From positions 1-41,788 of the IMG/VR virus record IMGVR_UViG_3300013102_000018: 41,788 nucleotides of DNA; one strand, written 5' to 3'. This stretch comes from a virus. The notes beneath the pieces were generated by a model that saw only the letters and a program-made list of their open reading frames with translations, had not been told where the DNA came from and ran no database searches. Position 1 is the stretch's first letter. Each line of letters opens with the position of its first letter. This document shows, one piece after another, positions 1 through 41,788 of this stretch. The translations under genes were made by a program, and so were the position numbers.

Positions 1-123
1 GCTGGGCGGGCGTCAAAACGGCGGATCCCAGCAGACGGTCGGCGGCGGCCAAAATAATAACGGCTGGGGCCAACCGCAGCAGCCGCAGAGCACCGGCCAG
101 CAGCAATTCAGCGGTACGCCGCA
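1..123. repeat. Terminal direct repeat, left copy
   Basis: These 123 bases are identical to 41666-41788. They fall inside the SSB coding sequence, and joining the two ends through the overlap restores one uninterrupted SSB frame. This is what a circular or circularly permuted genome looks like after assembly. It is probably not the physical end of the packaged DNA, because lambda-type terminase genes imply a cos site elsewhere. Confidence 0.95.
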
Positions 124-229
124 GCAGCAGCAGGACGCCCGGAACGCGGCAGCGCACAACATGAACCGCACGCCACCACCAACGGACAATGCCCCGCCGA
201 TGGATTTCGACGATGATATCCCCTTTTGA
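1..229 (+). CDS. ssb: Single-stranded DNA-binding protein, C-terminal part (continues from 41331)
   Basis: Codons begin at base 2 and run to TGA at 227-229. The sequence is a low-complexity Gln/Gly/Pro/Asn-rich linker ending in MDFDDDIPF, the acidic tip by which bacterial SSBs recruit partner enzymes. Joined to 41331-41665 it gives a 187-residue protein with a normal OB fold followed by this tail. The gene closes an operon that also holds a RecE-like nuclease and a Sak4-like ATPase, so it probably serves phage replication and recombination. The identity is certain; only the split at the window edge is artificial. Confidence 0.95.
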
Positions 230-404
230 TCGGCGGTCTGTCGTAGTTGTCGTCGAAGAGACAGACCCGCGAAGCGGCAAAAAACGCCTTGTCGTTTCGC
301 ATGGCATCGATCAATTCGGCAGGCAGTTTGTTATGCCGCAAATACCACCTGATCAGCTGGGGGCAAAGTTTGATCAGGAACGCGGCGAGTGGATGATCTA
401 CTAA
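213..404 (+). CDS. Small conserved-looking phage protein, unknown function
   Basis: A 63-residue protein starting MISPFDRR. The ATG at 213 lies inside the SSB reading frame and overlaps its end by 17 bases, so it is probably translated by coupling to SSB. An upstream ATG in the same frame at 189 would lie deeper in SSB and has no better ribosome binding site. The product has a Val run near the N-terminus, then a charged body with no membrane segment or recognisable motif. The gene is followed within ten bases by an intrinsic terminator and looks like the last gene of the recombination operon. No function is proposed. Confidence 0.7.
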
Positions 405-409
405 CCAAT

Positions 410-433
410 GGGCGGCACCCGCCGCCCTTTTTC
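410..433 (+). terminator. Intrinsic terminator of the recombination/SSB operon
   Basis: Seven-base-pair GC stem GGGCGGC / GCCGCCC with loop ACCC, followed by five T residues and a C. It lies immediately after the stop codon at 404 and before the helicase gene. Stem, loop and T run are all seen directly. Confidence 0.9.
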
Positions 434-446
434 ATGGGGCAAAATT

Positions 447-1844
447 ATGGCGATGCTGGCGCAAGCACCGGAAGAAATTAACCTGCGCGAGTTTCAGGGG
501 CGAATGACCCGCGAGGCGTCGGATCATTTCCGCAAGGGCAAAAAAGCAGTGCTGCTGCAGTCGCCAACTGGCAGCGGCAAAACGGTTAAAGCGTGCTGGA
601 TGATCCAGCAGGCGCTGCGGCGTGCGAAGTCATGCTGGTTTATCTGCCACCGCGTGGAGCTGCTGGGCGGCACGTCTAACACCTTCAACAAGTACGGCAT
701 GGATCACGGCTACGTCGCCGCTGGCCTGCCTATGGACACCTCAAAGCAGTTAATGGTCTGCCTGATCGATACGCTCAAAAACCGCCTGGCGGTCATGCGC
801 GCACCGCAGCTGGCAATCTTTGACGAAGCGCACCACTGTGGCGCAGAGGGCTGGGCGGAAGTGCTTCACTGGCTGCTGAGAATGGGCAGCTATGTGATCG
901 GACTGAGTGCGACACCTGAGCGCCTGGACGGCGTGGGGCTAGATGAATTTTTCGAAGAAATGGTGGAAGGTCCGCAACCTGCCTGGCTGATGGAGCATGG
1001 CTATCTGTCGCGGTACCGGATGTTTTGCCCTGAGCACGTGGGCGAAAAGAAACTGGTGGGCGATATGATCACCCAGTACCAGAAAAACATGCCCGGTTAT
1101 AAGTTCGTGGGCTTCGCGAAAAATATCGCATCCTCGATCGATTACGCGCGCAAGTTTACCGCCGCTGGGATCCCCTGCGCCCACCTCGATGGCAGCACGA
1201 AGAAGGAAGAGCGCAGCAAGATTATCCGGGCGTATGCAGACGGCTACCTGGACGGCATATTCAACGTGGGGCTGTTTACGGAAGGGTTTGATCTGTCCGC
1301 CGTTGCCGGTACCGACGTAACCATAGACGGCCTGGTGGATAACCAGCTGACCGAATCCTACGCCCTGCAGAAACAAAAATGGGGCAGGATCCTGCGCCCC
1401 CGCCCCGGCAAAATCGCGGTGATTAACGACCACGTGGGCAACGACGCATTGCACGGGTACCCGGACGACGAAGAGATCTGGAGCCTCCACGGCGACCTTG
1501 CGTTTAAAGACAGGAAGAAGAACGCGAGCGGCAAGCCGCCACCGGTTCACTGCGGCGGCTGCTTTAACAGCCTGAAACGCCCGCTGCCGGTAAAATGCCC
1601 GCACTGTGAAAGACCGGTACCGGACGGCATGGACAACATACTGACCCATAAACCCGGCGCAATGGTGGAGGTGAGCGAAGAGCGCAAGCAGGTGAACCGC
1701 GTCAACAAGAAACAAGAGGAAATGGCCTGTAAAACGCTTAACGAACTGGTGGCGCTGGCAGTGCGTCGCGGGCATAAAAACCCCCAGACGTGGGCAAGCG
1801 AGCAGTGGAATAAACGGTTAAGCCGGTACGCGATGATTGGCTAA
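447..1844 (+). CDS. DEAH-box superfamily 2 DNA/RNA helicase with C-terminal zinc finger
   Basis: A 465-residue SF2 helicase. Motif I (SPTGSGKT) is near residues 39-46, motif II DEAH near 126-129, motif III SATP near 154-157, and the second RecA-like domain carries an arginine-finger motif (WGRILRP) near 309-316. A four-cysteine cluster CGGC...CPHC near 368-387 probably binds zinc. Phage helicases of this type act in replication, recombination or fork remodelling; which one cannot be told here. The ATG at 447 is chosen because the frame upstream of it runs back through the 410-433 terminator stem; an ATG two codons later is also possible. It is separated from SSB by the terminator, so it may depend on readthrough or on an unseen promoter. 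Confidence 0.92.
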   Translation: MAMLAQAPEEINLREFQGRMTREASDHFRKGKKAVLLQSPTGSGKTVKACWMIQQALRRAKSCWFICHRVELLGGTSNTFNKYGMDHGYVAAGLPMDTSKQLMVCLIDTLKNRLAVMRAPQLAIFDEAHHCGAEGWAEVLHWLLRMGSYVIGLSATPERLDGVGLDEFFEEMVEGPQPAWLMEHGYLSRYRMFCPEHVGEKKLVGDMITQYQKNMPGYKFVGFAKNIASSIDYARKFTAAGIPCAHLDGSTKKEERSKIIRAYADGYLDGIFNVGLFTEGFDLSAVAGTDVTIDGLVDNQLTESYALQKQKWGRILRPRPGKIAVINDHVGNDALHGYPDDEEIWSLHGDLAFKDRKKNASGKPPPVHCGGCFNSLKRPLPVKCPHCERPVPDGMDNILTHKPGAMVEVSEERKQVNRVNKKQEEMACKTLNELVALAVRRGHKNPQTWASEQWNKRLSRYAMIG

Positions 1845-1865
1845 TAAAAAAGCATACATATGTTA

Positions 1866-1894
1866 TTGACCTATACGCACGTATAGATTACCTT
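1866..1894 (+). promoter_or_regulatory. Early promoter with palindromic operator, site 1
   Basis: TTGACC at 1866-1871, a 17-base spacer and TACCTT at 1889-1894 make a plausible sigma70 promoter with a weak -10. The spacer contains a perfect inverted repeat CTATACG-CA-CGTATAG at 1871-1886. The same 16-base design recurs at 3299, 7220 and 33361, each in front of a gene or operon, so it is read as a repressor operator that blocks RNA polymerase. Confidence 0.75.
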
Positions 1895-1927
1895 AGTTAA
1901 CAGGCGGCACCCCTGCCGCCCTTAACT
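1895..1927 (+). other. Leader hairpin in the 5' untranslated region
   Basis: AGTTAA-CA-GGCGGCA / CCCC / TGCCGCC-C-TTAACT forms a long two-part stem between promoter site 1 and the gene at 1939. No T run follows, so it is not a standard terminator. It might stabilise the message or act in attenuation; no function is demonstrated. Confidence 0.55.
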
Positions 1928-1938
1928 GAGGATCCACC

Positions 1939-2250
1939 ATGTTTAAATCACTTCTGAATTTATTCCGCAAAAAGGCCAAACCCGCAGGCTACAAAGTCGA
2001 TCTGGGTAACGGCGATTTCGTGCTGGCTACCACCGCAGAACAGGCGGCGGAATTCGCTTACATCATTCAGCGCAACAAAGAAACGGTTAATCGCCCGCTT
2101 ACCAATAACGTGCAGATCACCGTGGAAGCCGAGCGAGTCCAGCGCCTGACGGATGCGTTAAACAGCGTAGACACCCGCGTGGCCCGCCAGGAGCATATGC
2201 CTCATAAACGCATCGCCAGCGGCAACCATCCAGACCTGAAAAGCTATTAG
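1939..2250 (+). CDS. Unidentified early phage protein (103 aa)
   Basis: Starts MFKSLLNLFRKK, an amphipathic and strongly basic N-terminus, and continues as a soluble charged protein without Cys or clear motif. A ribosome binding site (TGAGGA) lies 7 bases before the ATG. It is the first gene after promoter/operator site 1 and heads a run of closely packed small genes. First genes of phage early operons often act against host functions, but nothing in this sequence identifies such a role. The family is not recognised. Confidence 0.75.
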   Translation: MFKSLLNLFRKKAKPAGYKVDLGNGDFVLATTAEQAAEFAYIIQRNKETVNRPLTNNVQITVEAERVQRLTDALNSVDTRVARQEHMPHKRIASGNHPDLKSY

Positions 2251-2258
2251 GGGGCACT

Positions 2259-2483
2259 GTGGCGCAGACTCTTAATTTTGCCAATTCACGGATTAAGAAA
2301 GACGGCGCACGGAAGCACCTCATTTTGTCGGACGGGCGCGAATACATGCGCGTAAGAGCATACGACTGGCGGGGATTCGTAAAGCCAGTCGCCGAAGGTG
2401 GGCACCCACCGCACTGGCGCAGGCCATCCGCTAACATCGTTTCGCAGCTGGAAGCGTATTTTAAACAGGCGGCAAAACAATGA
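2259..2483 (+). CDS. Unidentified small early protein, GTG start (74 aa)
   Basis: GTG at 2259 is preceded by a G-rich ribosome binding site (AGGGGGC) just after the previous stop. The 74-residue product is basic and aromatic, with a Tyr/Arg-rich centre (EYMRVRAYDWRG) and an amphipathic C-terminal helix. Its stop codon overlaps the ATG of the next small gene (ATGA). The packing and overlap support real coding. No function is recognised. Confidence 0.65.
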   Translation: MAQTLNFANSRIKKDGARKHLILSDGREYMRVRAYDWRGFVKPVAEGGHPPHWRRPSANIVSQLEAYFKQAAKQ

Positions 2484-2611
2484 TTTTCCGCACCCGTGTG
2501 CTGCGCCTGCTGGTGACTATCAGGCGCGAAAGGCGCTATTTAATACCGCACATTTTAATAATGGCGGTGCTCATTGAAATAATCGCAATTGTTATCGAGG
2601 TGAACAAATGA
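2480..2611 (+). CDS. Single-pass membrane peptide (43 aa)
   Basis: ATG at 2480 overlaps the stop of the previous gene (ATGA), and the TGA at 2609-2611 overlaps the next ATG at 2608 in the same way. The peptide begins with a basic segment (MIFRTRVLRLLVTIRRERR) and ends with a hydrophobic helix rich in Ile, Leu and Val (residues about 21-40), predicting an inner-membrane peptide with a positive cytoplasmic N-terminus. The exact fit into the ATGA chain is the main evidence for coding. Function unknown. Confidence 0.6.
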   Translation: MIFRTRVLRLLVTIRRERRYLIPHILIMAVLIEIIAIVIEVNK

Positions 2612-2832
2612 TCTATCGCAGAATGACGACCGTTCGCGGGCGTATTGAAATCGTGCTGGGCCAGAACCTTTCCGAACCCGGCAAAGAAACCGCCGCCACC
2701 CTGAGCAAGGAAAGCCCGTTTACCGAATTCATGGTGACAAAGGGCCGCCGTGTTAACCGTGACGCTATGGCTAAATACCTGCGCAAGCTGCGTCGGGAGC
2801 TGCGCGAATTCGTGAGGGATACAGATGCTTAA
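2608..2832 (+). CDS. Unidentified small basic early protein (74 aa)
   Basis: ATG at 2608 follows a GAGG ribosome binding site (ATCGAGGTGAACAAATG) and overlaps the previous stop. The product is strongly basic in its C-terminal half, with a predicted helix full of Arg and Lys (MAKYLRKLRRELREF) that could bind nucleic acid or an acidic partner. It has no Cys and no membrane segment. It sits among membrane peptides in one co-transcribed block. Function not recognised. Confidence 0.7.
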   Translation: MIYRRMTTVRGRIEIVLGQNLSEPGKETAATLSKESPFTEFMVTKGRRVNRDAMAKYLRKLRRELREFVRDTDA

Positions 2833-2908
2833 CAGCCTGATCCGTTATGCCGTTGGCGCGTATATCGCGCTGATGGTGGTAATCCTCTTTGGAGACTGGA
2901 CGATATGA
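2825..2908 (+). CDS. Very small membrane peptide (27 aa)
   Basis: ATG at 2825 overlaps the end of the preceding gene and its TGA at 2906-2908 overlaps the ATG of the secreted-protein gene at 2905 (ATGA). The peptide MLNSLIRYAVGAYIALMVVI... is almost entirely one hydrophobic helix. At 27 residues coding cannot be proven from composition alone, but the precise overlaps on both sides match the rest of this operon. Function unknown. Confidence 0.5.
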   Translation: MLNSLIRYAVGAYIALMVVILFGDWTI

Positions 2909-3291
2909 AAAAATTACTGATTGCCGCCCTGCTGCTGGCATCTTTTGGTCTGGCGGCCGCTGACGACGAGATCGAAGGCCCGATGGACGAAAACGGCGTT
3001 ATCCAGCTGTCTGGTGGCGACGACGTGGAGCCAGCGCCTAACCCGGCGCTGCAGGATATGGATCAGACCTTCTACTGCGTGGAGCTGCAGAAGCTGGCCG
3101 AATTCATGGCACACCGTCGCAAAGAGGGCGCGCCCGAATCCTACGTGGTGCAGATCCTTGCGGAGAATAAACGGCATGATTTGATCTGGATTGCGCGCCG
3201 GGTTTACTGGCCGCAGAACTGGGATAAAACGCCGGAGCAGGTGGGCTTTCAGATATGGCAGGCGTGCGAGGATAAAAAAAGAAATAGATAA
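2905..3291 (+). CDS. Secreted (periplasmic) early protein with signal peptide
   Basis: The N-terminus MKKLLIAALLLASFGLAAA is a textbook Sec signal peptide with probable cleavage after residue 19. The mature part is about 109 residues, acidic at first (DDEIEGPMDE) and then helical, with exactly two cysteines (about 58 and 121) that could form a disulfide in the periplasm. There is no lipobox. Phage proteins exported early in infection include superinfection-exclusion and envelope-modifying factors, but no known family is recognised, so this role is only a possibility. It ends the operon that starts at 1939, just before promoter site 2. Confidence 0.8.
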   Translation: MKKLLIAALLLASFGLAAADDEIEGPMDENGVIQLSGGDDVEPAPNPALQDMDQTFYCVELQKLAEFMAHRRKEGAPESYVVQILAENKRHDLIWIARRVYWPQNWDKTPEQVGFQIWQACEDKKRNR

Positions 3292-3294
3292 GTG

Positions 3295-3323
3295 TTGCCT
3301 ATACGGACGTATAGATATATATT
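3295..3323 (+). promoter_or_regulatory. Early promoter with palindromic operator, site 2
   Basis: TTGCCT at 3295-3300, spacer of 17, and TATATT at 3318-3323 form the best sigma70 match of the operator family. The perfect inverted repeat CTATACG-GA-CGTATAG at 3299-3314 overlaps the -35 and fills the spacer, ideally placed for repression. The transcript would start near 3330. Confidence 0.8.
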
Positions 3324-3376
3324 CTTTTCACGGGGCAGCGTGGGGCCGCCCGGACAAGCAAAAATGAGGTAACACC

Positions 3377-3490
3377 ATGTTTAATTCAATGTCTCGCCGT
3401 ACCGCAATCCAGTTTGTAATCCTGTCTTCTTTCGCTGTGTGGGCAGTCGGTACCGTAGCCGCAGTTAAACTCGCAGCCTGGCTGCTGTAA
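3377..3490 (+). CDS. Single-pass membrane peptide (37 aa)
   Basis: ATG at 3377 follows a ribosome binding site TGAGGT with 7-base spacing. The peptide has a short basic start (MFNSMSRRTAIQF) and then a hydrophobic helix of about 22 residues running nearly to the C-terminus (VILSSFAVWAVGTVAAV...). It is the first gene downstream of promoter/operator site 2. The ribosome site, promoter and typical N-in membrane topology make it credible despite its size. Function unknown. Confidence 0.6.
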   Translation: MFNSMSRRTAIQFVILSSFAVWAVGTVAAVKLAAWLL

Positions 3491-3501
3491 GGCGGTGATG
3501 T

Positions 3502-4026
3502 ATGGCTAAAAGTGATAACGACGCTGACCGGATCTATCTGAACCGCCATACGCCGGAATATCCCGGCAAGCGTGGCAAAGATGATCCTGAGTACAAAAAG
3601 CCAGTTAGCCGCGAACACGAACTACAAAACGAAATCCGTAACGATCTGGCAGGCGAATGCCTGCTGTTTCGTGCCAACGTGGGTAGCGGATGGCAGGGCG
3701 CTGGCAAGCCTGAGCGGTACAGCAAGCCCACTACGGTGGTTATCAATCGCGGCGACGTGGTGCTGCGCAAAGCGCGACCTTTCGACACGGGCCTGCCTGC
3801 TGGATTCTCTGACTTATTCGGCGTGACCAGTATCACGATAACCCCGGAAATGGTGGGCAAGCGGGTGGGCGTCTTCTTCGCGATGGAGGTTAAAGACAAG
3901 GCGCAGGCCAGCCGCGAGCAGGCCAACTTTCTGCAGGCGGTGAAGGATAACGGCGGAATCGCCGGTATCGCCAAAAGTACGGAGGACGCGCGCAAAATCG
4001 TGCGTAAGAAAAAGCATGGTGACTAA
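3502..4026 (+). CDS. VRR-NUC domain nuclease
   Basis: A 174-residue protein. The C-terminal half matches the VRR-NUC nuclease pattern of the PD-(D/E)XK superfamily: GFSDLFGV near residues 102-109 supplies the first acidic residue, FFAMEVKDK near 124-132 supplies the E-x-K pair, and REQANFLQAVKDNGG is the family's terminal helix. Phage VRR-NUC proteins are stand-alone endonucleases associated with replication or recombination and branched DNA; the substrate here is unknown. The gene follows the membrane peptide by 11 bases and overlaps the next start. The N-terminal 40 residues are polar and probably disordered. Confidence 0.85.
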   Translation: MAKSDNDADRIYLNRHTPEYPGKRGKDDPEYKKPVSREHELQNEIRNDLAGECLLFRANVGSGWQGAGKPERYSKPTTVVINRGDVVLRKARPFDTGLPAGFSDLFGVTSITITPEMVGKRVGVFFAMEVKDKAQASREQANFLQAVKDNGGIAGIAKSTEDARKIVRKKKHGD

Positions 4027-4315
4027 AAGAACCCTGATAGACGATCTCGCTAACTGCTGGTTTGACGAGCTGCCAGCAACCCAACAAACCCAGCAATCAT
4101 TCCGCAACTGCCAGGACATGGCGGCAAAATATTTCGAGGCAAACAGCTATGGCAATTTTAAACCGATCGGTAACTGCGGAGGACGCCAAAAACCGCTGGG
4201 CAACGCAGTGGGGCTGCTTTCTGGATGCGCAGCACCTTTACGGCAGGCGCTTTGCGGTGGACGTGTGCGCGGAGCCGGAGACAGCGAAAGTAAAACGCTT
4301 CTTCGCAAGTCCTGA
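4016..4315 (+). CDS. Possible small gene between nuclease and Dam methylase
   Basis: ATG at 4016 overlaps the VRR-NUC stop. The first 45 residues (MVTKRTLIDDLANCWFDELP...) read like a normal soluble protein, but after about 4149 the frame runs beneath the well-supported adenine methylase gene and its composition becomes Gly/Cys/Arg-rich, as expected of a shadow frame. Without it, 4027-4148 would be an unexplained gap in a tightly packed operon. It may be a real gene with an overlapping tail, or the remains of one. Function unknown. Confidence 0.4.
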   Translation: MVTKRTLIDDLANCWFDELPATQQTQQSFRNCQDMAAKYFEANSYGNFKPIGNCGGRQKPLGNAVGLLSGCAAPLRQALCGGRVRGAGDSESKTLLRKS

Positions 4316-4748
4316 TTGGTTTGAATCGCGCCGCCTGTCTGCTTTCGGTATCGGTGGCATGGACGGATTCGGCATCAAGAAAGGGCAGAAGGTGCTGGGC
4401 TTTGATGCTCTGCGCCAGAAATGGCCTGCTGACTGGTGGTGCAACCCGCCGTTTGATCGTAAGTGGGAGTTTGTTGCCCACGCCCGAGTCCAGCAGCAAT
4501 CGGGCAGGCCAGGCATGATGCTTTTGCCATACAGCCCGTGCAGCACCAGCTGGCGGCGTGCACTGGGTACCGGCGTAATCATCTATGAGCCGGACGGGCG
4601 CTACAACTTTATGGAGCCGGACGGCGAAACGAAGCAGAGCGGCGCTAATTTCGAATCGGCGCTGGTAGTCTTCACGACGAACCTGATCGGGGATTCGATC
4701 CGGGTACCGTTCCTGCGGGGGATCCACCAGCATGGCAAAGCAGATTGA
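4149..4748 (+). CDS. dam: Phage N6-adenine DNA methyltransferase (Dam-like)
   Basis: A 199-residue protein of the phage DNA N-6-adenine-methyltransferase family. The catalytic motif NPPF is at about residues 99-102 in the context WWCNPPFDRK, and the N-terminal half has the family's DVCAEPETAK region. It should transfer a methyl group from S-adenosylmethionine to adenine, probably in GATC by family analogy; the target is not visible in the sequence. The ATG at 4149 is preferred because GAGG lies about 9 bases upstream and the protein then starts like the family. Methylation could protect phage DNA from host restriction. A small gene overlaps its 3' end. Confidence 0.88.
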   Translation: MAILNRSVTAEDAKNRWATQWGCFLDAQHLYGRRFAVDVCAEPETAKVKRFFASPDWFESRRLSAFGIGGMDGFGIKKGQKVLGFDALRQKWPADWWCNPPFDRKWEFVAHARVQQQSGRPGMMLLPYSPCSTSWRRALGTGVIIYEPDGRYNFMEPDGETKQSGANFESALVVFTTNLIGDSIRVPFLRGIHQHGKAD

Positions 4749-4881
4749 ACCGACGCTACAAAACGCCCAGGCGCTGATGCTGCGCGCCATTGAAACCAAC
4801 GATTTTATTTTATTTCTCGCCGCTAAGGTTTGCTTATACAACCTAGCGCTAATGGAGGGTTTATTTGATGATTACCAATAA
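4732..4881 (+). CDS. Small protein overlapping the Dam gene (49 aa)
   Basis: ATG at 4732 has a strong G-rich ribosome binding site (GGGGGA) 9 bases upstream and overlaps the methylase 3' end by 17 bases; its stop overlaps the next gene's start by 14. The peptide MAKQIEPTLQNAQALMLRAI... is helical, and a hydrophobic stretch near residues 25-40 could be a membrane segment or a helical-bundle face. The good ribosome site and the overlaps on both sides support coding. Function unknown. Confidence 0.6.
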   Translation: MAKQIEPTLQNAQALMLRAIETNDFILFLAAKVCLYNLALMEGLFDDYQ

Positions 4882-5269
4882 ATTTACGAACGCTAAGAAC
4901 GTTAAAGAGATCGCCCGCTTAAACGCAGAAGTTCGCCGCCTTCAAACGATCCTGACTCTTTCGAATCGCCAGGGTGAAGAATTCTGGAAGGAAAGGTCTG
5001 AAACGCTGGCTGCTGAAAACGCCCATATGATGGCGGCTTTGCAGGAGCTGGGCGACGAGCGCGTGCATTCAATGCTTAACCTTATGATCATGTACAGTCA
5101 CAGCAAAGTGATGATCAACCAGTTGCAGGCTTATGGCTACCTGGCGGCGTCTAACGACATGAAAGAAGCCGCCCGCGAGATCGCAAACCCTGTCGTTTAC
5201 GATGCGTTTATGTCGCTGGCCGGCCAGATGGAAGATCGCGCCCGGGCACGCATTATTCGGTCTTCCTGA
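4868..5269 (+). CDS. Unidentified helical protein (133 aa)
   Basis: ATG at 4868 follows GGAGGG at optimal spacing. The protein starts MITNKFTNAK and is almost entirely helical, with heptad-like Leu/Ala spacing (residues about 12-60), suggesting a coiled coil, and a Met-rich central part. It has no Cys, no signal and no catalytic motif. It lies between the two DNA methylase genes and ends just before the Dcm start. Function not recognised. Confidence 0.75.
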   Translation: MITNKFTNAKNVKEIARLNAEVRRLQTILTLSNRQGEEFWKERSETLAAENAHMMAALQELGDERVHSMLNLMIMYSHSKVMINQLQAYGYLAASNDMKEAAREIANPVVYDAFMSLAGQMEDRARARIIRSS

Positions 5270-5270
5270 T

Positions 5271-6551
5271 ATGGCAGCCTATTACAACGAATTCAACAAG
5301 GACGCAGCCGCATGGCTGCGTGTACTCATTCAGGAAGGGCTGATAGCCCACGGATATGTCGATGAAAGATCAATCGAAGAAGTTACCCCCGGCGACCTGC
5401 GAGGCTTCACCCAGTGCCATTTCTTCGCAGGCATCGGCGGCTGGAGTCTTGCCCTGCGAATCGCAGGAGTGCGTGACGATTCGCCCTGCTGGACAGGATC
5501 ACCCCCCTGCCAGCCTTTCAGCGTCGCCGGAAAGCAAATCGGAATGGACGACCCCCGACACCTTGCCCCCATATGGCTGCGGCTTATTGAGCAGTGCCAG
5601 CCTGCAAAAATCTTTGGAGAGCAGGTTAAAGCGGCAATTAAACCCGGATGGCTTGATCTTCTATTCCTCGAAATGGAAAGAGCGGGCTACGCCTGCGGGG
5701 CGTCAGTATTGCCAGCTGGTGCTGTCGAAGCGCCCCACCTGCGCGACCGATTATTTTTCGGGGCAGTGCGAAACCTGGCCCACACCCGACACGCAGAATC
5801 ACCGATCGCCAGTGGCTGGAGCGACGGCGGGATGGTACCGGGAGGACGGTTCGAAGCAGCAGAAGAGGCTGCAGGATGTGGCGGGGCTGGCGAAATTGGA
5901 ATCTTGGGGGACTCCGACATTATCAGACGAAAACATGAGCAGGAGATCACAAGCAGCTATCGAAAAGGAATGGAACAGGCCGAACGCATCAAAATCAACG
6001 CTGGCTATTCAGGCTGCAAAACTGGCGAACTGGGCGACGCCGATTGCGAACGACGCGAAGGGCAGCGACTACAGCACCAGCAACGGGCAGAAGATCCTGA
6101 AATTGCCGGGTCAGGCAAAACTGGCGAGCTGGCCGACGAGCAGCGCGACGGATCACAAGGGTGGCTACGAGGGTGGCAGGATTCGCAACGGCAAACTTTC
6201 GGTGGACAGGCTGGACGTGGCAGCGCAGCTTGCGACCTGGCCCACGCCTTTAACGGTTCCAGAATCGGACGCCAGCAGGGGCCAACTATCTGGCAGCATG
6301 AGGCAACAGCTGGAGCCGTGCAAGCCGTCAACCCCTGGGCGAGTCTTAAACGCCAGTGGGATCGATGTGACTGGATCTTATGTCTCGATGGCAACTACCG
6401 GCCCATTGAACCCGGCACTTTCCCGCTGGCTAATGGGGTACCCGCCAGAGTGGGACGACTGCGCGGTTATGGCAATGCCATCAGCCCGCAAATCACAGCG
6501 GAGTTTATCGAAGCCTTTAACGGAGCCTGCCGCGACGCCCGCAAAACCTAA
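5271..6551 (+). CDS. dcm: C5-cytosine DNA methyltransferase (Dcm-like), dual-frame gene
   Basis: A 426-residue cytosine-5 methyltransferase. Motif I FAGIGG at about 52-57, motif IV PPCQ with catalytic Cys near residue 80, motif VI as GEQV (usual ENV) near 116-119, motif VIII LRDR near 157-160, and the motif X sequence GNAISP near the C-terminus. The part between VIII and X, normally the target-recognition region, is an unusual run of polar repeats (GELGDADCERREGQ, GELADEQRDGSQG and relatives) and is exactly where a second long gene lies in another frame. Start at 5271 follows the preceding stop by one base. It methylates cytosine in a sequence not predictable here. Confidence 0.9.
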   Translation: MAAYYNEFNKDAAAWLRVLIQEGLIAHGYVDERSIEEVTPGDLRGFTQCHFFAGIGGWSLALRIAGVRDDSPCWTGSPPCQPFSVAGKQIGMDDPRHLAPIWLRLIEQCQPAKIFGEQVKAAIKPGWLDLLFLEMERAGYACGASVLPAGAVEAPHLRDRLFFGAVRNLAHTRHAESPIASGWSDGGMVPGGRFEAAEEAAGCGGAGEIGILGDSDIIRRKHEQEITSSYRKGMEQAERIKINAGYSGCKTGELGDADCERREGQRLQHQQRAEDPEIAGSGKTGELADEQRDGSQGWLRGWQDSQRQTFGGQAGRGSAACDLAHAFNGSRIGRQQGPTIWQHEATAGAVQAVNPWASLKRQWDRCDWILCLDGNYRPIEPGTFPLANGVPARVGRLRGYGNAISPQITAEFIEAFNGACRDARKT

Positions 6552-6627
6552 AGTGCGCATCCGGGCGGGATCCTTTGAGCATGATGGCTGGCTGTCGCTG
6601 GCCGCTAAAGCGAGGAACGAAAAGTGA
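5356..6627 (+). CDS. Overlapping-frame protein within the Dcm gene (W-x-T-P repeat family)
   Basis: A 423-residue open frame, offset from the methylase gene and overlapping it for about 1.2 kb. Its features are not those of a random shadow: a region SLQKSLESRLKRQL...KWKERATPAGR near residues 82-116, five W-x-T-x/W-x-T-P motifs (WPTPDTQ, WGTPTLSD, WATPIANDAKG, WPTSSATDHKG, WPTPL), and a C-terminal LNPALSRWLMGYPPEW. I recall this combination from a phage protein family usually found with Dcm genes. Each W-T-P unit coincides with one LGD/LAD-type unit in the methylase frame. Translation may start at 5356 or 5362; both have weak ribosome sites. It continues 76 bases past the methylase stop. Function unknown, possibly a methylase partner. 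Confidence 0.7.
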   Translation: MSMKDQSKKLPPATCEASPSAISSQASAAGVLPCESQECVTIRPAGQDHPPASLSASPESKSEWTTPDTLPPYGCGLLSSASLQKSLESRLKRQLNPDGLIFYSSKWKERATPAGRQYCQLVLSKRPTCATDYFSGQCETWPTPDTQNHRSPVAGATAGWYREDGSKQQKRLQDVAGLAKLESWGTPTLSDENMSRRSQAAIEKEWNRPNASKSTLAIQAAKLANWATPIANDAKGSDYSTSNGQKILKLPGQAKLASWPTSSATDHKGGYEGGRIRNGKLSVDRLDVAAQLATWPTPLTVPESDASRGQLSGSMRQQLEPCKPSTPGRVLNASGIDVTGSYVSMATTGPLNPALSRWLMGYPPEWDDCAVMAMPSARKSQRSLSKPLTEPAATPAKPKVRIRAGSFEHDGWLSLAAKARNEK

Positions 6628-6863
6628 TTACAGTACATAGCTTAATTGACGGCGTTATAAGAGTTACAGACGCCACGGGGGAAGGGCCGGCACCCGCACA
6701 CGTCTACCAGTGGCACCGCGACACCGGCTGGCGTATGTGGATCAATACTTCGCGTGTAGAAGGTGGCGGTTACTGGCGCGAATTCACAGCAGAAGCAACC
6801 GTGGCCGTTTTGGATAAAATCAAAGACGGAGTGCAGGGGCTGGCAGGAAAAGAGGCAACCTGA
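6624..6863 (+). CDS. Unidentified small protein, GTG start (79 aa)
   Basis: GTG at 6624 overlaps the stop of the overlapping-frame gene (GTGA) and follows AGCGAGGA. The product is a compact mixed alpha/beta protein with several Trp (WHRDTGWRMWINTS) and an amphipathic helix at the C-terminus; no Cys and no membrane segment. The overlap with 5356-6627 indirectly supports translation of that frame, because coupling would explain the GTG start. It meets the next gene at TGATG. Function not recognised. Confidence 0.7.
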   Translation: MITVHSLIDGVIRVTDATGEGPAPAHVYQWHRDTGWRMWINTSRVEGGGYWREFTAEATVAVLDKIKDGVQGLAGKEAT

Positions 6864-7198
6864 TGAATCCAACTGATGTGGACAAGCTGCGGGCAGCAGT
6901 GGAAGGCGTAGCGATTGCACTTATTCCCCACTGGCAACGGCTGGGGGCAAAATACAAACAGGTAGCAGAGGATTTAGCCATGAATCAATCAACCATTATC
7001 GAAAAACAGATCGTCGCAGCCCTGCAGCGCCAGGGCGCGGATAGCGGTACCGCCAACGTGGCGGCGCGGCACGCCATGAGCATTTACGGCATGCAGTCCC
7101 GCATGGGTACCGCCAGCATGCAGCAGATTTTAAAGACTGCTGGCGAGTACGCAGAGCGCACCCAGAAAGGATTTAAGTACAAAGCCCGCAGCAAATAA
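6863..7198 (+). CDS. Unidentified helical early protein (111 aa)
   Basis: ATG at 6863 overlaps the preceding stop. The protein is helical, Ala/Gln/Met-rich, with no recognisable active site. Residues about 26-55 (KYKQVAEDLAMNQSTIIEKQ) could form a helix-turn-helix-like segment, but the match is too weak to call a DNA-binding domain. It is the last gene before promoter/operator site 3. Function unknown. Confidence 0.7.
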   Translation: MNPTDVDKLRAAVEGVAIALIPHWQRLGAKYKQVAEDLAMNQSTIIEKQIVAALQRQGADSGTANVAARHAMSIYGMQSRMGTASMQQILKTAGEYAERTQKGFKYKARSK

Positions 7199-7208
7199 CC
7201 AAAAAAAT

Positions 7209-7236
7209 CTGAAATAATTCTATACGTGCGTATAGG
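7209..7236 (+). promoter_or_regulatory. Early promoter with palindromic operator, site 3 (replication operon)
   Basis: CTGAAA at 7209-7214 and TATAGG at 7231-7236 are separated by 16 bases. The perfect inverted repeat CTATACG-TG-CGTATAG lies at 7220-7235, covering the spacer and -10. An inverted repeat GGTGAT/ATCACC follows near 7235-7256. The promoter would drive the HTH gene at 7286 and the primase-helicase, so the HTH product could regulate its own synthesis here. Confidence 0.72.
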
Positions 7237-7285
7237 TGATGGTCTACTATCACCTTGCGCACTTTTTCTTTGGAGCTAAGAAACC

Positions 7286-7477
7286 ATGACCAACCCGAAT
7301 CAGGAATTAATCGACTTTATGAAGGACAACGCCCTGACCCCGAAGGACGTTGCCGAAATGCTGGGCGTGAATGTAGACACCGTTTACATGTGGCGCGCCA
7401 GCAATGGCATTCGCGTTATACCTGCAGCCCGTTTCGAATTGCTGCAACTCAAAACGGCAGCAAAAAAGACTGCGTAA
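7286..7477 (+). CDS. Small XRE/Cro-like HTH regulator (candidate repressor)
   Basis: A 63-residue protein with a helix-turn-helix at about residues 16-37 (TPKDVAEMLGVNVDTVYMWR), followed by a short third-helix region typical of Cro-like XRE proteins. ATG at 7286 follows TGGAGC. It is the first gene downstream of operator site 3. A dimer of such a protein would suit a 16-base palindrome, so it is the best candidate in the genome for the factor that binds the CTATACG-N2-CGTATAG operators; this is inference from position and size. It could instead be a replication-initiation accessory, given the primase gene next to it. Confidence 0.75.
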   Translation: MTNPNQELIDFMKDNALTPKDVAEMLGVNVDTVYMWRASNGIRVIPAARFELLQLKTAAKKTA

Positions 7478-7503
7478 GCAGCGGGCAGTAAGGGGCTTTT
7501 GCG

Positions 7504-10287
7504 ATGGCTAAAAAATCATACAACCCGCTAACGGTTGACCAGATCCGACGCATGCTGACCTACATCGACGCCGATTGTTCGCGCGAAGAATGGGTGGACG
7601 TCGCTATGGGCGTTATGTCTGAGCTGGGCGACGCAGGCGAAGAAGTCTGGATGGAGTGGAGCCGCACCAGTACGGCAAAATTCAACCTTTCAGATGCACG
7701 CAGCACCTGGAAGTCTATCGGCGCTGGCGGAAAGACGATCGGCACCGTGTGGCACATGGCTGCCCAGAAAGGATGGGCGCTGGATAAGAGCGAGATCCAG
7801 CAGCTGCCAGAAGAGGAAATGGCCCAGCGTATTGCCAACCGCGAGGCAGCCGAAAAGGCAGCCAAAGAAGCGCGACAGGCTGATGCGGATAAGGCACGCG
7901 ACAGGGCAAATAATACGTGGAACGCGGCAGCACCGTGCGGCGATCACCCATACCTGCAGCGCAAAAAGGTTAAGTCCCACAACCTCAAAGTGGGCGACTT
8001 CGCGATGGAGAAACGCGACGGCACATACAGCACCCAGAAAAACATGCTGCTGATCCCGGTTATGTCGCTGGACGGCACGATCCACAACCTGCAAGCCATC
8101 TGGCCGAAAAAGCCAAAATGGGCAGAAGGTGGCAGCGATAAGCTGTTTATCAAAGGCGGCCTGGTGGGCGGTCACTTTTTCATAATCGGCAACCCCGGCG
8201 ACGGCGACGGCACCGTGGCTTTTTGTGAGGGTTACGCAACCGGCGCAGCAATCCGGGAGGCAACCGGCTGGTGCGTGGTGATCTGCTTCAACAGCAACAA
8301 CCTGATGCCGGTAGCGGAGCAATTCGCCAAAGAATTCGTGGGCGTGCCTTTCGTGGTCTGCGGCGATAACGATCGCTGGACGACGACGACGGTTAACGGC
8401 CAGAAGGTGAATAACCCGGGCGAACTGGCCGCTAAAAGCGTGGCTAACGTGATCCGTGGGCGTTGCATCGTTCCCCGCTTCACAAAGGAAACGCTACAGG
8501 CTAACACCGTGACAGACGACAAGGGCAGGACGCGCGGCCCTACCGACTTTAACGACCTTTTAGTGCTGGAAGGCGAAGAGCAGCTGGCGCGCCAGTTATC
8601 GGCGAAGGTGGTAGAAATGGCGAACATCAACCAAAAAAATAAATCCCCGGAGGAATCGACCAACCCGTGGGCAAACGATGAATTTACGGTGCTGGGGCAT
8701 AACCACGGCAATTATTTTTACCTTTGCCACGGTAGCCGCCAGGTGATCACCATGACGGCAGCGAAGCACACCAAAAACAATTTGATGGAGCTGGCAAGCC
8801 TCGAATGGTGGTACTCAATGTACCCGGTAAAGGGCGCGATCGACTGGGAGAAAGCCACCAACGACCTGATGCGCTTATGCCAGCAGCGCGGCATCTATTC
8901 GCTGGAAAAGATGCGCGGGCGTGGTGCGTGGTGGGACGACGATCGCGCGGTCTATCACTTTGGCAGCCATCTGCTGGTAGACGGCGAGGAAGTGGAAATT
9001 ACCGACTTTAACAGCCGGTACACATACCAGCAGGAACTGCCACTACCGACGCCAGCCGACGAGGCGCTAACCGACGACGAAGGGCAGGGGCTGCTGGATC
9101 TGGCAATGTCGTTTCGGTGGAGCGTGCCCGCGTCTGGCTGCTTACTGGCTGGATTCGTGGCGCTGGCACCTATCTGCGGTGCACTGCGCTGGCGGCCCCA
9201 CCTGTGGCTTACCGGTGGCGCTGGCTGCGGTAAATCGACGGTGCTTAACGAATACATTAACCCGCTGATGCACGGCATTAACATATTCGCGCAGGGCAAC
9301 AGTACAGAGGCAGGGATCCGCCAGCGACTGGGTGGTGATGCCCGTCCAGTGTTGTTCGATGAATCCGAGTCAAACAACGAACGCGAGGCGCAGCGCGTCC
9401 AGAACATCCTTTCGATGGTTCGCCAGGCATCCAGTGAGAGCCAGGCGGAGACGCTGAAAGGCAGCGCCAACGGCGACAGCATAACGTTTATGATCCGCAG
9501 CATGTTTTGCTTCGCATCCATTCAGGTGGGCATGAAGCAGCAGGCCGATATTGAGCGTTTAACGGTGCTGGCGATGCGCGGCAAAGAGGGTGAAGAAAAC
9601 GCGGCAGGCAACTGGGAGCAGCTGAGCGAGCGCCTTTACCAGCTGCGCCGGGATAAGGATCTACCGGCCCGCCTGTTTAAGCGCACGCTGGATTTGATGC
9701 CCACCACGCTGGCGAACATCAAAACCTTTTCCCGGGCTGCCGGTGATTATTTCGGTACCGCCCGCGAAGGCGACCAGTACGGCACGTTGCTGGCTGGCTG
9801 CTGGAGCCTGATCAGCACCGAGGCAGCGACCTACGAAGAGGCGCAGGAAATGATCGGGCGCTTCACGTGGGACGAAATCAAAGAGCGCAGCAGCGAGAGC
9901 GAAAGCAGCCAGGTGCTGGCCCGCATCATGGGTATCACCGACAAACTGGGCAACGGGCTTAACGTCCGGCTGCTGGAAGTGCTGCAGCAGGCCGCTGGCC
10001 GTGGGCAGGGTATCGGTCTGGATCAGAAAGAGGCGCAGCGCGTGTTACGCACTTACGGAATGGTCTACGAAGAAGGCCATCTGCTGATTGCCAACAACTG
10101 CCCGTACATCGAACGCCGCCTGCGTGATACGTCATTCGGCAGTGACTGGCGCGGGCAGCTGATGCGCGTTGCTGGCGTCGTGGCCTGGCCCAAACCGAAA
10201 AAGATTAACGGCACCCTGTCGCGCTGCGTCGGAATACCGTTTGATCTGGTGGCAGAAGACCCGAGCCAGCAGGAGCTGCTAAACTGA
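7504..10287 (+). CDS. Replicative primase-helicase (PriCT-2, Toprim-like and DUF927-type helicase domains)
   Basis: A 927-residue replication protein. Residues about 8-85 match the primase C-terminal-2 (PriCT_2) pattern, including REEWVDVAMG. Residues about 130-330 look like a Toprim-type primase domain (FCEGYATGAAIREATG then VVCGDNDRW). The C-terminal half is a helicase of the DUF927/superfamily 3 kind: Walker A GGAGCGKST near 571-579 and Walker B VLFDESES near 618-625. It would prime and unwind DNA at the phage origin, and a GGTTACA-rich origin candidate lies 300 bases downstream. Start at 7504 has AAGGGG at correct spacing. The gene is intact, and no separate loader or initiator gene is seen. 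Confidence 0.9.
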   Translation: MAKKSYNPLTVDQIRRMLTYIDADCSREEWVDVAMGVMSELGDAGEEVWMEWSRTSTAKFNLSDARSTWKSIGAGGKTIGTVWHMAAQKGWALDKSEIQQLPEEEMAQRIANREAAEKAAKEARQADADKARDRANNTWNAAAPCGDHPYLQRKKVKSHNLKVGDFAMEKRDGTYSTQKNMLLIPVMSLDGTIHNLQAIWPKKPKWAEGGSDKLFIKGGLVGGHFFIIGNPGDGDGTVAFCEGYATGAAIREATGWCVVICFNSNNLMPVAEQFAKEFVGVPFVVCGDNDRWTTTTVNGQKVNNPGELAAKSVANVIRGRCIVPRFTKETLQANTVTDDKGRTRGPTDFNDLLVLEGEEQLARQLSAKVVEMANINQKNKSPEESTNPWANDEFTVLGHNHGNYFYLCHGSRQVITMTAAKHTKNNLMELASLEWWYSMYPVKGAIDWEKATNDLMRLCQQRGIYSLEKMRGRGAWWDDDRAVYHFGSHLLVDGEEVEITDFNSRYTYQQELPLPTPADEALTDDEGQGLLDLAMSFRWSVPASGCLLAGFVALAPICGALRWRPHLWLTGGAGCGKSTVLNEYINPLMHGINIFAQGNSTEAGIRQRLGGDARPVLFDESESNNEREAQRVQNILSMVRQASSESQAETLKGSANGDSITFMIRSMFCFASIQVGMKQQADIERLTVLAMRGKEGEENAAGNWEQLSERLYQLRRDKDLPARLFKRTLDLMPTTLANIKTFSRAAGDYFGTAREGDQYGTLLAGCWSLISTEAATYEEAQEMIGRFTWDEIKERSSESESSQVLARIMGITDKLGNGLNVRLLEVLQQAAGRGQGIGLDQKEAQRVLRTYGMVYEEGHLLIANNCPYIERRLRDTSFGSDWRGQLMRVAGVVAWPKPKKINGTLSRCVGIPFDLVAEDPSQQELLN

Positions 10288-10321
10288 TTCTGCTGTGATA
10301 CGCGCAGGGATGCGCACCCAA

Positions 10322-10342
10322 TAAAAAACCCGCCGAGGCGGG
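10322..10342 (-). terminator. Intrinsic terminator for the minus-strand gene
   Basis: CCCGC / CGAG / GCGGG stem-loop at 10329-10342 with a run of A residues at 10323-10328 on the plus strand, which reads as T residues after the stem on the minus strand. It follows the stop of the minus-strand gene at once. On the plus strand no T run follows, so it would be weak for the primase-helicase transcript. Confidence 0.8.
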
Positions 10343-10549
10343 CTATTCATGCCGTGTAACTCTCAGTATGTGATCCTTAGTCATTACCGTATAAACCCTT
10401 CCCGTCTTCTTTTTCTGCTTCGACGCCTGAACCCTGACGCTTTGCCAATTGATCCCAGCAAGGGGCGTTTCAAAATAATCCCCCACTTTCATTTCTTCCC
10501 ACGGGTAGTAAGTATGCCCGTTGTAACCCCTGAAAATCTTGTGTTGCAT
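10343..10549 (-). CDS. Only minus-strand gene: small phage protein with MKVGDYFE motif
   Basis: A 68-residue basic protein read leftward from ATG at 10549 to TAG at 10343-10345, with a G-run ribosome binding site 6-7 bases before the start and its own terminator. The pattern of a central MKVGDYFETP, then a basic Lys/Arg stretch (QASKQKKKTGRVYTV) and a C-terminal ILRVTR resembles a family of small phage proteins of unknown function (I recall it as DUF7303-like; not checked). It lies convergent with the primase gene and next to the origin candidate. A DNA-binding role is possible from its charge but unproven. Confidence 0.75.
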   Translation of the reverse strand: MQHKIFRGYNGHTYYPWEEMKVGDYFETPLAGINWQSVRVQASKQKKKTGRVYTVMTKDHILRVTRHE

Positions 10550-10559
10550 AGCTGACCCC

Positions 10560-10980
10560 CCCTGTAATTGAGTTACTAATATAACCGATGTTACCCACCC
10601 GGCGCGTCTAAAAGGTTACAAATCGGAGTTACATTCAGTCTTGTAACCTAAATTGTAACCCCTAAGTGCATGTTTCATAAAGAAAGGTTACAGGTTACAG
10701 AGGTTACACGGAAATATAGAGAGTTGTAATGCGTGCGTGAGCGCGAGCGCGCGTGTGCGTGGGGTTATGTTTCCATATATATATATAATCTTGTAACCTT
10801 TATATATATATACATATAAAACAGGTAGTTAAGGGTTACAAAATGGGGTTACAACGAGGTTACAAGGCCCATAAGTTTGTAACCTTTTCGCTTAAAGCAA
10901 TGATTAATAACGATATTTCCTTGTAACCTTTTCGATTTCATATGCATTTGTATAGATAAACCCCCGCAATCGTATAGAAT
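10560..10980. other. Candidate replication origin: GGTTACA iterons with AT-rich and alternating purine-pyrimidine tracts
   Basis: No gene is seen from 10550 to 11011. The perfect heptamer GGTTACA occurs twelve times between 10614 and 10928: plus strand at 10614, 10686, 10693, 10702, 10834, 10847 and 10858; minus strand (TGTAACC) at 10642, 10654, 10792, 10878 and 10922. One-mismatch copies lie at 10627 and nearby. Between the clusters are AT alternations at 10775-10788 and 10801-10818 and a G/C-rich alternating tract near 10733-10761. Iterons flanking an easily melted AT tract, beside the primase-helicase gene, are the usual layout of a phage or plasmid origin. Binding by a repressor or partition protein is the alternative. 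Confidence 0.7.
10948..10980 (+). promoter_or_regulatory. Possible promoter of the HTH activator gene
   Basis: TTGTAT at 10948-10953 and TATAGA at 10973-10978 (or TAGAAT at 10975-10980) lie about 19-21 bases apart, wider than optimal. The sequence holds two copies of GTATAG (10950 and 10972), the half of the early operator. If functional it would place the activator gene under weak or repressor-linked control. Spacing is poor, so the call is tentative. Confidence 0.35.
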
Positions 10981-11011
10981 CAGATTAATCCCGCTACAAA
11001 GAGCCGCAGAA

Positions 11012-11482
11012 ATGAACCTACCCAAAAGCGTGCAGCAGATTGCCGACGTGATAGGAGTATCGCAAACCTTAAAGCTGATTGGCCTGTTGCCGGTCTGTAA
11101 GGTTCGCGATAAACGCTATTCCAAAGCGATCAGTAACCGGATAGTCCTGATTGTTCCCGCCAACCTCAAAGCCGACGATAAGCTGGTTAAGCTGATTGGA
11201 TGGGACGACGCCTACAAACTATCCCGCCACTTTGGCGGTGAGTTTCTTTATCCGGCAACATGTGCCGATATTTACCGCGATTTCCTGAAAGACACAGCCA
11301 TGCGCATGTATCGCGACGGCATGAAGCCCACAGACGTCTCAGAGGCTATGCAGATACCCTACAGAACGATAAGCCGGTGGCTGTCAGATGCCATCCCCCA
11401 CCATGCGCAGGCATACAGTGCTGGTAATATGTTCGACGCAACCGGCAGTAACGTGGGGAAAGGCAACAATGTGGCTATTTGA
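11012..11482 (+). CDS. Helix-turn-helix protein, candidate late-gene activator (Mor/C-like pattern)
   Basis: A 156-residue protein with a clear C-terminal helix-turn-helix at about residues 103-125 (GMKPTDVSEAMQIPYRTISRW) preceded by a beta/loop segment GGEFLYPATCADIYRDF. This order, GG-x2-LY then an (I/L)YRDF helix and an HTH, recalls the Mor/C family of Mu middle and late activators, though overall similarity is unproven. It is the last gene before the lysis and structural genes, where a late activator would be expected. Its own 3' end holds a degenerate copy of the late-promoter element. Whether it binds that element is inference. Confidence 0.65.
   Translation: MNLPKSVQQIADVIGVSQTLKLIGLLPVCKVRDKRYSKAISNRIVLIVPANLKADDKLVKLIGWDDAYKLSRHFGGEFLYPATCADIYRDFLKDTAMRMYRDGMKPTDVSEAMQIPYRTISRWLSDAIPHHAQAYSAGNMFDATGSNVGKGNNVAI
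11388..11431 (+). promoter_or_regulatory. Late-promoter element, degenerate copy 1 (lysis cassette)
   Basis: From 11388 the sequence ATGCCATCCCCCACCATG matches the element family at 16 of 18 positions, but the last three bases of the -35-like hexamer differ (ATGCGC). TAATAT at 11425-11430 lies 16 bases downstream and AATATG 17 bases downstream. The site lies in the 3' end of the HTH gene, about 65 bases before the first lysis gene. The upstream part is conserved while the -35 is poor, as expected if an activator does the recruiting. Confidence 0.55.
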
Positions 11483-11840
11483 ACTATTCGCGACCCGTAT
11501 CGACGTATTGCTGGCAGGTTTAGCAGGCGGCTTTGTGGGTTTACGATTCTATAAGGATTTAACGACGTTTCAGGGACGGATTTACTTTGTTATTTGTGGA
11601 GGATTATCCGGCATGTATGTGGCCCCGTTCGCATACGACTATTACAAACTGGCAGTACACGACCCCGAAGCGAGTAAAAATGCCTTACTGTTTTACGCGC
11701 TGTTTATCGGGATATTCGGCCCCAAGCTGGTTCAGACGATACTCAATGGAATTGAGAACGGCGCAATATGGGAAATCATCAAGGCCAGATTCTGGGGAGT
11801 TATCGAAGCTATTGCCAAAGGCAAAAGCAAGGAAGAGTAA
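11469..11840 (+). CDS. Membrane protein of the lysis cassette, candidate holin or antiholin
   Basis: A 123-residue protein with three predicted membrane helices, near residues 10-25 (LLAGLAGGFVGL), 37-55 (IYFVICGGLSGMYVAPFAYDY) and 65-88 (LLFYALFIGIFGPKLVQTIL), and a basic C-terminal tail (AIAKGKSKEE). ATG at 11469 overlaps the HTH stop and follows GGGGAAAGG. Its place as first gene of a cassette followed by endolysin and Rz/Rz1 points to control of membrane permeabilisation. A second membrane protein follows directly; which is holin and which antiholin cannot be told. Confidence 0.7.
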   Translation: MWLFELFATRIDVLLAGLAGGFVGLRFYKDLTTFQGRIYFVICGGLSGMYVAPFAYDYYKLAVHDPEASKNALLFYALFIGIFGPKLVQTILNGIENGAIWEIIKARFWGVIEAIAKGKSKEE

Positions 11841-11842
11841 CC

Positions 11843-12190
11843 ATGTTTATCAAAGCGAACACGTTAGAATCAATCTATCAGGCGAGCGGCATTATCGGCG
11901 TTTCACTGATCCTGTTTTACTGCGTTGTGCAGATATTCGATCCACGCGTCAAAGAAGGCGCGCTGGGCGGTATCTTCTACATGGTCATTGCCAGCAGTTG
12001 TGTGGCGTGGCTTTTCCATATGTTCCAGGGCACCTTCCCGCACCGCACCACCATTACGATGATTTGCGGGATTGCTGCGCTAATGACCCGTCGTTTAATC
12101 CTGTTATCACCGGGCTGGATGCGCTTTAAGGCATGGTGGTTTATTCAGGCAAAGGCCGCAAAGGCCGAAAACCTCAACCGGAGGAAGTAA
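11843..12190 (+). CDS. Second membrane protein of the lysis cassette, candidate holin
   Basis: A 115-residue protein with predicted helices at about residues 14-34 (ASGIIGVSLILFYCVVQIF), 45-63 (GGIFYMVIASSCVAWLFHMF) and 68-86 (TTITMICGIAALMTRRLIL), then a basic tail (KAAKAENLNRRK). Three helices and a charged cytoplasmic tail suit a class I holin, and the endolysin gene begins three bases after its stop. ATG at 11843 follows AAGGAAGAG. A longer frame upstream overlaps the previous gene and is not needed. Confidence 0.72.
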   Translation: MFIKANTLESIYQASGIIGVSLILFYCVVQIFDPRVKEGALGGIFYMVIASSCVAWLFHMFQGTFPHRTTITMICGIAALMTRRLILLSPGWMRFKAWWFIQAKAAKAENLNRRK

Positions 12191-12192
12191 CA

Positions 12193-12672
12193 ATGGCACG
12201 TATTTCAGCAGAAGCAGCAGGCGGCCAGAACGTTATCGCGTTTCTGGACATGCTCGCGTTTTCCGAAGGCACCGACAACGGCAGGCAGAAGACCAAAGAC
12301 AACGGCTACGACGTCCTGGTGGGCGGACAGCTGTTTTCAGGCTATGCAGATCACCCGCGCAAACTGATCCGCATTGATAGCCTCAAAATCAACAGCACCG
12401 CAGCTGGACGCTATCAGGTGCTGTCCCGTTATTACGACGCCTACAAAAAGCAGCTGGGCCTGCCTGACTTTGGCCCGGTATCGCAGGACAAAATCGCGCT
12501 GCAGATGATGCGGGAATGCCGTGCCATCGCCATGCTGCAGAAGGGAGACATTAAAAACGCGATTATGGCCTGCGCCAGTCGCTGGGCATCGCTGCCTGGT
12601 GCTGGCTACGGACAGCACGAACACAAAATGGACGTGCTGATTGAGCAATGGCGCAAGGCCGGGGGCAAATAG
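12193..12672 (+). CDS. R: Endolysin, lambda R-type lytic transglycosylase
   Basis: A 159-residue protein, close to the 158 of lambda R. The segment FLDMLAFSEGTDNGRQKT with catalytic Glu near residue 25, then GYDVLVGGQLF, DHPRKL, AGRYQVLSR and WASLPGAGYGQ, reproduces the lambda R pattern. It cleaves the glycan strands of peptidoglycan once the holin opens the inner membrane. There is no signal peptide, so it depends on the holin for export. ATG at 12193 has GGAGGAAG upstream. Its end lies three bases before the Rz start. Confidence 0.95.
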   Translation: MARISAEAAGGQNVIAFLDMLAFSEGTDNGRQKTKDNGYDVLVGGQLFSGYADHPRKLIRIDSLKINSTAAGRYQVLSRYYDAYKKQLGLPDFGPVSQDKIALQMMRECRAIAMLQKGDIKNAIMACASRWASLPGAGYGQHEHKMDVLIEQWRKAGGK

Positions 12673-12674
12673 CT

Positions 12675-13220
12675 ATGAACGTGGGCAACGTGATAGTGCC
12701 CACGTGGGCCAAATGGGTGGGGCTGGCCGGTGGGCTGGCCCTTCTCATTTTCGCCGCGTGCGTGCTCAATGTGCGCTATTTCATCAATCCAGCCGTTAAC
12801 GCCGAAACGGCCCGCTGGCAGGAAAGATGGGATAAGCGAAACCTGGCTGATGTTAAGGCCAAAGCCGATTTTGACAACCAGAAGCGCGATTATGAGAGGA
12901 AACGACAGGATGAAGTTAACCAGATACAAAAAGACGCCCAAAACGAAGTCGCTCGCCTTGCTGCTTTGCGTGCTGCTGCTGATCGCAATTCTGACAGGCT
13001 GCAGCAGCAAATCAGCGCCGCGATCACCCGACTACGTGCCGGACAGCCTGCCACCGATGCCGCAGGAAGGCAGGCAGGGGATAGCGCCGGACTATTGCTT
13101 ACCCAGCTGTACAGAGAGATTGACGCAACAGCGGGAAGAATGGCGGCAGAGGCTGACAGGGCCAGAGCAGCAGGGCTGACCTGTGAGGCTGTTTTCGATT
13201 CTATGCGTAAACCCAAATAA
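12675..13220 (+). CDS. Rz: Inner-membrane spanin (Rz-like)
   Basis: A 181-residue i-spanin: N-terminal membrane anchor at about residues 13-32 (WVGLAGGLALLIFAACVLN), then a long charged coiled coil in the periplasm (residues about 40-115) and a C-terminal segment ending TCEAVFDSMRKPK, a pattern I associate with DUF2514. It would pair with the outer-membrane lipoprotein encoded inside it to fuse the two membranes at the end of lysis. ATG at 12675 directly follows the endolysin stop; an upstream in-frame codon at 12648 would overlap the endolysin without benefit. Confidence 0.9.
   Translation: MNVGNVIVPTWAKWVGLAGGLALLIFAACVLNVRYFINPAVNAETARWQERWDKRNLADVKAKADFDNQKRDYERKRQDEVNQIQKDAQNEVARLAALRAAADRNSDRLQQQISAAITRLRAGQPATDAAGRQAGDSAGLLLTQLYREIDATAGRMAAEADRARAAGLTCEAVFDSMRKPK
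12910..13179 (+). CDS. Rz1: Outer-membrane spanin lipoprotein (Rz1-like), nested in Rz
   Basis: An 89-residue lipoprotein precursor entirely nested in another frame of Rz. The basic start MKLTRYKKTPKTK, a hydrophobic core and the lipobox LTGC predict lipidation of Cys near residue 31, giving a mature protein of about 59 residues that is Pro-containing, as in lambda Rz1. ATG at 12910 has AGG directly upstream (GACAGGATG), with a purine-rich stretch before it. It anchors in the outer membrane and binds the Rz coiled coil. Confidence 0.92.
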   Translation: MKLTRYKKTPKTKSLALLLCVLLLIAILTGCSSKSAPRSPDYVPDSLPPMPQEGRQGIAPDYCLPSCTERLTQQREEWRQRLTGPEQQG

Positions 13221-13266
13221 CACCCCGGCCCCCCTTGTGGGGGCTATGGCATACAGAGGGCAGGCT

Positions 13267-13530
13267 ATGACTAAGCGACCAATGAACACACCCAGGGCAG
13301 AGACGCAGGAGCAGAGGGACAGGAGGCTTGAGCAGCACCGCGAGGAATGGAGTAAGCGGGGTTACATGCCAATGGCCCTAGAACGCACTGAGAGCGTCGC
13401 TAACACTAAGGCAGTGTACGAGACACATACATGGCTAGACGTGGCAGCAGTGGCGTGCGCAGGAGCTGCAGGCGTGTACATAGTGGCAAGGCTTGCATGG
13501 GTGGGCCTATGCATTGCGATAGGTCAATGA
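13267..13530 (+). CDS. Small membrane protein after the lysis genes (87 aa)
   Basis: ATG at 13267 follows AGAGGGCAGG. The first 50 residues are very polar (AETQEQRDRRLEQHREEW), and a hydrophobic segment near 63-83 (VAAVACAGAAGVYIVARLAWVGL) predicts one membrane helix with the C-terminus close to the membrane. It is separated from Rz by 46 bases containing a GC-rich hairpin (GCCCCC/GGGGGC) without T run. Possibly an accessory lysis or exclusion protein; no family is recognised. Confidence 0.65.
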   Translation: MTKRPMNTPRAETQEQRDRRLEQHREEWSKRGYMPMALERTESVANTKAVYETHTWLDVAAVACAGAAGVYIVARLAWVGLCIAIGQ

Positions 13531-13726
13531 TGAGAATGATTACCATCGACGTGTCAAATGATAACGTTTCTCATTTCAAAAAATTTTTAAGGTACTTCCT
13601 GAGGGGGCAGCCTTGCGGGGGCAGTGCCGCCGCGACAAACGCGCTGTAAGAAGTTTCTTAAAAACCAGTTTTACAATTATAAAGTAACCAGATTAACCAC
13701 TTTTTTCGATTAGAAGGGCCGATGCG
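13531..13726. other. Non-coding region before terminase; candidate cos region
   Basis: No gene is seen. The region holds CGTTTCTCATTTC near 13565, which resembles the lambda terminase R-site pattern (CGTTTC followed by a TTTC run), two GGGGGCAG repeats near 13603 and 13616, a GC-rich inverted sequence near 13620-13645, the inverted repeat AAGAA-GT-TTCTT near 13649, and a possible -10 TATAAA near 13679. In lambda the cos site precedes the small terminase gene, and here the next gene is the Nu1-type small subunit. The nick site itself is not identified. Confidence 0.4.
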
Positions 13727-14263
13727 ATGGCAATACGTGGACAGACAGTCAACCGAACCGATCTGGCGCAGATTTTTGGCGTCTCTATGCCGACCGTCGA
13801 TCGCTGGATTCGTGCAGGCATGCCGGTGCTTTCAGCTGGACGCCGTGGAGTATCGGCGGAATTCAATACGGCGGAATGTTTTGAATGGCTGCGCAATTCG
13901 GCAGTGGACGAAGCCACGGGCAAGGTGATGGCAGACGACGCGACGATAGACCGCCGCATGAAGACCGCCAAAATGGTGCGCGCAGAACTGGACCTGGAAA
14001 AAGAAAAGGGCACGCTGGCCCCGATTGCCCAGATGGAAGCTGCGCTGGCGAATATCTTCGCTAACCTCCGCGCCAAAATGCGCGTTATCCCGAGCCGCGC
14101 TTACGGGGCGCTGGTGGGGGAAGACGACGAAGGGATCTGGAAAGAAACCCTGATGCGGGAGATCGACGGGGCGCTGACCGACACCGCCAATTCGAACCTG
14201 TTTACCGGCCCTATGGATGAACTGGAGGCGGAAGACGATGGCGACGACGAAGACGAAGAGTAA
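13727..14263 (+). CDS. Terminase small subunit (lambda Nu1-like)
   Basis: A 178-residue protein. Residues about 6-35 (NRTDLAQIFGVSMPTVDRWIRAGMP) form the winged HTH of the Nu1 family that recognises the cos region; the body is helical, and the C-terminal 15 residues are almost all Asp and Glu. ATG at 13727 has AGAAGGG at good spacing. It forms the packaging motor with the large subunit, whose gene overlaps its end by 26 bases. Lambda Nu1 is 181 residues, so the length fits. Confidence 0.9.
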   Translation: MAIRGQTVNRTDLAQIFGVSMPTVDRWIRAGMPVLSAGRRGVSAEFNTAECFEWLRNSAVDEATGKVMADDATIDRRMKTAKMVRAELDLEKEKGTLAPIAQMEAALANIFANLRAKMRVIPSRAYGALVGEDDEGIWKETLMREIDGALTDTANSNLFTGPMDELEAEDDGDDEDEE

Positions 14264-16421
14264 AAGGGCGAAGCCAGCGGCAAAGCCACAACCAAAGGCA
14301 GAGGATTACGGCCAATTCCGTAACCTTGCTGGGATCCTGTCTGCCGTCAAACGTGCGCAGCGCAACCTGATCCCGCCGCCCGTGATGCTGCCCAGCGTCT
14401 GGGCTGAGAAGAATATCAAGATTCCGACCGGCAACGCCGTGCCGGGGCCGTACCGCATCCACAACGCCCCCTATCAGCGGGAGCCTATGGACATGCTGGT
14501 GCAGCAGGACTGCTACCGCGTAACCCTGATGTGGGGCGCGCAGGTGGGCAAGACGCTGCTGGCGCTTTGCGTGCAGGCGTATTGCATCGGGGCAAGCCCG
14601 CGCAGCCATATGATGATGCAGCCCAGCGAGAACGATTTAGGCGTGTGGCTGGAGACGAAATTTAACCCCCTGGCGGAAGACTGCAGCGCCGTGGCTGACG
14701 CGCTGGGCCAGGGCAAAGTCGATAACAAAAAAATGAAGGGCTATCCTGGCGGGTTTTTAATGTTCGCGTGGGCTGGCTCGCCTAAAACGATGCGTGGACG
14801 TTCTGCGCCAACCATCGTGTGCGATGAGGTGGACGGCTACGAACGCACGAACGAGGGGCACCCGGTTAGCCTGCTGTGGCAACGTTCTGCGACCTTTGGC
14901 GATATTCGCTTCCTGATGGATATATCGACACCCACGATCAAAGGGGAAAGCTACATTGAAAAATCGTTTGAAGCTGGCGATCAGCGTCGTTTCTATGTGC
15001 CTTGCCCACACTGCGAATCGCATGTGCTGCTGGAGTGGGAGCACATCCACTGGCCTGGCCGAATGGGCAGCGACGAAGAGAACGCCAAAGCACTGGACGA
15101 AATGGAGCCAGAAAAGGCCCATTTCCACTGCCCGGACTGTGGCGCGCAGTGGACAGACGGCCAGCGCATTGCGGCGATACGCAAAGCGGAATCAGTAGGG
15201 GCTGGCTGGAAAGCCACACGCCCGTTTACCGGGCACGCCAGTTACCACCTGAACGAGCTGTACAGCACTTTCCGCAAGATACCGGCGATCGTGCGGGACT
15301 ACATCGACAAGCTGAAAACCGACGACCTGCAGACCTTCTACAACGTCTCGCTGGCGCTGACGTGGGACGAAAAAGGCGAGAGCGCAGACCCGGACAGCCT
15401 GATGGCCCGCCGCGAGATTTACAGCGAAGATGGATCCTTTGACGTACCGGCCGGCGGCTTGTATCTGACAGCCGGGATCGATATGCAGATCGACCGTCTG
15501 GAATGTGAGGTGGTGGCGTGGGGGCTGGGCGAAGAAAGCTGGAGCCTGGGTTACTGGGTATTCTGGGGCGATCCGCTGACCGGCGACCCGTGGGATCAGC
15601 TGGACGACCTTCTGGAAAGCCATTTTATCCACGAAACCGGCGCGAAGCTGCGCATCATGGGCGCATGCCTCGATACGGGCGGTACCAACGGAATGACGTC
15701 TGCGGCCTACGCCTATGCGAAGGGCCGTACTGGCCGCCGCCTCTTTGCGATAAAAGGCGTGCCCGGATGGGGCAAAGCGGTGGCAGAGAAGCCCAGCCGC
15801 CGCCAGTCTGGTAAAGACACCCGCAAAGTGGACTTGTGGCCGATCGCGGTTGACGAAGGAAAGTTGATTGTTACGCGCCGCCTGAACAAGACGGAGGCAG
15901 GCCCGGGTTATTGCCACTTCCCGGACGATCGACACGAAGAATGGTTTAACCAGCTGACAGCGGAAAAAATGGTCACTAAATACGTTCGCGGGCAGCCGGT
16001 TCGCGAGTGGAAAAAGCCAGACCGCGCCCGAAATGAGGCGCTGGACTGCCGCGTGTACGCTTATGCCGCCCTGAAAATTACCGCCCCCCGCCTGCTTAAG
16101 ATTGCCCAGAGGCTGGGAATTGATACCACTGGCGCAGAACCAGAGCGCCGCAAGAGGCTTAAAACCGTGCCAAAAATGCCAAAATCCGAGACAGAATTGC
16201 CACAAACCGCAACAGAGGTACCAGAAACGCCAGTTTTAGCCAGCTTTGCGCCACAACCGGAGGAAAACGAACCAGTGGAGGTGGTGCCGAATGCCATCCC
16301 GCACAATGACAAACCAGCCACAAAAAAGCAGAATCGACCACGCTTACAATCAAAAGCCGTAGCCGGGAAGAAGGCAAAAAAAGCCGGTGGCGGCGCTAAC
16401 TGGGTGAAAGGGGGCTGGTGA
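14238..16421 (+). CDS. Terminase large subunit (lambda gpA family)
   Basis: A 727-residue packaging ATPase/nuclease. The Walker A-like WGAQVGKT is near residues 99-106, TIVCDEVDGY near 193-202 is the Walker B segment, two CxxC pairs (CPHC near 256, CPDC near 299) suggest a zinc-binding insertion, and TAGIDMQIDRLE near 411-422 supplies a nuclease Asp. It cuts concatemeric DNA and pumps it into the prohead. The last 70 residues are a low-complexity linker containing NAIPHND, where late-promoter copy 2 is embedded. ATG at 14238 is preferred over 14217 because GGAGG lies 9 bases before it. At 727 residues it is longer than lambda gpA (641), mainly at the C-terminus. Confidence 0.92.
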   Translation: MATTKTKSKRAKPAAKPQPKAEDYGQFRNLAGILSAVKRAQRNLIPPPVMLPSVWAEKNIKIPTGNAVPGPYRIHNAPYQREPMDMLVQQDCYRVTLMWGAQVGKTLLALCVQAYCIGASPRSHMMMQPSENDLGVWLETKFNPLAEDCSAVADALGQGKVDNKKMKGYPGGFLMFAWAGSPKTMRGRSAPTIVCDEVDGYERTNEGHPVSLLWQRSATFGDIRFLMDISTPTIKGESYIEKSFEAGDQRRFYVPCPHCESHVLLEWEHIHWPGRMGSDEENAKALDEMEPEKAHFHCPDCGAQWTDGQRIAAIRKAESVGAGWKATRPFTGHASYHLNELYSTFRKIPAIVRDYIDKLKTDDLQTFYNVSLALTWDEKGESADPDSLMARREIYSEDGSFDVPAGGLYLTAGIDMQIDRLECEVVAWGLGEESWSLGYWVFWGDPLTGDPWDQLDDLLESHFIHETGAKLRIMGACLDTGGTNGMTSAAYAYAKGRTGRRLFAIKGVPGWGKAVAEKPSRRQSGKDTRKVDLWPIAVDEGKLIVTRRLNKTEAGPGYCHFPDDRHEEWFNQLTAEKMVTKYVRGQPVREWKKPDRARNEALDCRVYAYAALKITAPRLLKIAQRLGIDTTGAEPERRKRLKTVPKMPKSETELPQTATEVPETPVLASFAPQPEENEPVEVVPNAIPHNDKPATKKQNRPRLQSKAVAGKKAKKAGGGANWVKGGW
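16291..16334 (+). promoter_or_regulatory. Late-promoter element, copy 2 (head genes)
   Basis: ATGCCATCCCGCACAATGAC starts at 16291; its end forms ATGACA at 16306-16311 as a -35-like hexamer. Exactly 17 bases later is CAGAAT (16329-16334), four of six matches to the -10 consensus. Transcription would begin near 16341, about 80 bases before the head-tail joining gene. The site is inside the terminase large-subunit gene. Confidence 0.72.
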
Positions 16422-16960
16422 TGCCAGTAACGGTTCCAAAAAACATAATCCACGGGATGCCATTCACGTGGGCGACCAATTACCGCCCGCGCGGAATCAC
16501 CACCACCGGCCAGCTGGTTATCCGTGGCGGTGCAAGCCTTCTGACGCTGGGATCCGTGGTTGAAAATAACCACCTCGTTTTCCGGGCTGATGCTGACAAC
16601 GCCGCAGACCTGTTACCGGGGCTTTATTTTTACCAGATGATCGCCACCACGGGCGGCGTGCCGGAAGTGCTGGAAAGTGGCCGCTTTACGGTGCAGGCCA
16701 ATCTGGCGCTGGTAGGGCCGGAATTCGACGGCCTGAGCGAAAACCAAAAAGCCCTGATTGCGATTAACAAGACGCTGGCAGCGCGTGCGCAGGGTGGCGC
16801 GCCCGTTCGGTACCGAATCAACAACCGCGAGTTATACAGCGAATCAATGACCGACCTTTTAGCACTGCAAAAGCATTACCAGTTACTGGTAAATGCCGAG
16901 CTGGCAGCAGAAGCCGGATCTGATCTGTGGAACCGCAAAATAAGGTACTCCATGAAATGA
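16421..16960 (+). CDS. Head-tail joining protein in gpW position
   Basis: A 179-residue protein between large terminase and portal, the place of gpW in lambda. The C-terminal third (YSESMTDLLALQKHYQLLVNAE...) is helical and could correspond to a gpW-like fold. The first 100 residues are beta-rich (VPKNIIHGMPFTWATNYRP) like an added Ig- or adaptor-type domain. ATG at 16421 overlaps the terminase stop (TGATG), and its own stop overlaps the portal ATG (ATGA). It probably joins at or stabilises the portal after packaging. The gpW assignment is by position and the C-terminal pattern only. Confidence 0.6.
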   Translation: MPVTVPKNIIHGMPFTWATNYRPRGITTTGQLVIRGGASLLTLGSVVENNHLVFRADADNAADLLPGLYFYQMIATTGGVPEVLESGRFTVQANLALVGPEFDGLSENQKALIAINKTLAARAQGGAPVRYRINNRELYSESMTDLLALQKHYQLLVNAELAAEAGSDLWNRKIRYSMK

Positions 16961-18522
16961 AGTTATTTAACTGGGGCCGCAAGGCCAAAGAGCCGGAGCA
17001 GAAAAAGCGCAGCCGAATTCCCCCACGTTTCGGCCAGCGCCTTTTCGATGCCGCGAAGCCCGATCGAATGTCGATGGAGTGGGGCAACGACCCGCTGACA
17101 GCCGACGAAATCATAGCCAAAAACTGGCAGCCGCTTGTCGCTCGCAGCCAGGAGCAGATCGCCAACAACGACTATGCGAAACACTTCGCGCGACTGGCCC
17201 GCCAGAACATCGTCGGGCAGAACGGGATCCTGTTAAACGCCCGGGCTAAGTCTGGCAAGGGTAAACTGGATAAGAGCGCCAACGACGCGATCCAGCGTGC
17301 GTGGGCTGAATTCTGCAAGCGGGAAAACATCGACATTACCGGCAAAAAGTCGATGCGAGAATTCCAGAATCAGCTTGTAAACAGCCTGGCGAGTAGCGGC
17401 GAATTCCTCTGCAGGAAGGTTTACGGGGCCGACGCTGGGCCGTTCGGCTTTTCACTGCAGGCGATCCCAGCGCAGCGCGTGCCCATTGAAATGGTTATTG
17501 ACCGCCTGAACGGCGGTACCAACTTTGTGCGGTTCGGTATTGAGTACACCCAGTATGGCAAGCCGGTGGCGTACCATTTCCGCACCCTGCTGAGCGATGC
17601 CGATCGCTACATGTACAGCGGCAAGCCTTACGTGCGCGTACCGGCTGACGAAGTGATCCACGTTTTCCGCGAAGAAATCCCCGGCCAGCGTCGCGGGCTG
17701 CCGTGGCTGGCGACGTCGCTTTACCGCATGCGCCAGATGAACGGCATGGATCAGGCGGCTTTGGTGAACGCCCGTACCGGTGCGGCGAAGTTGGGCTGGA
17801 TCTCGTTTGAAGGTGAGAGCGACGGCCCGGAATACGATGAAGACGACCCGCCAGTGGTGGATATTGAGCCAGGCGAAATGGGCATCTTGCCGAAAGGCGC
17901 GCGCGTGGAGAAATGGGATCCGCAGTACCCCAGCGGCGAGTATGCGATTTTCGTTAAAAACCAGCTGCGCGGCATCGCTGCAGGTCTGGGCGTGGCATAC
18001 AACAATCTGGCGCAGGATCTGGAAGGCGTTAACTTTTCCAGTATTCGGCAGGGCACGCTGGACGAACGCGAGACGTGGAAGGATTTACAACAGTTTGTTT
18101 GTGAAGAATTCCTGCAGCCAGTATTCGACGCCTGGCTGCCGCGTGCTTTACTGGCCGGCCTGATCGTGACCGACAACGGAAAGAGCCTTAACCCGGTAAC
18201 GCTGACGAAATATCAGGATATTTTGTGGCAGCCGCGCCGCTGGGCATGGATTGACCCGGTTAGCGACGTTAAAGCCAGCGTAGCGGCCAAAAATGCCATG
18301 CTTAAGTCGCCTTCTGAACTTATCCGCGATAGCGGACAGGATCCGGACGAAGTGGTGCAACAGATTGCGCAGGATATTAATACGCAGCTGGAAACGTTAA
18401 TGGCTGCTGGCCTGAGTAAGAAAAATGCGGAAAATCTGGTAATGTCTGGTTACGCCGTGGACCCTAAAATGATGCAGGAAGAGGCAAGCCCTAATGAACA
18501 AACGAAAACTACTGGCGCTTAG
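16957..18522 (+). CDS. Portal protein (lambda gpB family)
   Basis: A 521-residue portal of the lambda gpB type (lambda gpB is 533). Typical segments include LFDAAKPDRMSMEWG near residues 29-43, ADEIIAKNWQPLVARSQEQIANNDYA, VIHVFREEIPGQRRGLPWLA near 231-250, and GVAYNNLAQDLEGVNFSSIRQG near 346-367. Twelve copies form the DNA channel at one capsid vertex and bind the terminase. ATG at 16957 overlaps the previous stop. The last 29 bases overlap the capsid fusion gene. Confidence 0.93.
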   Translation: MKLFNWGRKAKEPEQKKRSRIPPRFGQRLFDAAKPDRMSMEWGNDPLTADEIIAKNWQPLVARSQEQIANNDYAKHFARLARQNIVGQNGILLNARAKSGKGKLDKSANDAIQRAWAEFCKRENIDITGKKSMREFQNQLVNSLASSGEFLCRKVYGADAGPFGFSLQAIPAQRVPIEMVIDRLNGGTNFVRFGIEYTQYGKPVAYHFRTLLSDADRYMYSGKPYVRVPADEVIHVFREEIPGQRRGLPWLATSLYRMRQMNGMDQAALVNARTGAAKLGWISFEGESDGPEYDEDDPPVVDIEPGEMGILPKGARVEKWDPQYPSGEYAIFVKNQLRGIAAGLGVAYNNLAQDLEGVNFSSIRQGTLDERETWKDLQQFVCEEFLQPVFDAWLPRALLAGLIVTDNGKSLNPVTLTKYQDILWQPRRWAWIDPVSDVKASVAAKNAMLKSPSELIRDSGQDPDEVVQQIAQDINTQLETLMAAGLSKKNAENLVMSGYAVDPKMMQEEASPNEQTKTTGA

Positions 18523-20692
18523 TCTGGCCGCGATTATCGGCTGCAGCTTTACGCGAGCTGCGACCGCTGAGCAGCTGGATCTGGCCCGAGTCAACCGCGA
18601 CCTGCCCGCGCAAACGCGCGATATGCAGATCGACAGCGTGGACAAAGAAAAACGCACGGTGCAGATCTCGTTTTCCAGTGAGCACCCAGTGCGCCGCTGG
18701 TACGGCAACGAGATTCTGGATCACAGTCCCGGCGCGGTAGACTTTACGCGGCTGGAGTCTGGCGCAGCTGCCCTGCTGGTGGATCACAACTGGCAGGATC
18801 AGGTGGGCGTTATCGAACGCGCCTGGCTGGGTGATGACCGCCGCTGTTATGCTATCGTGCGCTTTGGCAAGAGCGCCCGCGCAGACGAAATTTTTAACGA
18901 TGTGATCGACAAAATCCGCACGCTGGTTAGCGTTGGCTATCAGGTACTCGAAGCCAAATTGTCAGTAGAGCGCGAGGACGGCGAAGATGACTACCTTATG
19001 ACGCGCTGGCTACCATATGAAATCAGTTTCGTATCGGTACCAGCCGACCATACGGTGGGGGCTGGGCGTGCTGCCCCATTTAATGCCATCCCGCACAATG
19101 ACAGCGGATCAAATCCTGTTAATAATGGCCGTCAAGGTGAAAAACCAACAGCGGCGAAACCTGAACCCGGAGCAAGAAAGATGGAAAAGAACGTTTACGA
19201 TACTGACGGTAACTACGTTCGCGCGATCGTTGATGAAAACGACAAAATCCTGCGCGTACTCAAAGTTATCCGTATGAATACGAATAACGACGACGGTCAC
19301 GGCGGCGGTAATCGTACCAATCCACCAGGCGGCGCAGAAGGTGGCGAACGCACGGCTGCGCAGGTACTGGAAGACGAACGCACCCGCGTGCGTGAGTTAA
19401 CCACGATGGGCACCAGCTACAACCTGCCAACCGAAGCAGCCCGCGCCGTTGCTGATGGCATTACCGTTGAAGCATTCCGCGCGATCGCGCTGGACGCCAT
19501 CAACACCCGCCAGCAGCAGCAACCGGGTACCCGCCAGCCGCGCACCCGTGGCGCAGCGCCAGCCGGTACCGGCGAGCGCGGCACCCCGCTGGCAGAGATG
19601 GACAGCCCGGAAATCGGTCTGAGCGACGAAGAAGTGCGAAACTATTCGATCTTCAACGTTGTTCGCCACCTGTCAAACCCTACCGACATGCGTCTGCGTG
19701 AAGCGGCCAGTTTTGAGCTGGAATGTTCGGAGACGGCCCAGCGCCAGACCGGACGTAATGCCCAGGGCGTACTGATCCCGCAGGACGTGCTGCAGCGTTT
19801 CGGTAACGAAGCCACCATGCGCGCGTTTAACGCAGGCGGCGCGGCTGATACACCTACCGGCGCAGTGACGGGTAAAAATCTGGTAGCCACCAACTACATG
19901 GCGTCCAGTTTTATCGACCTGCTGCGCCAGCGCACCGTGATTATGCAGCTGGCCCGCACTATGGGCGGTCTGGTGGGCAACGTGGAGATTCCGAAACAGA
20001 TCGCCGGTTCGCAAGCGTACTGGATCGGTGAGCACGAAGACGCGCAGGAAACTACACCAGTAATCGGCCAGATCGGCCTTAATCCGCACACCCTTGCGGC
20101 TTATACCGATATTTCCCGCCGCCTGCTGATGCAGTCTACCCCCGACGCGGAAGGCATCGTGCGTGCTGACCTGATCGCCGCCATCGGTAGCGGCATCAAC
20201 GCCGCAGCCTTCTACGGTACCGGCGAAAACAACCAGCCTCTGGGCCTGTTGAATCAGGATGGTATTAACGCGGTAGGATTCGCCAACGCCAGCCCGACTT
20301 TTGCTGAGCTGGTGGAAATGGAATCAGCGATCGCAGCTGATGACGCCGACGTTAACAGCATGGCTTATGTGATTAACACCGCGCAGCGTGGCTACTTCAA
20401 AACCACGCCTAAGCTGGCCGGTGGTTCTGACCAGGGCTTGATCTGGGAGCCAGGCAACGGCCTGAACGGCTACCGTGCGGAAGTGACCAACACCATTAAA
20501 GCCGGTGATGTTTTCTTTGGTAACTTCAATGACCTGATCATCGGTATGTGGGGCGGCCTGGATCTGATTGTTGACCCGTACAGCCTGAGCAAAAAAGGTG
20601 CACTGCGTCTGGTAGTATTCCAGGATGTGGATTTTGCACTGCGCCGCGTGGAGTCATTCACCTACGGCCATAAAGCCGCAGTGACCGCGTAA
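18494..20692 (+). CDS. Prohead protease-major capsid protein fusion (HK97 type)
   Basis: A 732-residue fusion. Residues about 44-190 are an HK97-type prohead serine protease (VQISFSSEHPVRRWYGNEILDH, His in LLVDHN near 98, Ser in VSVGY near 147, PYEISFVSVPAD near 174-185). Residues about 195-370 are a charged, low-complexity linker or scaffold rich in Arg, Gln and Gly. Residues about 372-732 are an HK97-fold major capsid protein, including GQIGLNPHTLAAYTDISRRLL and WGGLDLIVDPYS. The N-terminus is odd: a basic and hydrophobic stretch ending IIGC, resembling a lipoprotein signal. GAGGCAAGCC precedes the ATG at 18494. An internal promoter and start (19083, 19181) may yield extra capsid protein. 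Confidence 0.92.
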   Translation: MNKRKLLALSLAAIIGCSFTRAATAEQLDLARVNRDLPAQTRDMQIDSVDKEKRTVQISFSSEHPVRRWYGNEILDHSPGAVDFTRLESGAAALLVDHNWQDQVGVIERAWLGDDRRCYAIVRFGKSARADEIFNDVIDKIRTLVSVGYQVLEAKLSVEREDGEDDYLMTRWLPYEISFVSVPADHTVGAGRAAPFNAIPHNDSGSNPVNNGRQGEKPTAAKPEPGARKMEKNVYDTDGNYVRAIVDENDKILRVLKVIRMNTNNDDGHGGGNRTNPPGGAEGGERTAAQVLEDERTRVRELTTMGTSYNLPTEAARAVADGITVEAFRAIALDAINTRQQQQPGTRQPRTRGAAPAGTGERGTPLAEMDSPEIGLSDEEVRNYSIFNVVRHLSNPTDMRLREAASFELECSETAQRQTGRNAQGVLIPQDVLQRFGNEATMRAFNAGGAADTPTGAVTGKNLVATNYMASSFIDLLRQRTVIMQLARTMGGLVGNVEIPKQIAGSQAYWIGEHEDAQETTPVIGQIGLNPHTLAAYTDISRRLLMQSTPDAEGIVRADLIAAIGSGINAAAFYGTGENNQPLGLLNQDGINAVGFANASPTFAELVEMESAIAADDADVNSMAYVINTAQRGYFKTTPKLAGGSDQGLIWEPGNGLNGYRAEVTNTIKAGDVFFGNFNDLIIGMWGGLDLIVDPYSLSKKGALRLVVFQDVDFALRRVESFTYGHKAAVTA
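19083..19126 (+). promoter_or_regulatory. Late-promoter element, copy 3 (internal, before the capsid part)
   Basis: ATGCCATCCCGCACAATGAC from 19083, the -35-like ATGACA at 19098-19103, a spacer of exactly 17, and AATAAT at 19121-19126 (five of six matches to the -10 consensus). It lies in the linker between protease and capsid domains, reading NAIPHND in the same frame as the copy in terminase. The start site would be near 19133, just upstream of an in-frame ATG with a ribosome binding site. Confidence 0.75.
19181..20692 (+). CDS. Internal in-frame start giving scaffold plus major capsid protein
   Basis: Within the fusion gene, ATG at 19181 (residue 230, MEKNVYDTDGNYVRAI) is preceded by CCGGAGCAAGAAAG, a good ribosome binding site, and lies about 48 bases after the predicted start of late-promoter copy 3. 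The shorter product of 503 residues would hold the linker and the capsid domain but no protease. This resembles lambda, where the scaffold Nu3 starts inside the protease gene C. The start is inferred from sequence signals only. Confidence 0.5.
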   Translation: MEKNVYDTDGNYVRAIVDENDKILRVLKVIRMNTNNDDGHGGGNRTNPPGGAEGGERTAAQVLEDERTRVRELTTMGTSYNLPTEAARAVADGITVEAFRAIALDAINTRQQQQPGTRQPRTRGAAPAGTGERGTPLAEMDSPEIGLSDEEVRNYSIFNVVRHLSNPTDMRLREAASFELECSETAQRQTGRNAQGVLIPQDVLQRFGNEATMRAFNAGGAADTPTGAVTGKNLVATNYMASSFIDLLRQRTVIMQLARTMGGLVGNVEIPKQIAGSQAYWIGEHEDAQETTPVIGQIGLNPHTLAAYTDISRRLLMQSTPDAEGIVRADLIAAIGSGINAAAFYGTGENNQPLGLLNQDGINAVGFANASPTFAELVEMESAIAADDADVNSMAYVINTAQRGYFKTTPKLAGGSDQGLIWEPGNGLNGYRAEVTNTIKAGDVFFGNFNDLIIGMWGGLDLIVDPYSLSKKGALRLVVFQDVDFALRRVESFTYGHKAAVTA

Positions 20693-20705
20693 TAACCACC
20701 CCGGA

Positions 20706-20729
20706 AAGCCGCCTGCGGGCGGCTTCTTT
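20706..20729 (+). terminator. Intrinsic terminator after the capsid gene
   Basis: AAGCCGCC / TGCG / GGCGGCTT, an 8-bp stem, followed by CTTTG. The T run is short, so it may act as a partial terminator that reduces expression of the following neck genes relative to capsid. Confidence 0.7.
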
Positions 20730-20751
20730 GCACTGAACTGGAGTTAAAAAA

Positions 20752-21210
20752 ATGTCAAAAACTATCGTGATTGAATTAACCAGCGCCATCGTGTGGGGCG
20801 GCCAGATCCAGCCTGCCGGTACTGAGATCGAAGTTACCGAGATTGAAGCGCGCCACTATATGGGCCGTGGTAAAGCGGTTCTGGCCGAAGGTGAGGCGCT
20901 TTCACTGGGTACCGGCCCTTTTACGACTACGGGCCAGGCTGGAAGCGATGGATCAGACGTCGTGCCGACCTCGCCGCTAAACACCGTCGATCTGTCTAAA
21001 CTGACAGTGGATCAGTTGCTGGAATGGGCTAAGGCTAAATCCTTCACCGTGACCGCAACCAAAAAGGCAGACATTCAGAAAGAGCTGCAGGACCAGCTGG
21101 ATTATGAATCCTCAAAAGAGCTGAGCGATAACCAGGCCGCTGGCGTCGTACCTAACCCGGCACCTCTGGAGCCACTGCGCGAAGCTGATTTGAACGAGAA
21201 AAAGGAATAA
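20752..21210 (+). CDS. Head or neck accessory protein (152 aa), unidentified
   Basis: The first 50 residues are a small beta domain (IELTSAIVWGGQIQPAGTEI), followed by a Gly/Ser/Pro linker and a 35-residue helical segment LTVDQLLEWAKAKSFTVTAT that looks like a HeH/SAP-type helix-extension-helix. The C-terminus is acidic. It follows the capsid gene, where lambda-like phages carry decoration or head-completion genes. A decoration or DNA-contacting head protein is possible but not shown. GGAG lies about 11 bases before the ATG at 20752. Confidence 0.65.
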   Translation: MSKTIVIELTSAIVWGGQIQPAGTEIEVTEIEARHYMGRGKAVLAEGEALSLGTGPFTTTGQAGSDGSDVVPTSPLNTVDLSKLTVDQLLEWAKAKSFTVTATKKADIQKELQDQLDYESSKELSDNQAAGVVPNPAPLEPLREADLNEKKE

Positions 21211-21216
21211 GCCGCT

Positions 21217-21564
21217 ATGAGTAAACCCGCCTGGGAAAACCTGGGCGTGTTTTATCAGTCGGATAGAAAGGGCGGCTTTGCTAAAGCTGCCTTTTTTTTT
21301 AAGGCTGATGGCACGCCAGTGAATACAGAAGCTGTTTACGTGTTGTACGACGAAGCAAAGTACGACGCTAACGCAGGTGAATACGATTTCGAAACCAGCC
21401 AGCCGCGCCTGATGATGGAGGATTTGCCAATCTGGCGAACGCTGACCAAAAAAGACAAGGTGCAGATCGAGGATGAGGGCTTATTCATTCTGGAAGAGCA
21501 CGCGCGCCCGGACGGTACCGGCAACGTAACGATCGATCTGGCCCCGCAAGATGCTTACCTTTGA
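21217..21564 (+). CDS. Head-tail joining protein, gpFII-like
   Basis: A 115-residue beta-rich protein. The arrangement of an internal beta segment (LYDEAKYDANAGEYDFETSQ), IWRTLTKKDKVQIEDEGLF and a final EEHARPDGTGNVTIDLAP resembles small head-tail attachment proteins of the lambda FII type, and the position after capsid and before gpZ agrees. A run of nine T residues near 21292-21300 encodes Phe-Phe-Phe and could be a slippage or sequencing weak spot, but the frame is intact. Its 3' end overlaps the next gene by 14 bases. Confidence 0.6.
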   Translation: MSKPAWENLGVFYQSDRKGGFAKAAFFFKADGTPVNTEAVYVLYDEAKYDANAGEYDFETSQPRLMMEDLPIWRTLTKKDKVQIEDEGLFILEEHARPDGTGNVTIDLAPQDAYL

Positions 21565-22102
21565 CATTGATTTAGAGCAGCTGAAAATTGCCGCCGACCA
21601 GATAGGAGCCAGCGATAAGGTATTTAAAGCCATGATCGCACGCGCCTGCAGCCGGACGGCGGCAACCCTGCGCAGAATGAGCGGGCGCGGGCTTAAAAAC
21701 GAACTGCAGCTGCGCACGCTGGGCGTACTGAGGAAGCGCCTTAAATCCATCCGACTGCGTGGGAATAATACCGGCGTTTCCCTGTGGTACGGCTTAAACG
21801 ATCTGCCGGTATCGGCGTTTAAAGGCCGCCCACGCAACACCAAAGACGGGGCCAAAAAAGGGAACGTGGAGATCAAAGGCGGCTTTGTCGGGAAGACCAA
21901 ACGCGGAAAGGCAACGATATTCAAGCGCGCTGGAGACGCGCGACTACCTATCCGGGAGCAGCTGTTAGAGATAAAGGATCAGGCTGATATTTATATCGAG
22001 GATGAGATTTTTACAGAGGTTGATCGGATCTTCTGGCAGCACTTTGAGCGAGATCTGAAAGCCCGCGACAAATACCAGAAAGTTAGCGACAGGTGGCAAT
22101 GA
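21551..22102 (+). CDS. Tail-completion/neck protein, lambda gpZ-like
   Basis: A 183-residue basic protein with the plan of the minor tail protein Z family: an early RTAATLRRMSGRGLKNELQL helix, a central GVSLWYGLNDLPVSAFKGRP, and a helical C-terminus. Proteins of this family complete the tail end that docks to the head. It overlaps the genes on both sides. The match is to residue pattern and position, so moderately strong. Confidence 0.75.
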   Translation: MLTFDIDLEQLKIAADQIGASDKVFKAMIARACSRTAATLRRMSGRGLKNELQLRTLGVLRKRLKSIRLRGNNTGVSLWYGLNDLPVSAFKGRPRNTKDGAKKGNVEIKGGFVGKTKRGKATIFKRAGDARLPIREQLLEIKDQADIYIEDEIFTEVDRIFWQHFERDLKARDKYQKVSDRWQ

Positions 22103-22695
22103 TGCAAGACAACTACCCCGAAACCGATCTGGCCATTTTCTTTCAGGCCATTGTTAAAGACATTAAAGAGCGTTTCCCGTCGCTGGTGAACGTCGAATTT
22201 TTCCCGGATGAACCGGAAGCCAACACCCGCATGCCAGTGCCCGCGTGCCTGCTGGACGTGTCGGAAATGGAAGTGGATCTGGATGAAGACCCGGGAACCG
22301 GCCAGACGCCCACGCGACTGTCTTTTTCCGCATTCCTGGTTATCAGCGGGCTGCAGGATGGCAACACGAAGCTGCAGATCAGGCTGATGGCTGCCGCGCT
22401 GGTATCGTGGCTTAAAATGCGACACTGGCGCGACCCACGCGACCCGGGCACCGAAGAAGAACCCAACCACCTGCCGAGCGACCCGGCTATGCCGGTGGGA
22501 GCGTACAGGGATGATTTCGACCCACGGCTGGATCGTTATGAGGTATGGCGCGTTGACTGGGAGCAGGTTATTTATCTGGGCAAAAGTGATTTTGATTCCA
22601 GCTTTCTGCCGTCTCGCGTATGGCTGGGGCTTGATCCGAACATCGGAGCAGAGCACCGAGAAGACTACGTGGAGATTACCGGCAATGGACAGTAA
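22099..22695 (+). CDS. Tail terminator/completion protein (unidentified, 198 aa)
   Basis: ATG at 22099 (or 22102) overlaps the gpZ-like stop. The protein is acidic and mixed alpha/beta: an N-terminal helix (AIFFQAIVKDIKERFPSLVNVEFFPDEPE), a strand PACLLDVSEMEVD, and a later RYEVWRVDWEQVIYLG. This order resembles the gp37/DUF1834-type or tail-terminator proteins of Mu- and lambda-like phages, which cap the tail tube. Position just before the P2-like tail module supports a joining role. The family is not firmly recognised. Confidence 0.6.
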   Translation: MMQDNYPETDLAIFFQAIVKDIKERFPSLVNVEFFPDEPEANTRMPVPACLLDVSEMEVDLDEDPGTGQTPTRLSFSAFLVISGLQDGNTKLQIRLMAAALVSWLKMRHWRDPRDPGTEEEPNHLPSDPAMPVGAYRDDFDPRLDRYEVWRVDWEQVIYLGKSDFDSSFLPSRVWLGLDPNIGAEHREDYVEITGNGQ

Positions 22696-23332
22696 CGAAC
22701 TATTCCAGCGCCTCGATGGCGTAATAAAAACCGGTTATATCCGCAACGTTGACCCGGACGCCAAGCAGGTGCGCGTTGCGGTTGATGGCAACGTTACCGG
22801 GTGGATTGATTGGGGCGTATGGCGTGCTGGCCTGCTTAAAGTCTGGAGCTGTCCGGATCGTGGCGAAAAGGTGCTGATCGCAGCACCGGCCGGCGACCTT
22901 TCGATGGCTGTAGTTTTATGCAGCCTGTACAGCGACAACGGCGGCGAATCGCCCAGCAGTAACCCGGAAGAAACTTACATTAAATTTCCGGACGGAAGCA
23001 CGCTGGTTTATAACCACGGCGAAAACGAATTTAATCTGGTAGTGACCGGCCAGGGGATCGTTAAGATAACCTGCGTATCTGCCCACGTGACCGCGACTGA
23101 TGCCATTACGCTGGACGCGCCGGAAACGCTGGTAACGGGAAACCTTACCGTTAAGCAGAAGATCACCGGGCAGGGCGGCATGGGCGTTTCTGGTGGTGCT
23201 GGTACCGTGGCGCAGTTTGCCGGGAATGTTCAAGTAAACGGCGGCGACCTTAAAGCCGATGGTGTAGGGGTTAAATCACATAGCCATCTTGAGCAGGGCG
23301 ACGGCAAAATGGTAGGACCGGCGCAAGGATAA
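22685..23332 (+). CDS. V: Baseplate spike protein, P2 gpV-like
   Basis: A 215-residue protein (P2 gpV is 211). It has an N-terminal OB-like domain (IRNVDPDAKQVRVAVDGNVTGWIDW), then a repetitive beta-helix region (VTGNLTVKQKITGQGGMGVSGG), and a C-terminal GVKSHSHLEQGDGKMVG. The H-x-H motif is where P2-type spikes bind the iron ion at the membrane-piercing tip. Start at 22685 overlaps the preceding gene by 11 bases and has GGAG upstream. Confidence 0.92.
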   Translation: MDSNELFQRLDGVIKTGYIRNVDPDAKQVRVAVDGNVTGWIDWGVWRAGLLKVWSCPDRGEKVLIAAPAGDLSMAVVLCSLYSDNGGESPSSNPEETYIKFPDGSTLVYNHGENEFNLVVTGQGIVKITCVSAHVTATDAITLDAPETLVTGNLTVKQKITGQGGMGVSGGAGTVAQFAGNVQVNGGDLKADGVGVKSHSHLEQGDGKMVGPAQG

Positions 23333-23375
23333 TGCCATCCCCCACAATGACAGGATAGAGGGCAGTAAATATGAT
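23332..23375 (+). promoter_or_regulatory. Late-promoter element, copy 4 (baseplate genes)
   Basis: The element starts at 23332, two bases after the start of the V stop codon, with one change (C for G at position 11). ATGACA at 23347-23352, a 17-base spacer, and TATGAT at 23370-23375 (five of six) complete the promoter. The -10 overlaps the ATG of the W gene at 23371, so a transcript starting near 23382 would skip that ATG. Confidence 0.75.
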
Positions 23376-23709
23376 AGGCATGAGCCGTAAAACAGGGCGT
23401 CAAATGTCAGGCGTAGCGCATCTGCAACAGTCGATAACTGACATACTGACCACGCCAAAGGGCACCAGGATAATGCGAGCCGAATATGGCAGCGACCTGC
23501 CCAGGCTGGTGGATCTGCCGGTAAATGGTGAACTGATGATTGATATTATCGCCGCTACAGCTGACGCAATAAAAAAATGGGAACCGCGATTCGATGTTTC
23601 GCAGGTTACTTTTTCAACCATTACGGAATCCCAGGTAATCATTTCCCTTTCGGGGAAATATTTGCCGGAGGGTAAAGACGTAACACTGGAAGGGATCGTG
23701 GTGAAATAA
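23371..23709 (+). CDS. W: Baseplate wedge protein, P2 gpW / T4 gp25-like
   Basis: A 112-residue protein matching P2 gpW (115): GMSRKTGRQMSGVAHLQQSITDILTTP near the start, then RAEYGSDLPRLVD, a helix, and KKWEPRFDVSQV. It belongs to the gp25-like baseplate wedge family at the sheath-baseplate contact. ATG at 23371 fits the family alignment and has GAGGG 8 bases upstream, yet it overlaps the -10 of late-promoter copy 4; W may therefore be translated from upstream messages while the promoter serves J and later genes. ATG codons at 23380 and 23404 are alternatives. Confidence 0.9.
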   Translation: MIGMSRKTGRQMSGVAHLQQSITDILTTPKGTRIMRAEYGSDLPRLVDLPVNGELMIDIIAATADAIKKWEPRFDVSQVTFSTITESQVIISLSGKYLPEGKDVTLEGIVVK

Positions 23710-24623
23710 TGGCGGCAATAGACTTTTCAAAACTTCCGGCACCGGCCGTAGTTGAAACGCTGAGTTATGAAGACATTCTGGCAGAGCGAAAAGCCGCCCT
23801 GCTGGCTCTTTATGCAGAAGATACGGAAATGCAGGAGCAGATCGCCGCCACGCTTGAATTAGAATCAGAGCCGCTTACCAAACTACTCGAAGAAAACTCC
23901 TACCGTGAAATGATCTGGCGCGCCAGGGTGAATAATGCGGCCGTTAGCGTCATGGTAGGTTTTGCAACCGGGACGGATCTCGAACAGCTGGCCGCTAATG
24001 TGAACCTGACGAGGCTGATTACCCAAGCTGCAGACAATACAGTTATTCCCGTAGTGGAAGAAAAAAAGGAAAGCGACGAAGAGTTAAGAGCGAGAATCGT
24101 TGACTCTTACGAGGGTTTGAGCGTGGCAGGTCCGGCAGGATCTTACGAGTTTCACGCGCGAAGCACCGATGGGCGGATCCTGGATGTAAAAGCCATCAGC
24201 CCTTCCCCTGCGGTAGTAACTGTTTCTCTGCTGGCGCGCGCAGGTGACGGAACCGCGCCTGCAGATTTGATCTCTGCTGTAAACACCGTGCTAAATGGCG
24301 AGGATGTTCGCCCTGTTGCTGACAGGGTTACAGTGCAATCCGCGGCGATTGTTAATTACTCAATAAACGCAGTTATTTTTCTTTACCCAGGCCCGGAAGC
24401 TGAGCCAATACGACAGGCCGCGATTGCCAGGCTTCAAACCTACATCCAGTCACAGCGTAAAATAGGACGCGACATAAACCGATCTGCAGTTTTTGCTGCT
24501 ATCCATGTGGAAGGTGTGCAGCGAGTAGAGCTTTCACTGCCAGCAGCTAACCTGGTTATCAGTGACACGCAGGCGGCATATTGTACTGGTTATACGATAA
24601 CTGTCGGAGGCACCGATGAGTAA
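23709..24623 (+). CDS. J: Baseplate wedge protein, P2 gpJ-like
   Basis: A 304-residue protein (P2 gpJ is 302) of the baseplate J family: AIDFSKLPAPAVVETLSYEDI at the start, MIWRARVNNAAVSVMVGFATGTDLEQLAA near 70-98, ESDEELRARIVDSYEGLSVAGPAGSYEFHA near 118-147, and AVVTVSLLARAGDGTAP. It forms part of the wedge ring that triggers sheath contraction. The start overlaps the W stop (TAATG), and the end overlaps the I gene. Confidence 0.94.
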   Translation: MAAIDFSKLPAPAVVETLSYEDILAERKAALLALYAEDTEMQEQIAATLELESEPLTKLLEENSYREMIWRARVNNAAVSVMVGFATGTDLEQLAANVNLTRLITQAADNTVIPVVEEKKESDEELRARIVDSYEGLSVAGPAGSYEFHARSTDGRILDVKAISPSPAVVTVSLLARAGDGTAPADLISAVNTVLNGEDVRPVADRVTVQSAAIVNYSINAVIFLYPGPEAEPIRQAAIARLQTYIQSQRKIGRDINRSAVFAAIHVEGVQRVELSLPAANLVISDTQAAYCTGYTITVGGTDE

Positions 24624-25227
24624 AGGGATCCTGCCTTCAAACTCAACCAAATTAGAGATACTGGCGGCGCAGGCGCTGGATAAAGTAAAGAGAGTTCCAA
24701 TCCCTATTTCATCCCTTTACAACCCAGATACCTGCCCTGTGGATTTACTGCCATATCTGGCGTGGGCGTGGTCGGTTGACCGCTGGGATCCGGAATGGTC
24801 TGAGCAGACCAAAAGAAACGTAATTAAGGCATCCTATTCTGTACACAAAAGGAAAGGCACTATCGGATCGCTGCGGCGAGTTGTTGAGCCTTTGGGGTAT
24901 CTGATAAAGGTAACTGAGTGGTGGCAATACAATGGTGATCCTGGCACGTTTAAACTGGATATTGGCGTACTTGACACCGGTATCACAGATGAAATGTATC
25001 AGGAGATGGAGCGGCTAATAAGCGACGCCAAACCAGTTAGCCGACACCTTATCGGCCTTTCTATCAAAGCAGAGGTGACGGGAACGGAGTATATCGGAGC
25101 GGGATTAATGAGCGGCATGAATACAACCGTGTACCCGTACCAGCCCGAAGATGTGGTTATAAGCAGCCCACTATACATGGCGGCATCAGCGGTTATCCGC
25201 GATGCTGTTTCTATTTATCCGCAGTAA
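24616..25227 (+). CDS. I: Baseplate/tail protein, P2 gpI-like
   Basis: A 203-residue protein with the gpI hallmarks: LLPYLAWAWSVDRWDPEWSE near 38-57 and KASYSVHKRKGTIGSLRRVVEPLGY near 70-94. P2 gpI is 176 residues; the extra length is at the C-terminus. It links the baseplate wedges to the tail fibres. It overlaps J by 8 bases. Confidence 0.93.
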   Translation: MSKGILPSNSTKLEILAAQALDKVKRVPIPISSLYNPDTCPVDLLPYLAWAWSVDRWDPEWSEQTKRNVIKASYSVHKRKGTIGSLRRVVEPLGYLIKVTEWWQYNGDPGTFKLDIGVLDTGITDEMYQEMERLISDAKPVSRHLIGLSIKAEVTGTEYIGAGLMSGMNTTVYPYQPEDVVISSPLYMAASAVIRDAVSIYPQ

Positions 25228-25239
25228 ACAGGTGAAGAA

Positions 25240-26373
25240 ATGGCAGCGACATTTTACACATTACTAACAAAGCAGGGGCTGGCTGCAGTGGCGAATGCTA
25301 CCGCGCTTAACACCCCGGTTAACTTAACTAAAATGGCGGTGGGCGACGGCGGCGGGGCGGCGACCACGCCGAAAGAAACGCAGACAGCCCTGGTAGCGCA
25401 GAAATACTCTGCCAACCTTAACCAGTTAACGATTGATACCAGCAACCCGAACTATCTGATCGCGGAAATGATCATCCCCACAACCGTTGGCGGGTGGTAT
25501 GTGCGAGAAGTGGGCATTTTCGACAGTGCCGGTAATCTCTTTGCGATCGCTAACTTTCCGGAAACCTATAAGCCGCAGCTGGCGGAAGGTTCGGGCCGTG
25601 ATCTGGTTATTCGTATCGTTATCCAGGTATCAAACGCCAGTGCAGTAACGCTGCAGGTTGACCCAGCAGTTACGCTGGCAAGTCAAGCCTGGGTCACTGC
25701 TAATTTCGTTGCAAAATCGAAAGTATCAGGCGGTGCAGTCGGGCAGGTGCTGGCAAAATCAAGCGCAACAGAACAGGATTACGGGTGGAAAAACCCGACT
25801 GATTTGATTGAAACTGCAAGCCTGACAAAGAAGGGTATTGTCCAGCTATCCAGCACCGTAGAAAATAACGCAACTAAAGCAGCCACTCCAGCGGCTGTCA
25901 TGAATGCACAATCAGCCACCCTTTCCGAAACAGACAAGCGCTATCTTTCTATTGGAAATCAGTTAATTGAATTACTTAATTTAGGAGCCACCGCGCAAGC
26001 CAATGCAAGATACAATATCGGATGTGGGACGGCAGCAGTAAAAAACGTTGGCGTTTCCGCTGGCAATATTCCCGACATGTCTAGCTTTGCCAGCTTACAG
26101 ACGGCAAGCGGTTATCAACAATTGCCTGGTGGATTGATAATCCAATGGGTAAATGCATCCGCACCAGATGGCGCTACCAGTGGGTCAGTAAATCTGCCAA
26201 TGGCATTCCCTAACCAGACACTTCTGGCAATTATTTGTGACTCAATAACTACCGGCTCGCCCGGAAGTTTTAACCTTGCCTGGAGTATGAATTCCACCAC
26301 GAAAAATGCTGTTTCATGGGTCTCAACAGCCGCGGGCGTAGGCGCTTTTACAATTCTTGCGATAGGTAGATAA
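25240..26373 (+). CDS. H: Short tail fibre protein, P2 gpH-like N-terminus with a different tip
   Basis: A 377-residue fibre. Residues 1-150 are the P2-type fibre attachment domain (FYTLLTKQGLAAVANAT, LTKMAVGDGGGA, WYVREVGIFD). The middle is a short phase-variable-like shaft (SLTKKGIVQLSSTVENNATKAATPAAV). The C-terminal ~85 residues (LPGGLIIQWVNASAPDG...AFTILAIGR) resemble the gp53-like fibre tip seen in many enteric phages and should bind the host receptor. P2 gpH is 669 residues, so the shaft is much shorter. From about 25920 on the sequence is more AT-rich than its neighbours, consistent with exchange of the receptor-binding tip. Confidence 0.88.
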   Translation: MAATFYTLLTKQGLAAVANATALNTPVNLTKMAVGDGGGAATTPKETQTALVAQKYSANLNQLTIDTSNPNYLIAEMIIPTTVGGWYVREVGIFDSAGNLFAIANFPETYKPQLAEGSGRDLVIRIVIQVSNASAVTLQVDPAVTLASQAWVTANFVAKSKVSGGAVGQVLAKSSATEQDYGWKNPTDLIETASLTKKGIVQLSSTVENNATKAATPAAVMNAQSATLSETDKRYLSIGNQLIELLNLGATAQANARYNIGCGTAAVKNVGVSAGNIPDMSSFASLQTASGYQQLPGGLIIQWVNASAPDGATSGSVNLPMAFPNQTLLAIICDSITTGSPGSFNLAWSMNSTTKNAVSWVSTAAGVGAFTILAIGR

Positions 26374-26374
26374 A

Positions 26375-26782
26375 ATGACTAAATATTACGCTGCTTCAAC
26401 AAACGGTTTTTACTCGAAAGAAATACACGGCGATGAAATTCCGGCTGATTCTGTTGAGATAACTGATGAAGAATGGATTGCTTTATTGGAAGGGCAGGAG
26501 AAAGGAAAGCTGATAACTGCTGACAAAAAAGGCAATCCGATATTGCAAGACTATCCCGCACCAACAGCCGATCAAGTTATCAAAATGGCTGCTGCTGAAA
26601 AAACAAGGCTTCTGGCCCTTGCTACGGTTAAGATAGGTCCATTGCAGGACGCAGAAGATCTTGACATTGCAACTGCTGAGGAAGCAGAAAACCTTAAGAA
26701 GTGGAAAAAATACCGTGTTTTACTTAACCGAGTGGACACAAACACTTCTGACGATATTTCATGGCCGGTGGCCCCCGAATAA
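26375..26782 (+). CDS. G: Tail fibre assembly chaperone (Tfa, P2 gpG-like)
   Basis: A 135-residue Tfa-family protein: short N-terminal beta region (YYAASTNGFYSKEIHGDEIPADSVEIT), then DEEWIALLEGQEKGKLITADKKGNPIL and a long helix with KKWKKYRVLLNRVDT near the end. It assists trimerisation of the adjacent fibre, with which it probably exchanges as a pair. It begins one base after the fibre stop. Like the fibre tip it is relatively AT-rich. Confidence 0.9.
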   Translation: MTKYYAASTNGFYSKEIHGDEIPADSVEITDEEWIALLEGQEKGKLITADKKGNPILQDYPAPTADQVIKMAAAEKTRLLALATVKIGPLQDAEDLDIATAEEAENLKKWKKYRVLLNRVDTNTSDDISWPVAPE

Positions 26783-26800
26783 CTTTGCTGTCGCATTTTG

Positions 26801-26825
26801 GCCCGCCTAGCGCGGGCATTTTTTT
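26801..26825 (+). terminator. Intrinsic terminator between fibre and sheath operons
   Basis: GCCCGC / CTAGC / GCGGGC followed by A and seven T residues. Its T run ends directly at the first base of late-promoter copy 5, so one transcription unit ends exactly where the next begins. Confidence 0.92.
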
Positions 26826-26869
26826 ATGCCATCCCGCACAATGACTTTGTACTGTTGGCGCGTCATTAT
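26826..26869 (+). promoter_or_regulatory. Late-promoter element, copy 5 (sheath and tail genes)
   Basis: ATGCCATCCCGCACAATGAC at 26826-26845 followed by T, so the -35-like hexamer is ATGACT (26841-26846); then exactly 17 bases and CATTAT at 26864-26869 (four of six). The start would be near 26876, about 35 bases before the sheath ATG. It is intergenic, so coding constraint cannot explain the conservation. Confidence 0.78.
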
Positions 26870-26910
26870 TGGCGTGCCTTTTGAGTGCTCAACTACTAAG
26901 GATCGAATCA

Positions 26911-28335
26911 ATGGCTACTGAATTTCTACACGGGCCGGAGGTGCTGGAAATTGACAACGGGATCCGAACTATCCGCATCGCGTCTTCAAGCGTGATCGGT
27001 ATTGTCGGAACTGCGCCCGATGCCAACGCCCAGGCTTTCCCGCTCAATACCCCTGTACTGATTGCAGGCAGCAGAACAGAAGCTGCTTTGCTGGACACCG
27101 TGGGCAATGAAGCGGGCACGCTTCCTAAAGCCCTGGACGCAATTCTTGATCAAACCAATGCCGTGGTAATCGTGGTGCGCGTTGGAGATGGCGACACCGA
27201 TAATGAGACGCTGGCTAACATCCTGGGCGGTGTTAATGCCAACAATGGCAATTATGAAGGGCTGCAGGCGCTGCTGGCGTCTAAATCAACCCTGGGCTAT
27301 GCGCCACGTATTCTTTGCGTACCCGGCTTCACGCATACCCGGCAGCAGAATGCTGTTACTGCAGTAACCGTGACTGCGGCAGGCGCTGGCTATACCAGCG
27401 CACCAGACGTCACTATTACTGGTGGCAATGGTACCGGCGCAACGGCGCACGCCGTTCTCGATACGCAGGGCCGCGTAAGTAAAATCATTATTGATTCTGC
27501 CGGTACCGGTTATACAGCTGCGCCAACAGTAAATATTTCTGGCGGTGGCGGATCTGGTGCGACGGCGGCGGCCAGTTATGGCAGTACCGCCAATGCTGTT
27601 GTAGCGTCCCTGATCACGATTGCAGAAAGCCTTCGCGCGATCATCTGGGCAGACGGTCCGAACACCACCGATGCGGACGCTATTGCCTATCGTAAAGATT
27701 TTGGCAGTAAGCGCGTGATGGTTATCGATCCGAAAGTTATCACCGTTGATTCCGATGGTAATAACCAGACTGAGTGGAGCAGCGCCCGAGCCGCTGGCGT
27801 CATGGCTGCCACCGATGCGTCTATCGGCTTTTGGGCTTCCCCGTCCAATAAACTGGTTAACGGTATCATTGGCACGGCACGACCGATCGATTTCGTTCTG
27901 GGCGATACCAGCAGCCGAGCTAACCTGCTGAACGCCAGCGAAGTAACGACAATCATCAATGAAGACGGGTACCGCCTTTGGGGAAACCGTACCTGCAGCG
28001 ACGATTCAAAGTGGACATTTATCACGGCGGTGCGCACGAATGACATTATCGCGGATTCAGTTATGCAGAATCACCTGTGGGCAATCGATCGCAATGTAGA
28101 TAAAAACTATATTGACGACGTTGTGGGCGGTGTTAATGCTTTCCTGCGTGAGCTGAAAAGCACTGGCGCGATCGCTGGTGGTGAGTGCTGGTTTGATAAA
28201 GACCTCAACACCAAAGAAAGCCTGGCTGCTGGTCATATCTATTTTGACTATGCATTTAGCCCGTCGCCAGTTGCCGAGCGCATTACCTTCCGCGCCCATA
28301 TGACTAACGACTATATTTCGGAGATCTTCAGCTAA
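26911..28335 (+). CDS. FI: Contractile tail sheath protein, P2 FI-like, with inserted beta-repeat domain
   Basis: A 474-residue sheath protein (P2 FI is about 396). The core is typical: FLHGPEVLEIDNGIRTIR at the start and FWGNRTCSDD, WAIDRNVDKNYIDDVVGGVNAFLRELK and IYFDYAFSPSPVAERITF in the C-terminal domain. Between residues about 147 and 227, after ILCVPGF, two tandem repeats are inserted (VTAAGAGYTSAPDVTITGG and DSAGTGYTAAPTVNISGG, each followed by a GTGATA/GSGATA-type turn). This repeat type is known from other phage and surface proteins and should stand out on the sheath exterior. ATG at 26911 follows AAGGA at 8 bases. Confidence 0.93.
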   Translation: MATEFLHGPEVLEIDNGIRTIRIASSSVIGIVGTAPDANAQAFPLNTPVLIAGSRTEAALLDTVGNEAGTLPKALDAILDQTNAVVIVVRVGDGDTDNETLANILGGVNANNGNYEGLQALLASKSTLGYAPRILCVPGFTHTRQQNAVTAVTVTAAGAGYTSAPDVTITGGNGTGATAHAVLDTQGRVSKIIIDSAGTGYTAAPTVNISGGGGSGATAAASYGSTANAVVASLITIAESLRAIIWADGPNTTDADAIAYRKDFGSKRVMVIDPKVITVDSDGNNQTEWSSARAAGVMAATDASIGFWASPSNKLVNGIIGTARPIDFVLGDTSSRANLLNASEVTTIINEDGYRLWGNRTCSDDSKWTFITAVRTNDIIADSVMQNHLWAIDRNVDKNYIDDVVGGVNAFLRELKSTGAIAGGECWFDKDLNTKESLAAGHIYFDYAFSPSPVAERITFRAHMTNDYISEIFS

Positions 28336-28841
28336 TGACTAAAGACATTCTGATCAATATGGCCTTATTCATGAACGGCACCAGCTACGTGGGTAACGTT
28401 GATAACGTAGACCCGCCGAAGCTGACCGCGACCACCGAAGAGTTTCGCGGCGGTGGCATGAATGGCCCGATCGAAATCACTACCGGCCATGAAGCCCTGC
28501 GCATGGGCGCAGAAGTCATTAACTACAGTGAGGAAGTTTTCGCACTGTTTAACCTCGCGGAAGGATCAAGCGTGAGTTACACAATCCGCGGCGCGCTTAA
28601 AAGCTGGAACGGTGCAACAAAGCCGATCAAGTGGGCATGCCGTGGTAAAGTGATTGAAATCGACCCGCAGAACCTTAAGCCAGGCACGCCACCGCGCGCC
28701 AAACTTACGATGGCGCTGGATTACATGCAGCTGACCGTTGGCACCACTGTGGTGCAGGAAATCGACGTGGTGAACATGACCCAGATTATTAACGGCGTAG
28801 ACGTGCTTTACGACGTCGCCAGCGCCCTGGGCATTCGCTAA
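28335..28841 (+). CDS. FII: Tail tube protein, P2 FII-like
   Basis: A 168-residue tube protein (P2 FII is 172). LINMALFMNGTSYVGNVDNVDPPKL at the start, RGGGMNGPIEITTGHEALRMGAEV near 37-60 and NMTQIINGVDVLYDV at the end fit the family. It polymerises to form the inner tube driven through the cell envelope. The start overlaps the sheath stop (TAATG). Confidence 0.94.
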   Translation: MTKDILINMALFMNGTSYVGNVDNVDPPKLTATTEEFRGGGMNGPIEITTGHEALRMGAEVINYSEEVFALFNLAEGSSVSYTIRGALKSWNGATKPIKWACRGKVIEIDPQNLKPGTPPRAKLTMALDYMQLTVGTTVVQEIDVVNMTQIINGVDVLYDVASALGIR

Positions 28842-28856
28842 GCAGTAAACCCTTAA

Positions 28857-28880
28857 CCGGCCTTTCGGGGCCGGATATTT
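28857..28880 (+). terminator. GC hairpin after the tube gene, weak or partial terminator
   Basis: CCGGCC / TTTCGG / GGCCGG forms a 6-bp stem followed by ATATTTCAT, with no proper T run. It may attenuate transcription between the abundant sheath/tube genes and the less needed tape-measure genes. Confidence 0.5.
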
Positions 28881-28904
28881 CATCTAATGCGAGAGTTAAA
28901 AATC

Positions 28905-29198
28905 ATGACTGACAAAAACCCAGCAGCAAAATTCGTTAAAGAAACCTCCGAAGGCGTAACCATTACCCTGCAGAAAGGCTACCTGCCAGCGGGCGTCGAT
29001 ACTCGCGTGACTGAAATTGAAATGCGTGAACCGATGGTAAAAGACCAGATGATCGCGCGTAAGCAGGCCAGCGACGACGCGGAAATGGAAACCGTTCTGC
29101 TTTGCGCACTCACTGGCCTGCAGCCTTCTGAGCTGGAATCTCTGAGCGCACGCGATTACGCGCGCGTGCAGGCTGGCTACAATTTTTTTATGGACTAA
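28905..29198 (+). CDS. E: Tail assembly chaperone, P2 gpE-like (zero-frame product)
   Basis: A 97-residue protein starting MTDKNPAAKF. GAGAG lies 9 bases before the ATG at 28905, which is preferred over an in-frame ATG at 28887. The sequence EIEMREPMVKDQMIARKQA and a C-terminal helical part match P2 gpE in position and pattern. It coats the tape measure during tail assembly. The last codons before the stop contain a T-run slippery site that allows a longer product. Confidence 0.85.
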   Translation: MTDKNPAAKFVKETSEGVTITLQKGYLPAGVDTRVTEIEMREPMVKDQMIARKQASDDAEMETVLLCALTGLQPSELESLSARDYARVQAGYNFFMD

Positions 29199-29329
29199 CC
29201 CCGGAGTGGATAAGGGCCAGTATGCTGGCCCTTGCCAGTCATACCGGCTGGCAGCTGTCTGAACTTAAAAGCCTGCCGGTATCGGAATTCGTTTTTTATA
29301 TTGAAGGCTTAAAGACAGATGGCAAATAA
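28905..29329 (+). CDS. E': Tail assembly chaperone E+E' by -1 frameshift
   Basis: At 29183-29189 seven T residues are read in the zero frame as aaT TTT TTT, an ideal X-XXY-YYZ slippery heptamer. A -1 shift continues into a frame open to TAA at 29327-29329, adding about 46 residues (from YGLTPEWIRAS through HTGWQLSELKSLPVSEF). That added segment has the GpE'-type pattern and lies upstream of the tape measure, whose start it overlaps by 11 bases. P2 makes its E+E' protein in the same way, so the frameshift is strongly expected. Confidence 0.82.
29183..29189 (+). other. Programmed -1 ribosomal frameshift site
   Basis: T-TTT-TTT heptamer, in phase with the E reading frame and six bases before its TAA (29196). 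P2-like phages use a comparable T-rich heptamer between E and E'. No strong downstream pseudoknot was found by eye. Confidence 0.82.
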
Positions 29330-31598
29330 ACGTCTAAATGCCCTGATAACCATCGGCGGCGCAGTGTCCGGGAGCCTTAAAGGTGCATTCGGAAGCCTGA
29401 AAGGCAGCATAAGCAATATCGGCGGCACCGTCGCCGATCTCAACCGCAAACAGCGCCTGCTTAACGATTCAATAAAACGATTCGGTGAGCAGGGGCTTAA
29501 CGTCGATAAACTCAAATCTAAATACGCATCGCAGGCCCGCCAGATCGATCAGCTGACGGCTGCGCATCGTCGCCTTAATGCCGTCCAGGCCAGAACCGAA
29601 AAAAACGAAGCCAGAAAGCAGGGCATGCGCGCCGGTATCGGGGAAACCGTGGCGGGCGCTATCGCTGTCGGGTACCCGATTAAAGCGGCGATGGAATTCG
29701 AAGATAAGATCGCCGAGGTTCGCAAGGTGGTGGACGCCCCCAGCGGCATGGATAAAAACACTTACTTTGGACAGCTGGGGCAGCAGATTCTGGATCTGTC
29801 TCAAAAAATCCCGATGACAGCCAGCCAGATTGGTGATCTTGTCGCAGCTGGTGGGCAGTCGGGCATTGCGTCCAATGAGCTGATCAAGTTTGCAGAAGCC
29901 GCGGGCAAAATGGGCGTGGCGTTTGATATTACCGCGGAGACGGCAGGCCAGAGCATGGCCGAAATGAAATCCGCTTTCCGCATGACGCTGCCGGAAGTTA
30001 TCGAGCTAGGCGATAAGATTAATGCCCTGTCGAACGTCGGAGCGGCGAGCGCCAGTGACGTGATGGACATTGTTAAGCGCATCGGGCCGCTGGGCGAGGT
30101 GGCAAACGTATCATCGGGCCAGATTGCTGCCCTGGGATCCACGTTGCGTGGCATGGGGGTGCAGAACGAAATCGCAGCGACCGGGATTAAAAACCTGATG
30201 CTTACGCTTACGTCCGGCGCGAAAGCAACGAAGGGCCAGAAAGAGGCGCTTAAACAGCTGGGTTACGGTTCCAAGCAGGTGGCAGGATCGATGCAGAAGG
30301 ATAGCGAGAAGACGATCCTTACCATCCTTAAAAGCATTAACCGGCTGGATAAAGTACACCGCCCGGAAGTGCTTAACGCGCTATTCGGCAAAGATACGGT
30401 GGGCAGTATCGCGCCGCTGCTTAACAACCTGGATGAAGTGCAAAGGCAGTTTGCACTGGTGGCCGATAAGAGCCAGTACGCCGGATCGATGCAGAAGGAA
30501 TTCGAAAGCCGCGCCGCAACCACCAGTAACAGCCTTATCCTGCTGCGCAACCGCATGAACCGGATAGCGATAACGATCGGCAGCGCCGTGCTGCCGCAGC
30601 TGAATGCGCTGATCAATGCGTCATTCCCGTACATCGATCAAATCAGCACGCTGGTGCAGCAGCACCCGCAGCTTACGCAGGCGATTATCGCAACAGGCGC
30701 GGCTATTGTCGGGCTGCGTGTCGTCGCGCTGGCATCTGGCTTTGTCTGGACGACGCTTAACGGCTACTGGCTGGCCGGGGTTAAAGTGCTAACCATGCTC
30801 GACAGCGGACTGGTGAAGGCGGGCATTAACTGGCGGCTGTTTAATATGGCGATGATTGCCAGCCCGGTGGGCCTGATTATCGCAGGCGTTGCGCTGGCCG
30901 TGGGCGCGCTGTCGCTGGCTATCTATCGAAACTGGGACATTATCAAATCATTTATCAGCGGAGCCATTACGCCACTGTGGGAAGGCATAAAGCCAGTGCG
31001 GGATGCGTTTAGCGGGCTGTGGGATCTGGTGGTTCGGTTCGGTAAAGATATTGGCATTACCGGCGAGAGCGTGAAGAAGTTTACGACCTGGTTTAGTGAG
31101 CTATTCACCCCGATAAATCATAGTAAAGACGCCCTGGACGGGGCGAAAAAATCAGGCAGCGAATTCGGTACGGTGATGGCGAACGCGATCAATTTTGTTT
31201 ATCAACCGCTGATCAAACTGGTGGAGGCGTTTAAGTGGCTGGACACCAACGTGGGCGGCATCATGGAGAAGGCGCAGACTTTCGGGCATAAGGAAATCAG
31301 AGGCGCAGCTGGTGCTGTTGGCGGATTTTTCCAGAACCTATTCGGTACCGGAGACGACCGGCCAGTAGTTGCCACCGGAGGAAATAACCCGTTCGGAATG
31401 GCACCGCCAGCAGTACCTGCAATGTATAGCGGAGCAGGAAGCCAGCAGACAACCGATAACAGCACGACGCATATCACTGTCGTACAACGTCCGGGCGAGA
31501 ACGGACCGGACTTTGCGCGCCGGGTGGTGGAAGAGCAACGCAGGGCAAAAGCGCAGAATAATAACAGCGCCATGCCTGACAATCTGGCGATACCATAA
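29319..31598 (+). CDS. T: Tape measure protein, P2 gpT-like
   Basis: A 759-residue protein (P2 gpT is 815). The N-terminal ~110 residues are coiled coil (SLKGSISNIGGTVADLNRKQ). The tape-measure core includes MEFEDKIAEVRKVV near 125-138 and LGSTLRGMGVQNEIAATGIKNLML near 271-294. Two hydrophobic segments near 453-490 and 505-540 could insert in the host membrane during DNA entry. Its length sets tail length and it is ejected ahead of the DNA. The start overlaps the E' frame. Confidence 0.94.
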   Translation: MANKRLNALITIGGAVSGSLKGAFGSLKGSISNIGGTVADLNRKQRLLNDSIKRFGEQGLNVDKLKSKYASQARQIDQLTAAHRRLNAVQARTEKNEARKQGMRAGIGETVAGAIAVGYPIKAAMEFEDKIAEVRKVVDAPSGMDKNTYFGQLGQQILDLSQKIPMTASQIGDLVAAGGQSGIASNELIKFAEAAGKMGVAFDITAETAGQSMAEMKSAFRMTLPEVIELGDKINALSNVGAASASDVMDIVKRIGPLGEVANVSSGQIAALGSTLRGMGVQNEIAATGIKNLMLTLTSGAKATKGQKEALKQLGYGSKQVAGSMQKDSEKTILTILKSINRLDKVHRPEVLNALFGKDTVGSIAPLLNNLDEVQRQFALVADKSQYAGSMQKEFESRAATTSNSLILLRNRMNRIAITIGSAVLPQLNALINASFPYIDQISTLVQQHPQLTQAIIATGAAIVGLRVVALASGFVWTTLNGYWLAGVKVLTMLDSGLVKAGINWRLFNMAMIASPVGLIIAGVALAVGALSLAIYRNWDIIKSFISGAITPLWEGIKPVRDAFSGLWDLVVRFGKDIGITGESVKKFTTWFSELFTPINHSKDALDGAKKSGSEFGTVMANAINFVYQPLIKLVEAFKWLDTNVGGIMEKAQTFGHKEIRGAAGAVGGFFQNLFGTGDDRPVVATGGNNPFGMAPPAVPAMYSGAGSQQTTDNSTTHITVVQRPGENGPDFARRVVEEQRRAKAQNNNSAMPDNLAIP

Positions 31599-32014
31599 TG
31601 CAAAATTCAGTAACAACACTGTCAGCAATGAGCAGCGTTATGATGAAGCTGGGGGATTATAAATTTATGATCCCCGAGGCCGTTTATCAGACGCTGGAGC
31701 GCAGCACGGAATGGAAATGGCCCAGCCAGCACCGTTTTTTATTGGGTCCATCTTCCCAGTTTGTGGGTAACGGAGAAGACCGGATCACGCTTAGCGGCGT
31801 GATTTTCCCTGAATGGCTGGGCGGTGCCAAGCAGGTTAACCGATTCCGGGAAATGGGCGGAACCGGCGAATCGTACCTGCTTATCAGTGGTACCGGCAGC
31901 ATTATGGGCAACTGGTTCATCGAAGGGGTAAACGAGAAACAGAGCCTTTTTGCTGCTTTCGGTACCCCGCGCAAACAGGAATTCACGCTAACCCTGCGGA
32001 GGCAATACCCATGA
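31598..32014 (+). CDS. U: Tail protein, P2 gpU-like
   Basis: A 138-residue protein (P2 gpU is 159) with the gpU pattern: MMKLGDYKFMIPEAVYQTLERSTEWKW near the start and a later RITLSGVIFPEWLGGAKQVNRFREM. It functions at the tail end or baseplate hub in P2-type phages. It overlaps the tape measure stop (ATAATG) and the X gene. Confidence 0.9.
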   Translation: MQNSVTTLSAMSSVMMKLGDYKFMIPEAVYQTLERSTEWKWPSQHRFLLGPSSQFVGNGEDRITLSGVIFPEWLGGAKQVNRFREMGGTGESYLLISGTGSIMGNWFIEGVNEKQSLFAAFGTPRKQEFTLTLRRQYP

Positions 32015-32226
32015 CGCTGCAACAGTACAGAACGAAAGAGGGTGAAACCGTCGCCTATATTGCATGGAAGCAGTACGGGAACCAGAACCCAGGAACCGTT
32101 GAAGCGGTTTTTAACGCCAATCCCAACCTGGCCTCGCAGGATGCTTTGCTTCCAGCTGGGATTCTTATCTGGCTGCCCGTAATTGAACAATCTAAACCGC
32201 AGGAGATCGTGACGCTATGGCAATAG
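32011..32226 (+). CDS. X: Tail protein with LysM-like fold, P2 gpX-like
   Basis: A 71-residue protein (P2 gpX is 67): YRTKEGETVAYIAWKQYGN then VEAVFNANPNLASQDALLPAGILIWLP, the tail protein X pattern related to LysM. It probably connects hub parts and may contact peptidoglycan. It overlaps U by four bases and D by ten. Confidence 0.93.
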   Translation: MTLQQYRTKEGETVAYIAWKQYGNQNPGTVEAVFNANPNLASQDALLPAGILIWLPVIEQSKPQEIVTLWQ

Positions 32227-33350
32227 ATCCAACCGTAATGGGCGCGCTAAAGCTGGGCGTTAAAGCCAACAACGAAGACATAAAAGACGCCATTCTGGAT
32301 CGTCTTTTTTCTATGCAGCTGTCGGATGGAGCAGGGTTTGAGTCAGACACACTCGAAATGGTGCTGGTTGACGATGATCCGATGAAGCCGGTAAAGGTTC
32401 CACCAAAAGGCGCGGAGCTGGAAGTCACCCTGGGCTATGAGCGGTTTTATCGCAGCATGGGTTTGTTTGTTGTTGACGACATGGAGCTGGCCGGGTGGCC
32501 TATGGCGCTGGTTATCCGGGCCAGGGCTGCCCCATTCGAAAAAAGCAAACTGGGGAAAACCCAGTTGCAGACGCAGAAAAACCGCAGCTGGGAAAAAGGT
32601 TCCACGCTGGCGGCGGTGCTCGATACGCTGGCGAAAGAGCACAACATGAAATCAGCTATCAGCGCCTCGATGGCTGGGATCGTCTTGCCGCACCTCGACC
32701 AGAAAGAAGAAAGCGACATTAACTTTTTGCTGCGCATCGCCCGAAAGTACGACGGGATCGTTAAACCGGCCGGTGGCTACCTGACGATCACAAAGAAGGG
32801 CGAGGCTCTGAGCGCCAGCGGGGCGAAGCTGCCTACTGTCAACCTGAACAGAACCGAAATAACAGACTTCCGCTGGAGCACGCAGAGCCGTGATAAAGCT
32901 GGTACCGTGATCGCTTATTACAAGATTTCGAAGAAGGCGGCGCGCGTCGAATTGAAGGTGGGCGAAGGCGAGCCGGTAAAACGCATCGGCACCAACTACC
33001 CCACCAAAGAAATGGCGCTGGCGGCCGCCAAAGCATTGTTGGCAAAAACACAGCGACAGGAAGTCACAATGGGTTTAACGGTAATCGGAAACCCTGAATT
33101 CATGGCGGAAATGATCGTCAAAATAGAGGATGTTCACGAAGTTTTGAACGGAGAATGGCTGGTTAAAACCTGCCGCCACCGCCTGGGAGAGCAGGGCTAT
33201 CTGGTGGATCTTGAGCTGGAGCAGCCCAACGACGAATCAGAGCCTGACGTGAGCGAGCGAGAATTAAAAGCGCCAAAGGTGGGCGCGAAGGAGGATCCGA
33301 ACGACGATTACAACGCAGGCGTGATTACGCTACCCCCGTTAAAAAAATAG
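32217..33350 (+). CDS. D: Baseplate hub protein, P2 gpD-like
   Basis: A 377-residue protein (P2 gpD is 387). Family features include DRLFSMQLSDGAGFESDTLEMVLVDDD near 28-54, KNRSWEKGSTLAAVLDTLAKEHNM, LDQKEESDINFLLRIARKYDGIVKPAGG near 160-187, and GEWLVKTCRHRL near the C-terminus. It forms the hub that holds the spike. It closes the tail operon; no terminator is visible before promoter/operator site 4, which follows at once. Confidence 0.93.
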   Translation: MAIDPTVMGALKLGVKANNEDIKDAILDRLFSMQLSDGAGFESDTLEMVLVDDDPMKPVKVPPKGAELEVTLGYERFYRSMGLFVVDDMELAGWPMALVIRARAAPFEKSKLGKTQLQTQKNRSWEKGSTLAAVLDTLAKEHNMKSAISASMAGIVLPHLDQKEESDINFLLRIARKYDGIVKPAGGYLTITKKGEALSASGAKLPTVNLNRTEITDFRWSTQSRDKAGTVIAYYKISKKAARVELKVGEGEPVKRIGTNYPTKEMALAAAKALLAKTQRQEVTMGLTVIGNPEFMAEMIVKIEDVHEVLNGEWLVKTCRHRLGEQGYLVDLELEQPNDESEPDVSERELKAPKVGAKEDPNDDYNAGVITLPPLKK

Positions 33351-33379
33351 TTGACCGCAGTTATACGCCCGTATAGACT
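33351..33379 (+). promoter_or_regulatory. Early promoter with palindromic operator, site 4
   Basis: TTGACC at 33351-33356, a 17-base spacer and TAGACT at 33374-33379. The inverted repeat TTATACG-CC-CGTATAG at 33361-33376 matches the operator family except for the outermost base. It directly follows the last tail gene and starts a new block of small genes. Confidence 0.75.
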
Positions 33380-33424
33380 CCATATGAACGTTGCCACCCC
33401 CGGCAACCATATGGAGTAACCCAG

Positions 33425-34456
33425 ATGAACCAACCGAAGAAGATCCGCAGCTGCGCCACCGGCCAGCGTTGCCTTTCCCACTACCACGGCACCAACCACC
33501 CGGAATCGTGCACGATTTGCCGCGAGTGTGGCTATTACCATGCTTCAACCGATGTTCACGCATCCGATCCGAAAACTGCGACGTTGCATGATGGCAACTG
33601 GCTGCGCGCTGGCATGATCCGCCCGATGGATCGCGTAGAGCTGGCGGGCGTTTTCCATACCGTTACCGGCTTTAAAGATGAAGGTGACGTGGTGCACCTG
33701 GACTTTGAAAACATCCAGCCGCAAACATTTAACATCAATACAATGTTTCGCGTTGAAAAGTCGCTGAGCAGCCAGAAAAACGATCAAACGCTATTCCAGT
33801 CAATCCGCCAGGCCGTAGCCAGCGCAGAGGCGGTAAAGCGCCCGACACCGGCTGACACCGACGACTGGGGGCTGCAGGTTTTCGACTGGATGGAAGGCGC
33901 GATCCGCATGCTGAAAAATCGCGAGTGGGCGGAGCAGATGCCGCTTAGTAACGCAATGCTGTGTGACCTGGAAACGCAAATCAGCGAGCTGGTGGGCAGC
34001 GCCAGCCGTTACACCGAAGTGCAGTCCAAATTCCGGGCAGCTGTCGCCACGCTGGAATCGCTGGGTTATTCGTACCCGGTGGACGGTGCGGAGCAATGGC
34101 GGCCAGCGCAGGGAGATATGCCGGATTATATCAAGTGGGAAAAAGGCATTATTTCCGGCCTGCCACCACTTCACGCCAGAATTGTATTTGATTTTCCGCA
34201 GTGGGGGCACGTTCAAACAGGCCGCGTGATGGGGATAAGCGATAAACATATTATTATTTCGTACCAAGACGAAAGCCGGGACGAACCGGAAGAAATCGCC
34301 GTGGAATTATGTGAGGTAACAATCTGGCCTTATTCCGATGCAGATCACAATCGCGCAAATGAATTAGCCATCGCTATGCTCGTTGATGTTTCGAGCTATA
34401 ACAGCGCGCACTATTACCGCATGGCTTACCGCTTATTAAAATCGGGAAAAATTTAA
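33425..34456 (+). CDS. Unidentified protein with N-terminal Cys/His cluster (343 aa)
   Basis: The first 45 residues carry six Cys and several His (CATGQRCLSHYHG then CTICRECGYYH), suggesting a zinc-binding module. The next ~60 residues look like a small beta domain (RVELAGVFHTVTGFKDEGDVV), the middle is helical, and residues about 250-290 form another beta region (ARIVFDFPQWGHVQTGRVMG). ATG at 33425 follows GGAG at 8 bases. First gene after promoter/operator site 4. A regulatory or nucleic-acid-binding role is conceivable from the zinc cluster; no family is recognised. Confidence 0.75.
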   Translation: MNQPKKIRSCATGQRCLSHYHGTNHPESCTICRECGYYHASTDVHASDPKTATLHDGNWLRAGMIRPMDRVELAGVFHTVTGFKDEGDVVHLDFENIQPQTFNINTMFRVEKSLSSQKNDQTLFQSIRQAVASAEAVKRPTPADTDDWGLQVFDWMEGAIRMLKNREWAEQMPLSNAMLCDLETQISELVGSASRYTEVQSKFRAAVATLESLGYSYPVDGAEQWRPAQGDMPDYIKWEKGIISGLPPLHARIVFDFPQWGHVQTGRVMGISDKHIIISYQDESRDEPEEIAVELCEVTIWPYSDADHNRANELAIAMLVDVSSYNSAHYYRMAYRLLKSGKI

Positions 34457-34457
34457 T

Positions 34458-34769
34458 ATGACTGAACACTACTCTATTGAGGGCGAGCCATGCCCGACAG
34501 GATTTAAAAAGGTGGGACGCATTGCGCACGCCATCCCGGAGCAATTGAAGTGCAGCCAGTGCGGCGCGTACCACAAAGAAGTAATGGACGCTTACCTGCG
34601 CGATGAAAGGGCGCTACGTGAGCAGGAAGGCGCAGTGCAAATAAAGCAACTGGCCGAACAAATGCTGCAGGAAATAGCCGATAACGAGCCTGATTTATCC
34701 GTAGGACAGGCGCGAGAACTGGCTATTTCTCTGGCTAAATGGGCTTTCAATAAAGGATGCAGACCATGA
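34458..34769 (+). CDS. Small protein with single CxxC knuckle (103 aa)
   Basis: The N-terminal part holds Cys near residue 12 and LKCSQCGAYH near 30-39, suggesting half of a zinc ribbon; the C-terminal 60 residues are helical (LAEQMLQEIADNEPDLSVGQ). It starts one base after the previous stop. The DNA encoding HAIPEQ contains GCCATCCCG, a partial chance match to the late-promoter element. Function unknown. Confidence 0.7.
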   Translation: MTEHYSIEGEPCPTGFKKVGRIAHAIPEQLKCSQCGAYHKEVMDAYLRDERALREQEGAVQIKQLAEQMLQEIADNEPDLSVGQARELAISLAKWAFNKGCRP

Positions 34770-34987
34770 CACGCCGTAAAATTAAATTCAGTACGGACTA
34801 TTTCGACGTCACGCCGGAAGGCACTGAAATGATAATCGAAGCCAAAAACGTGGACGTTACCGATATTCTGGACGCAGATATGGCGATCGATGAACTGGAT
34901 CACCGTGACCTGCTTAATTTAATGAACCCTGCTGATGTAGCCGACTGGCTGCGCGGTGAAGGCTATCACGTAGAGGAAGAAGAATAA
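34766..34987 (+). CDS. Unidentified small acidic protein (73 aa)
   Basis: ATG at 34766 has AAAGGA 8-9 bases upstream, better than the ATG at 34757. The product MTRRKIKFSTDYFDVTPEG... has a short beta start, then an acidic helical region with MAIDELDHRDLLNLMNPADV and a Glu-rich C-terminus. The overlaps with the preceding gene and the following start (TAATG) support coding. Function unknown. Confidence 0.7.
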   Translation: MTRRKIKFSTDYFDVTPEGTEMIIEAKNVDVTDILDADMAIDELDHRDLLNLMNPADVADWLRGEGYHVEEEE

Positions 34988-35274
34988 TGGCTAACATCCT
35001 GAACACCAACCGCCCGCAGCTGGAGCACGTAGGCCGCGTCGTGTCTTATGAACTCCACCACCGTGGCGAGAACGGCCCGCGCCAGGTCACTTTTGGCTGC
35101 GTGGCTATCGACTCAACTTACGAAAAGGGCGCGCCGCGTGGTGCTGCTGAACTGCTGGCTTACATCAGTAAAGCGGCGTTTGACGAAGCCGCGAAAGACC
35201 CCGGATTCATCGAAAACTGGGGCGAAAATCCGGATGAATTTTTCGTAACCATCCAGCACGAATTCCGCACCTAA
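34987..35274 (+). CDS. Unidentified small protein (95 aa)
   Basis: Starts in the TAATG overlap with the previous gene. Mixed beta/alpha: VGRVVSYELHHRG, QVTFGCVAIDSTY, then a helix LLAYISKAAFDEAAKDPGF and a final strand. No Cys pairs or membrane segment. It ends the block that begins at promoter/operator site 4. Function unknown. Confidence 0.7.
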   Translation: MANILNTNRPQLEHVGRVVSYELHHRGENGPRQVTFGCVAIDSTYEKGAPRGAAELLAYISKAAFDEAAKDPGFIENWGENPDEFFVTIQHEFRT

Positions 35275-35505
35275 TCCGGCTGGATTCGACTTATCACTAA
35301 CCTATCACTTTTCCAAACGCGGCTTTCCGGATATACTGCCAGAAGCCGCAGCCAGCAAGGCTTCGCGCGGATAGCTGGTTTTTATGTGTAATGCTTAGTA
35401 TGAGCATTAAACATTGCGCGTTAAGATTTTGATTTCGTTAACAATTGCACTAAATCGACAGTAACTAAACTCAACGTAAACTATCACGCAAAAAAGGCGG
35501 TAAAA
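35275..35505. other. Non-coding region with short repeats and an inverted repeat
   Basis: No gene seen. TATCACT occurs at 35292 and 35303, and CTATCAC again at 35302 and 35481. A 7-bp inverted repeat TAATGCT / TAGTATG / AGCATTA lies at 35389-35409. CCAGC...GCTGG followed by five T residues near 35351-35383 could be a weak terminator for the block before it. TATACT near 35333 and AT-rich sequence near 35430-35480 are possible promoter parts for the gene at 35506. This could also be an attachment or regulatory region. Confidence 0.4.
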
Positions 35506-36444
35506 ATGGGCCAGAAAATCACGTTTATCATCGCGCCAGCGGGCTGCGCGTTTCACCACATCGGGGCTATCAGCCAGTCAATGAAAGCGATGTTTGTTAC
35601 CGAAGTTTATCGGGGCACCTGCGCCGAAGACCTGCCGAAACTTATCGACAATCAGCCGGGACACCATGCCGTTTTCGTCAACACCAGCCGCGAGGCTTTG
35701 CAGCTGATTTACCCTAACGCGGAAATCATCGGCTATTACGACGCATGCCGCGCCGCTGGCGTCAGCCCGTTTCATACCGGCAACGGCCAGCTGATTGCGC
35801 CGCTGAATCACGCCGAGTCACTGGCTGCAGCCGCTACAGAGACGTTTAAACCCCGGGAAACTTACGGCGTGCTGATGGAAGTAGCCACCGAGCGGGCGAA
35901 GCAAATCAGCAAAGGCTTTGATGCCAGCCAGGATGATCGATACACCGAAAACGAGCTGGTTAAAGCAGCGAACGTTTACGCTCTTAACGTCACTGGCGAC
36001 GATGCAGCCATAGGGTGGCTTCCGTGGCCGTGGGACGTCGAAGCATTCCGCCCGGAAGGCCGCCGCGCTGACCTGATCAAAGCAGCCGCTTTGCTGGTGG
36101 CCGAGATTGAACGGATGGATCGCGCGGTGGCGGCGAAGACCAGCGGCACGATCGATCCGGTTATCCCGGAAGGCTTTAACGCCTGGCGCGGTGACGATGA
36201 TTTGCCGCCTGTGGCAAAAAGCAAACGCGTAGATGTGCTGGTGCAATTCAATGATAAACAGCCTCGACTTTTAAACGCAGTTAATCCTTTTGTAGAGTCA
36301 GACAAAGAAATGGATCTGGCATGGTTTAAGAAGGGAGGCGGAAACAAAATCCTAGCGTGGCGTCTTACGCCGGTTCCAATGTGCGAATTTTGCCACGGCC
36401 TTGATGGCAACCACAAAACCGGATGCTGCCGGGTGGCAGGCTGA
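35506..36444 (+). CDS. Multi-domain protein with MazG-like/nucleotide-hydrolase-type middle segment
   Basis: A 312-residue protein. Residues about 120-212 (ATERAKQISKGFDASQDDRY, a helix, then WPWDVEAFRPEGRRADLIKAAALLVAEIERMDRA) match a helical all-alpha NTP-pyrophosphohydrolase-like segment common in phages; the RRADLIKA-x8-EIERMDR motif is the most telling part. The N-terminal ~110 residues look like a separate alpha/beta domain and the C-terminus carries a Cys cluster (CEFCHGLDGNHKTGCC). It may cleave nucleotides to shape the pool during infection; this is inference. No close family for the whole protein is recognised. Confidence 0.6.
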   Translation: MGQKITFIIAPAGCAFHHIGAISQSMKAMFVTEVYRGTCAEDLPKLIDNQPGHHAVFVNTSREALQLIYPNAEIIGYYDACRAAGVSPFHTGNGQLIAPLNHAESLAAAATETFKPRETYGVLMEVATERAKQISKGFDASQDDRYTENELVKAANVYALNVTGDDAAIGWLPWPWDVEAFRPEGRRADLIKAAALLVAEIERMDRAVAAKTSGTIDPVIPEGFNAWRGDDDLPPVAKSKRVDVLVQFNDKQPRLLNAVNPFVESDKEMDLAWFKKGGGNKILAWRLTPVPMCEFCHGLDGNHKTGCCRVAG

Positions 36445-36581
36445 TGGTTAAGCGTGTGCGCGGCCCGGAGGATGATCACACCGCCAGCGCCGGTTACATG
36501 TTCGGCAAAGGGGCTTGCATAGCCCTTTCCCTAATAATTGCGTTTCTTATGTTGTGCATAGTGGCAGAGGTGATTTTATGA
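36444..36581 (+). CDS. Single-pass membrane peptide (45 aa)
   Basis: ATG at 36444 overlaps the previous stop, and its TGA at 36579-36581 overlaps the next ATG (ATGA). The N-terminal 20 residues are polar and charged (MVKRVRGPEDDHTASAGYMF), and the rest is one hydrophobic helix (GACIALSLIIAFLMLCIVAE). The double overlap supports coding. Function unknown. Confidence 0.6.
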   Translation: MVKRVRGPEDDHTASAGYMFGKGACIALSLIIAFLMLCIVAEVIL

Positions 36582-36871
36582 TTAACGCGTTATTTATGGG
36601 CGGCGTTGCCGATGGCAAACGCATGCAGGTGGCCGACAACGTGCAGCGGGTTACTATCCCGGAAATGCCGGATTTAGTTTCCCTGGCTGCAAGCCCGACG
36701 CCGCCTGATGTTATCCCGACCTTTAAAGAAACCACTTATTACCGCGTGGACGGCATTTTTTTACGAGATACCGCCGTTTTTACGCCTAAAATGAACCCGA
36801 CCATCGGCGACCTTATGCGCATGCTGCTGAATGGGTACCGCCAGGAGGCCGATCCAAATGCTGAGCAATAA
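36578..36871 (+). CDS. Unidentified small protein before integrase (97 aa)
   Basis: ATG at 36578 is in the ATGA overlap with the membrane peptide and follows GCAGAGGTG. The product MINALFMGGVADGKRMQVAD... is mostly beta at the start, with TTYYRVDGIFLRDTAVF later. Its last 14 bases overlap the integrase start region. Function unknown. Confidence 0.65.
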   Translation: MINALFMGGVADGKRMQVADNVQRVTIPEMPDLVSLAASPTPPDVIPTFKETTYYRVDGIFLRDTAVFTPKMNPTIGDLMRMLLNGYRQEADPNAEQ

Positions 36872-38072
36872 CGACATTAAAAAGGCGGTGGCAAACGCCA
36901 CCGGTACCCAGTGGATCACCGACAGCAGCGAGGGTTACGGCAAAGGTAGCCTGGTGCTGAAAGTGACTGCCGGGAAGAAGGGCACGACGGCGGCGTGGTT
37001 TATCGTCTGGACGGTGGCGGGCAAATTGCACCGGCACAAAATCGGCAACCTGGGCGACGTGGTAGCCAGCGAGGCCCGGGAGATTTACCGCGAGTTTGAT
37101 TTGTCTGACCCGGCAGCGGAGAAACCGACCACTGGCGGAACGGTGCTGGATTTGTTTTCTAACTATATCGATCACCTGGCAGACCGTGGCGCGCGAAGCG
37201 TTGACCAGCTGCGGCGCATTTTGATTACCGGGCAGAATAACGTCGCTTCGCAGCTGGGATCTGAGCGGGAGGCCAGCACGATTAAGCCTGACGACGTGGT
37301 GGTGATCCTTTACCACGTGAATGCTGCCGGTAAAAAACGCATGGCCGACGCCGTGCGCACCGCGATAAACGCCGCGTTTAACTGGGCCATCCAGAGCCGG
37401 TTCGACTACACGGACAAGCGCGCACGCGACTGGGGGATCACCACCAACCCCGTGGCGGTGGTGACGAAAGACCGCAGCGCCAAAGTGGCCCGCGATCGCA
37501 ACCTGAAAGCGGAGGAATTGCGCGCTGTCTGGAACTACGAAAACGCGCTAGCCGGTGACGTGATGCGGCTGATCATCTGCTGCGGGCAGCGCGTGCTGGA
37601 AACGCTGAGGATTGAGGGGCGCGACGTCGATCTGGACGCCCGGATCTGGACGCAGCCAGCAGGGAAGACGAAAGGCGGTACCCGTTCGCATGCGGTACCG
37701 CTGCCGGATCAGGCGGTAGCGATACTGGCCCGACTCAAAGAGAAGCACGGAGACGGGTACCTATTCCCGGCGAAGGGGGCAAAAGAGTGCCCGCATATTT
37801 CGCTGACGACACTCAACCGCGCCACGCAACGGGTACCGGGGGCCGAACCTTTCCAGGCGCGTGACCTGCGCCGAACGTGGAAGAGCCGAGCCGGTGACGC
37901 TGGGATCCCCCGCGACATGCGCGACATGATCCAGCAGCACTTTAAAGGCGATACCGGCAGTAAGTTTTATGACCGTTACGACTACGCGAAGGAGAAGCGC
38001 GAGGCAATGGATAGCTGGCAGGCGTGGCTGGATAGTAACGTTACGAACAATTTGCATTCAGATGATTCTTAA
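36858..38072 (+). CDS. int: Tyrosine-type site-specific integrase
   Basis: A 404-residue tyrosine recombinase. The first catalytic Arg is in CGQRVLETLR near residue 245, RDLRRTW near 335-341 holds the second Arg with Arg in place of the usual first His, a His lies in QQHFKG, and the nucleophile is Tyr in FYDRYDY near 371. The N-terminal ~110 residues are an arm-binding domain, followed by a core-binding helical domain. It should integrate phage DNA into the host chromosome at a site not visible here. AGGAGG lies 9 bases before the ATG at 36858. No excisionase is identified with certainty; the tandem-HTH protein at 40702 is a candidate. Confidence 0.93.
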   Translation: MLSNNDIKKAVANATGTQWITDSSEGYGKGSLVLKVTAGKKGTTAAWFIVWTVAGKLHRHKIGNLGDVVASEAREIYREFDLSDPAAEKPTTGGTVLDLFSNYIDHLADRGARSVDQLRRILITGQNNVASQLGSEREASTIKPDDVVVILYHVNAAGKKRMADAVRTAINAAFNWAIQSRFDYTDKRARDWGITTNPVAVVTKDRSAKVARDRNLKAEELRAVWNYENALAGDVMRLIICCGQRVLETLRIEGRDVDLDARIWTQPAGKTKGGTRSHAVPLPDQAVAILARLKEKHGDGYLFPAKGAKECPHISLTTLNRATQRVPGAEPFQARDLRRTWKSRAGDAGIPRDMRDMIQQHFKGDTGSKFYDRYDYAKEKREAMDSWQAWLDSNVTNNLHSDDS

Positions 38073-38186
38073 ACTAGATTAACCAGACCGATGCAGCGGG
38101 ATCCGCCTATTTGTTTTTTGTTCGGTTGCGTGGTGGTGCGAGGTGGGCGGATCTCGCTGTGTCGTCAACACCAGGGCAGTGCGTGA
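38073..38186. other. Non-coding region after integrase, candidate attP area
   Basis: GATCCGCC at 38100-38107 and GGCGGATC at 38146-38153 form an 8-bp inverted repeat around a T-rich and then G-rich stretch. Attachment sites often lie beside the integrase gene, and this is the only gene-free sequence next to it. No host tRNA-like sequence was recognised, so attP is only a possibility. Confidence 0.3.
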
Positions 38187-38218
38187 GCCGGTACTCTACG
38201 GGGTACCGGCATTTTTTT
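38187..38218 (+). terminator. Intrinsic terminator after integrase
   Basis: GCCGGTAC / TCTACGGG / GTACCGGC, an 8-bp stem, then A and seven T residues. It insulates the integrase transcript from the recombination operon promoter that follows. Confidence 0.93.
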
Positions 38219-38240
38219 GGCCTAAATTCACGGGTGGCAA

Positions 38241-38272
38241 TTGACATATGGATGCGGCAATGCAAATATACG
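38241..38272 (+). promoter_or_regulatory. Promoter of the recombination operon
   Basis: TTGACA at 38241-38246 is a perfect -35; AAATAT lies 17 bases later and AATATA 18 bases later. TATACG at 38267-38272 matches one half of the early operator, but the other half is degenerate (TCCGAAC). The promoter is probably strong and perhaps only weakly linked to the operator system. Confidence 0.7.
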
Positions 38273-38299
38273 TCCGAACCAACCAAAAAGGACAATCAC

Positions 38300-39667
38300 A
38301 TGCAACCAGGTATTTACCAAAATATCAGCAACGACGCATACCATATGGGGCCGGGAGACAGTAAGACCGACCTTAAACTGGCTGAGAAGTCGCTGAAAAC
38401 CTATCGCGCCATTAAAAGCGGCTCAATTCCCAAGAAAGAAACCATCTACAAGGATCTGGGCAAAGCGTTTCACGAACTGGTCCTGGAGCCGGAAGAGTTT
38501 AAAAAGCACTACTGCAAACCGCTGACGCTGGAAGCAGCAGAGCGCCAGGGCATCAAGGTGCTGGAAGACCGCGAAAAAATCCAGGCGATGGTTGACCACC
38601 TCAACACTGAGCTGCGCGAAACGCTGGCAGCCAGCGGGATGATTCAGGACGTAGAACACCTTTCTGATCTGCTGGCGGAAATGAATAAAACTCGCCTGCC
38701 AAAGCTGAGCACCACCGGCAACAAGGCGGAGTTAATCGCCCGCATCATGGAAAACATCGCTGTGGATGACGCTGGCGAAAACGGCCTAAATTACGGCGCG
38801 TTGTCAGCCATGAAAGGGCCGGAACTGAAAGCCCAGATCGAAGCACTTAACGAAACGCGCGAAGGCCTGCTATCCACCAGCGGCAGTAAAGCCGATCTGC
38901 TGGCCCGGTACCGTGAAAACGGCGGGGAGTTAGAAGCCGTCTGGGAATACGTGGAGGCTTTCGAACGTGACAACGATTTCCCCATGCTGCTGGGATCCGG
39001 TAAAAGTCGCGCAGAAATGATCGACTGGTTAAACGCCCACGGCTACAAAGGCGGCAACTGGCGCAGCTGGGAAATGGTTAAGGCAGAGTGGGCGGAGAAC
39101 AACCCGGATCGAACCATCCTGACCGAAGATGAATGGACGAAAGTTCACGGCATGCGCGACGCCCTGCTGGATCACCCGTGGGCGCGTAAGTTGCTTTGGC
39201 CGCAAAAAGGTGGCGTGGCTGAGCAGTCAATTTACTGGACGGATAAAGAAACCGGCGAGTTATGCCGCTGCCGTCCTGACTTTATGCGCTACGACAACCG
39301 TCCGGTGGATTTGAAGAGCGCCAACGATGCCAGCGAAGAAGGCTTTAAAAAGGCGAGCGAAACCTACGGCTACGACATGCAGCAGGAATTTTATCTGGAC
39401 GGCATCGAAGCAGCCACGGGCGTGCGCCCGAAGAATATGCCCTTTGTGGTGGTTGAGTCCGAAGCGCCTTACCTCGTTAACGTTCACGTGTTAGGGCTTG
39501 AATATTGCTACATCGGGAAAGGGCGGTACCGGACGGCGCTTAACGCCATCCATGAGGCGAAGGAATCCGGCGAGTGGCCCGGGTACCCGGAAGACATTCA
39601 CGTGCTGGAGCCTCGCCGTTTTTACGCGCAGCAGCACGCGCAGTATCTGCCAGACAGTAACTGGTAA
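38300..39667 (+). CDS. RecE-type exonuclease (PD-(D/E)XK) with internal SAP/HeH-like insertion
   Basis: A 455-residue nuclease. The start MQPGIYQNISNDAYHMGPG and LGKAFHELVLEPEEF near 53-67 match RecE (exodeoxyribonuclease VIII) and related phage nucleases. The catalytic core is RPDF near 325-328 (Asp), VDLKS near 336-340 (D-x-K) and MQQEFYLDG. Between them, residues about 131-255 hold three similar helix-loop-helix units: LPKLSTTGNKAELIARIMEN, LLSTSGSKADLLARYREN and LLGSGKSRAEMIDWLNAHGY, like SAP/HeH DNA-binding motifs. It degrades one strand from duplex ends to feed annealing by its neighbour. AAGGAC precedes the ATG at 38300. Confidence 0.9.
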   Translation: MQPGIYQNISNDAYHMGPGDSKTDLKLAEKSLKTYRAIKSGSIPKKETIYKDLGKAFHELVLEPEEFKKHYCKPLTLEAAERQGIKVLEDREKIQAMVDHLNTELRETLAASGMIQDVEHLSDLLAEMNKTRLPKLSTTGNKAELIARIMENIAVDDAGENGLNYGALSAMKGPELKAQIEALNETREGLLSTSGSKADLLARYRENGGELEAVWEYVEAFERDNDFPMLLGSGKSRAEMIDWLNAHGYKGGNWRSWEMVKAEWAENNPDRTILTEDEWTKVHGMRDALLDHPWARKLLWPQKGGVAEQSIYWTDKETGELCRCRPDFMRYDNRPVDLKSANDASEEGFKKASETYGYDMQQEFYLDGIEAATGVRPKNMPFVVVESEAPYLVNVHVLGLEYCYIGKGRYRTALNAIHEAKESGEWPGYPEDIHVLEPRRFYAQQHAQYLPDSNW

Positions 39668-39706
39668 TTGAGCCGGCCAAATTAACCGAAACAGGAAAGT
39701 AAAAAA

Positions 39707-40702
39707 ATGACCCAGGAAAAACCATTAGTTTTAGCCATCCGTCGCGCCATGCGCGAAGCCGCCCGCCTTGTGATCGCCTTTGCTGGGATCAGCGGCAGCG
39801 GCAAAACCCGCACGGCGATCGAGTTTGCTTTCGGGCTTGCCAATTACGACGCGGATAAAATCGGCTTTATCGACGCCGAAAACAAACGCGGCAGCCTTTA
39901 CGCTGACTGTCTGGACAACCACCCGAAAAACCCGGAAAAGAAACGCTTCTGGATCGGCGACCTGCAGCCGCCATTCAGCCCGAGCCGCTACGCCCAGGCC
40001 ATCAAGCAGTTTGAAGACCACGGCGTGGAGGTGCTGATCATCGACTCAGCGACCCATGAGTGGGAAGGCGAAGGCGGCGCGCAGCAGATCGCCGAAGACA
40101 ACGCCACCCTGTGGGGCAAAAAAGACTGGGCCAAAGCCAAAGACGCCCACAAGAAATTCATGAACACACTTTTACAGTGCAACATGCACGTGATCGTCTG
40201 CGTGCGCGCCCGTGAAAAAACCAAAGAGGAAAAGAACGACAAAAACAAACTGGTGGTGACGTCGCTGGGCATCCAGCCGATCCAGGAAAAGAATTTCATG
40301 TTCGAAATGTCTGCCAGCGTCATGATGTGGAATGAAGGCCAGATGCAGACCGCGTACAAGGTACCCGGCGAGTTGAAGCCGTTCCTGGGCCGTGGTGAGG
40401 GCTATATCAGTAGCGAAGACGGTTACGCGGTTCGCAAGTGGGTAGAGGGTGGCAACCAGATCGACCAGAAGGTGGAGAAACTGCGCAACAAGCTGGTGGG
40501 CGAAACCGAAGCAGGCGAAGCCAATCTGCGTGAAAAATGGGGCATGCTGTCAGACGCCCAGCGCGCGGCGGTTACAGAGGAATTTTTTGAAACCCTGCTT
40601 ACCAGCGCGAAAGAGTACGATTCACAGCGTGCAGACGCAGCCGACGCGAAAGCAGGCGGCGCTGGCGTTACCGACTTAACCAATTCACTGGCTGACGACT
40701 AA
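39707..40702 (+). CDS. Sak4-like RecA-fold ATPase, single-strand annealing/recombination protein
   Basis: A 331-residue ATPase with Walker A GISGSGKT near residues 27-34 and Walker B VEVLIIDSATHEWEG near 109-123. The pattern, including FIDAENKRGSLYAD and VIVCVRAREK, fits the phage AAA_24/Sak4 family of short RecA/Rad51-like proteins. Such proteins work with a phage SSB and exonuclease in recombination, and both partners are encoded in the same operon. The C-terminal ~80 residues are helical and Ala-rich, probably for SSB or oligomer contacts. CAGGAAAG precedes the ATG at 39707. Confidence 0.9.
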   Translation: MTQEKPLVLAIRRAMREAARLVIAFAGISGSGKTRTAIEFAFGLANYDADKIGFIDAENKRGSLYADCLDNHPKNPEKKRFWIGDLQPPFSPSRYAQAIKQFEDHGVEVLIIDSATHEWEGEGGAQQIAEDNATLWGKKDWAKAKDAHKKFMNTLLQCNMHVIVCVRAREKTKEEKNDKNKLVVTSLGIQPIQEKNFMFEMSASVMMWNEGQMQTAYKVPGELKPFLGRGEGYISSEDGYAVRKWVEGGNQIDQKVEKLRNKLVGETEAGEANLREKWGMLSDAQRAAVTEEFFETLLTSAKEYDSQRADAADAKAGGAGVTDLTNSLADD

Positions 40703-41052
40703 TGACAGAGAAGCGCCTTACTACGAAACAGCTGGCTAAGCGCCTGAATGTTTCGACCAGATCGATCCGGTTATGGCGCGCAAATAATAACGGCCCCAAA
40801 TGGGGCCGCTACGGGGCGCGCGTCGAATATTTACTAACTGACGTGGAAGCGTGGGAGCAGGACAGGGCAAAAGCGATGCAGGAGCATTACAGCACCAAGC
40901 AGCTGGCCCGACTCCTGGAATTATCCGAAACCACAATTATTATGTGGCGCTGGCAAAACAAAGGGCCAGCCTACAACAAGGCGGGGCGGCGCGTGTCGTA
41001 CCCTAAAGAATCGACCAATAAATGGGCAGAAGAGAATGGCTACAAAATCTAA
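40702..41052 (+). CDS. Tandem helix-turn-helix protein (two excisionase/MerR-like domains)
   Basis: A 116-residue protein made of two similar winged-HTH units: residues about 6-48 (LTTKQLAKRLNVSTRSIRLW, then NGPKWGRYGARVEYLLTDVE) and 62-108 (YSTKQLARLLELSETTIIMW, then KGPAYNKAGRRVSYPKES). The TKQLA(K/R) helix, the W-R-x-x-N-x-GP turn and the wing are repeated, so it is an internal duplication of an AlpA/excisionase-type domain. It might bind paired sites as an excisionase or as a regulator. It starts in the TAATG overlap with the Sak4 gene. Confidence 0.85.
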   Translation: MTEKRLTTKQLAKRLNVSTRSIRLWRANNNGPKWGRYGARVEYLLTDVEAWEQDRAKAMQEHYSTKQLARLLELSETTIIMWRWQNKGPAYNKAGRRVSYPKESTNKWAEENGYKI

Positions 41053-41341
41053 AATTACCGTGGCAGCGTCGCCACTGACCCGCACCATTTTTGCAGGGCG
41101 GGCCAAACCGGCAGACAAGCGCAACCCGACAGGGCCGCAGCAGTGGATCAACAAAGAAGACGTGACGCAGGCGGCGGTGATCGCCGTGGCGCAGCACCTG
41201 GGCCAGCCCGGTGCGTATCTGGAGCTGGGCGGCCCAGGACAACCCACCGTTATGCTGGCGTTAATGAGCGCCAGCGACTTCGCGCTGCTGGAAGCGGCAC
41301 GACTGGCGAATGCAAAAGAGGCGGCAGAGAATGGCGAGTAA
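41036..41341 (+). CDS. Unidentified small protein before SSB (101 aa)
   Basis: ATG at 41036 overlaps the end of the HTH gene by 17 bases, and its own end overlaps the SSB start. The product begins [20 protein letters not shown], with a beta-rich middle ([19 protein letters not shown]) and an Ala-rich C-terminal helix. Position between Sak4 and SSB suggests an accessory of recombination; no family is recognised. Confidence 0.7.
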
Positions 41342-41788
41342 GGGCGTAAACAAAGTTATCCTGGTTGGCAATCTGGGACAGGATCCAGAGGTGCGTTACA
41401 TGCCGAATGGTAACGCTGTTGCCAATATCAGCCTGGCGACGTCAGAGAGCTGGCGCGACAAGCAGACAGGGGAGCAGAAGGAGATCACCGAGTGGCACCG
41501 CGTCGTCTTCTTTGGGAAGCTGGCCGAAGTTGTGGGCGAGTACGCCAAAAAGGGAACGCAGATGTATGTCGAGGGCCAGTTAAAGACCCGCAAGTGGCAG
41601 GTTCAGCAGGGCATCGATCGTTACACCACTGAAATTGTGGTCAACGTGGGCGGCACCATGCAGCGGCTGGGCGGGCGTCAAAACGGCGGATCCCAGCAGA
41701 CGGTCGGCGGCGGCCAAAATAATAACGGCTGGGGCCAACCGCAGCAGCCGCAGAGCACCGGCCAGCAGCAATTCAGCGGTACGCCGCA
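41331..41788 (+). CDS. ssb: Single-stranded DNA-binding protein, N-terminal part (continues at base 1)
   Basis: [27 protein letters not shown] begins a classic SSB OB fold: [23 protein letters not shown] near residues 58-80 and a conserved [16 protein letters not shown]. Residues after about 112 are the Gly/Gln linker that runs off the window edge. AGAGGCGGCAGAGA lies upstream of the ATG at 41331, inside the preceding gene. With bases 1-229 the protein is 187 residues, a normal SSB length. Confidence 0.95.
41666..41788. repeat. Terminal direct repeat, right copy
   Basis: Identical to bases 1-123. See the left copy: removing one copy joins the SSB gene in frame and closes the genome into a circle of about 41,665 bp. 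Confidence 0.95.

Follow-up and report, generated by a model that had tools for sequence, protein, structure and literature searches.

The window, i.e., the whole stretch of 41,788 nucleotides that was analyzed, is a complete circular virus assembly with a 123-bp terminal repeat. It contains three perfect CTATACG-N2-CGTATAG dyads (s1, s2, and s3; 0 mismatches) and a fourth one (s4) with a single mismatch, an outer C to T change. All four had been recognized in a sequence-only reading of the window and were confirmed in a scan of its full length, in which exactly four matches to CTATACGNNCGTATAG with ≤3 mismatches were found. Dinucleotide-shuffled versions of the window contained 0.89 such matches on average and never as many as four (0/100 shuffles), and full dyads were present in 0/60 shuffles. 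Among the 7+7 palindromes of the window (spacer 0-4), the CTATACG dyads are the sole repeated family. The dyads and the features around them are as follows.

1871..1886, no strand: putative operator s1, CTATACG-CA-CGTATAG, located between the DEAD/ResIII helicase gene and the 1939 operon
3299..3314, no strand: putative operator s2, CTATACG-GA-CGTATAG, followed by the 3377 gene and the VRR-NUC-like 3502 gene
7220..7235, no strand: putative operator s3, CTATACG-TG-CGTATAG, covering the -35 of the promoter for the HTH and primase genes
33361..33376, no strand: putative operator s4, TTATACG-CC-CGTATAG, before the gene block from 33425 to the integrase gene
1866..1894, + strand: promoter candidate P1, TTGACC-N17-TACCTT; s1 fills the spacer; 98th percentile of random window stretches
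3295..3323, + strand: promoter candidate P2, TTGCCT-N17-TATATT; s2 occupies the spacer together with the last two bases of the -35; above 99.5%
7221..7250, + strand: promoter candidate P3, TATACG-N18-TACTAT; assigned by orthology with relatives
33351..33379, + strand: promoter candidate P4, TTGACC-N17-TAGACT; s4 spans the spacer and the first three bases of the -10; 99.4%
7234..7255, no strand: inverted repeat AGGTGATGGTCTACTATCACCT around the P3 -10, with the -10 in the loop
1924..1950, + strand: leader with start codon, 81% resemblance to 3362-3388
3362..3388, + strand: second leader copy, resembling 1924-1950
1939..2250, + strand: first gene past s1, 103 aa, no assigned function; product 64% identical to its homologue in the near relative G001 (see below)
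3502..4026, + strand: gene for a VRR-NUC-like nuclease downstream of s2; weak Pfam match; 55% to the MQ-4 gene at 34662
7286..7477, + strand: gene for a 63-aa single-HTH protein, the proposed repressor of s1-s4; PF12728 above cut-off
7504..10287, + strand: PriCT-2/Toprim primase-helicase gene downstream of the HTH gene
33425..38072, + strand: gene block past s4, ending in a tyrosine integrase gene (36831-38072)

The helicase gene ends at 1844, and s1 starts at 1871. Site s4 is located directly past the last tail gene, and the gene block that follows it is probably co-transcribed, to judge from gene order only. As claimed previously, no dyad precedes late genes, which was borne out for all four sites. 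The leaders of s1 and s2, with their start codons, look duplicated and flank a cassette of small genes without assigned function. Half-sites had also been pointed out at 10950 (TGTATAG), 10972 (CGTATAG), and 38267 (TATACG). They are indeed present, but at chance-level frequency: TATACG was counted 13 times, including eight copies inside the dyads, against a mean of 10.8 in shuffled sequence, and CTATAC 12 times against 8.2. Since neither is in excess over shuffles, isolated half-sites provide no evidence, and these three were rejected as operators.

The dyads had further been proposed to overlap the spacers of sigma70-like promoters. When a simple sigma70 score was compared with that of random window stretches, this appeared a good description of the sites at 3299 and 33361, a fair one at 1871, and a poor one at 7220, where no spacer-type promoter scores well. 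Alignment with orthologues indicates that the 7220 dyad instead covers the -35 of P3, whose -10, TACTAT (7245-7250), lies 9 bp downstream of s3. P3 itself scores poorly in the sigma70 test. The same layout in other sequence, i.e., a -10 in the loop of an inverted repeat and a dyad over the -35, is found at the orthologous promoters of ep3, Persinger, MQ-4, and Arya.

The product of the 7286 gene matches phrog_14341, annotated as "transcriptional repressor" (E = 1.2e-5), and is 35-46% identical to its named orthologues. It shares the characteristics of the phrog_14341 group, which consists of single-HTH proteins of 60-65 aa: its gene is directly upstream of the primase gene, a dyad precedes the -10 of its promoter (CTATACGTGCGTATAG, 9 bp, TACTAT), and another dyad, s1, is found past the helicase gene. 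No dyad follows the primase gene (10288-11011 scanned); such a post-primase site is a regularity that was noticed in the present analysis, is variable among relatives, and is not a published criterion. An AF2 model of the protein is a four-helix domain with a mean pLDDT of 86. Its neighbors in Foldseek are Aca10, Aca1, C proteins, DdrO, and 434 Cro, all with weak E-values (best 0.043; for 434 Cro, TM 0.70 on the query with E = 0.2). The predicted fold may be that of a Cro/C-protein-like domain.

Orthologues of the 7286 product were found in Serratia phage MQ-4, Enterobacter phage Arya, Escherichia phages ep3, ECOO78, Alux-21, and Bas97, Salmonella phage PT1, and Pseudomonas phages Persinger and PPpW-3, and, via Persinger, in Klebsiella phage KA2-1, ECO1230-10, the Xanthomonas FoX phages, Burkholderia phage Mica, and Achromobacter phage Mano. 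The gene precedes the primase gene, sometimes with one or two genes in between, in all named relatives examined except two siphovirus-type groups of distant homologues; it is located just ahead of it in Jilinvirus, MQ-4, Persinger, PPpW-3, Foxunavirus, Mica, and Mano. A mechanical search in 25 genomes for a dyad-symmetric 16-mer 7-10 bp upstream of a -10-like hexamer revealed such a dyad 8-9 bp upstream of the -10 of the HTH promoter in most of them, with no clear dyad at the expected place in L077 and L099.

Past the helicase and primase genes, the dyad is usually present again. MQ-4, ep3, Bas97, and Arya each contain their own dyad in all three gaps, i.e., those of the helicase, HTH, and primase genes, with 0.00-0.17 matches on average in shuffles, and MQ-4 has one further match elsewhere in the genome. 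Persinger has its dyad in these gaps as well, as judged by coordinates (the post-helicase match, at 27343, is 20 bp past the helicase gene), and so have Mica and Mano. PPpW-3 has two pattern matches, one of which overlaps the annotated start of the gene past the primase gene, and in the FoX phages the post-primase match is inside a gene and, therefore, less convincing. The place of s1 is orthologous to dyad places in MQ-4, Jilinvirus, Arya, Persinger, FoX, Mica, and Mano. Thus, scanning of relatives, as had been suggested, located the putative switch at the same places with its lettering changed by lineage. No close prophage from the lineage of the window was detected in a primase-based genome scan, and the open-access literature that was searched contained no description of operators in these phages. 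A genome search with the HTH profile yielded nine chromosomal genes (L182-L190) for a different-looking subfamily without matching dyads; they encode small HTH proteins of the MNNRDxLIDLM type, which are distant kin of the phage repressor.

The 63-aa HTH protein encoded at 7286-7477 is, from these comparisons, very probably the regulator of the putative operators. The sequence-only reading had nominated it, and the comparative evidence supports the choice, as orthologues in at least seven named phage groups adjoin their own dyads. Likewise, a single phage repressor that acts on several dispersed early promoters appears to be the best reading, supported by the pairing of orthologues and dyads. 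A caveat comes from G006 (IMGVR_UViG_3300010367_000378, L060-L064), an unrelated high-GC phage of 87.9 kb with three perfect and two near copies of the 16-mer, most of them ~4 bp past a TTGAC-type -35. No homologue of the HTH protein was found in G006, and, thus, the site sequence alone does not name the binding protein.

The dyads are well-preserved in the near relative IMGVR_UViG_3300031132_000003 (G001; 44,346 bp with a 127-bp terminal repeat), which is 91-95% identical to the window over most aligned blocks. It retains all four sites. In aligned segments of 196 bp, the s3 region is identical, and at s1, s2, and s4 there are hardly any changes from the upstream side to within the leader. 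The promoter side of the 1939 gene is in this respect unlike its product. The sole changes within dyads are in the 2-bp spacer, i.e., CA to CC in s1 and GA to AA in s2; those further out affect the s1 leader hairpin and coding sequence. The unchanged arms suggest constraint, for which this comparison on its own offers weak support because there are few changes overall.

With 63 aa and an HTH domain only, the 7286 product lacks the C-terminal peptidase-like domain of cI-type MQ4_40 and was, therefore, rejected as a cI-type prophage repressor. With MQ-4 cI as the query, the window yielded no cI homologue, and a cI gene is not annotated in ep3. In Bas97, Arya, and MQ-4, a gene for a cI-like repressor is next to the helicase gene, and the gap between the two contains, as read by eye, GGTTACCG-like repeats, not the dyads. 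The latter lie outside this gap, an arrangement different from the shared operators of lambda-type Cro. Since the dyads are kept in the window and in ep3-type phages without cI, they seem to belong to a CI-independent, autoregulated early repressor.

It is likely, then, that s1-s4 are operators of the 7286-7477 HTH protein, which would turn down early operons in a Cro-like, autoregulatory fashion. We infer binding, dimerization, the direction of repression, its timing, and the extent of the operons as follows. The protein, presumably as a dimer, would occupy each 16-bp dyad with one subunit per half. RNA polymerase would be blocked because the dyad covers either the -35 (s3) or the spacer between -35 and -10 (s1, s2, and s4). 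With s3 on its own promoter, the protein would be autoregulatory, and its build-up would turn down the early operons, i.e., the post-helicase genes, the nuclease gene, the HTH and primase genes, and the block ending in the integrase gene. Among the observations against this proposal, the window does not have the post-primase operator of the relatives and has two extra ones (s2 and s4), and the -35 of P3 (TATACG) is poor. The latter, together with the different position of s3 relative to its promoter as compared with s1, s2, and s4, could also mean that binding of the 7286 product to the dyads has, at some promoters, an effect other than simple repression, namely activation or switching. This is unlikely, as every dyad overlaps core promoter elements and the site in relatives contains a usable -35 (TTTAC[AT]).

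Another phage regulator might bind the dyads, such as an undetected cI-like repressor or the product of the gene at 40702-41052, which is clearly an HTH protein, with two tandem HTH_17 domains, and has a shorter, single-domain relative in MQ-4. Most genes for 7286 orthologues are accompanied by a dyad, and the 40702 gene is not; with no cI homologue found in the window and different repeats in the cI gap of relatives, such a regulator seems improbable. Phages can also use host regulators, and the dyads could be bound by a transcription factor of the host, to the benefit of the phage. Equal abundance of the palindrome in the host genome, away from phage genes, had been named beforehand as evidence against a phage repressor. 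The exact 16-mer was present in 0/369 bacterial genomes sampled from the class of G021, a Paraburkholderia genome, which answers the point only in the broad form of a class-wide sample; about 30 viral contigs contain one copy each. Moreover, the site sequence shifts by phage lineage together with the phage HTH protein, which makes a host factor very improbable. Although the core of T7-class promoters resembles CTATAG, a role of the CTATACG/CGTATAG units as promoter elements of a single-subunit phage RNA polymerase is scarcely conceivable, since a domain search of gene products revealed no such enzyme, the units have two-fold symmetry, and other dyads replace them in relatives of the same gene order.

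In the window, the half-site of the putative operators is CTATACG (nTATACG). MQ-4, Persinger, PPpW-3, and the ep3 group have nTTTAC, Arya has nTTTAA, the FoX and Mica-like phages have nTTCAC, and Mano has both nTATAC and nTTTAC. In Mano, base 3 is A in 5/10 half-sites (five sites, including those at 922 and 5334), which supersedes a three-site count of 4/6. In a primase tree with long branches, the window is sister to MQ-4, not Mano. Operator divergence correlates with overall divergence of the HTH protein (r = 0.63). After removal of this overall divergence, the partial correlation specific to the recognition helix was r = 0.21 (p = 0.04) with all 20 rows and not significant with one row per lineage (r = 0.09, p = 0.33), and such a link could not be told apart from overall HTH divergence. 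A recognition-helix code for the operator sequence is suggestive and not statistically supported. As the helix explains the operator no better than the rest of the protein when each lineage is counted once, joint change is supported only in general terms, with each lineage having its own pair. Residue 35 is I where the half-site is TTTAC, V mostly where it is TTCAC (TTTAA in Arya), and M where it is TATAC, i.e., in the window and about half of the half-sites of Mano. Tentatively, Jilinvirus, Harrisonburgvirus, Hiroshimavirus, Foxunavirus, Micavirus, Manovirus, and the lineage of the window may perhaps share a second, CI-independent early regulon, in which the specificity of a tiny repressor and its two to five operators changed jointly on several occasions at constant operator length and promoter geometry. 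Residue 35, which precedes the invariant Trp36, may then be one of those that set half-site bases 3-4.

The proposed dyad switch appears to be real, yet phage gene control of this type is broadly familiar, and the system is a further member of a known repressor group. Like the Jilinvirus-type small repressors (phrog_14341; Arya gp45, ep3_0014, and MQ4_50), the window encodes an orthologous HTH protein of 60-65 aa before the primase, with a 16-bp dyad at a fixed distance from the -10 and another past the helicase gene. It differs in its half-site (CTATACG instead of nTTTAC, nTTTAA, or nTTCAC), the lack of a post-primase copy, the extra s2 and s4, a cI that was not found, and an inverted exoVIII-SSB block. 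Lambda and 434 Cro are similarly small HTH proteins, and autoregulation is probable for the 7286 product, the AF2 model of which may resemble 434 Cro; in contrast to Cro, it appears not to share operators with a divergent cI, and its targets are dispersed over the genome. The prophage repressor C1 of phage P1 likewise has operators scattered over the genome, but its sites are asymmetric, whereas those of the window are symmetric. Aca1 and Aca10 are the nearest solved folds to the model, Aca1 having been solved on a 14-bp palindrome; the match is not significant by E-value, and no anti-CRISPR operon was identified in the window. Cluster A mycobacteriophages also have dispersed sites for one phage repressor, with specificity differing between phages; these stoperators are large in number, lack symmetry, and affect elongation under an immunity repressor (PMC9283540, PMC6550527). 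The phages discussed here have two to five symmetric promoter sites. Stoperators are mostly outside promoters, whereas all four symmetric sites of the window are on promoter-like sequences.

The analysis provides a concrete candidate regulator, with its targets, for phages of a group often devoid of cI and integrase. Their lifestyle has been called enigmatic, and integrase and cI have been noted to look intact in only some members (PMC11990801). A separate early-gene repressor is apparently kept even in members without cI. Related repressors with differing operators in a constant geometry form a compact natural series for studying repressor-operator change, and the operators could mark early promoters in metagenomic relatives.

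Several other features of the window were observed. The region from exoVIII to the SSB-like gene (38300-41652) is on the + strand in the window, in contrast to its orientation in MQ-4 and Jilinvirus, and the edge of this block lacks cI. The gene at 11012-11482 encodes a homologue of phage late transcriptional activators (phrog_836, E = 1e-19), related to Mu Mor according to the annotation of the Mano orthologue. Between the primase and late activator genes, the AT-rich stretch 10563-10935 contains many GGTTAC/GTAACC copies and could be a replication origin with iterons. A comparable GTTAC-rich stretch is found at the matching place in MQ-4 (41329-41718). Finally, a 21-bp motif, AATGCCATCCCGCACAATGAC, occurs in four near-identical + strand copies in the late region (16290, 19082, 23331, and 26825), two of which are inside genes and read NAIPHND. 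None was found in MQ-4, and four copies are also present in G001.

Follow-up and report, generated by a model that had tools for sequence, protein, structure and literature searches.

A GGTTACA iteron array downstream of a Toprim primase-helicase gene: a probable phage replication origin and an apparent rule linking one helicase residue to the iteron sequence

To our knowledge, the replication origins of most sequenced phages are unknown. The question raised by the locus described here is whether a dense cluster of GGTTACA heptamers serves as such an origin, and which protein reads it. The cluster lies in the window, by which we mean the whole stretch of viral DNA analyzed (41,788 nucleotides; IMG/VR record IMGVR_UViG_3300013102_000018). 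The first and last 123 bases of the window are identical and it therefore represents a closed phage genome, the join of which is spanned by the SSB gene. Genes for a tyrosine integrase, a GpA-type terminase (at 14217), an AAA_24 ATPase and SSB identify the source as a temperate tailed phage. The main genes point in a single direction throughout, and the nearest helicase among named phages is that of Serratia phage MQ-4 (46% across the full protein). Elsewhere in this genome, two long ORFs on the + strand but in different frames (5202-6551 and 5356-6627) overlap by ~1.2 kb. One of the pair is a C5 DNA methylase (PF00145, phrog_363), and because the other, read in its own frame, has matches to two separate ‘DNA methyltransferase’ families (phrog_1008 and phrog_31772), both frames may encode real proteins.

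The window contains 17 exact copies of GGTTACA where 2.97 would be expected, and 0 of 100 shuffles had as many. Thirteen of these copies fall within 10522-10928 and twelve within 10614-10928 (the main array), a 315 bp interval for which the whole-window rate predicts 0.022 copies (Poisson P ~3e-29 for 12). A k-mer cluster scan in which neither motif nor place was preset recovered the main array with a logE of -22. An initial annotation of this DNA had reported twelve exact heptamers in about 315 bases in both orientations, with a nearly back-to-back triple at 10686, 10693 and 10702, a chance expectation far below one, and a primase-helicase gene alongside. Our recount returned all twelve copies and the triple and agreed on the other points, but added a 13th exact copy at 10522 and three copies with one mismatch (at 10580, 10589 and 10627) that had been missed. 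The remaining four exact copies are scattered singly, and no second GGTTACA cluster was found in the closed genome. The main array lies between the primase-helicase gene and the gene at 11012, its first copy starting ~325 bp past the end of the former at 10287. The features of the locus are as follows, with iterons given by their start positions and orientation:

7504-10287, + strand: primase-helicase of 927 aa, the proposed initiator, with PriCT_2 (residues 14-86), Toprim_3 (239-358), a Cch/MCM-like AAA+ helicase and a C-terminal domain (~815-927)
9946-10284, + strand: the C-terminal domain, residues 815-927, the proposed iteron reader; K900 (codon 10201-10203) is the covarying position
10327-10344, - strand: GC-rich stem-loop, terminator-like, at the end of ORF 10343
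10522-10528, - strand: outlying 13th GGTTACA, inside the small minus-strand ORF 10343-10549; function uncertain
10614-10928, both orientations: main iteron array of 12 exact GGTTACA, six to the left of the AT tract, one within it and five to the right
10614-10708, both orientations: left iteron group (10614+, 10642-, 10654-, 10686+, 10693+, 10702+), the last three 7 and 9 bp apart
10775-10822, no strand: AT-rich candidate unwinding element, with (AT)n tracts on either side of the 10792- iteron
10834-10928, both orientations: right iteron group (10834+, 10847+, 10858+, 10878-, 10922-)
11012-11482, + strand: HTH protein, late transcriptional activator-like (phrog_836); the first gene past the array, and one that the proposed model does not need

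Within the right iteron group, the longer sequence TTGTAACCTTTTCG is present twice (10877-10890 and 10921-10934), and ATATATATATA tracts occur on both flanks of the 10792 copy, in agreement with the two long repeats and the AT alternations in mid-array that had been described earlier. The AT element holds the lowest-GC 50 bp of the neighborhood (14% GC), inside the array. Its (AT)n tracts are mutually complementary, so that a DNA hairpin of 13 pairs is possible, in which the loop would contain the 10792 iteron. A short-repeat cluster far above chance beside a helicase gene and an AT-rich region bracketed by iterons are both features of origins of the P4, SaPI and SCCmec kind, and both are found in the window. 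The GC skew peak that had been put forward as a check did not appear; the array is not a turning point of the skew, which is a weak test in this genome because the main genes all point one way. A promoter scan of the array region gave nothing exceeding shuffles.

Walker A and B motifs are conserved in the helicase encoded next to the array. An AlphaFold2 model of residues 386-927 (pLDDT 93.9, pTM 0.89) had the SCCmec Cch helicase 5dgk as its best PDB match (E 1.7e-9, TM 0.45), with a VIA Z of 15.9 across nearly the whole model at an identity of ~12%, followed by D5-type and MCM helicases. The predicted fold places the window helicase in the ring-type AAA+/SF3-like class. The C-terminal domain alone had no significant fold match in Foldseek (best E 0.73). 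With a second aligner, the joint-best, weak match of the isolated domain was the C-terminal part of SaPIbov1 Rep (8tch residues 461-556, Z 3.9), and the next weak match was the winged-helix pCW3 relaxosome protein, in a structure with oriT DNA bound. The order of structural elements and these weak matches to winged-helix proteins hint at a winged helix, which is only suggested because the isolated domain has no significant fold match. In the model, residue 900 lies in a short strand close to the end of this domain. The DUF927 profile gave a trace match in only 2 of 18 family members (best E 0.026), and the helicase family occurs in phage contigs as well as in contigs assigned to nine bacterial phyla.

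In the sister phage L002 (IMG/VR 3300031132), the C-half of the helicase is 99.8% identical to that of the window, and the array aligns with the window array with differences at 5 of 77 iteron positions versus 54 of 298 positions outside, most of the five being accounted for by a one-base shift at the 10686 pair. The interval between helicase and array in L002 is too short for ORF 10343-10549, and the array is nonetheless kept. The 10343 product is therefore not a likely binder; of the three candidates named in the initial annotation, the 7286 product is likewise not likely, whereas the 7504 product, through its C-terminal domain, is the likely one.

More distant relatives of the helicase half were drawn from IMG/VR, GTDB genomes and named phages, for which a profile search was needed, single-protein queries having returned few relatives. 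Each locus was scanned for clustered 6- to 8-mers with no motif or place assumed; as a positive control, the scan recovered the annotated crr and ori repeats of P4, GGTGAACA. In a non-redundant discovery set (112 loci, helicases <88% identical), significant short-repeat clusters were found at 62 loci, compared with none of 112 simulated controls of matched dinucleotide make-up. Forty-eight of the 62 clusters start between -100 and +400 bp from the helicase stop, where 4.0 were expected, and 2 more lie just upstream of the helicase gene. In Bdellovibrio phage phi1422, for example, GGTAACA is repeated 11 times from 13 bp past the helicase stop, locus L005 has eight copies of TGGTAAC, and a TGTAACA cluster is located just upstream of the helicase gene in Acinetobacter phage Acjo_20. 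In MQ-4, L023 and L041, which are close relatives, the array is 1.6-2.2 kb downstream and its motif is identical or similar. For MQ-4 and phi1422, replication is predicted to start at ~41.3-41.7 kb and ~14.0-14.3 kb of the respective record. Motifs across the family align to a core [CG]GT[AT]A[CG]A. This alignment carries 4.59 bits, compared with 1.27 (maximum 1.46) when motif columns are shuffled. Of 56 loci, 53 have their lowest-GC 50 bp, determined within 1.5 kb, in the array (5.9 expected), and in 52 of the 56 it is flanked by iterons on both sides. No significant cluster was found within the stretch examined in 50 of the 112 loci, many of which are ~90 kb phages.

One of these large phages, Bordetella phage PHB04 (94 kb), has no adjacent array; a genome-wide scan, applied to this one of them, detected an intergenic array of ten GGTATC copies 11 kb from the helicase gene (L410:15236-15504, record ~61.7-62.0 kb), which is probably the PHB04 origin. 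In phages ep3, Arya and Persinger, what is shared is limited to the N-terminal primase half, and such phages failed as a negative control. They have their own clusters 2-3 kb downstream of the primase gene (L021:9552-9808, L411:9394-9690 and L413:9373-9633, respectively), consisting of GGTGAC (8 and 12 copies) and TGACCA (10 copies), and thus do not prove that arrays follow the C-half alone. Clusters of other kinds were also encountered. In Pseudomonas phage PPpW-3, 17 copies of CGCAGCC (L412:8628-8870) form a strong cluster within an annotated coding sequence, perhaps a protein-level repeat, and in a viral contig 24 copies of CGGGGTC are located upstream of the helicase (L009:1189-1441) in a single orientation, unlike iteron arrays.

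The neighborhood of the window array admits a reading in which the repeats are operators for a phage transcription regulator (the 7286, 10343 or 11012 product) that controls late expression, as the late-activator-like HTH gene starts 84 bp beyond the last iteron and more HTH genes are nearby. This is highly improbable, however, given that the array stays beside the helicase in other phages although the neighboring genes differ, and that L002 conserves it with no room for ORF 10343 ahead of it. Twelve sites over 315 bp around an AT tract would also make an unusual operator, and the covariation described below implicates the C-terminal domain of the helicase in two separate data sets. Iterated short sites are a property of centromeres as well, but a partition (centromere-like) site or a packaging site is scarcely credible here: a Pfam search with ten window proteins turned up no ParA/ParB-type domain, and across phages the array tracks the replicative helicase, not the terminase.

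To relate the helicases to their iterons, the columns of the helicase alignment (~540) were ranked against iteron differences, with iteron orientation anchored on the GTWA part only. Residue 900 ranked first for iteron position 6 in the discovery set, and did so again in a separate ranking of a hold-out set that had played no part in finding the association. The hold-out set consisted of new loci with 42 helicases ≤88% identical to any discovery helicase, of which 32 had significant clusters. Helicases with K/R at this residue had C at position 6 in 19 of 19 hold-out cases and those with H/Y/W had G in 9 of 9 (28/28 fit; Fisher p 1.4e-7). In all data combined, K/R is found with C in 55 of 57 cases, the exceptions being L013 and L165, where motif orientation or register is uncertain. 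H/Y is found with a final GA in 11 of 11, and W with a final G in 9 of 9 (GG in 8, TG in 1). The resulting rule pairs K/R with ...ACA, H/Y with ...AGA and W with ...AGG, and K900 and GGTTACA in the window conform to it. Covariation signals at the other iteron positions were weak or dominated by lineage.

The hold-out loci were drawn from the same public collection and share lineages with the discovery set, and for this reason a test on a tree matters. The tree was built, by a quick method that left some long branches, only from the part of the helicase that precedes the C-terminal domain. This tree implies 11 switches of residue class and 12 of iteron base, and all 9 of 9 independent pairs were concordant (sign test p 0.004), so that shared ancestry is not the explanation of the link between residue and iteron. 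The distinction between W and H/Y matched the last iteron base in 5 of 5. This strong covariation suggests that the C-terminal domain of the helicase is most likely what recognizes the iteron. In principle, the reader could be another protein that diverges in step with the helicase, but it is in the helicase itself that the covarying residue sits.

The residue 900 covariation, the linkage of arrays to the helicase family and the AT core together make a self-loading initiator on iterons the most likely role of the helicase. With high confidence, we interpret 10614-10928 as an iteron replication origin read by the C-terminal domain of the 7504-10287 product; the arrays in relatives, the position of their AT maxima and the covariation all bear out the earlier proposal of a probable new phage origin. 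In the proposed mechanism, which extends to the window what is established for the helicases of P4, SaPI and SCCmec, the product would bind GGTTACA iterons through its C-terminal domain; it combines a Toprim primase with an AAA+ helicase whose fold belongs to a ring-forming class. Bound copies would then assemble rings on the iteron groups flanking the AT tract at 10775-10822, melt it and load onto the exposed strands, after which the N-terminal primase would prime DNA synthesis and replication would start.

Among known systems, P4 gp-alpha likewise combines primase and helicase in a single chain with a Toprim-type primase, and residues 150-290 of the window protein align to it (25%, E 3e-7). 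P4 also has short iterons in both orientations, and its iteron resembles GGTTACA but is 8 bp long; these repeats are bound by the winged-helix C-terminal domain of alpha (PMC4234260). However, outside the primase part no significant BLAST match was found between gp-alpha and the window protein, hhalign of gp-alpha against the helicase half plus C-terminal domain reached a probability of 14.5% confined to the P-loop region, and the window protein had no match to TIGR01613. By these sequence comparisons, homology to gp-alpha is not detectable in either the helicase half or the C-terminal domain. P4 further differs in having two separate clusters: crr immediately follows the alpha gene, and ori is >2 kb beyond the alpha gene start. 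That crr and not ori occupies the downstream position, with the same type 1 repeats as ori, raises the alternative that the window array is a replication-control or cis-required locus where the helicase binds while synthesis starts elsewhere in the genome, and the residue 900 covariation itself argues for binding rather than firing. We nevertheless consider a crr-like locus quite improbable, as the closed genome offers no second cluster, only the four scattered single copies, and the array includes the AT maximum, as a melting site should.

The reading of the array as an origin also has parallels in SCCmec, the source of the best fold match (Cch), and in SaPIs, whose origins are directly downstream of rep and contain iterons to which Rep binds with its C-terminal domain (PMC7581432). 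The Cch-type helicases of these elements differ in having no fused Toprim primase, and the elements are staphylococcal. In pRN1-type replicons and phage BIP-1, the origin is located downstream of a multidomain primase-helicase that has a winged helix at its C terminus, and BIP-1 also carries PriCT_2, like the window protein (PMC4234260). They differ from the window in that the primase is archaeo-eukaryotic and the origin is a stem-loop that lacks iterons. The principle of a self-loading initiator helicase with iterons downstream of its gene is thus already known from P4, SaPI and SCCmec, whereas the iteron is new. The recognition rule also appears to be new, as does the helicase-origin family, in which a Toprim primase and a Cch-like initiator helicase are joined and the iteron origin lies downstream. 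In the literature searched, mostly without subscription papers, no paper described the GGTTACA array or this family, and within the same scope the earlier remark that this iteron matches no known phage origin stands.

In our estimation, the family probably represents a large undescribed class of phage origins in which a single C-terminal-domain residue of the initiator helicase sets the last two iteron letters (K/R: CA; H/Y: GA; W: GG). If this rule is true, the origin of a sequenced phage becomes predictable from its helicase, and vice versa. A helicase family with a recognizable origin and an apparent protein-DNA recognition rule would permit origin predictions for many genomes and give a handle on the compatibility of co-infecting phages. 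The family is also a compact natural data set in which the specificity of a DNA-binding domain changes in step with its sites.

Two further sequence elements were noted around the window array. Between the left iteron group and the AT tract, positions 10728-10760 form a mostly alternating purine-pyrimidine GC/GT run, the L002 counterpart of which is more regular (GTGTGTGTGCGCGTGTGTGCGCGTGTGCGTG); alternating purine-pyrimidine sequence of this kind is able to form Z-DNA. At 10950-10980, directly upstream of the late-activator gene, a direct repeat (TGTATAGA / CGTATAGA, ~24 bp apart) is a candidate operator, and both of its copies read AATCGTATAGA in L002.

Follow-up and report, generated by a model that had tools for sequence, protein, structure and literature searches.

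Putative activator-dependent late promoters, repeated at five fixed loci and divergent between lineages, in small-genome myoviruses

Under lambda Q-type control a single long late transcript is made from one promoter, and in phage P1 one small phage activator, Lpa (gp10), serves several late promoters through a site that is an inverted repeat near -22. The Mor- and C-dependent promoters of phage Mu have an activator site upstream of and overlapping the -35 position, with a -10 present and a poor -35 (PMC4287176; PMC4461284), and the Mor dyad at Pm spans -51 to -36 (PMC4287176). The virus genome analysed here (the window, 41,788 bases in full) does not meet Q-type control, since it has five repeated promoter-like sites, and does meet the Mor/C-like layout, with an element at -50 to -31, a -10 hexamer at fixed spacing in 46 of 50 sites and a -35 hexamer in which only GA is invariant. 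We regard it as very probable that the five elements make up a single late regulon, each of them an activator-dependent promoter read by the product of the gene at 11012.

Five element copies among the late genes

An exact 123-base repeat at the ends of the window (1-123 and 41666-41788) indicates that the assembly is complete or circularly closed. By protein matches its nearest relatives are small-genome myoviruses, the Iiscvirinae and related genera (ep3, Bas97, Arya, PPpW-3, FoX). The late genes run rightward in the order lysis cassette, terminase, portal, protease-capsid fusion, baseplate and sheath, and the genes needed below are as follows.

11012-11482, + strand: late activator gene with a C-terminal HTH, inferred to encode the cognate regulator; matches phrog_836 'late transcriptional activator' (E=1.1e-19)
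After 11482: lysis cassette
14217-16421: GpA-type terminase gene (terL)
18494-20692: Peptidase_S78/Phage_capsid fusion gene, 732 residues
23371-23709, + strand: baseplate wedge gene (gpW/gp25); GPW_gp25, E=1.6e-14
26869-28335: Phage_sheath gene, with the sheath ATG probably at 26911

A 20-base element is present in exact copies at 16291, 19083 and 26826, with a single change at 23332, and in a degenerate copy with 4 mismatches in 20 bases at 11388; all five sites lie on the + strand.

11388-11407, + strand: element copy 1 (degenerate), lying in the activator gene's 3' end and assigned to the lysis cassette
11426-11431, + strand: -10-like AATATG of copy 1 (or TAATAT, one base earlier); predicted start near 11438
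16291-16310, + strand: element copy 2, within the 3' end of terL
16329-16334, + strand: -10-like CAGAAT of copy 2; predicted start near 16341
19083-19102, + strand: element copy 3, in the protease/capsid linker of the fused head gene
19121-19126, + strand: -10-like AATAAT of copy 3; predicted start near 19133
23332-23351, + strand: element copy 4 (one change); its first base is also the final base of the spike gene's stop codon
23370-23375, + strand: -10-like TATGAT of copy 4, overlapping the wedge start codon at 23371; predicted start near 23382
26826-26845, + strand: element copy 5, before the tail sheath gene
26864-26869, + strand: -10-like CATTAT of copy 5; predicted start near 26876

The first-pass annotation had reported four good copies and the degenerate one at 11388, and these positions are confirmed: allowing up to 3 mismatches, four matches are found against 0.01 expected by chance, and none of 100 shuffles reached four. 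Its further statement that the elements precede the lysis, head, capsid, baseplate and sheath genes agrees with the gene identities obtained from protein matches. The position of copy 1 is matched in ten other phages. When element and -10 are scanned jointly on both strands, the five sites score 28-39 bits and the next best place 13.8; a simple sigma70 scan by itself was uninformative (16 found, 12 expected). The hexamers CAGAAT, AATAAT, TATGAT and CATTAT each begin exactly 38 bases past the first base of the element, as does AATATG at the 11388 copy. The fixed spacing claimed in the first-pass annotation thus stands for the four good copies with one reservation, as TATGAT at 23370 is weaker: the probable wedge start codon lies inside it, and conservation of this hexamer among close relatives is therefore no independent evidence for a -10.

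Element versions and -10 spacing in relatives

An exact-pattern scan of viral contigs recovered the element at the same loci in three other uncultured phages (5, 4 and 3 copies), with about 94%, 74% and 65-80% DNA identity to the window. In these the spacer has drifted while the hexamers at the same distance are kept (CAGAAT/CAAAAT, AATAAT, TATGAT, CATTAT/CATCAT and AATATG). The remaining contigs matching the exact pattern have one copy each, with no -10 at that spacing.

The window's 20-mer is absent from the nine named relatives that carry a neighbouring activator gene (KA2-1, Arya, Bas97, MQ-4, Persinger, PPpW-3, Mica, Mano and FoX5; a tenth, ep3, is close to Bas97), and each of the nine repeats an element of its own at five loci that correspond to those of the window. 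Two of these are the 3' ends of the activator gene and of terL, a third lies within the protease-capsid gene, and the last two precede the wedge gene and the sheath gene. Bases 2-19 of five of these elements read as follows.

Arya: TGACACCCCGCACGAAGA
Bas97: TGACAAACCCCAAGAAGA
Persinger: GGAAATCCCACAAGAGGA
Mica: GGAAATCCCACGGGAGGA
FoX5: GGAAATTCCGGACATGGA

Elements are 94% identical within a genome (98% excluding the activator-gene copy) and only 65% identical at the same locus between phages, whereas the 18-base spacers are 31-39% alike in both comparisons. Since the elements are alike within a genome and divergent between phages, the sites change jointly and are held by a shared reader rather than by local conservation, so that the single promoter sequence family envisaged in the first-pass annotation gives way to versions particular to each lineage, all five loci of a genome changing in step. 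Alexa has only three of the five copies. The three coding copies do share a reading frame (encoding NAIPHND-like peptides), as would be expected if the repeats were a shared peptide motif, or mobile or gene-converted sequence, with no regulatory role; we think there is next to no chance of this, as two copies are non-coding, the spacers diverge while element and -10 stay, and the -10 lies outside the repeat.

A further 25-30 or so lineages from proteobacterial hosts, found by searching bacterial genomes and viral contigs for the activator protein, have a shared element at the activator end, the terL end and the head gene, with the same -10. The collection search used an alignment of six of the 12 activators, all 12 being without a conserved stretch, and the host names in the records include Burkholderia, Cupriavidus, Microvirga, Massilia and Marinobacterium. 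There are two exceptions: L073 keeps the element intact at terL and head with no -10 at the usual spacing, and L084 has one copy without a -10.

With the first base of the element as base 1, 46 of 50 sites from ten phages have nAnnnT beginning at base 39, and in three more it is shifted by one, to base 40; the median count elsewhere is two, and the sigma70 -10 score has its sole peak at the fixed offset (z=6.5). The promoter reading of the first-pass annotation would have been refuted by relatives that kept the element without the -10 at its spacing, and it survives this test. The register between phages rests on elements aligned by eye; the constancy of spacing within each genome is independent of it. 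If base 51 is numbered +1, the hexamer occupies -12 to -7, with A(-11) and T(-7) conserved, and the element occupies -50 to -31. T is scarce at -12 (one of 50 sites), and we give this no weight because T is rare across the whole spacer.

The -35 hexamer ATGACA belongs to the window lineage only, and other phages have AAGAAG or AGGAAC in its place. Only the central GA is invariant across phages, coinciding with the GA of TTGACA at a 17-base spacer, and the rest of the hexamer is lost outside the window lineage. The first-pass annotation had proposed an activator site from -36 to -50 followed by a -35. An upstream activator site is retained; because only the GA of the hexamer is invariant, however, the activator element extends over the whole 20-mer, to about -31, rather than ending at -36. 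Among 34 distinct elements four positions are invariant (A6, C10, G18 and A19), and dyad symmetry as in Mor/C sites was not found in them: the best complementarity is 38%, off-centre, and that at the centre 16%. A 15-base direct repeat within the element (bases 2-4 against 17-19) was rejected, its similarity between genomes nearly equalling that within genomes.

In VP882 and phiHAP-1 the terminase, portal, head, baseplate and sheath genes follow one another as in the activator phages, and a Q-like antiterminator is annotated. The best shared 18-mers of these two phages over four loci score 36 and 38 of 54, the level of shuffled sequence, where phages with the activator score 46-54. This control bears on the possibility that the elements are segregation, packaging or replication sites, for example for a ParB-like protein, rather than promoters. 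Several named relatives do have an annotated ParB-like protein, and each genome has multiple identical sites, but the sites have a single orientation, always just before late operons and with a -10 at fixed distance in nearly all of them, and the element is missing from the two phages in which Q-type control replaces the activator. We accordingly give that possibility very little credence.

The neighbouring activator gene

In the window and its relatives the activator gene stands directly before the lysis genes, and one copy of the element always lies within its 3' end or next to it. The protein from the window has matches to phrog_836 and HTH_23 and none to the Mor profile. Mu C and Mor match phrog_836 over their C-terminal half (E=2.1e-11 and 1e-10), their own family being phrog_532. 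A FoX-type relative passes the curated cut-off of Pfam Mor (PF08765) with 33.1 against 24.9 bits, and the other relatives fall below it; hhalign of the activator set against a Mor/C set gives a probability of 28% and a pairwise E=6e-4. A structure predicted from 36 sequences (pLDDT 84) places the HTH at residues 106-124. Foldseek against the PDB with this model found nothing at E<=0.001, and none of the 50 entries listed was Mor; a sequence search of solved structures gave generic HTH matches only; a single-sequence model (pLDDT 51, no useful matches) was discarded. On these comparisons the 11012 product may be a distant Mor/C-type activator, its membership of the Mor/C family not having been shown.

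Across 43 lineages, and with N-terminal domain distance allowed for, differences in the recognition helix (residues 116-124) are matched by differences in bases 2-6 of the element (partial r=0.57; 0 of 2000 permutations). Element bases 7-19 track the N-terminal domain and not the helix, which may reflect contact or merely ancestry. Helices of the form RxVxN go with elements containing GGAAA (20/1/5/17, Fisher p=1e-6), the two being concordant in 37 of 43 lineages, with 9-10 changes on the tree of the N-terminal domain. In one pair, L056 and L057, the N-terminal halves are similar and the helices differ (TEQHVRFIV and SDRQVRNIC), and the sites differ too (GAAGAACC and GGAAATCC). The permutation and Fisher tests leave some shared ancestry, and only three independent pairs lie on well-supported branches, too few for a formal test, so the covariation of helix and site is strong evidence and not proof. 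Together with the phrog_836 match it bears out the suggestion of the first-pass annotation that the 11012 gene encodes a regulator, although regulation is inferred in the absence of binding data.

For the same want of binding data, the elements could be promoters whose reader is another phage regulator, a modified polymerase or a host factor, with the phrog_836 gene a mere neighbour. Other small HTH proteins are present in these genomes, and L091, L095 and similar phages keep the element without the HTH. We nevertheless judge another reader improbable, given that the activator gene is a constant neighbour, always carrying a copy itself, and that its recognition helix tracks bases 2-6 beyond the N-terminal domain. 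We note that in L091, L095, L097, L098 and L100 the HTH is replaced by a short AT-hook-like tail (KGGRPKKN), and that these phages still keep element and -10 at the activator, terL and head loci.

If the activator is the reader, the 11012 product, as a distant relative of Mu Mor/C, would be made before the late genes and would bind the element at about -50 to -31, and host sigma70 RNA polymerase would start from a -10 that retains A(-11) and T(-7), without a complete -35. The upstream five bases, about -49 to -45, would be recognised by the C-terminal HTH; recognition of the remainder of the site would fall to other parts of the activator or to sigma region 4, and the latter may contact the invariant GA at -33/-32. 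Under this scheme the lysis, packaging/neck, capsid (from a nested in-frame start), baseplate and sheath operons would be driven from the five promoters. The element, its positions and spacing, its joint change, the covariation and the Q-phage control are all read from sequence, and binding, activation, start sites and timing remain inferences without transcript, binding or reporter data.

Other repeated sequences were seen in these genomes. The AT-rich stretch at 10570-10960, just upstream of the activator gene, has about 12 copies of GGTTACA/TGTAACC and looks like an iteron-type origin for the Toprim primase-helicase encoded at 7504-10287; similar repeats stand at the same place in KA2-1 (GGTGACCA) and Mica (GGTGACA). 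Palindromes of the form [CT]TATACGNNCGTATAG at 1871, 3299, 7220 and 33361 of the window may be operators for an early repressor. In Mica and Mano (L036:41719 and L037:40286) a similar sequence, GTACAATCCC[AG]CA[AC]GTTGAC, stands upstream of the activator gene and is perhaps that gene's own control site.

Predicted use of the promoters and relation to known systems

Three of the loci suggest how the promoters may be used, two features being needed here.

19181-20692, + strand: nested in-frame capsid reading frame, with an ATG preceded by GGAG, 48 nt past the predicted start
26801-26824, + strand: probable intrinsic terminator (GCCCGCCTAGCGCGGGC and a T run), ending just before element copy 5

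In the head fusion the protease part covers residues 78-185 and the capsid part 467-725, with element copy 3 between them. All 12 phages have an in-frame ATG roughly 25-55 bases past the predicted start, in most cases with a purine-rich ribosome-binding sequence, and most of the further lineages agree; in the 12 phages the protein directly after this ATG is conserved and the linker is not. This is most simply read as a nested capsid gene that has a late promoter to itself and a separate predicted product, translation from the nested start being inferred. At the wedge locus the start codon lies 6-8 bases past the -10 in all ten other phages, with no clear ribosome-binding sequence, and we predict that in most phages the wedge mRNA is leaderless, its start codon at the predicted transcript start; this translation too is inferred. 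In the window genus the start codon at 23371 is inside TATGAT, with a GAGGG ribosome-binding sequence before it, so the wedge itself would need an upstream transcript. At the sheath locus, a hairpin and T run similar to the terminator above stand just before the element in nine of ten relatives.

On balance, and with less assurance than for the promoters themselves, we favour a family-wide late regulon in which an activator and five fixed-locus promoters have been re-specified jointly many times. Its sites would be modular, with the HTH reading -49 to -45 and another part the rest; the intragenic promoter would yield nested capsid in excess over the protease-capsid fusion, and most lineages would have a leaderless wedge mRNA. 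Two points are new here: the head promoter lies ahead of a nested in-frame start for the capsid that is conserved, and for most phages the wedge mRNA is predicted to be leaderless. The predicted promoter map covers a widespread group (Jilinvirus, Foxunavirus, Harrisonburgvirus, Hiroshimavirus, Micavirus, Manovirus and prophages), and for the capsid protein a gene within a gene is predicted. The map is absent from the annotations of these phages that we examined, and no description of these promoters was found in the open literature searched, subscription papers lying outside the search. For contractile-tailed phages it would document in nature how a regulator has evolved jointly with its targets, and it touches the old question of how the specificity of a transcription factor changes when several essential sites must change too; as there are some 35-40 natural activator versions, each with up to five near-identical sites, the specificity code should be readable from sequence.

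Among known systems, the Q-type phages VP882 and phiHAP-1 share the structural gene order and have no shared element at these loci. With P1 Lpa the common trait is several late promoters under one small activator, the site lying near -22 in P1 and at -50 to -31 here. In Mu, where the Mor and C activators act with Pm and the late promoters Plys, PI, PP and Pmom, several late promoters are likewise under one activator, the C gene stands directly before lysis genes as the window's activator gene does, and the HTH half of Mu C is homologous to the activator family described here (phrog_836). Membership of the Mor/C group has not been shown, given the lack of a dyad and a family match only in some relatives, and we conclude that the late promoter family works like Mor/C without assigning it to that group. 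Unlike the Mu system, in which C and Mor fall in another PHROG (532), the promoters have no clear dyad in their element; they are five in number, occupy fixed loci that include the insides of terL and the capsid gene, and carry a version of the site particular to each lineage.
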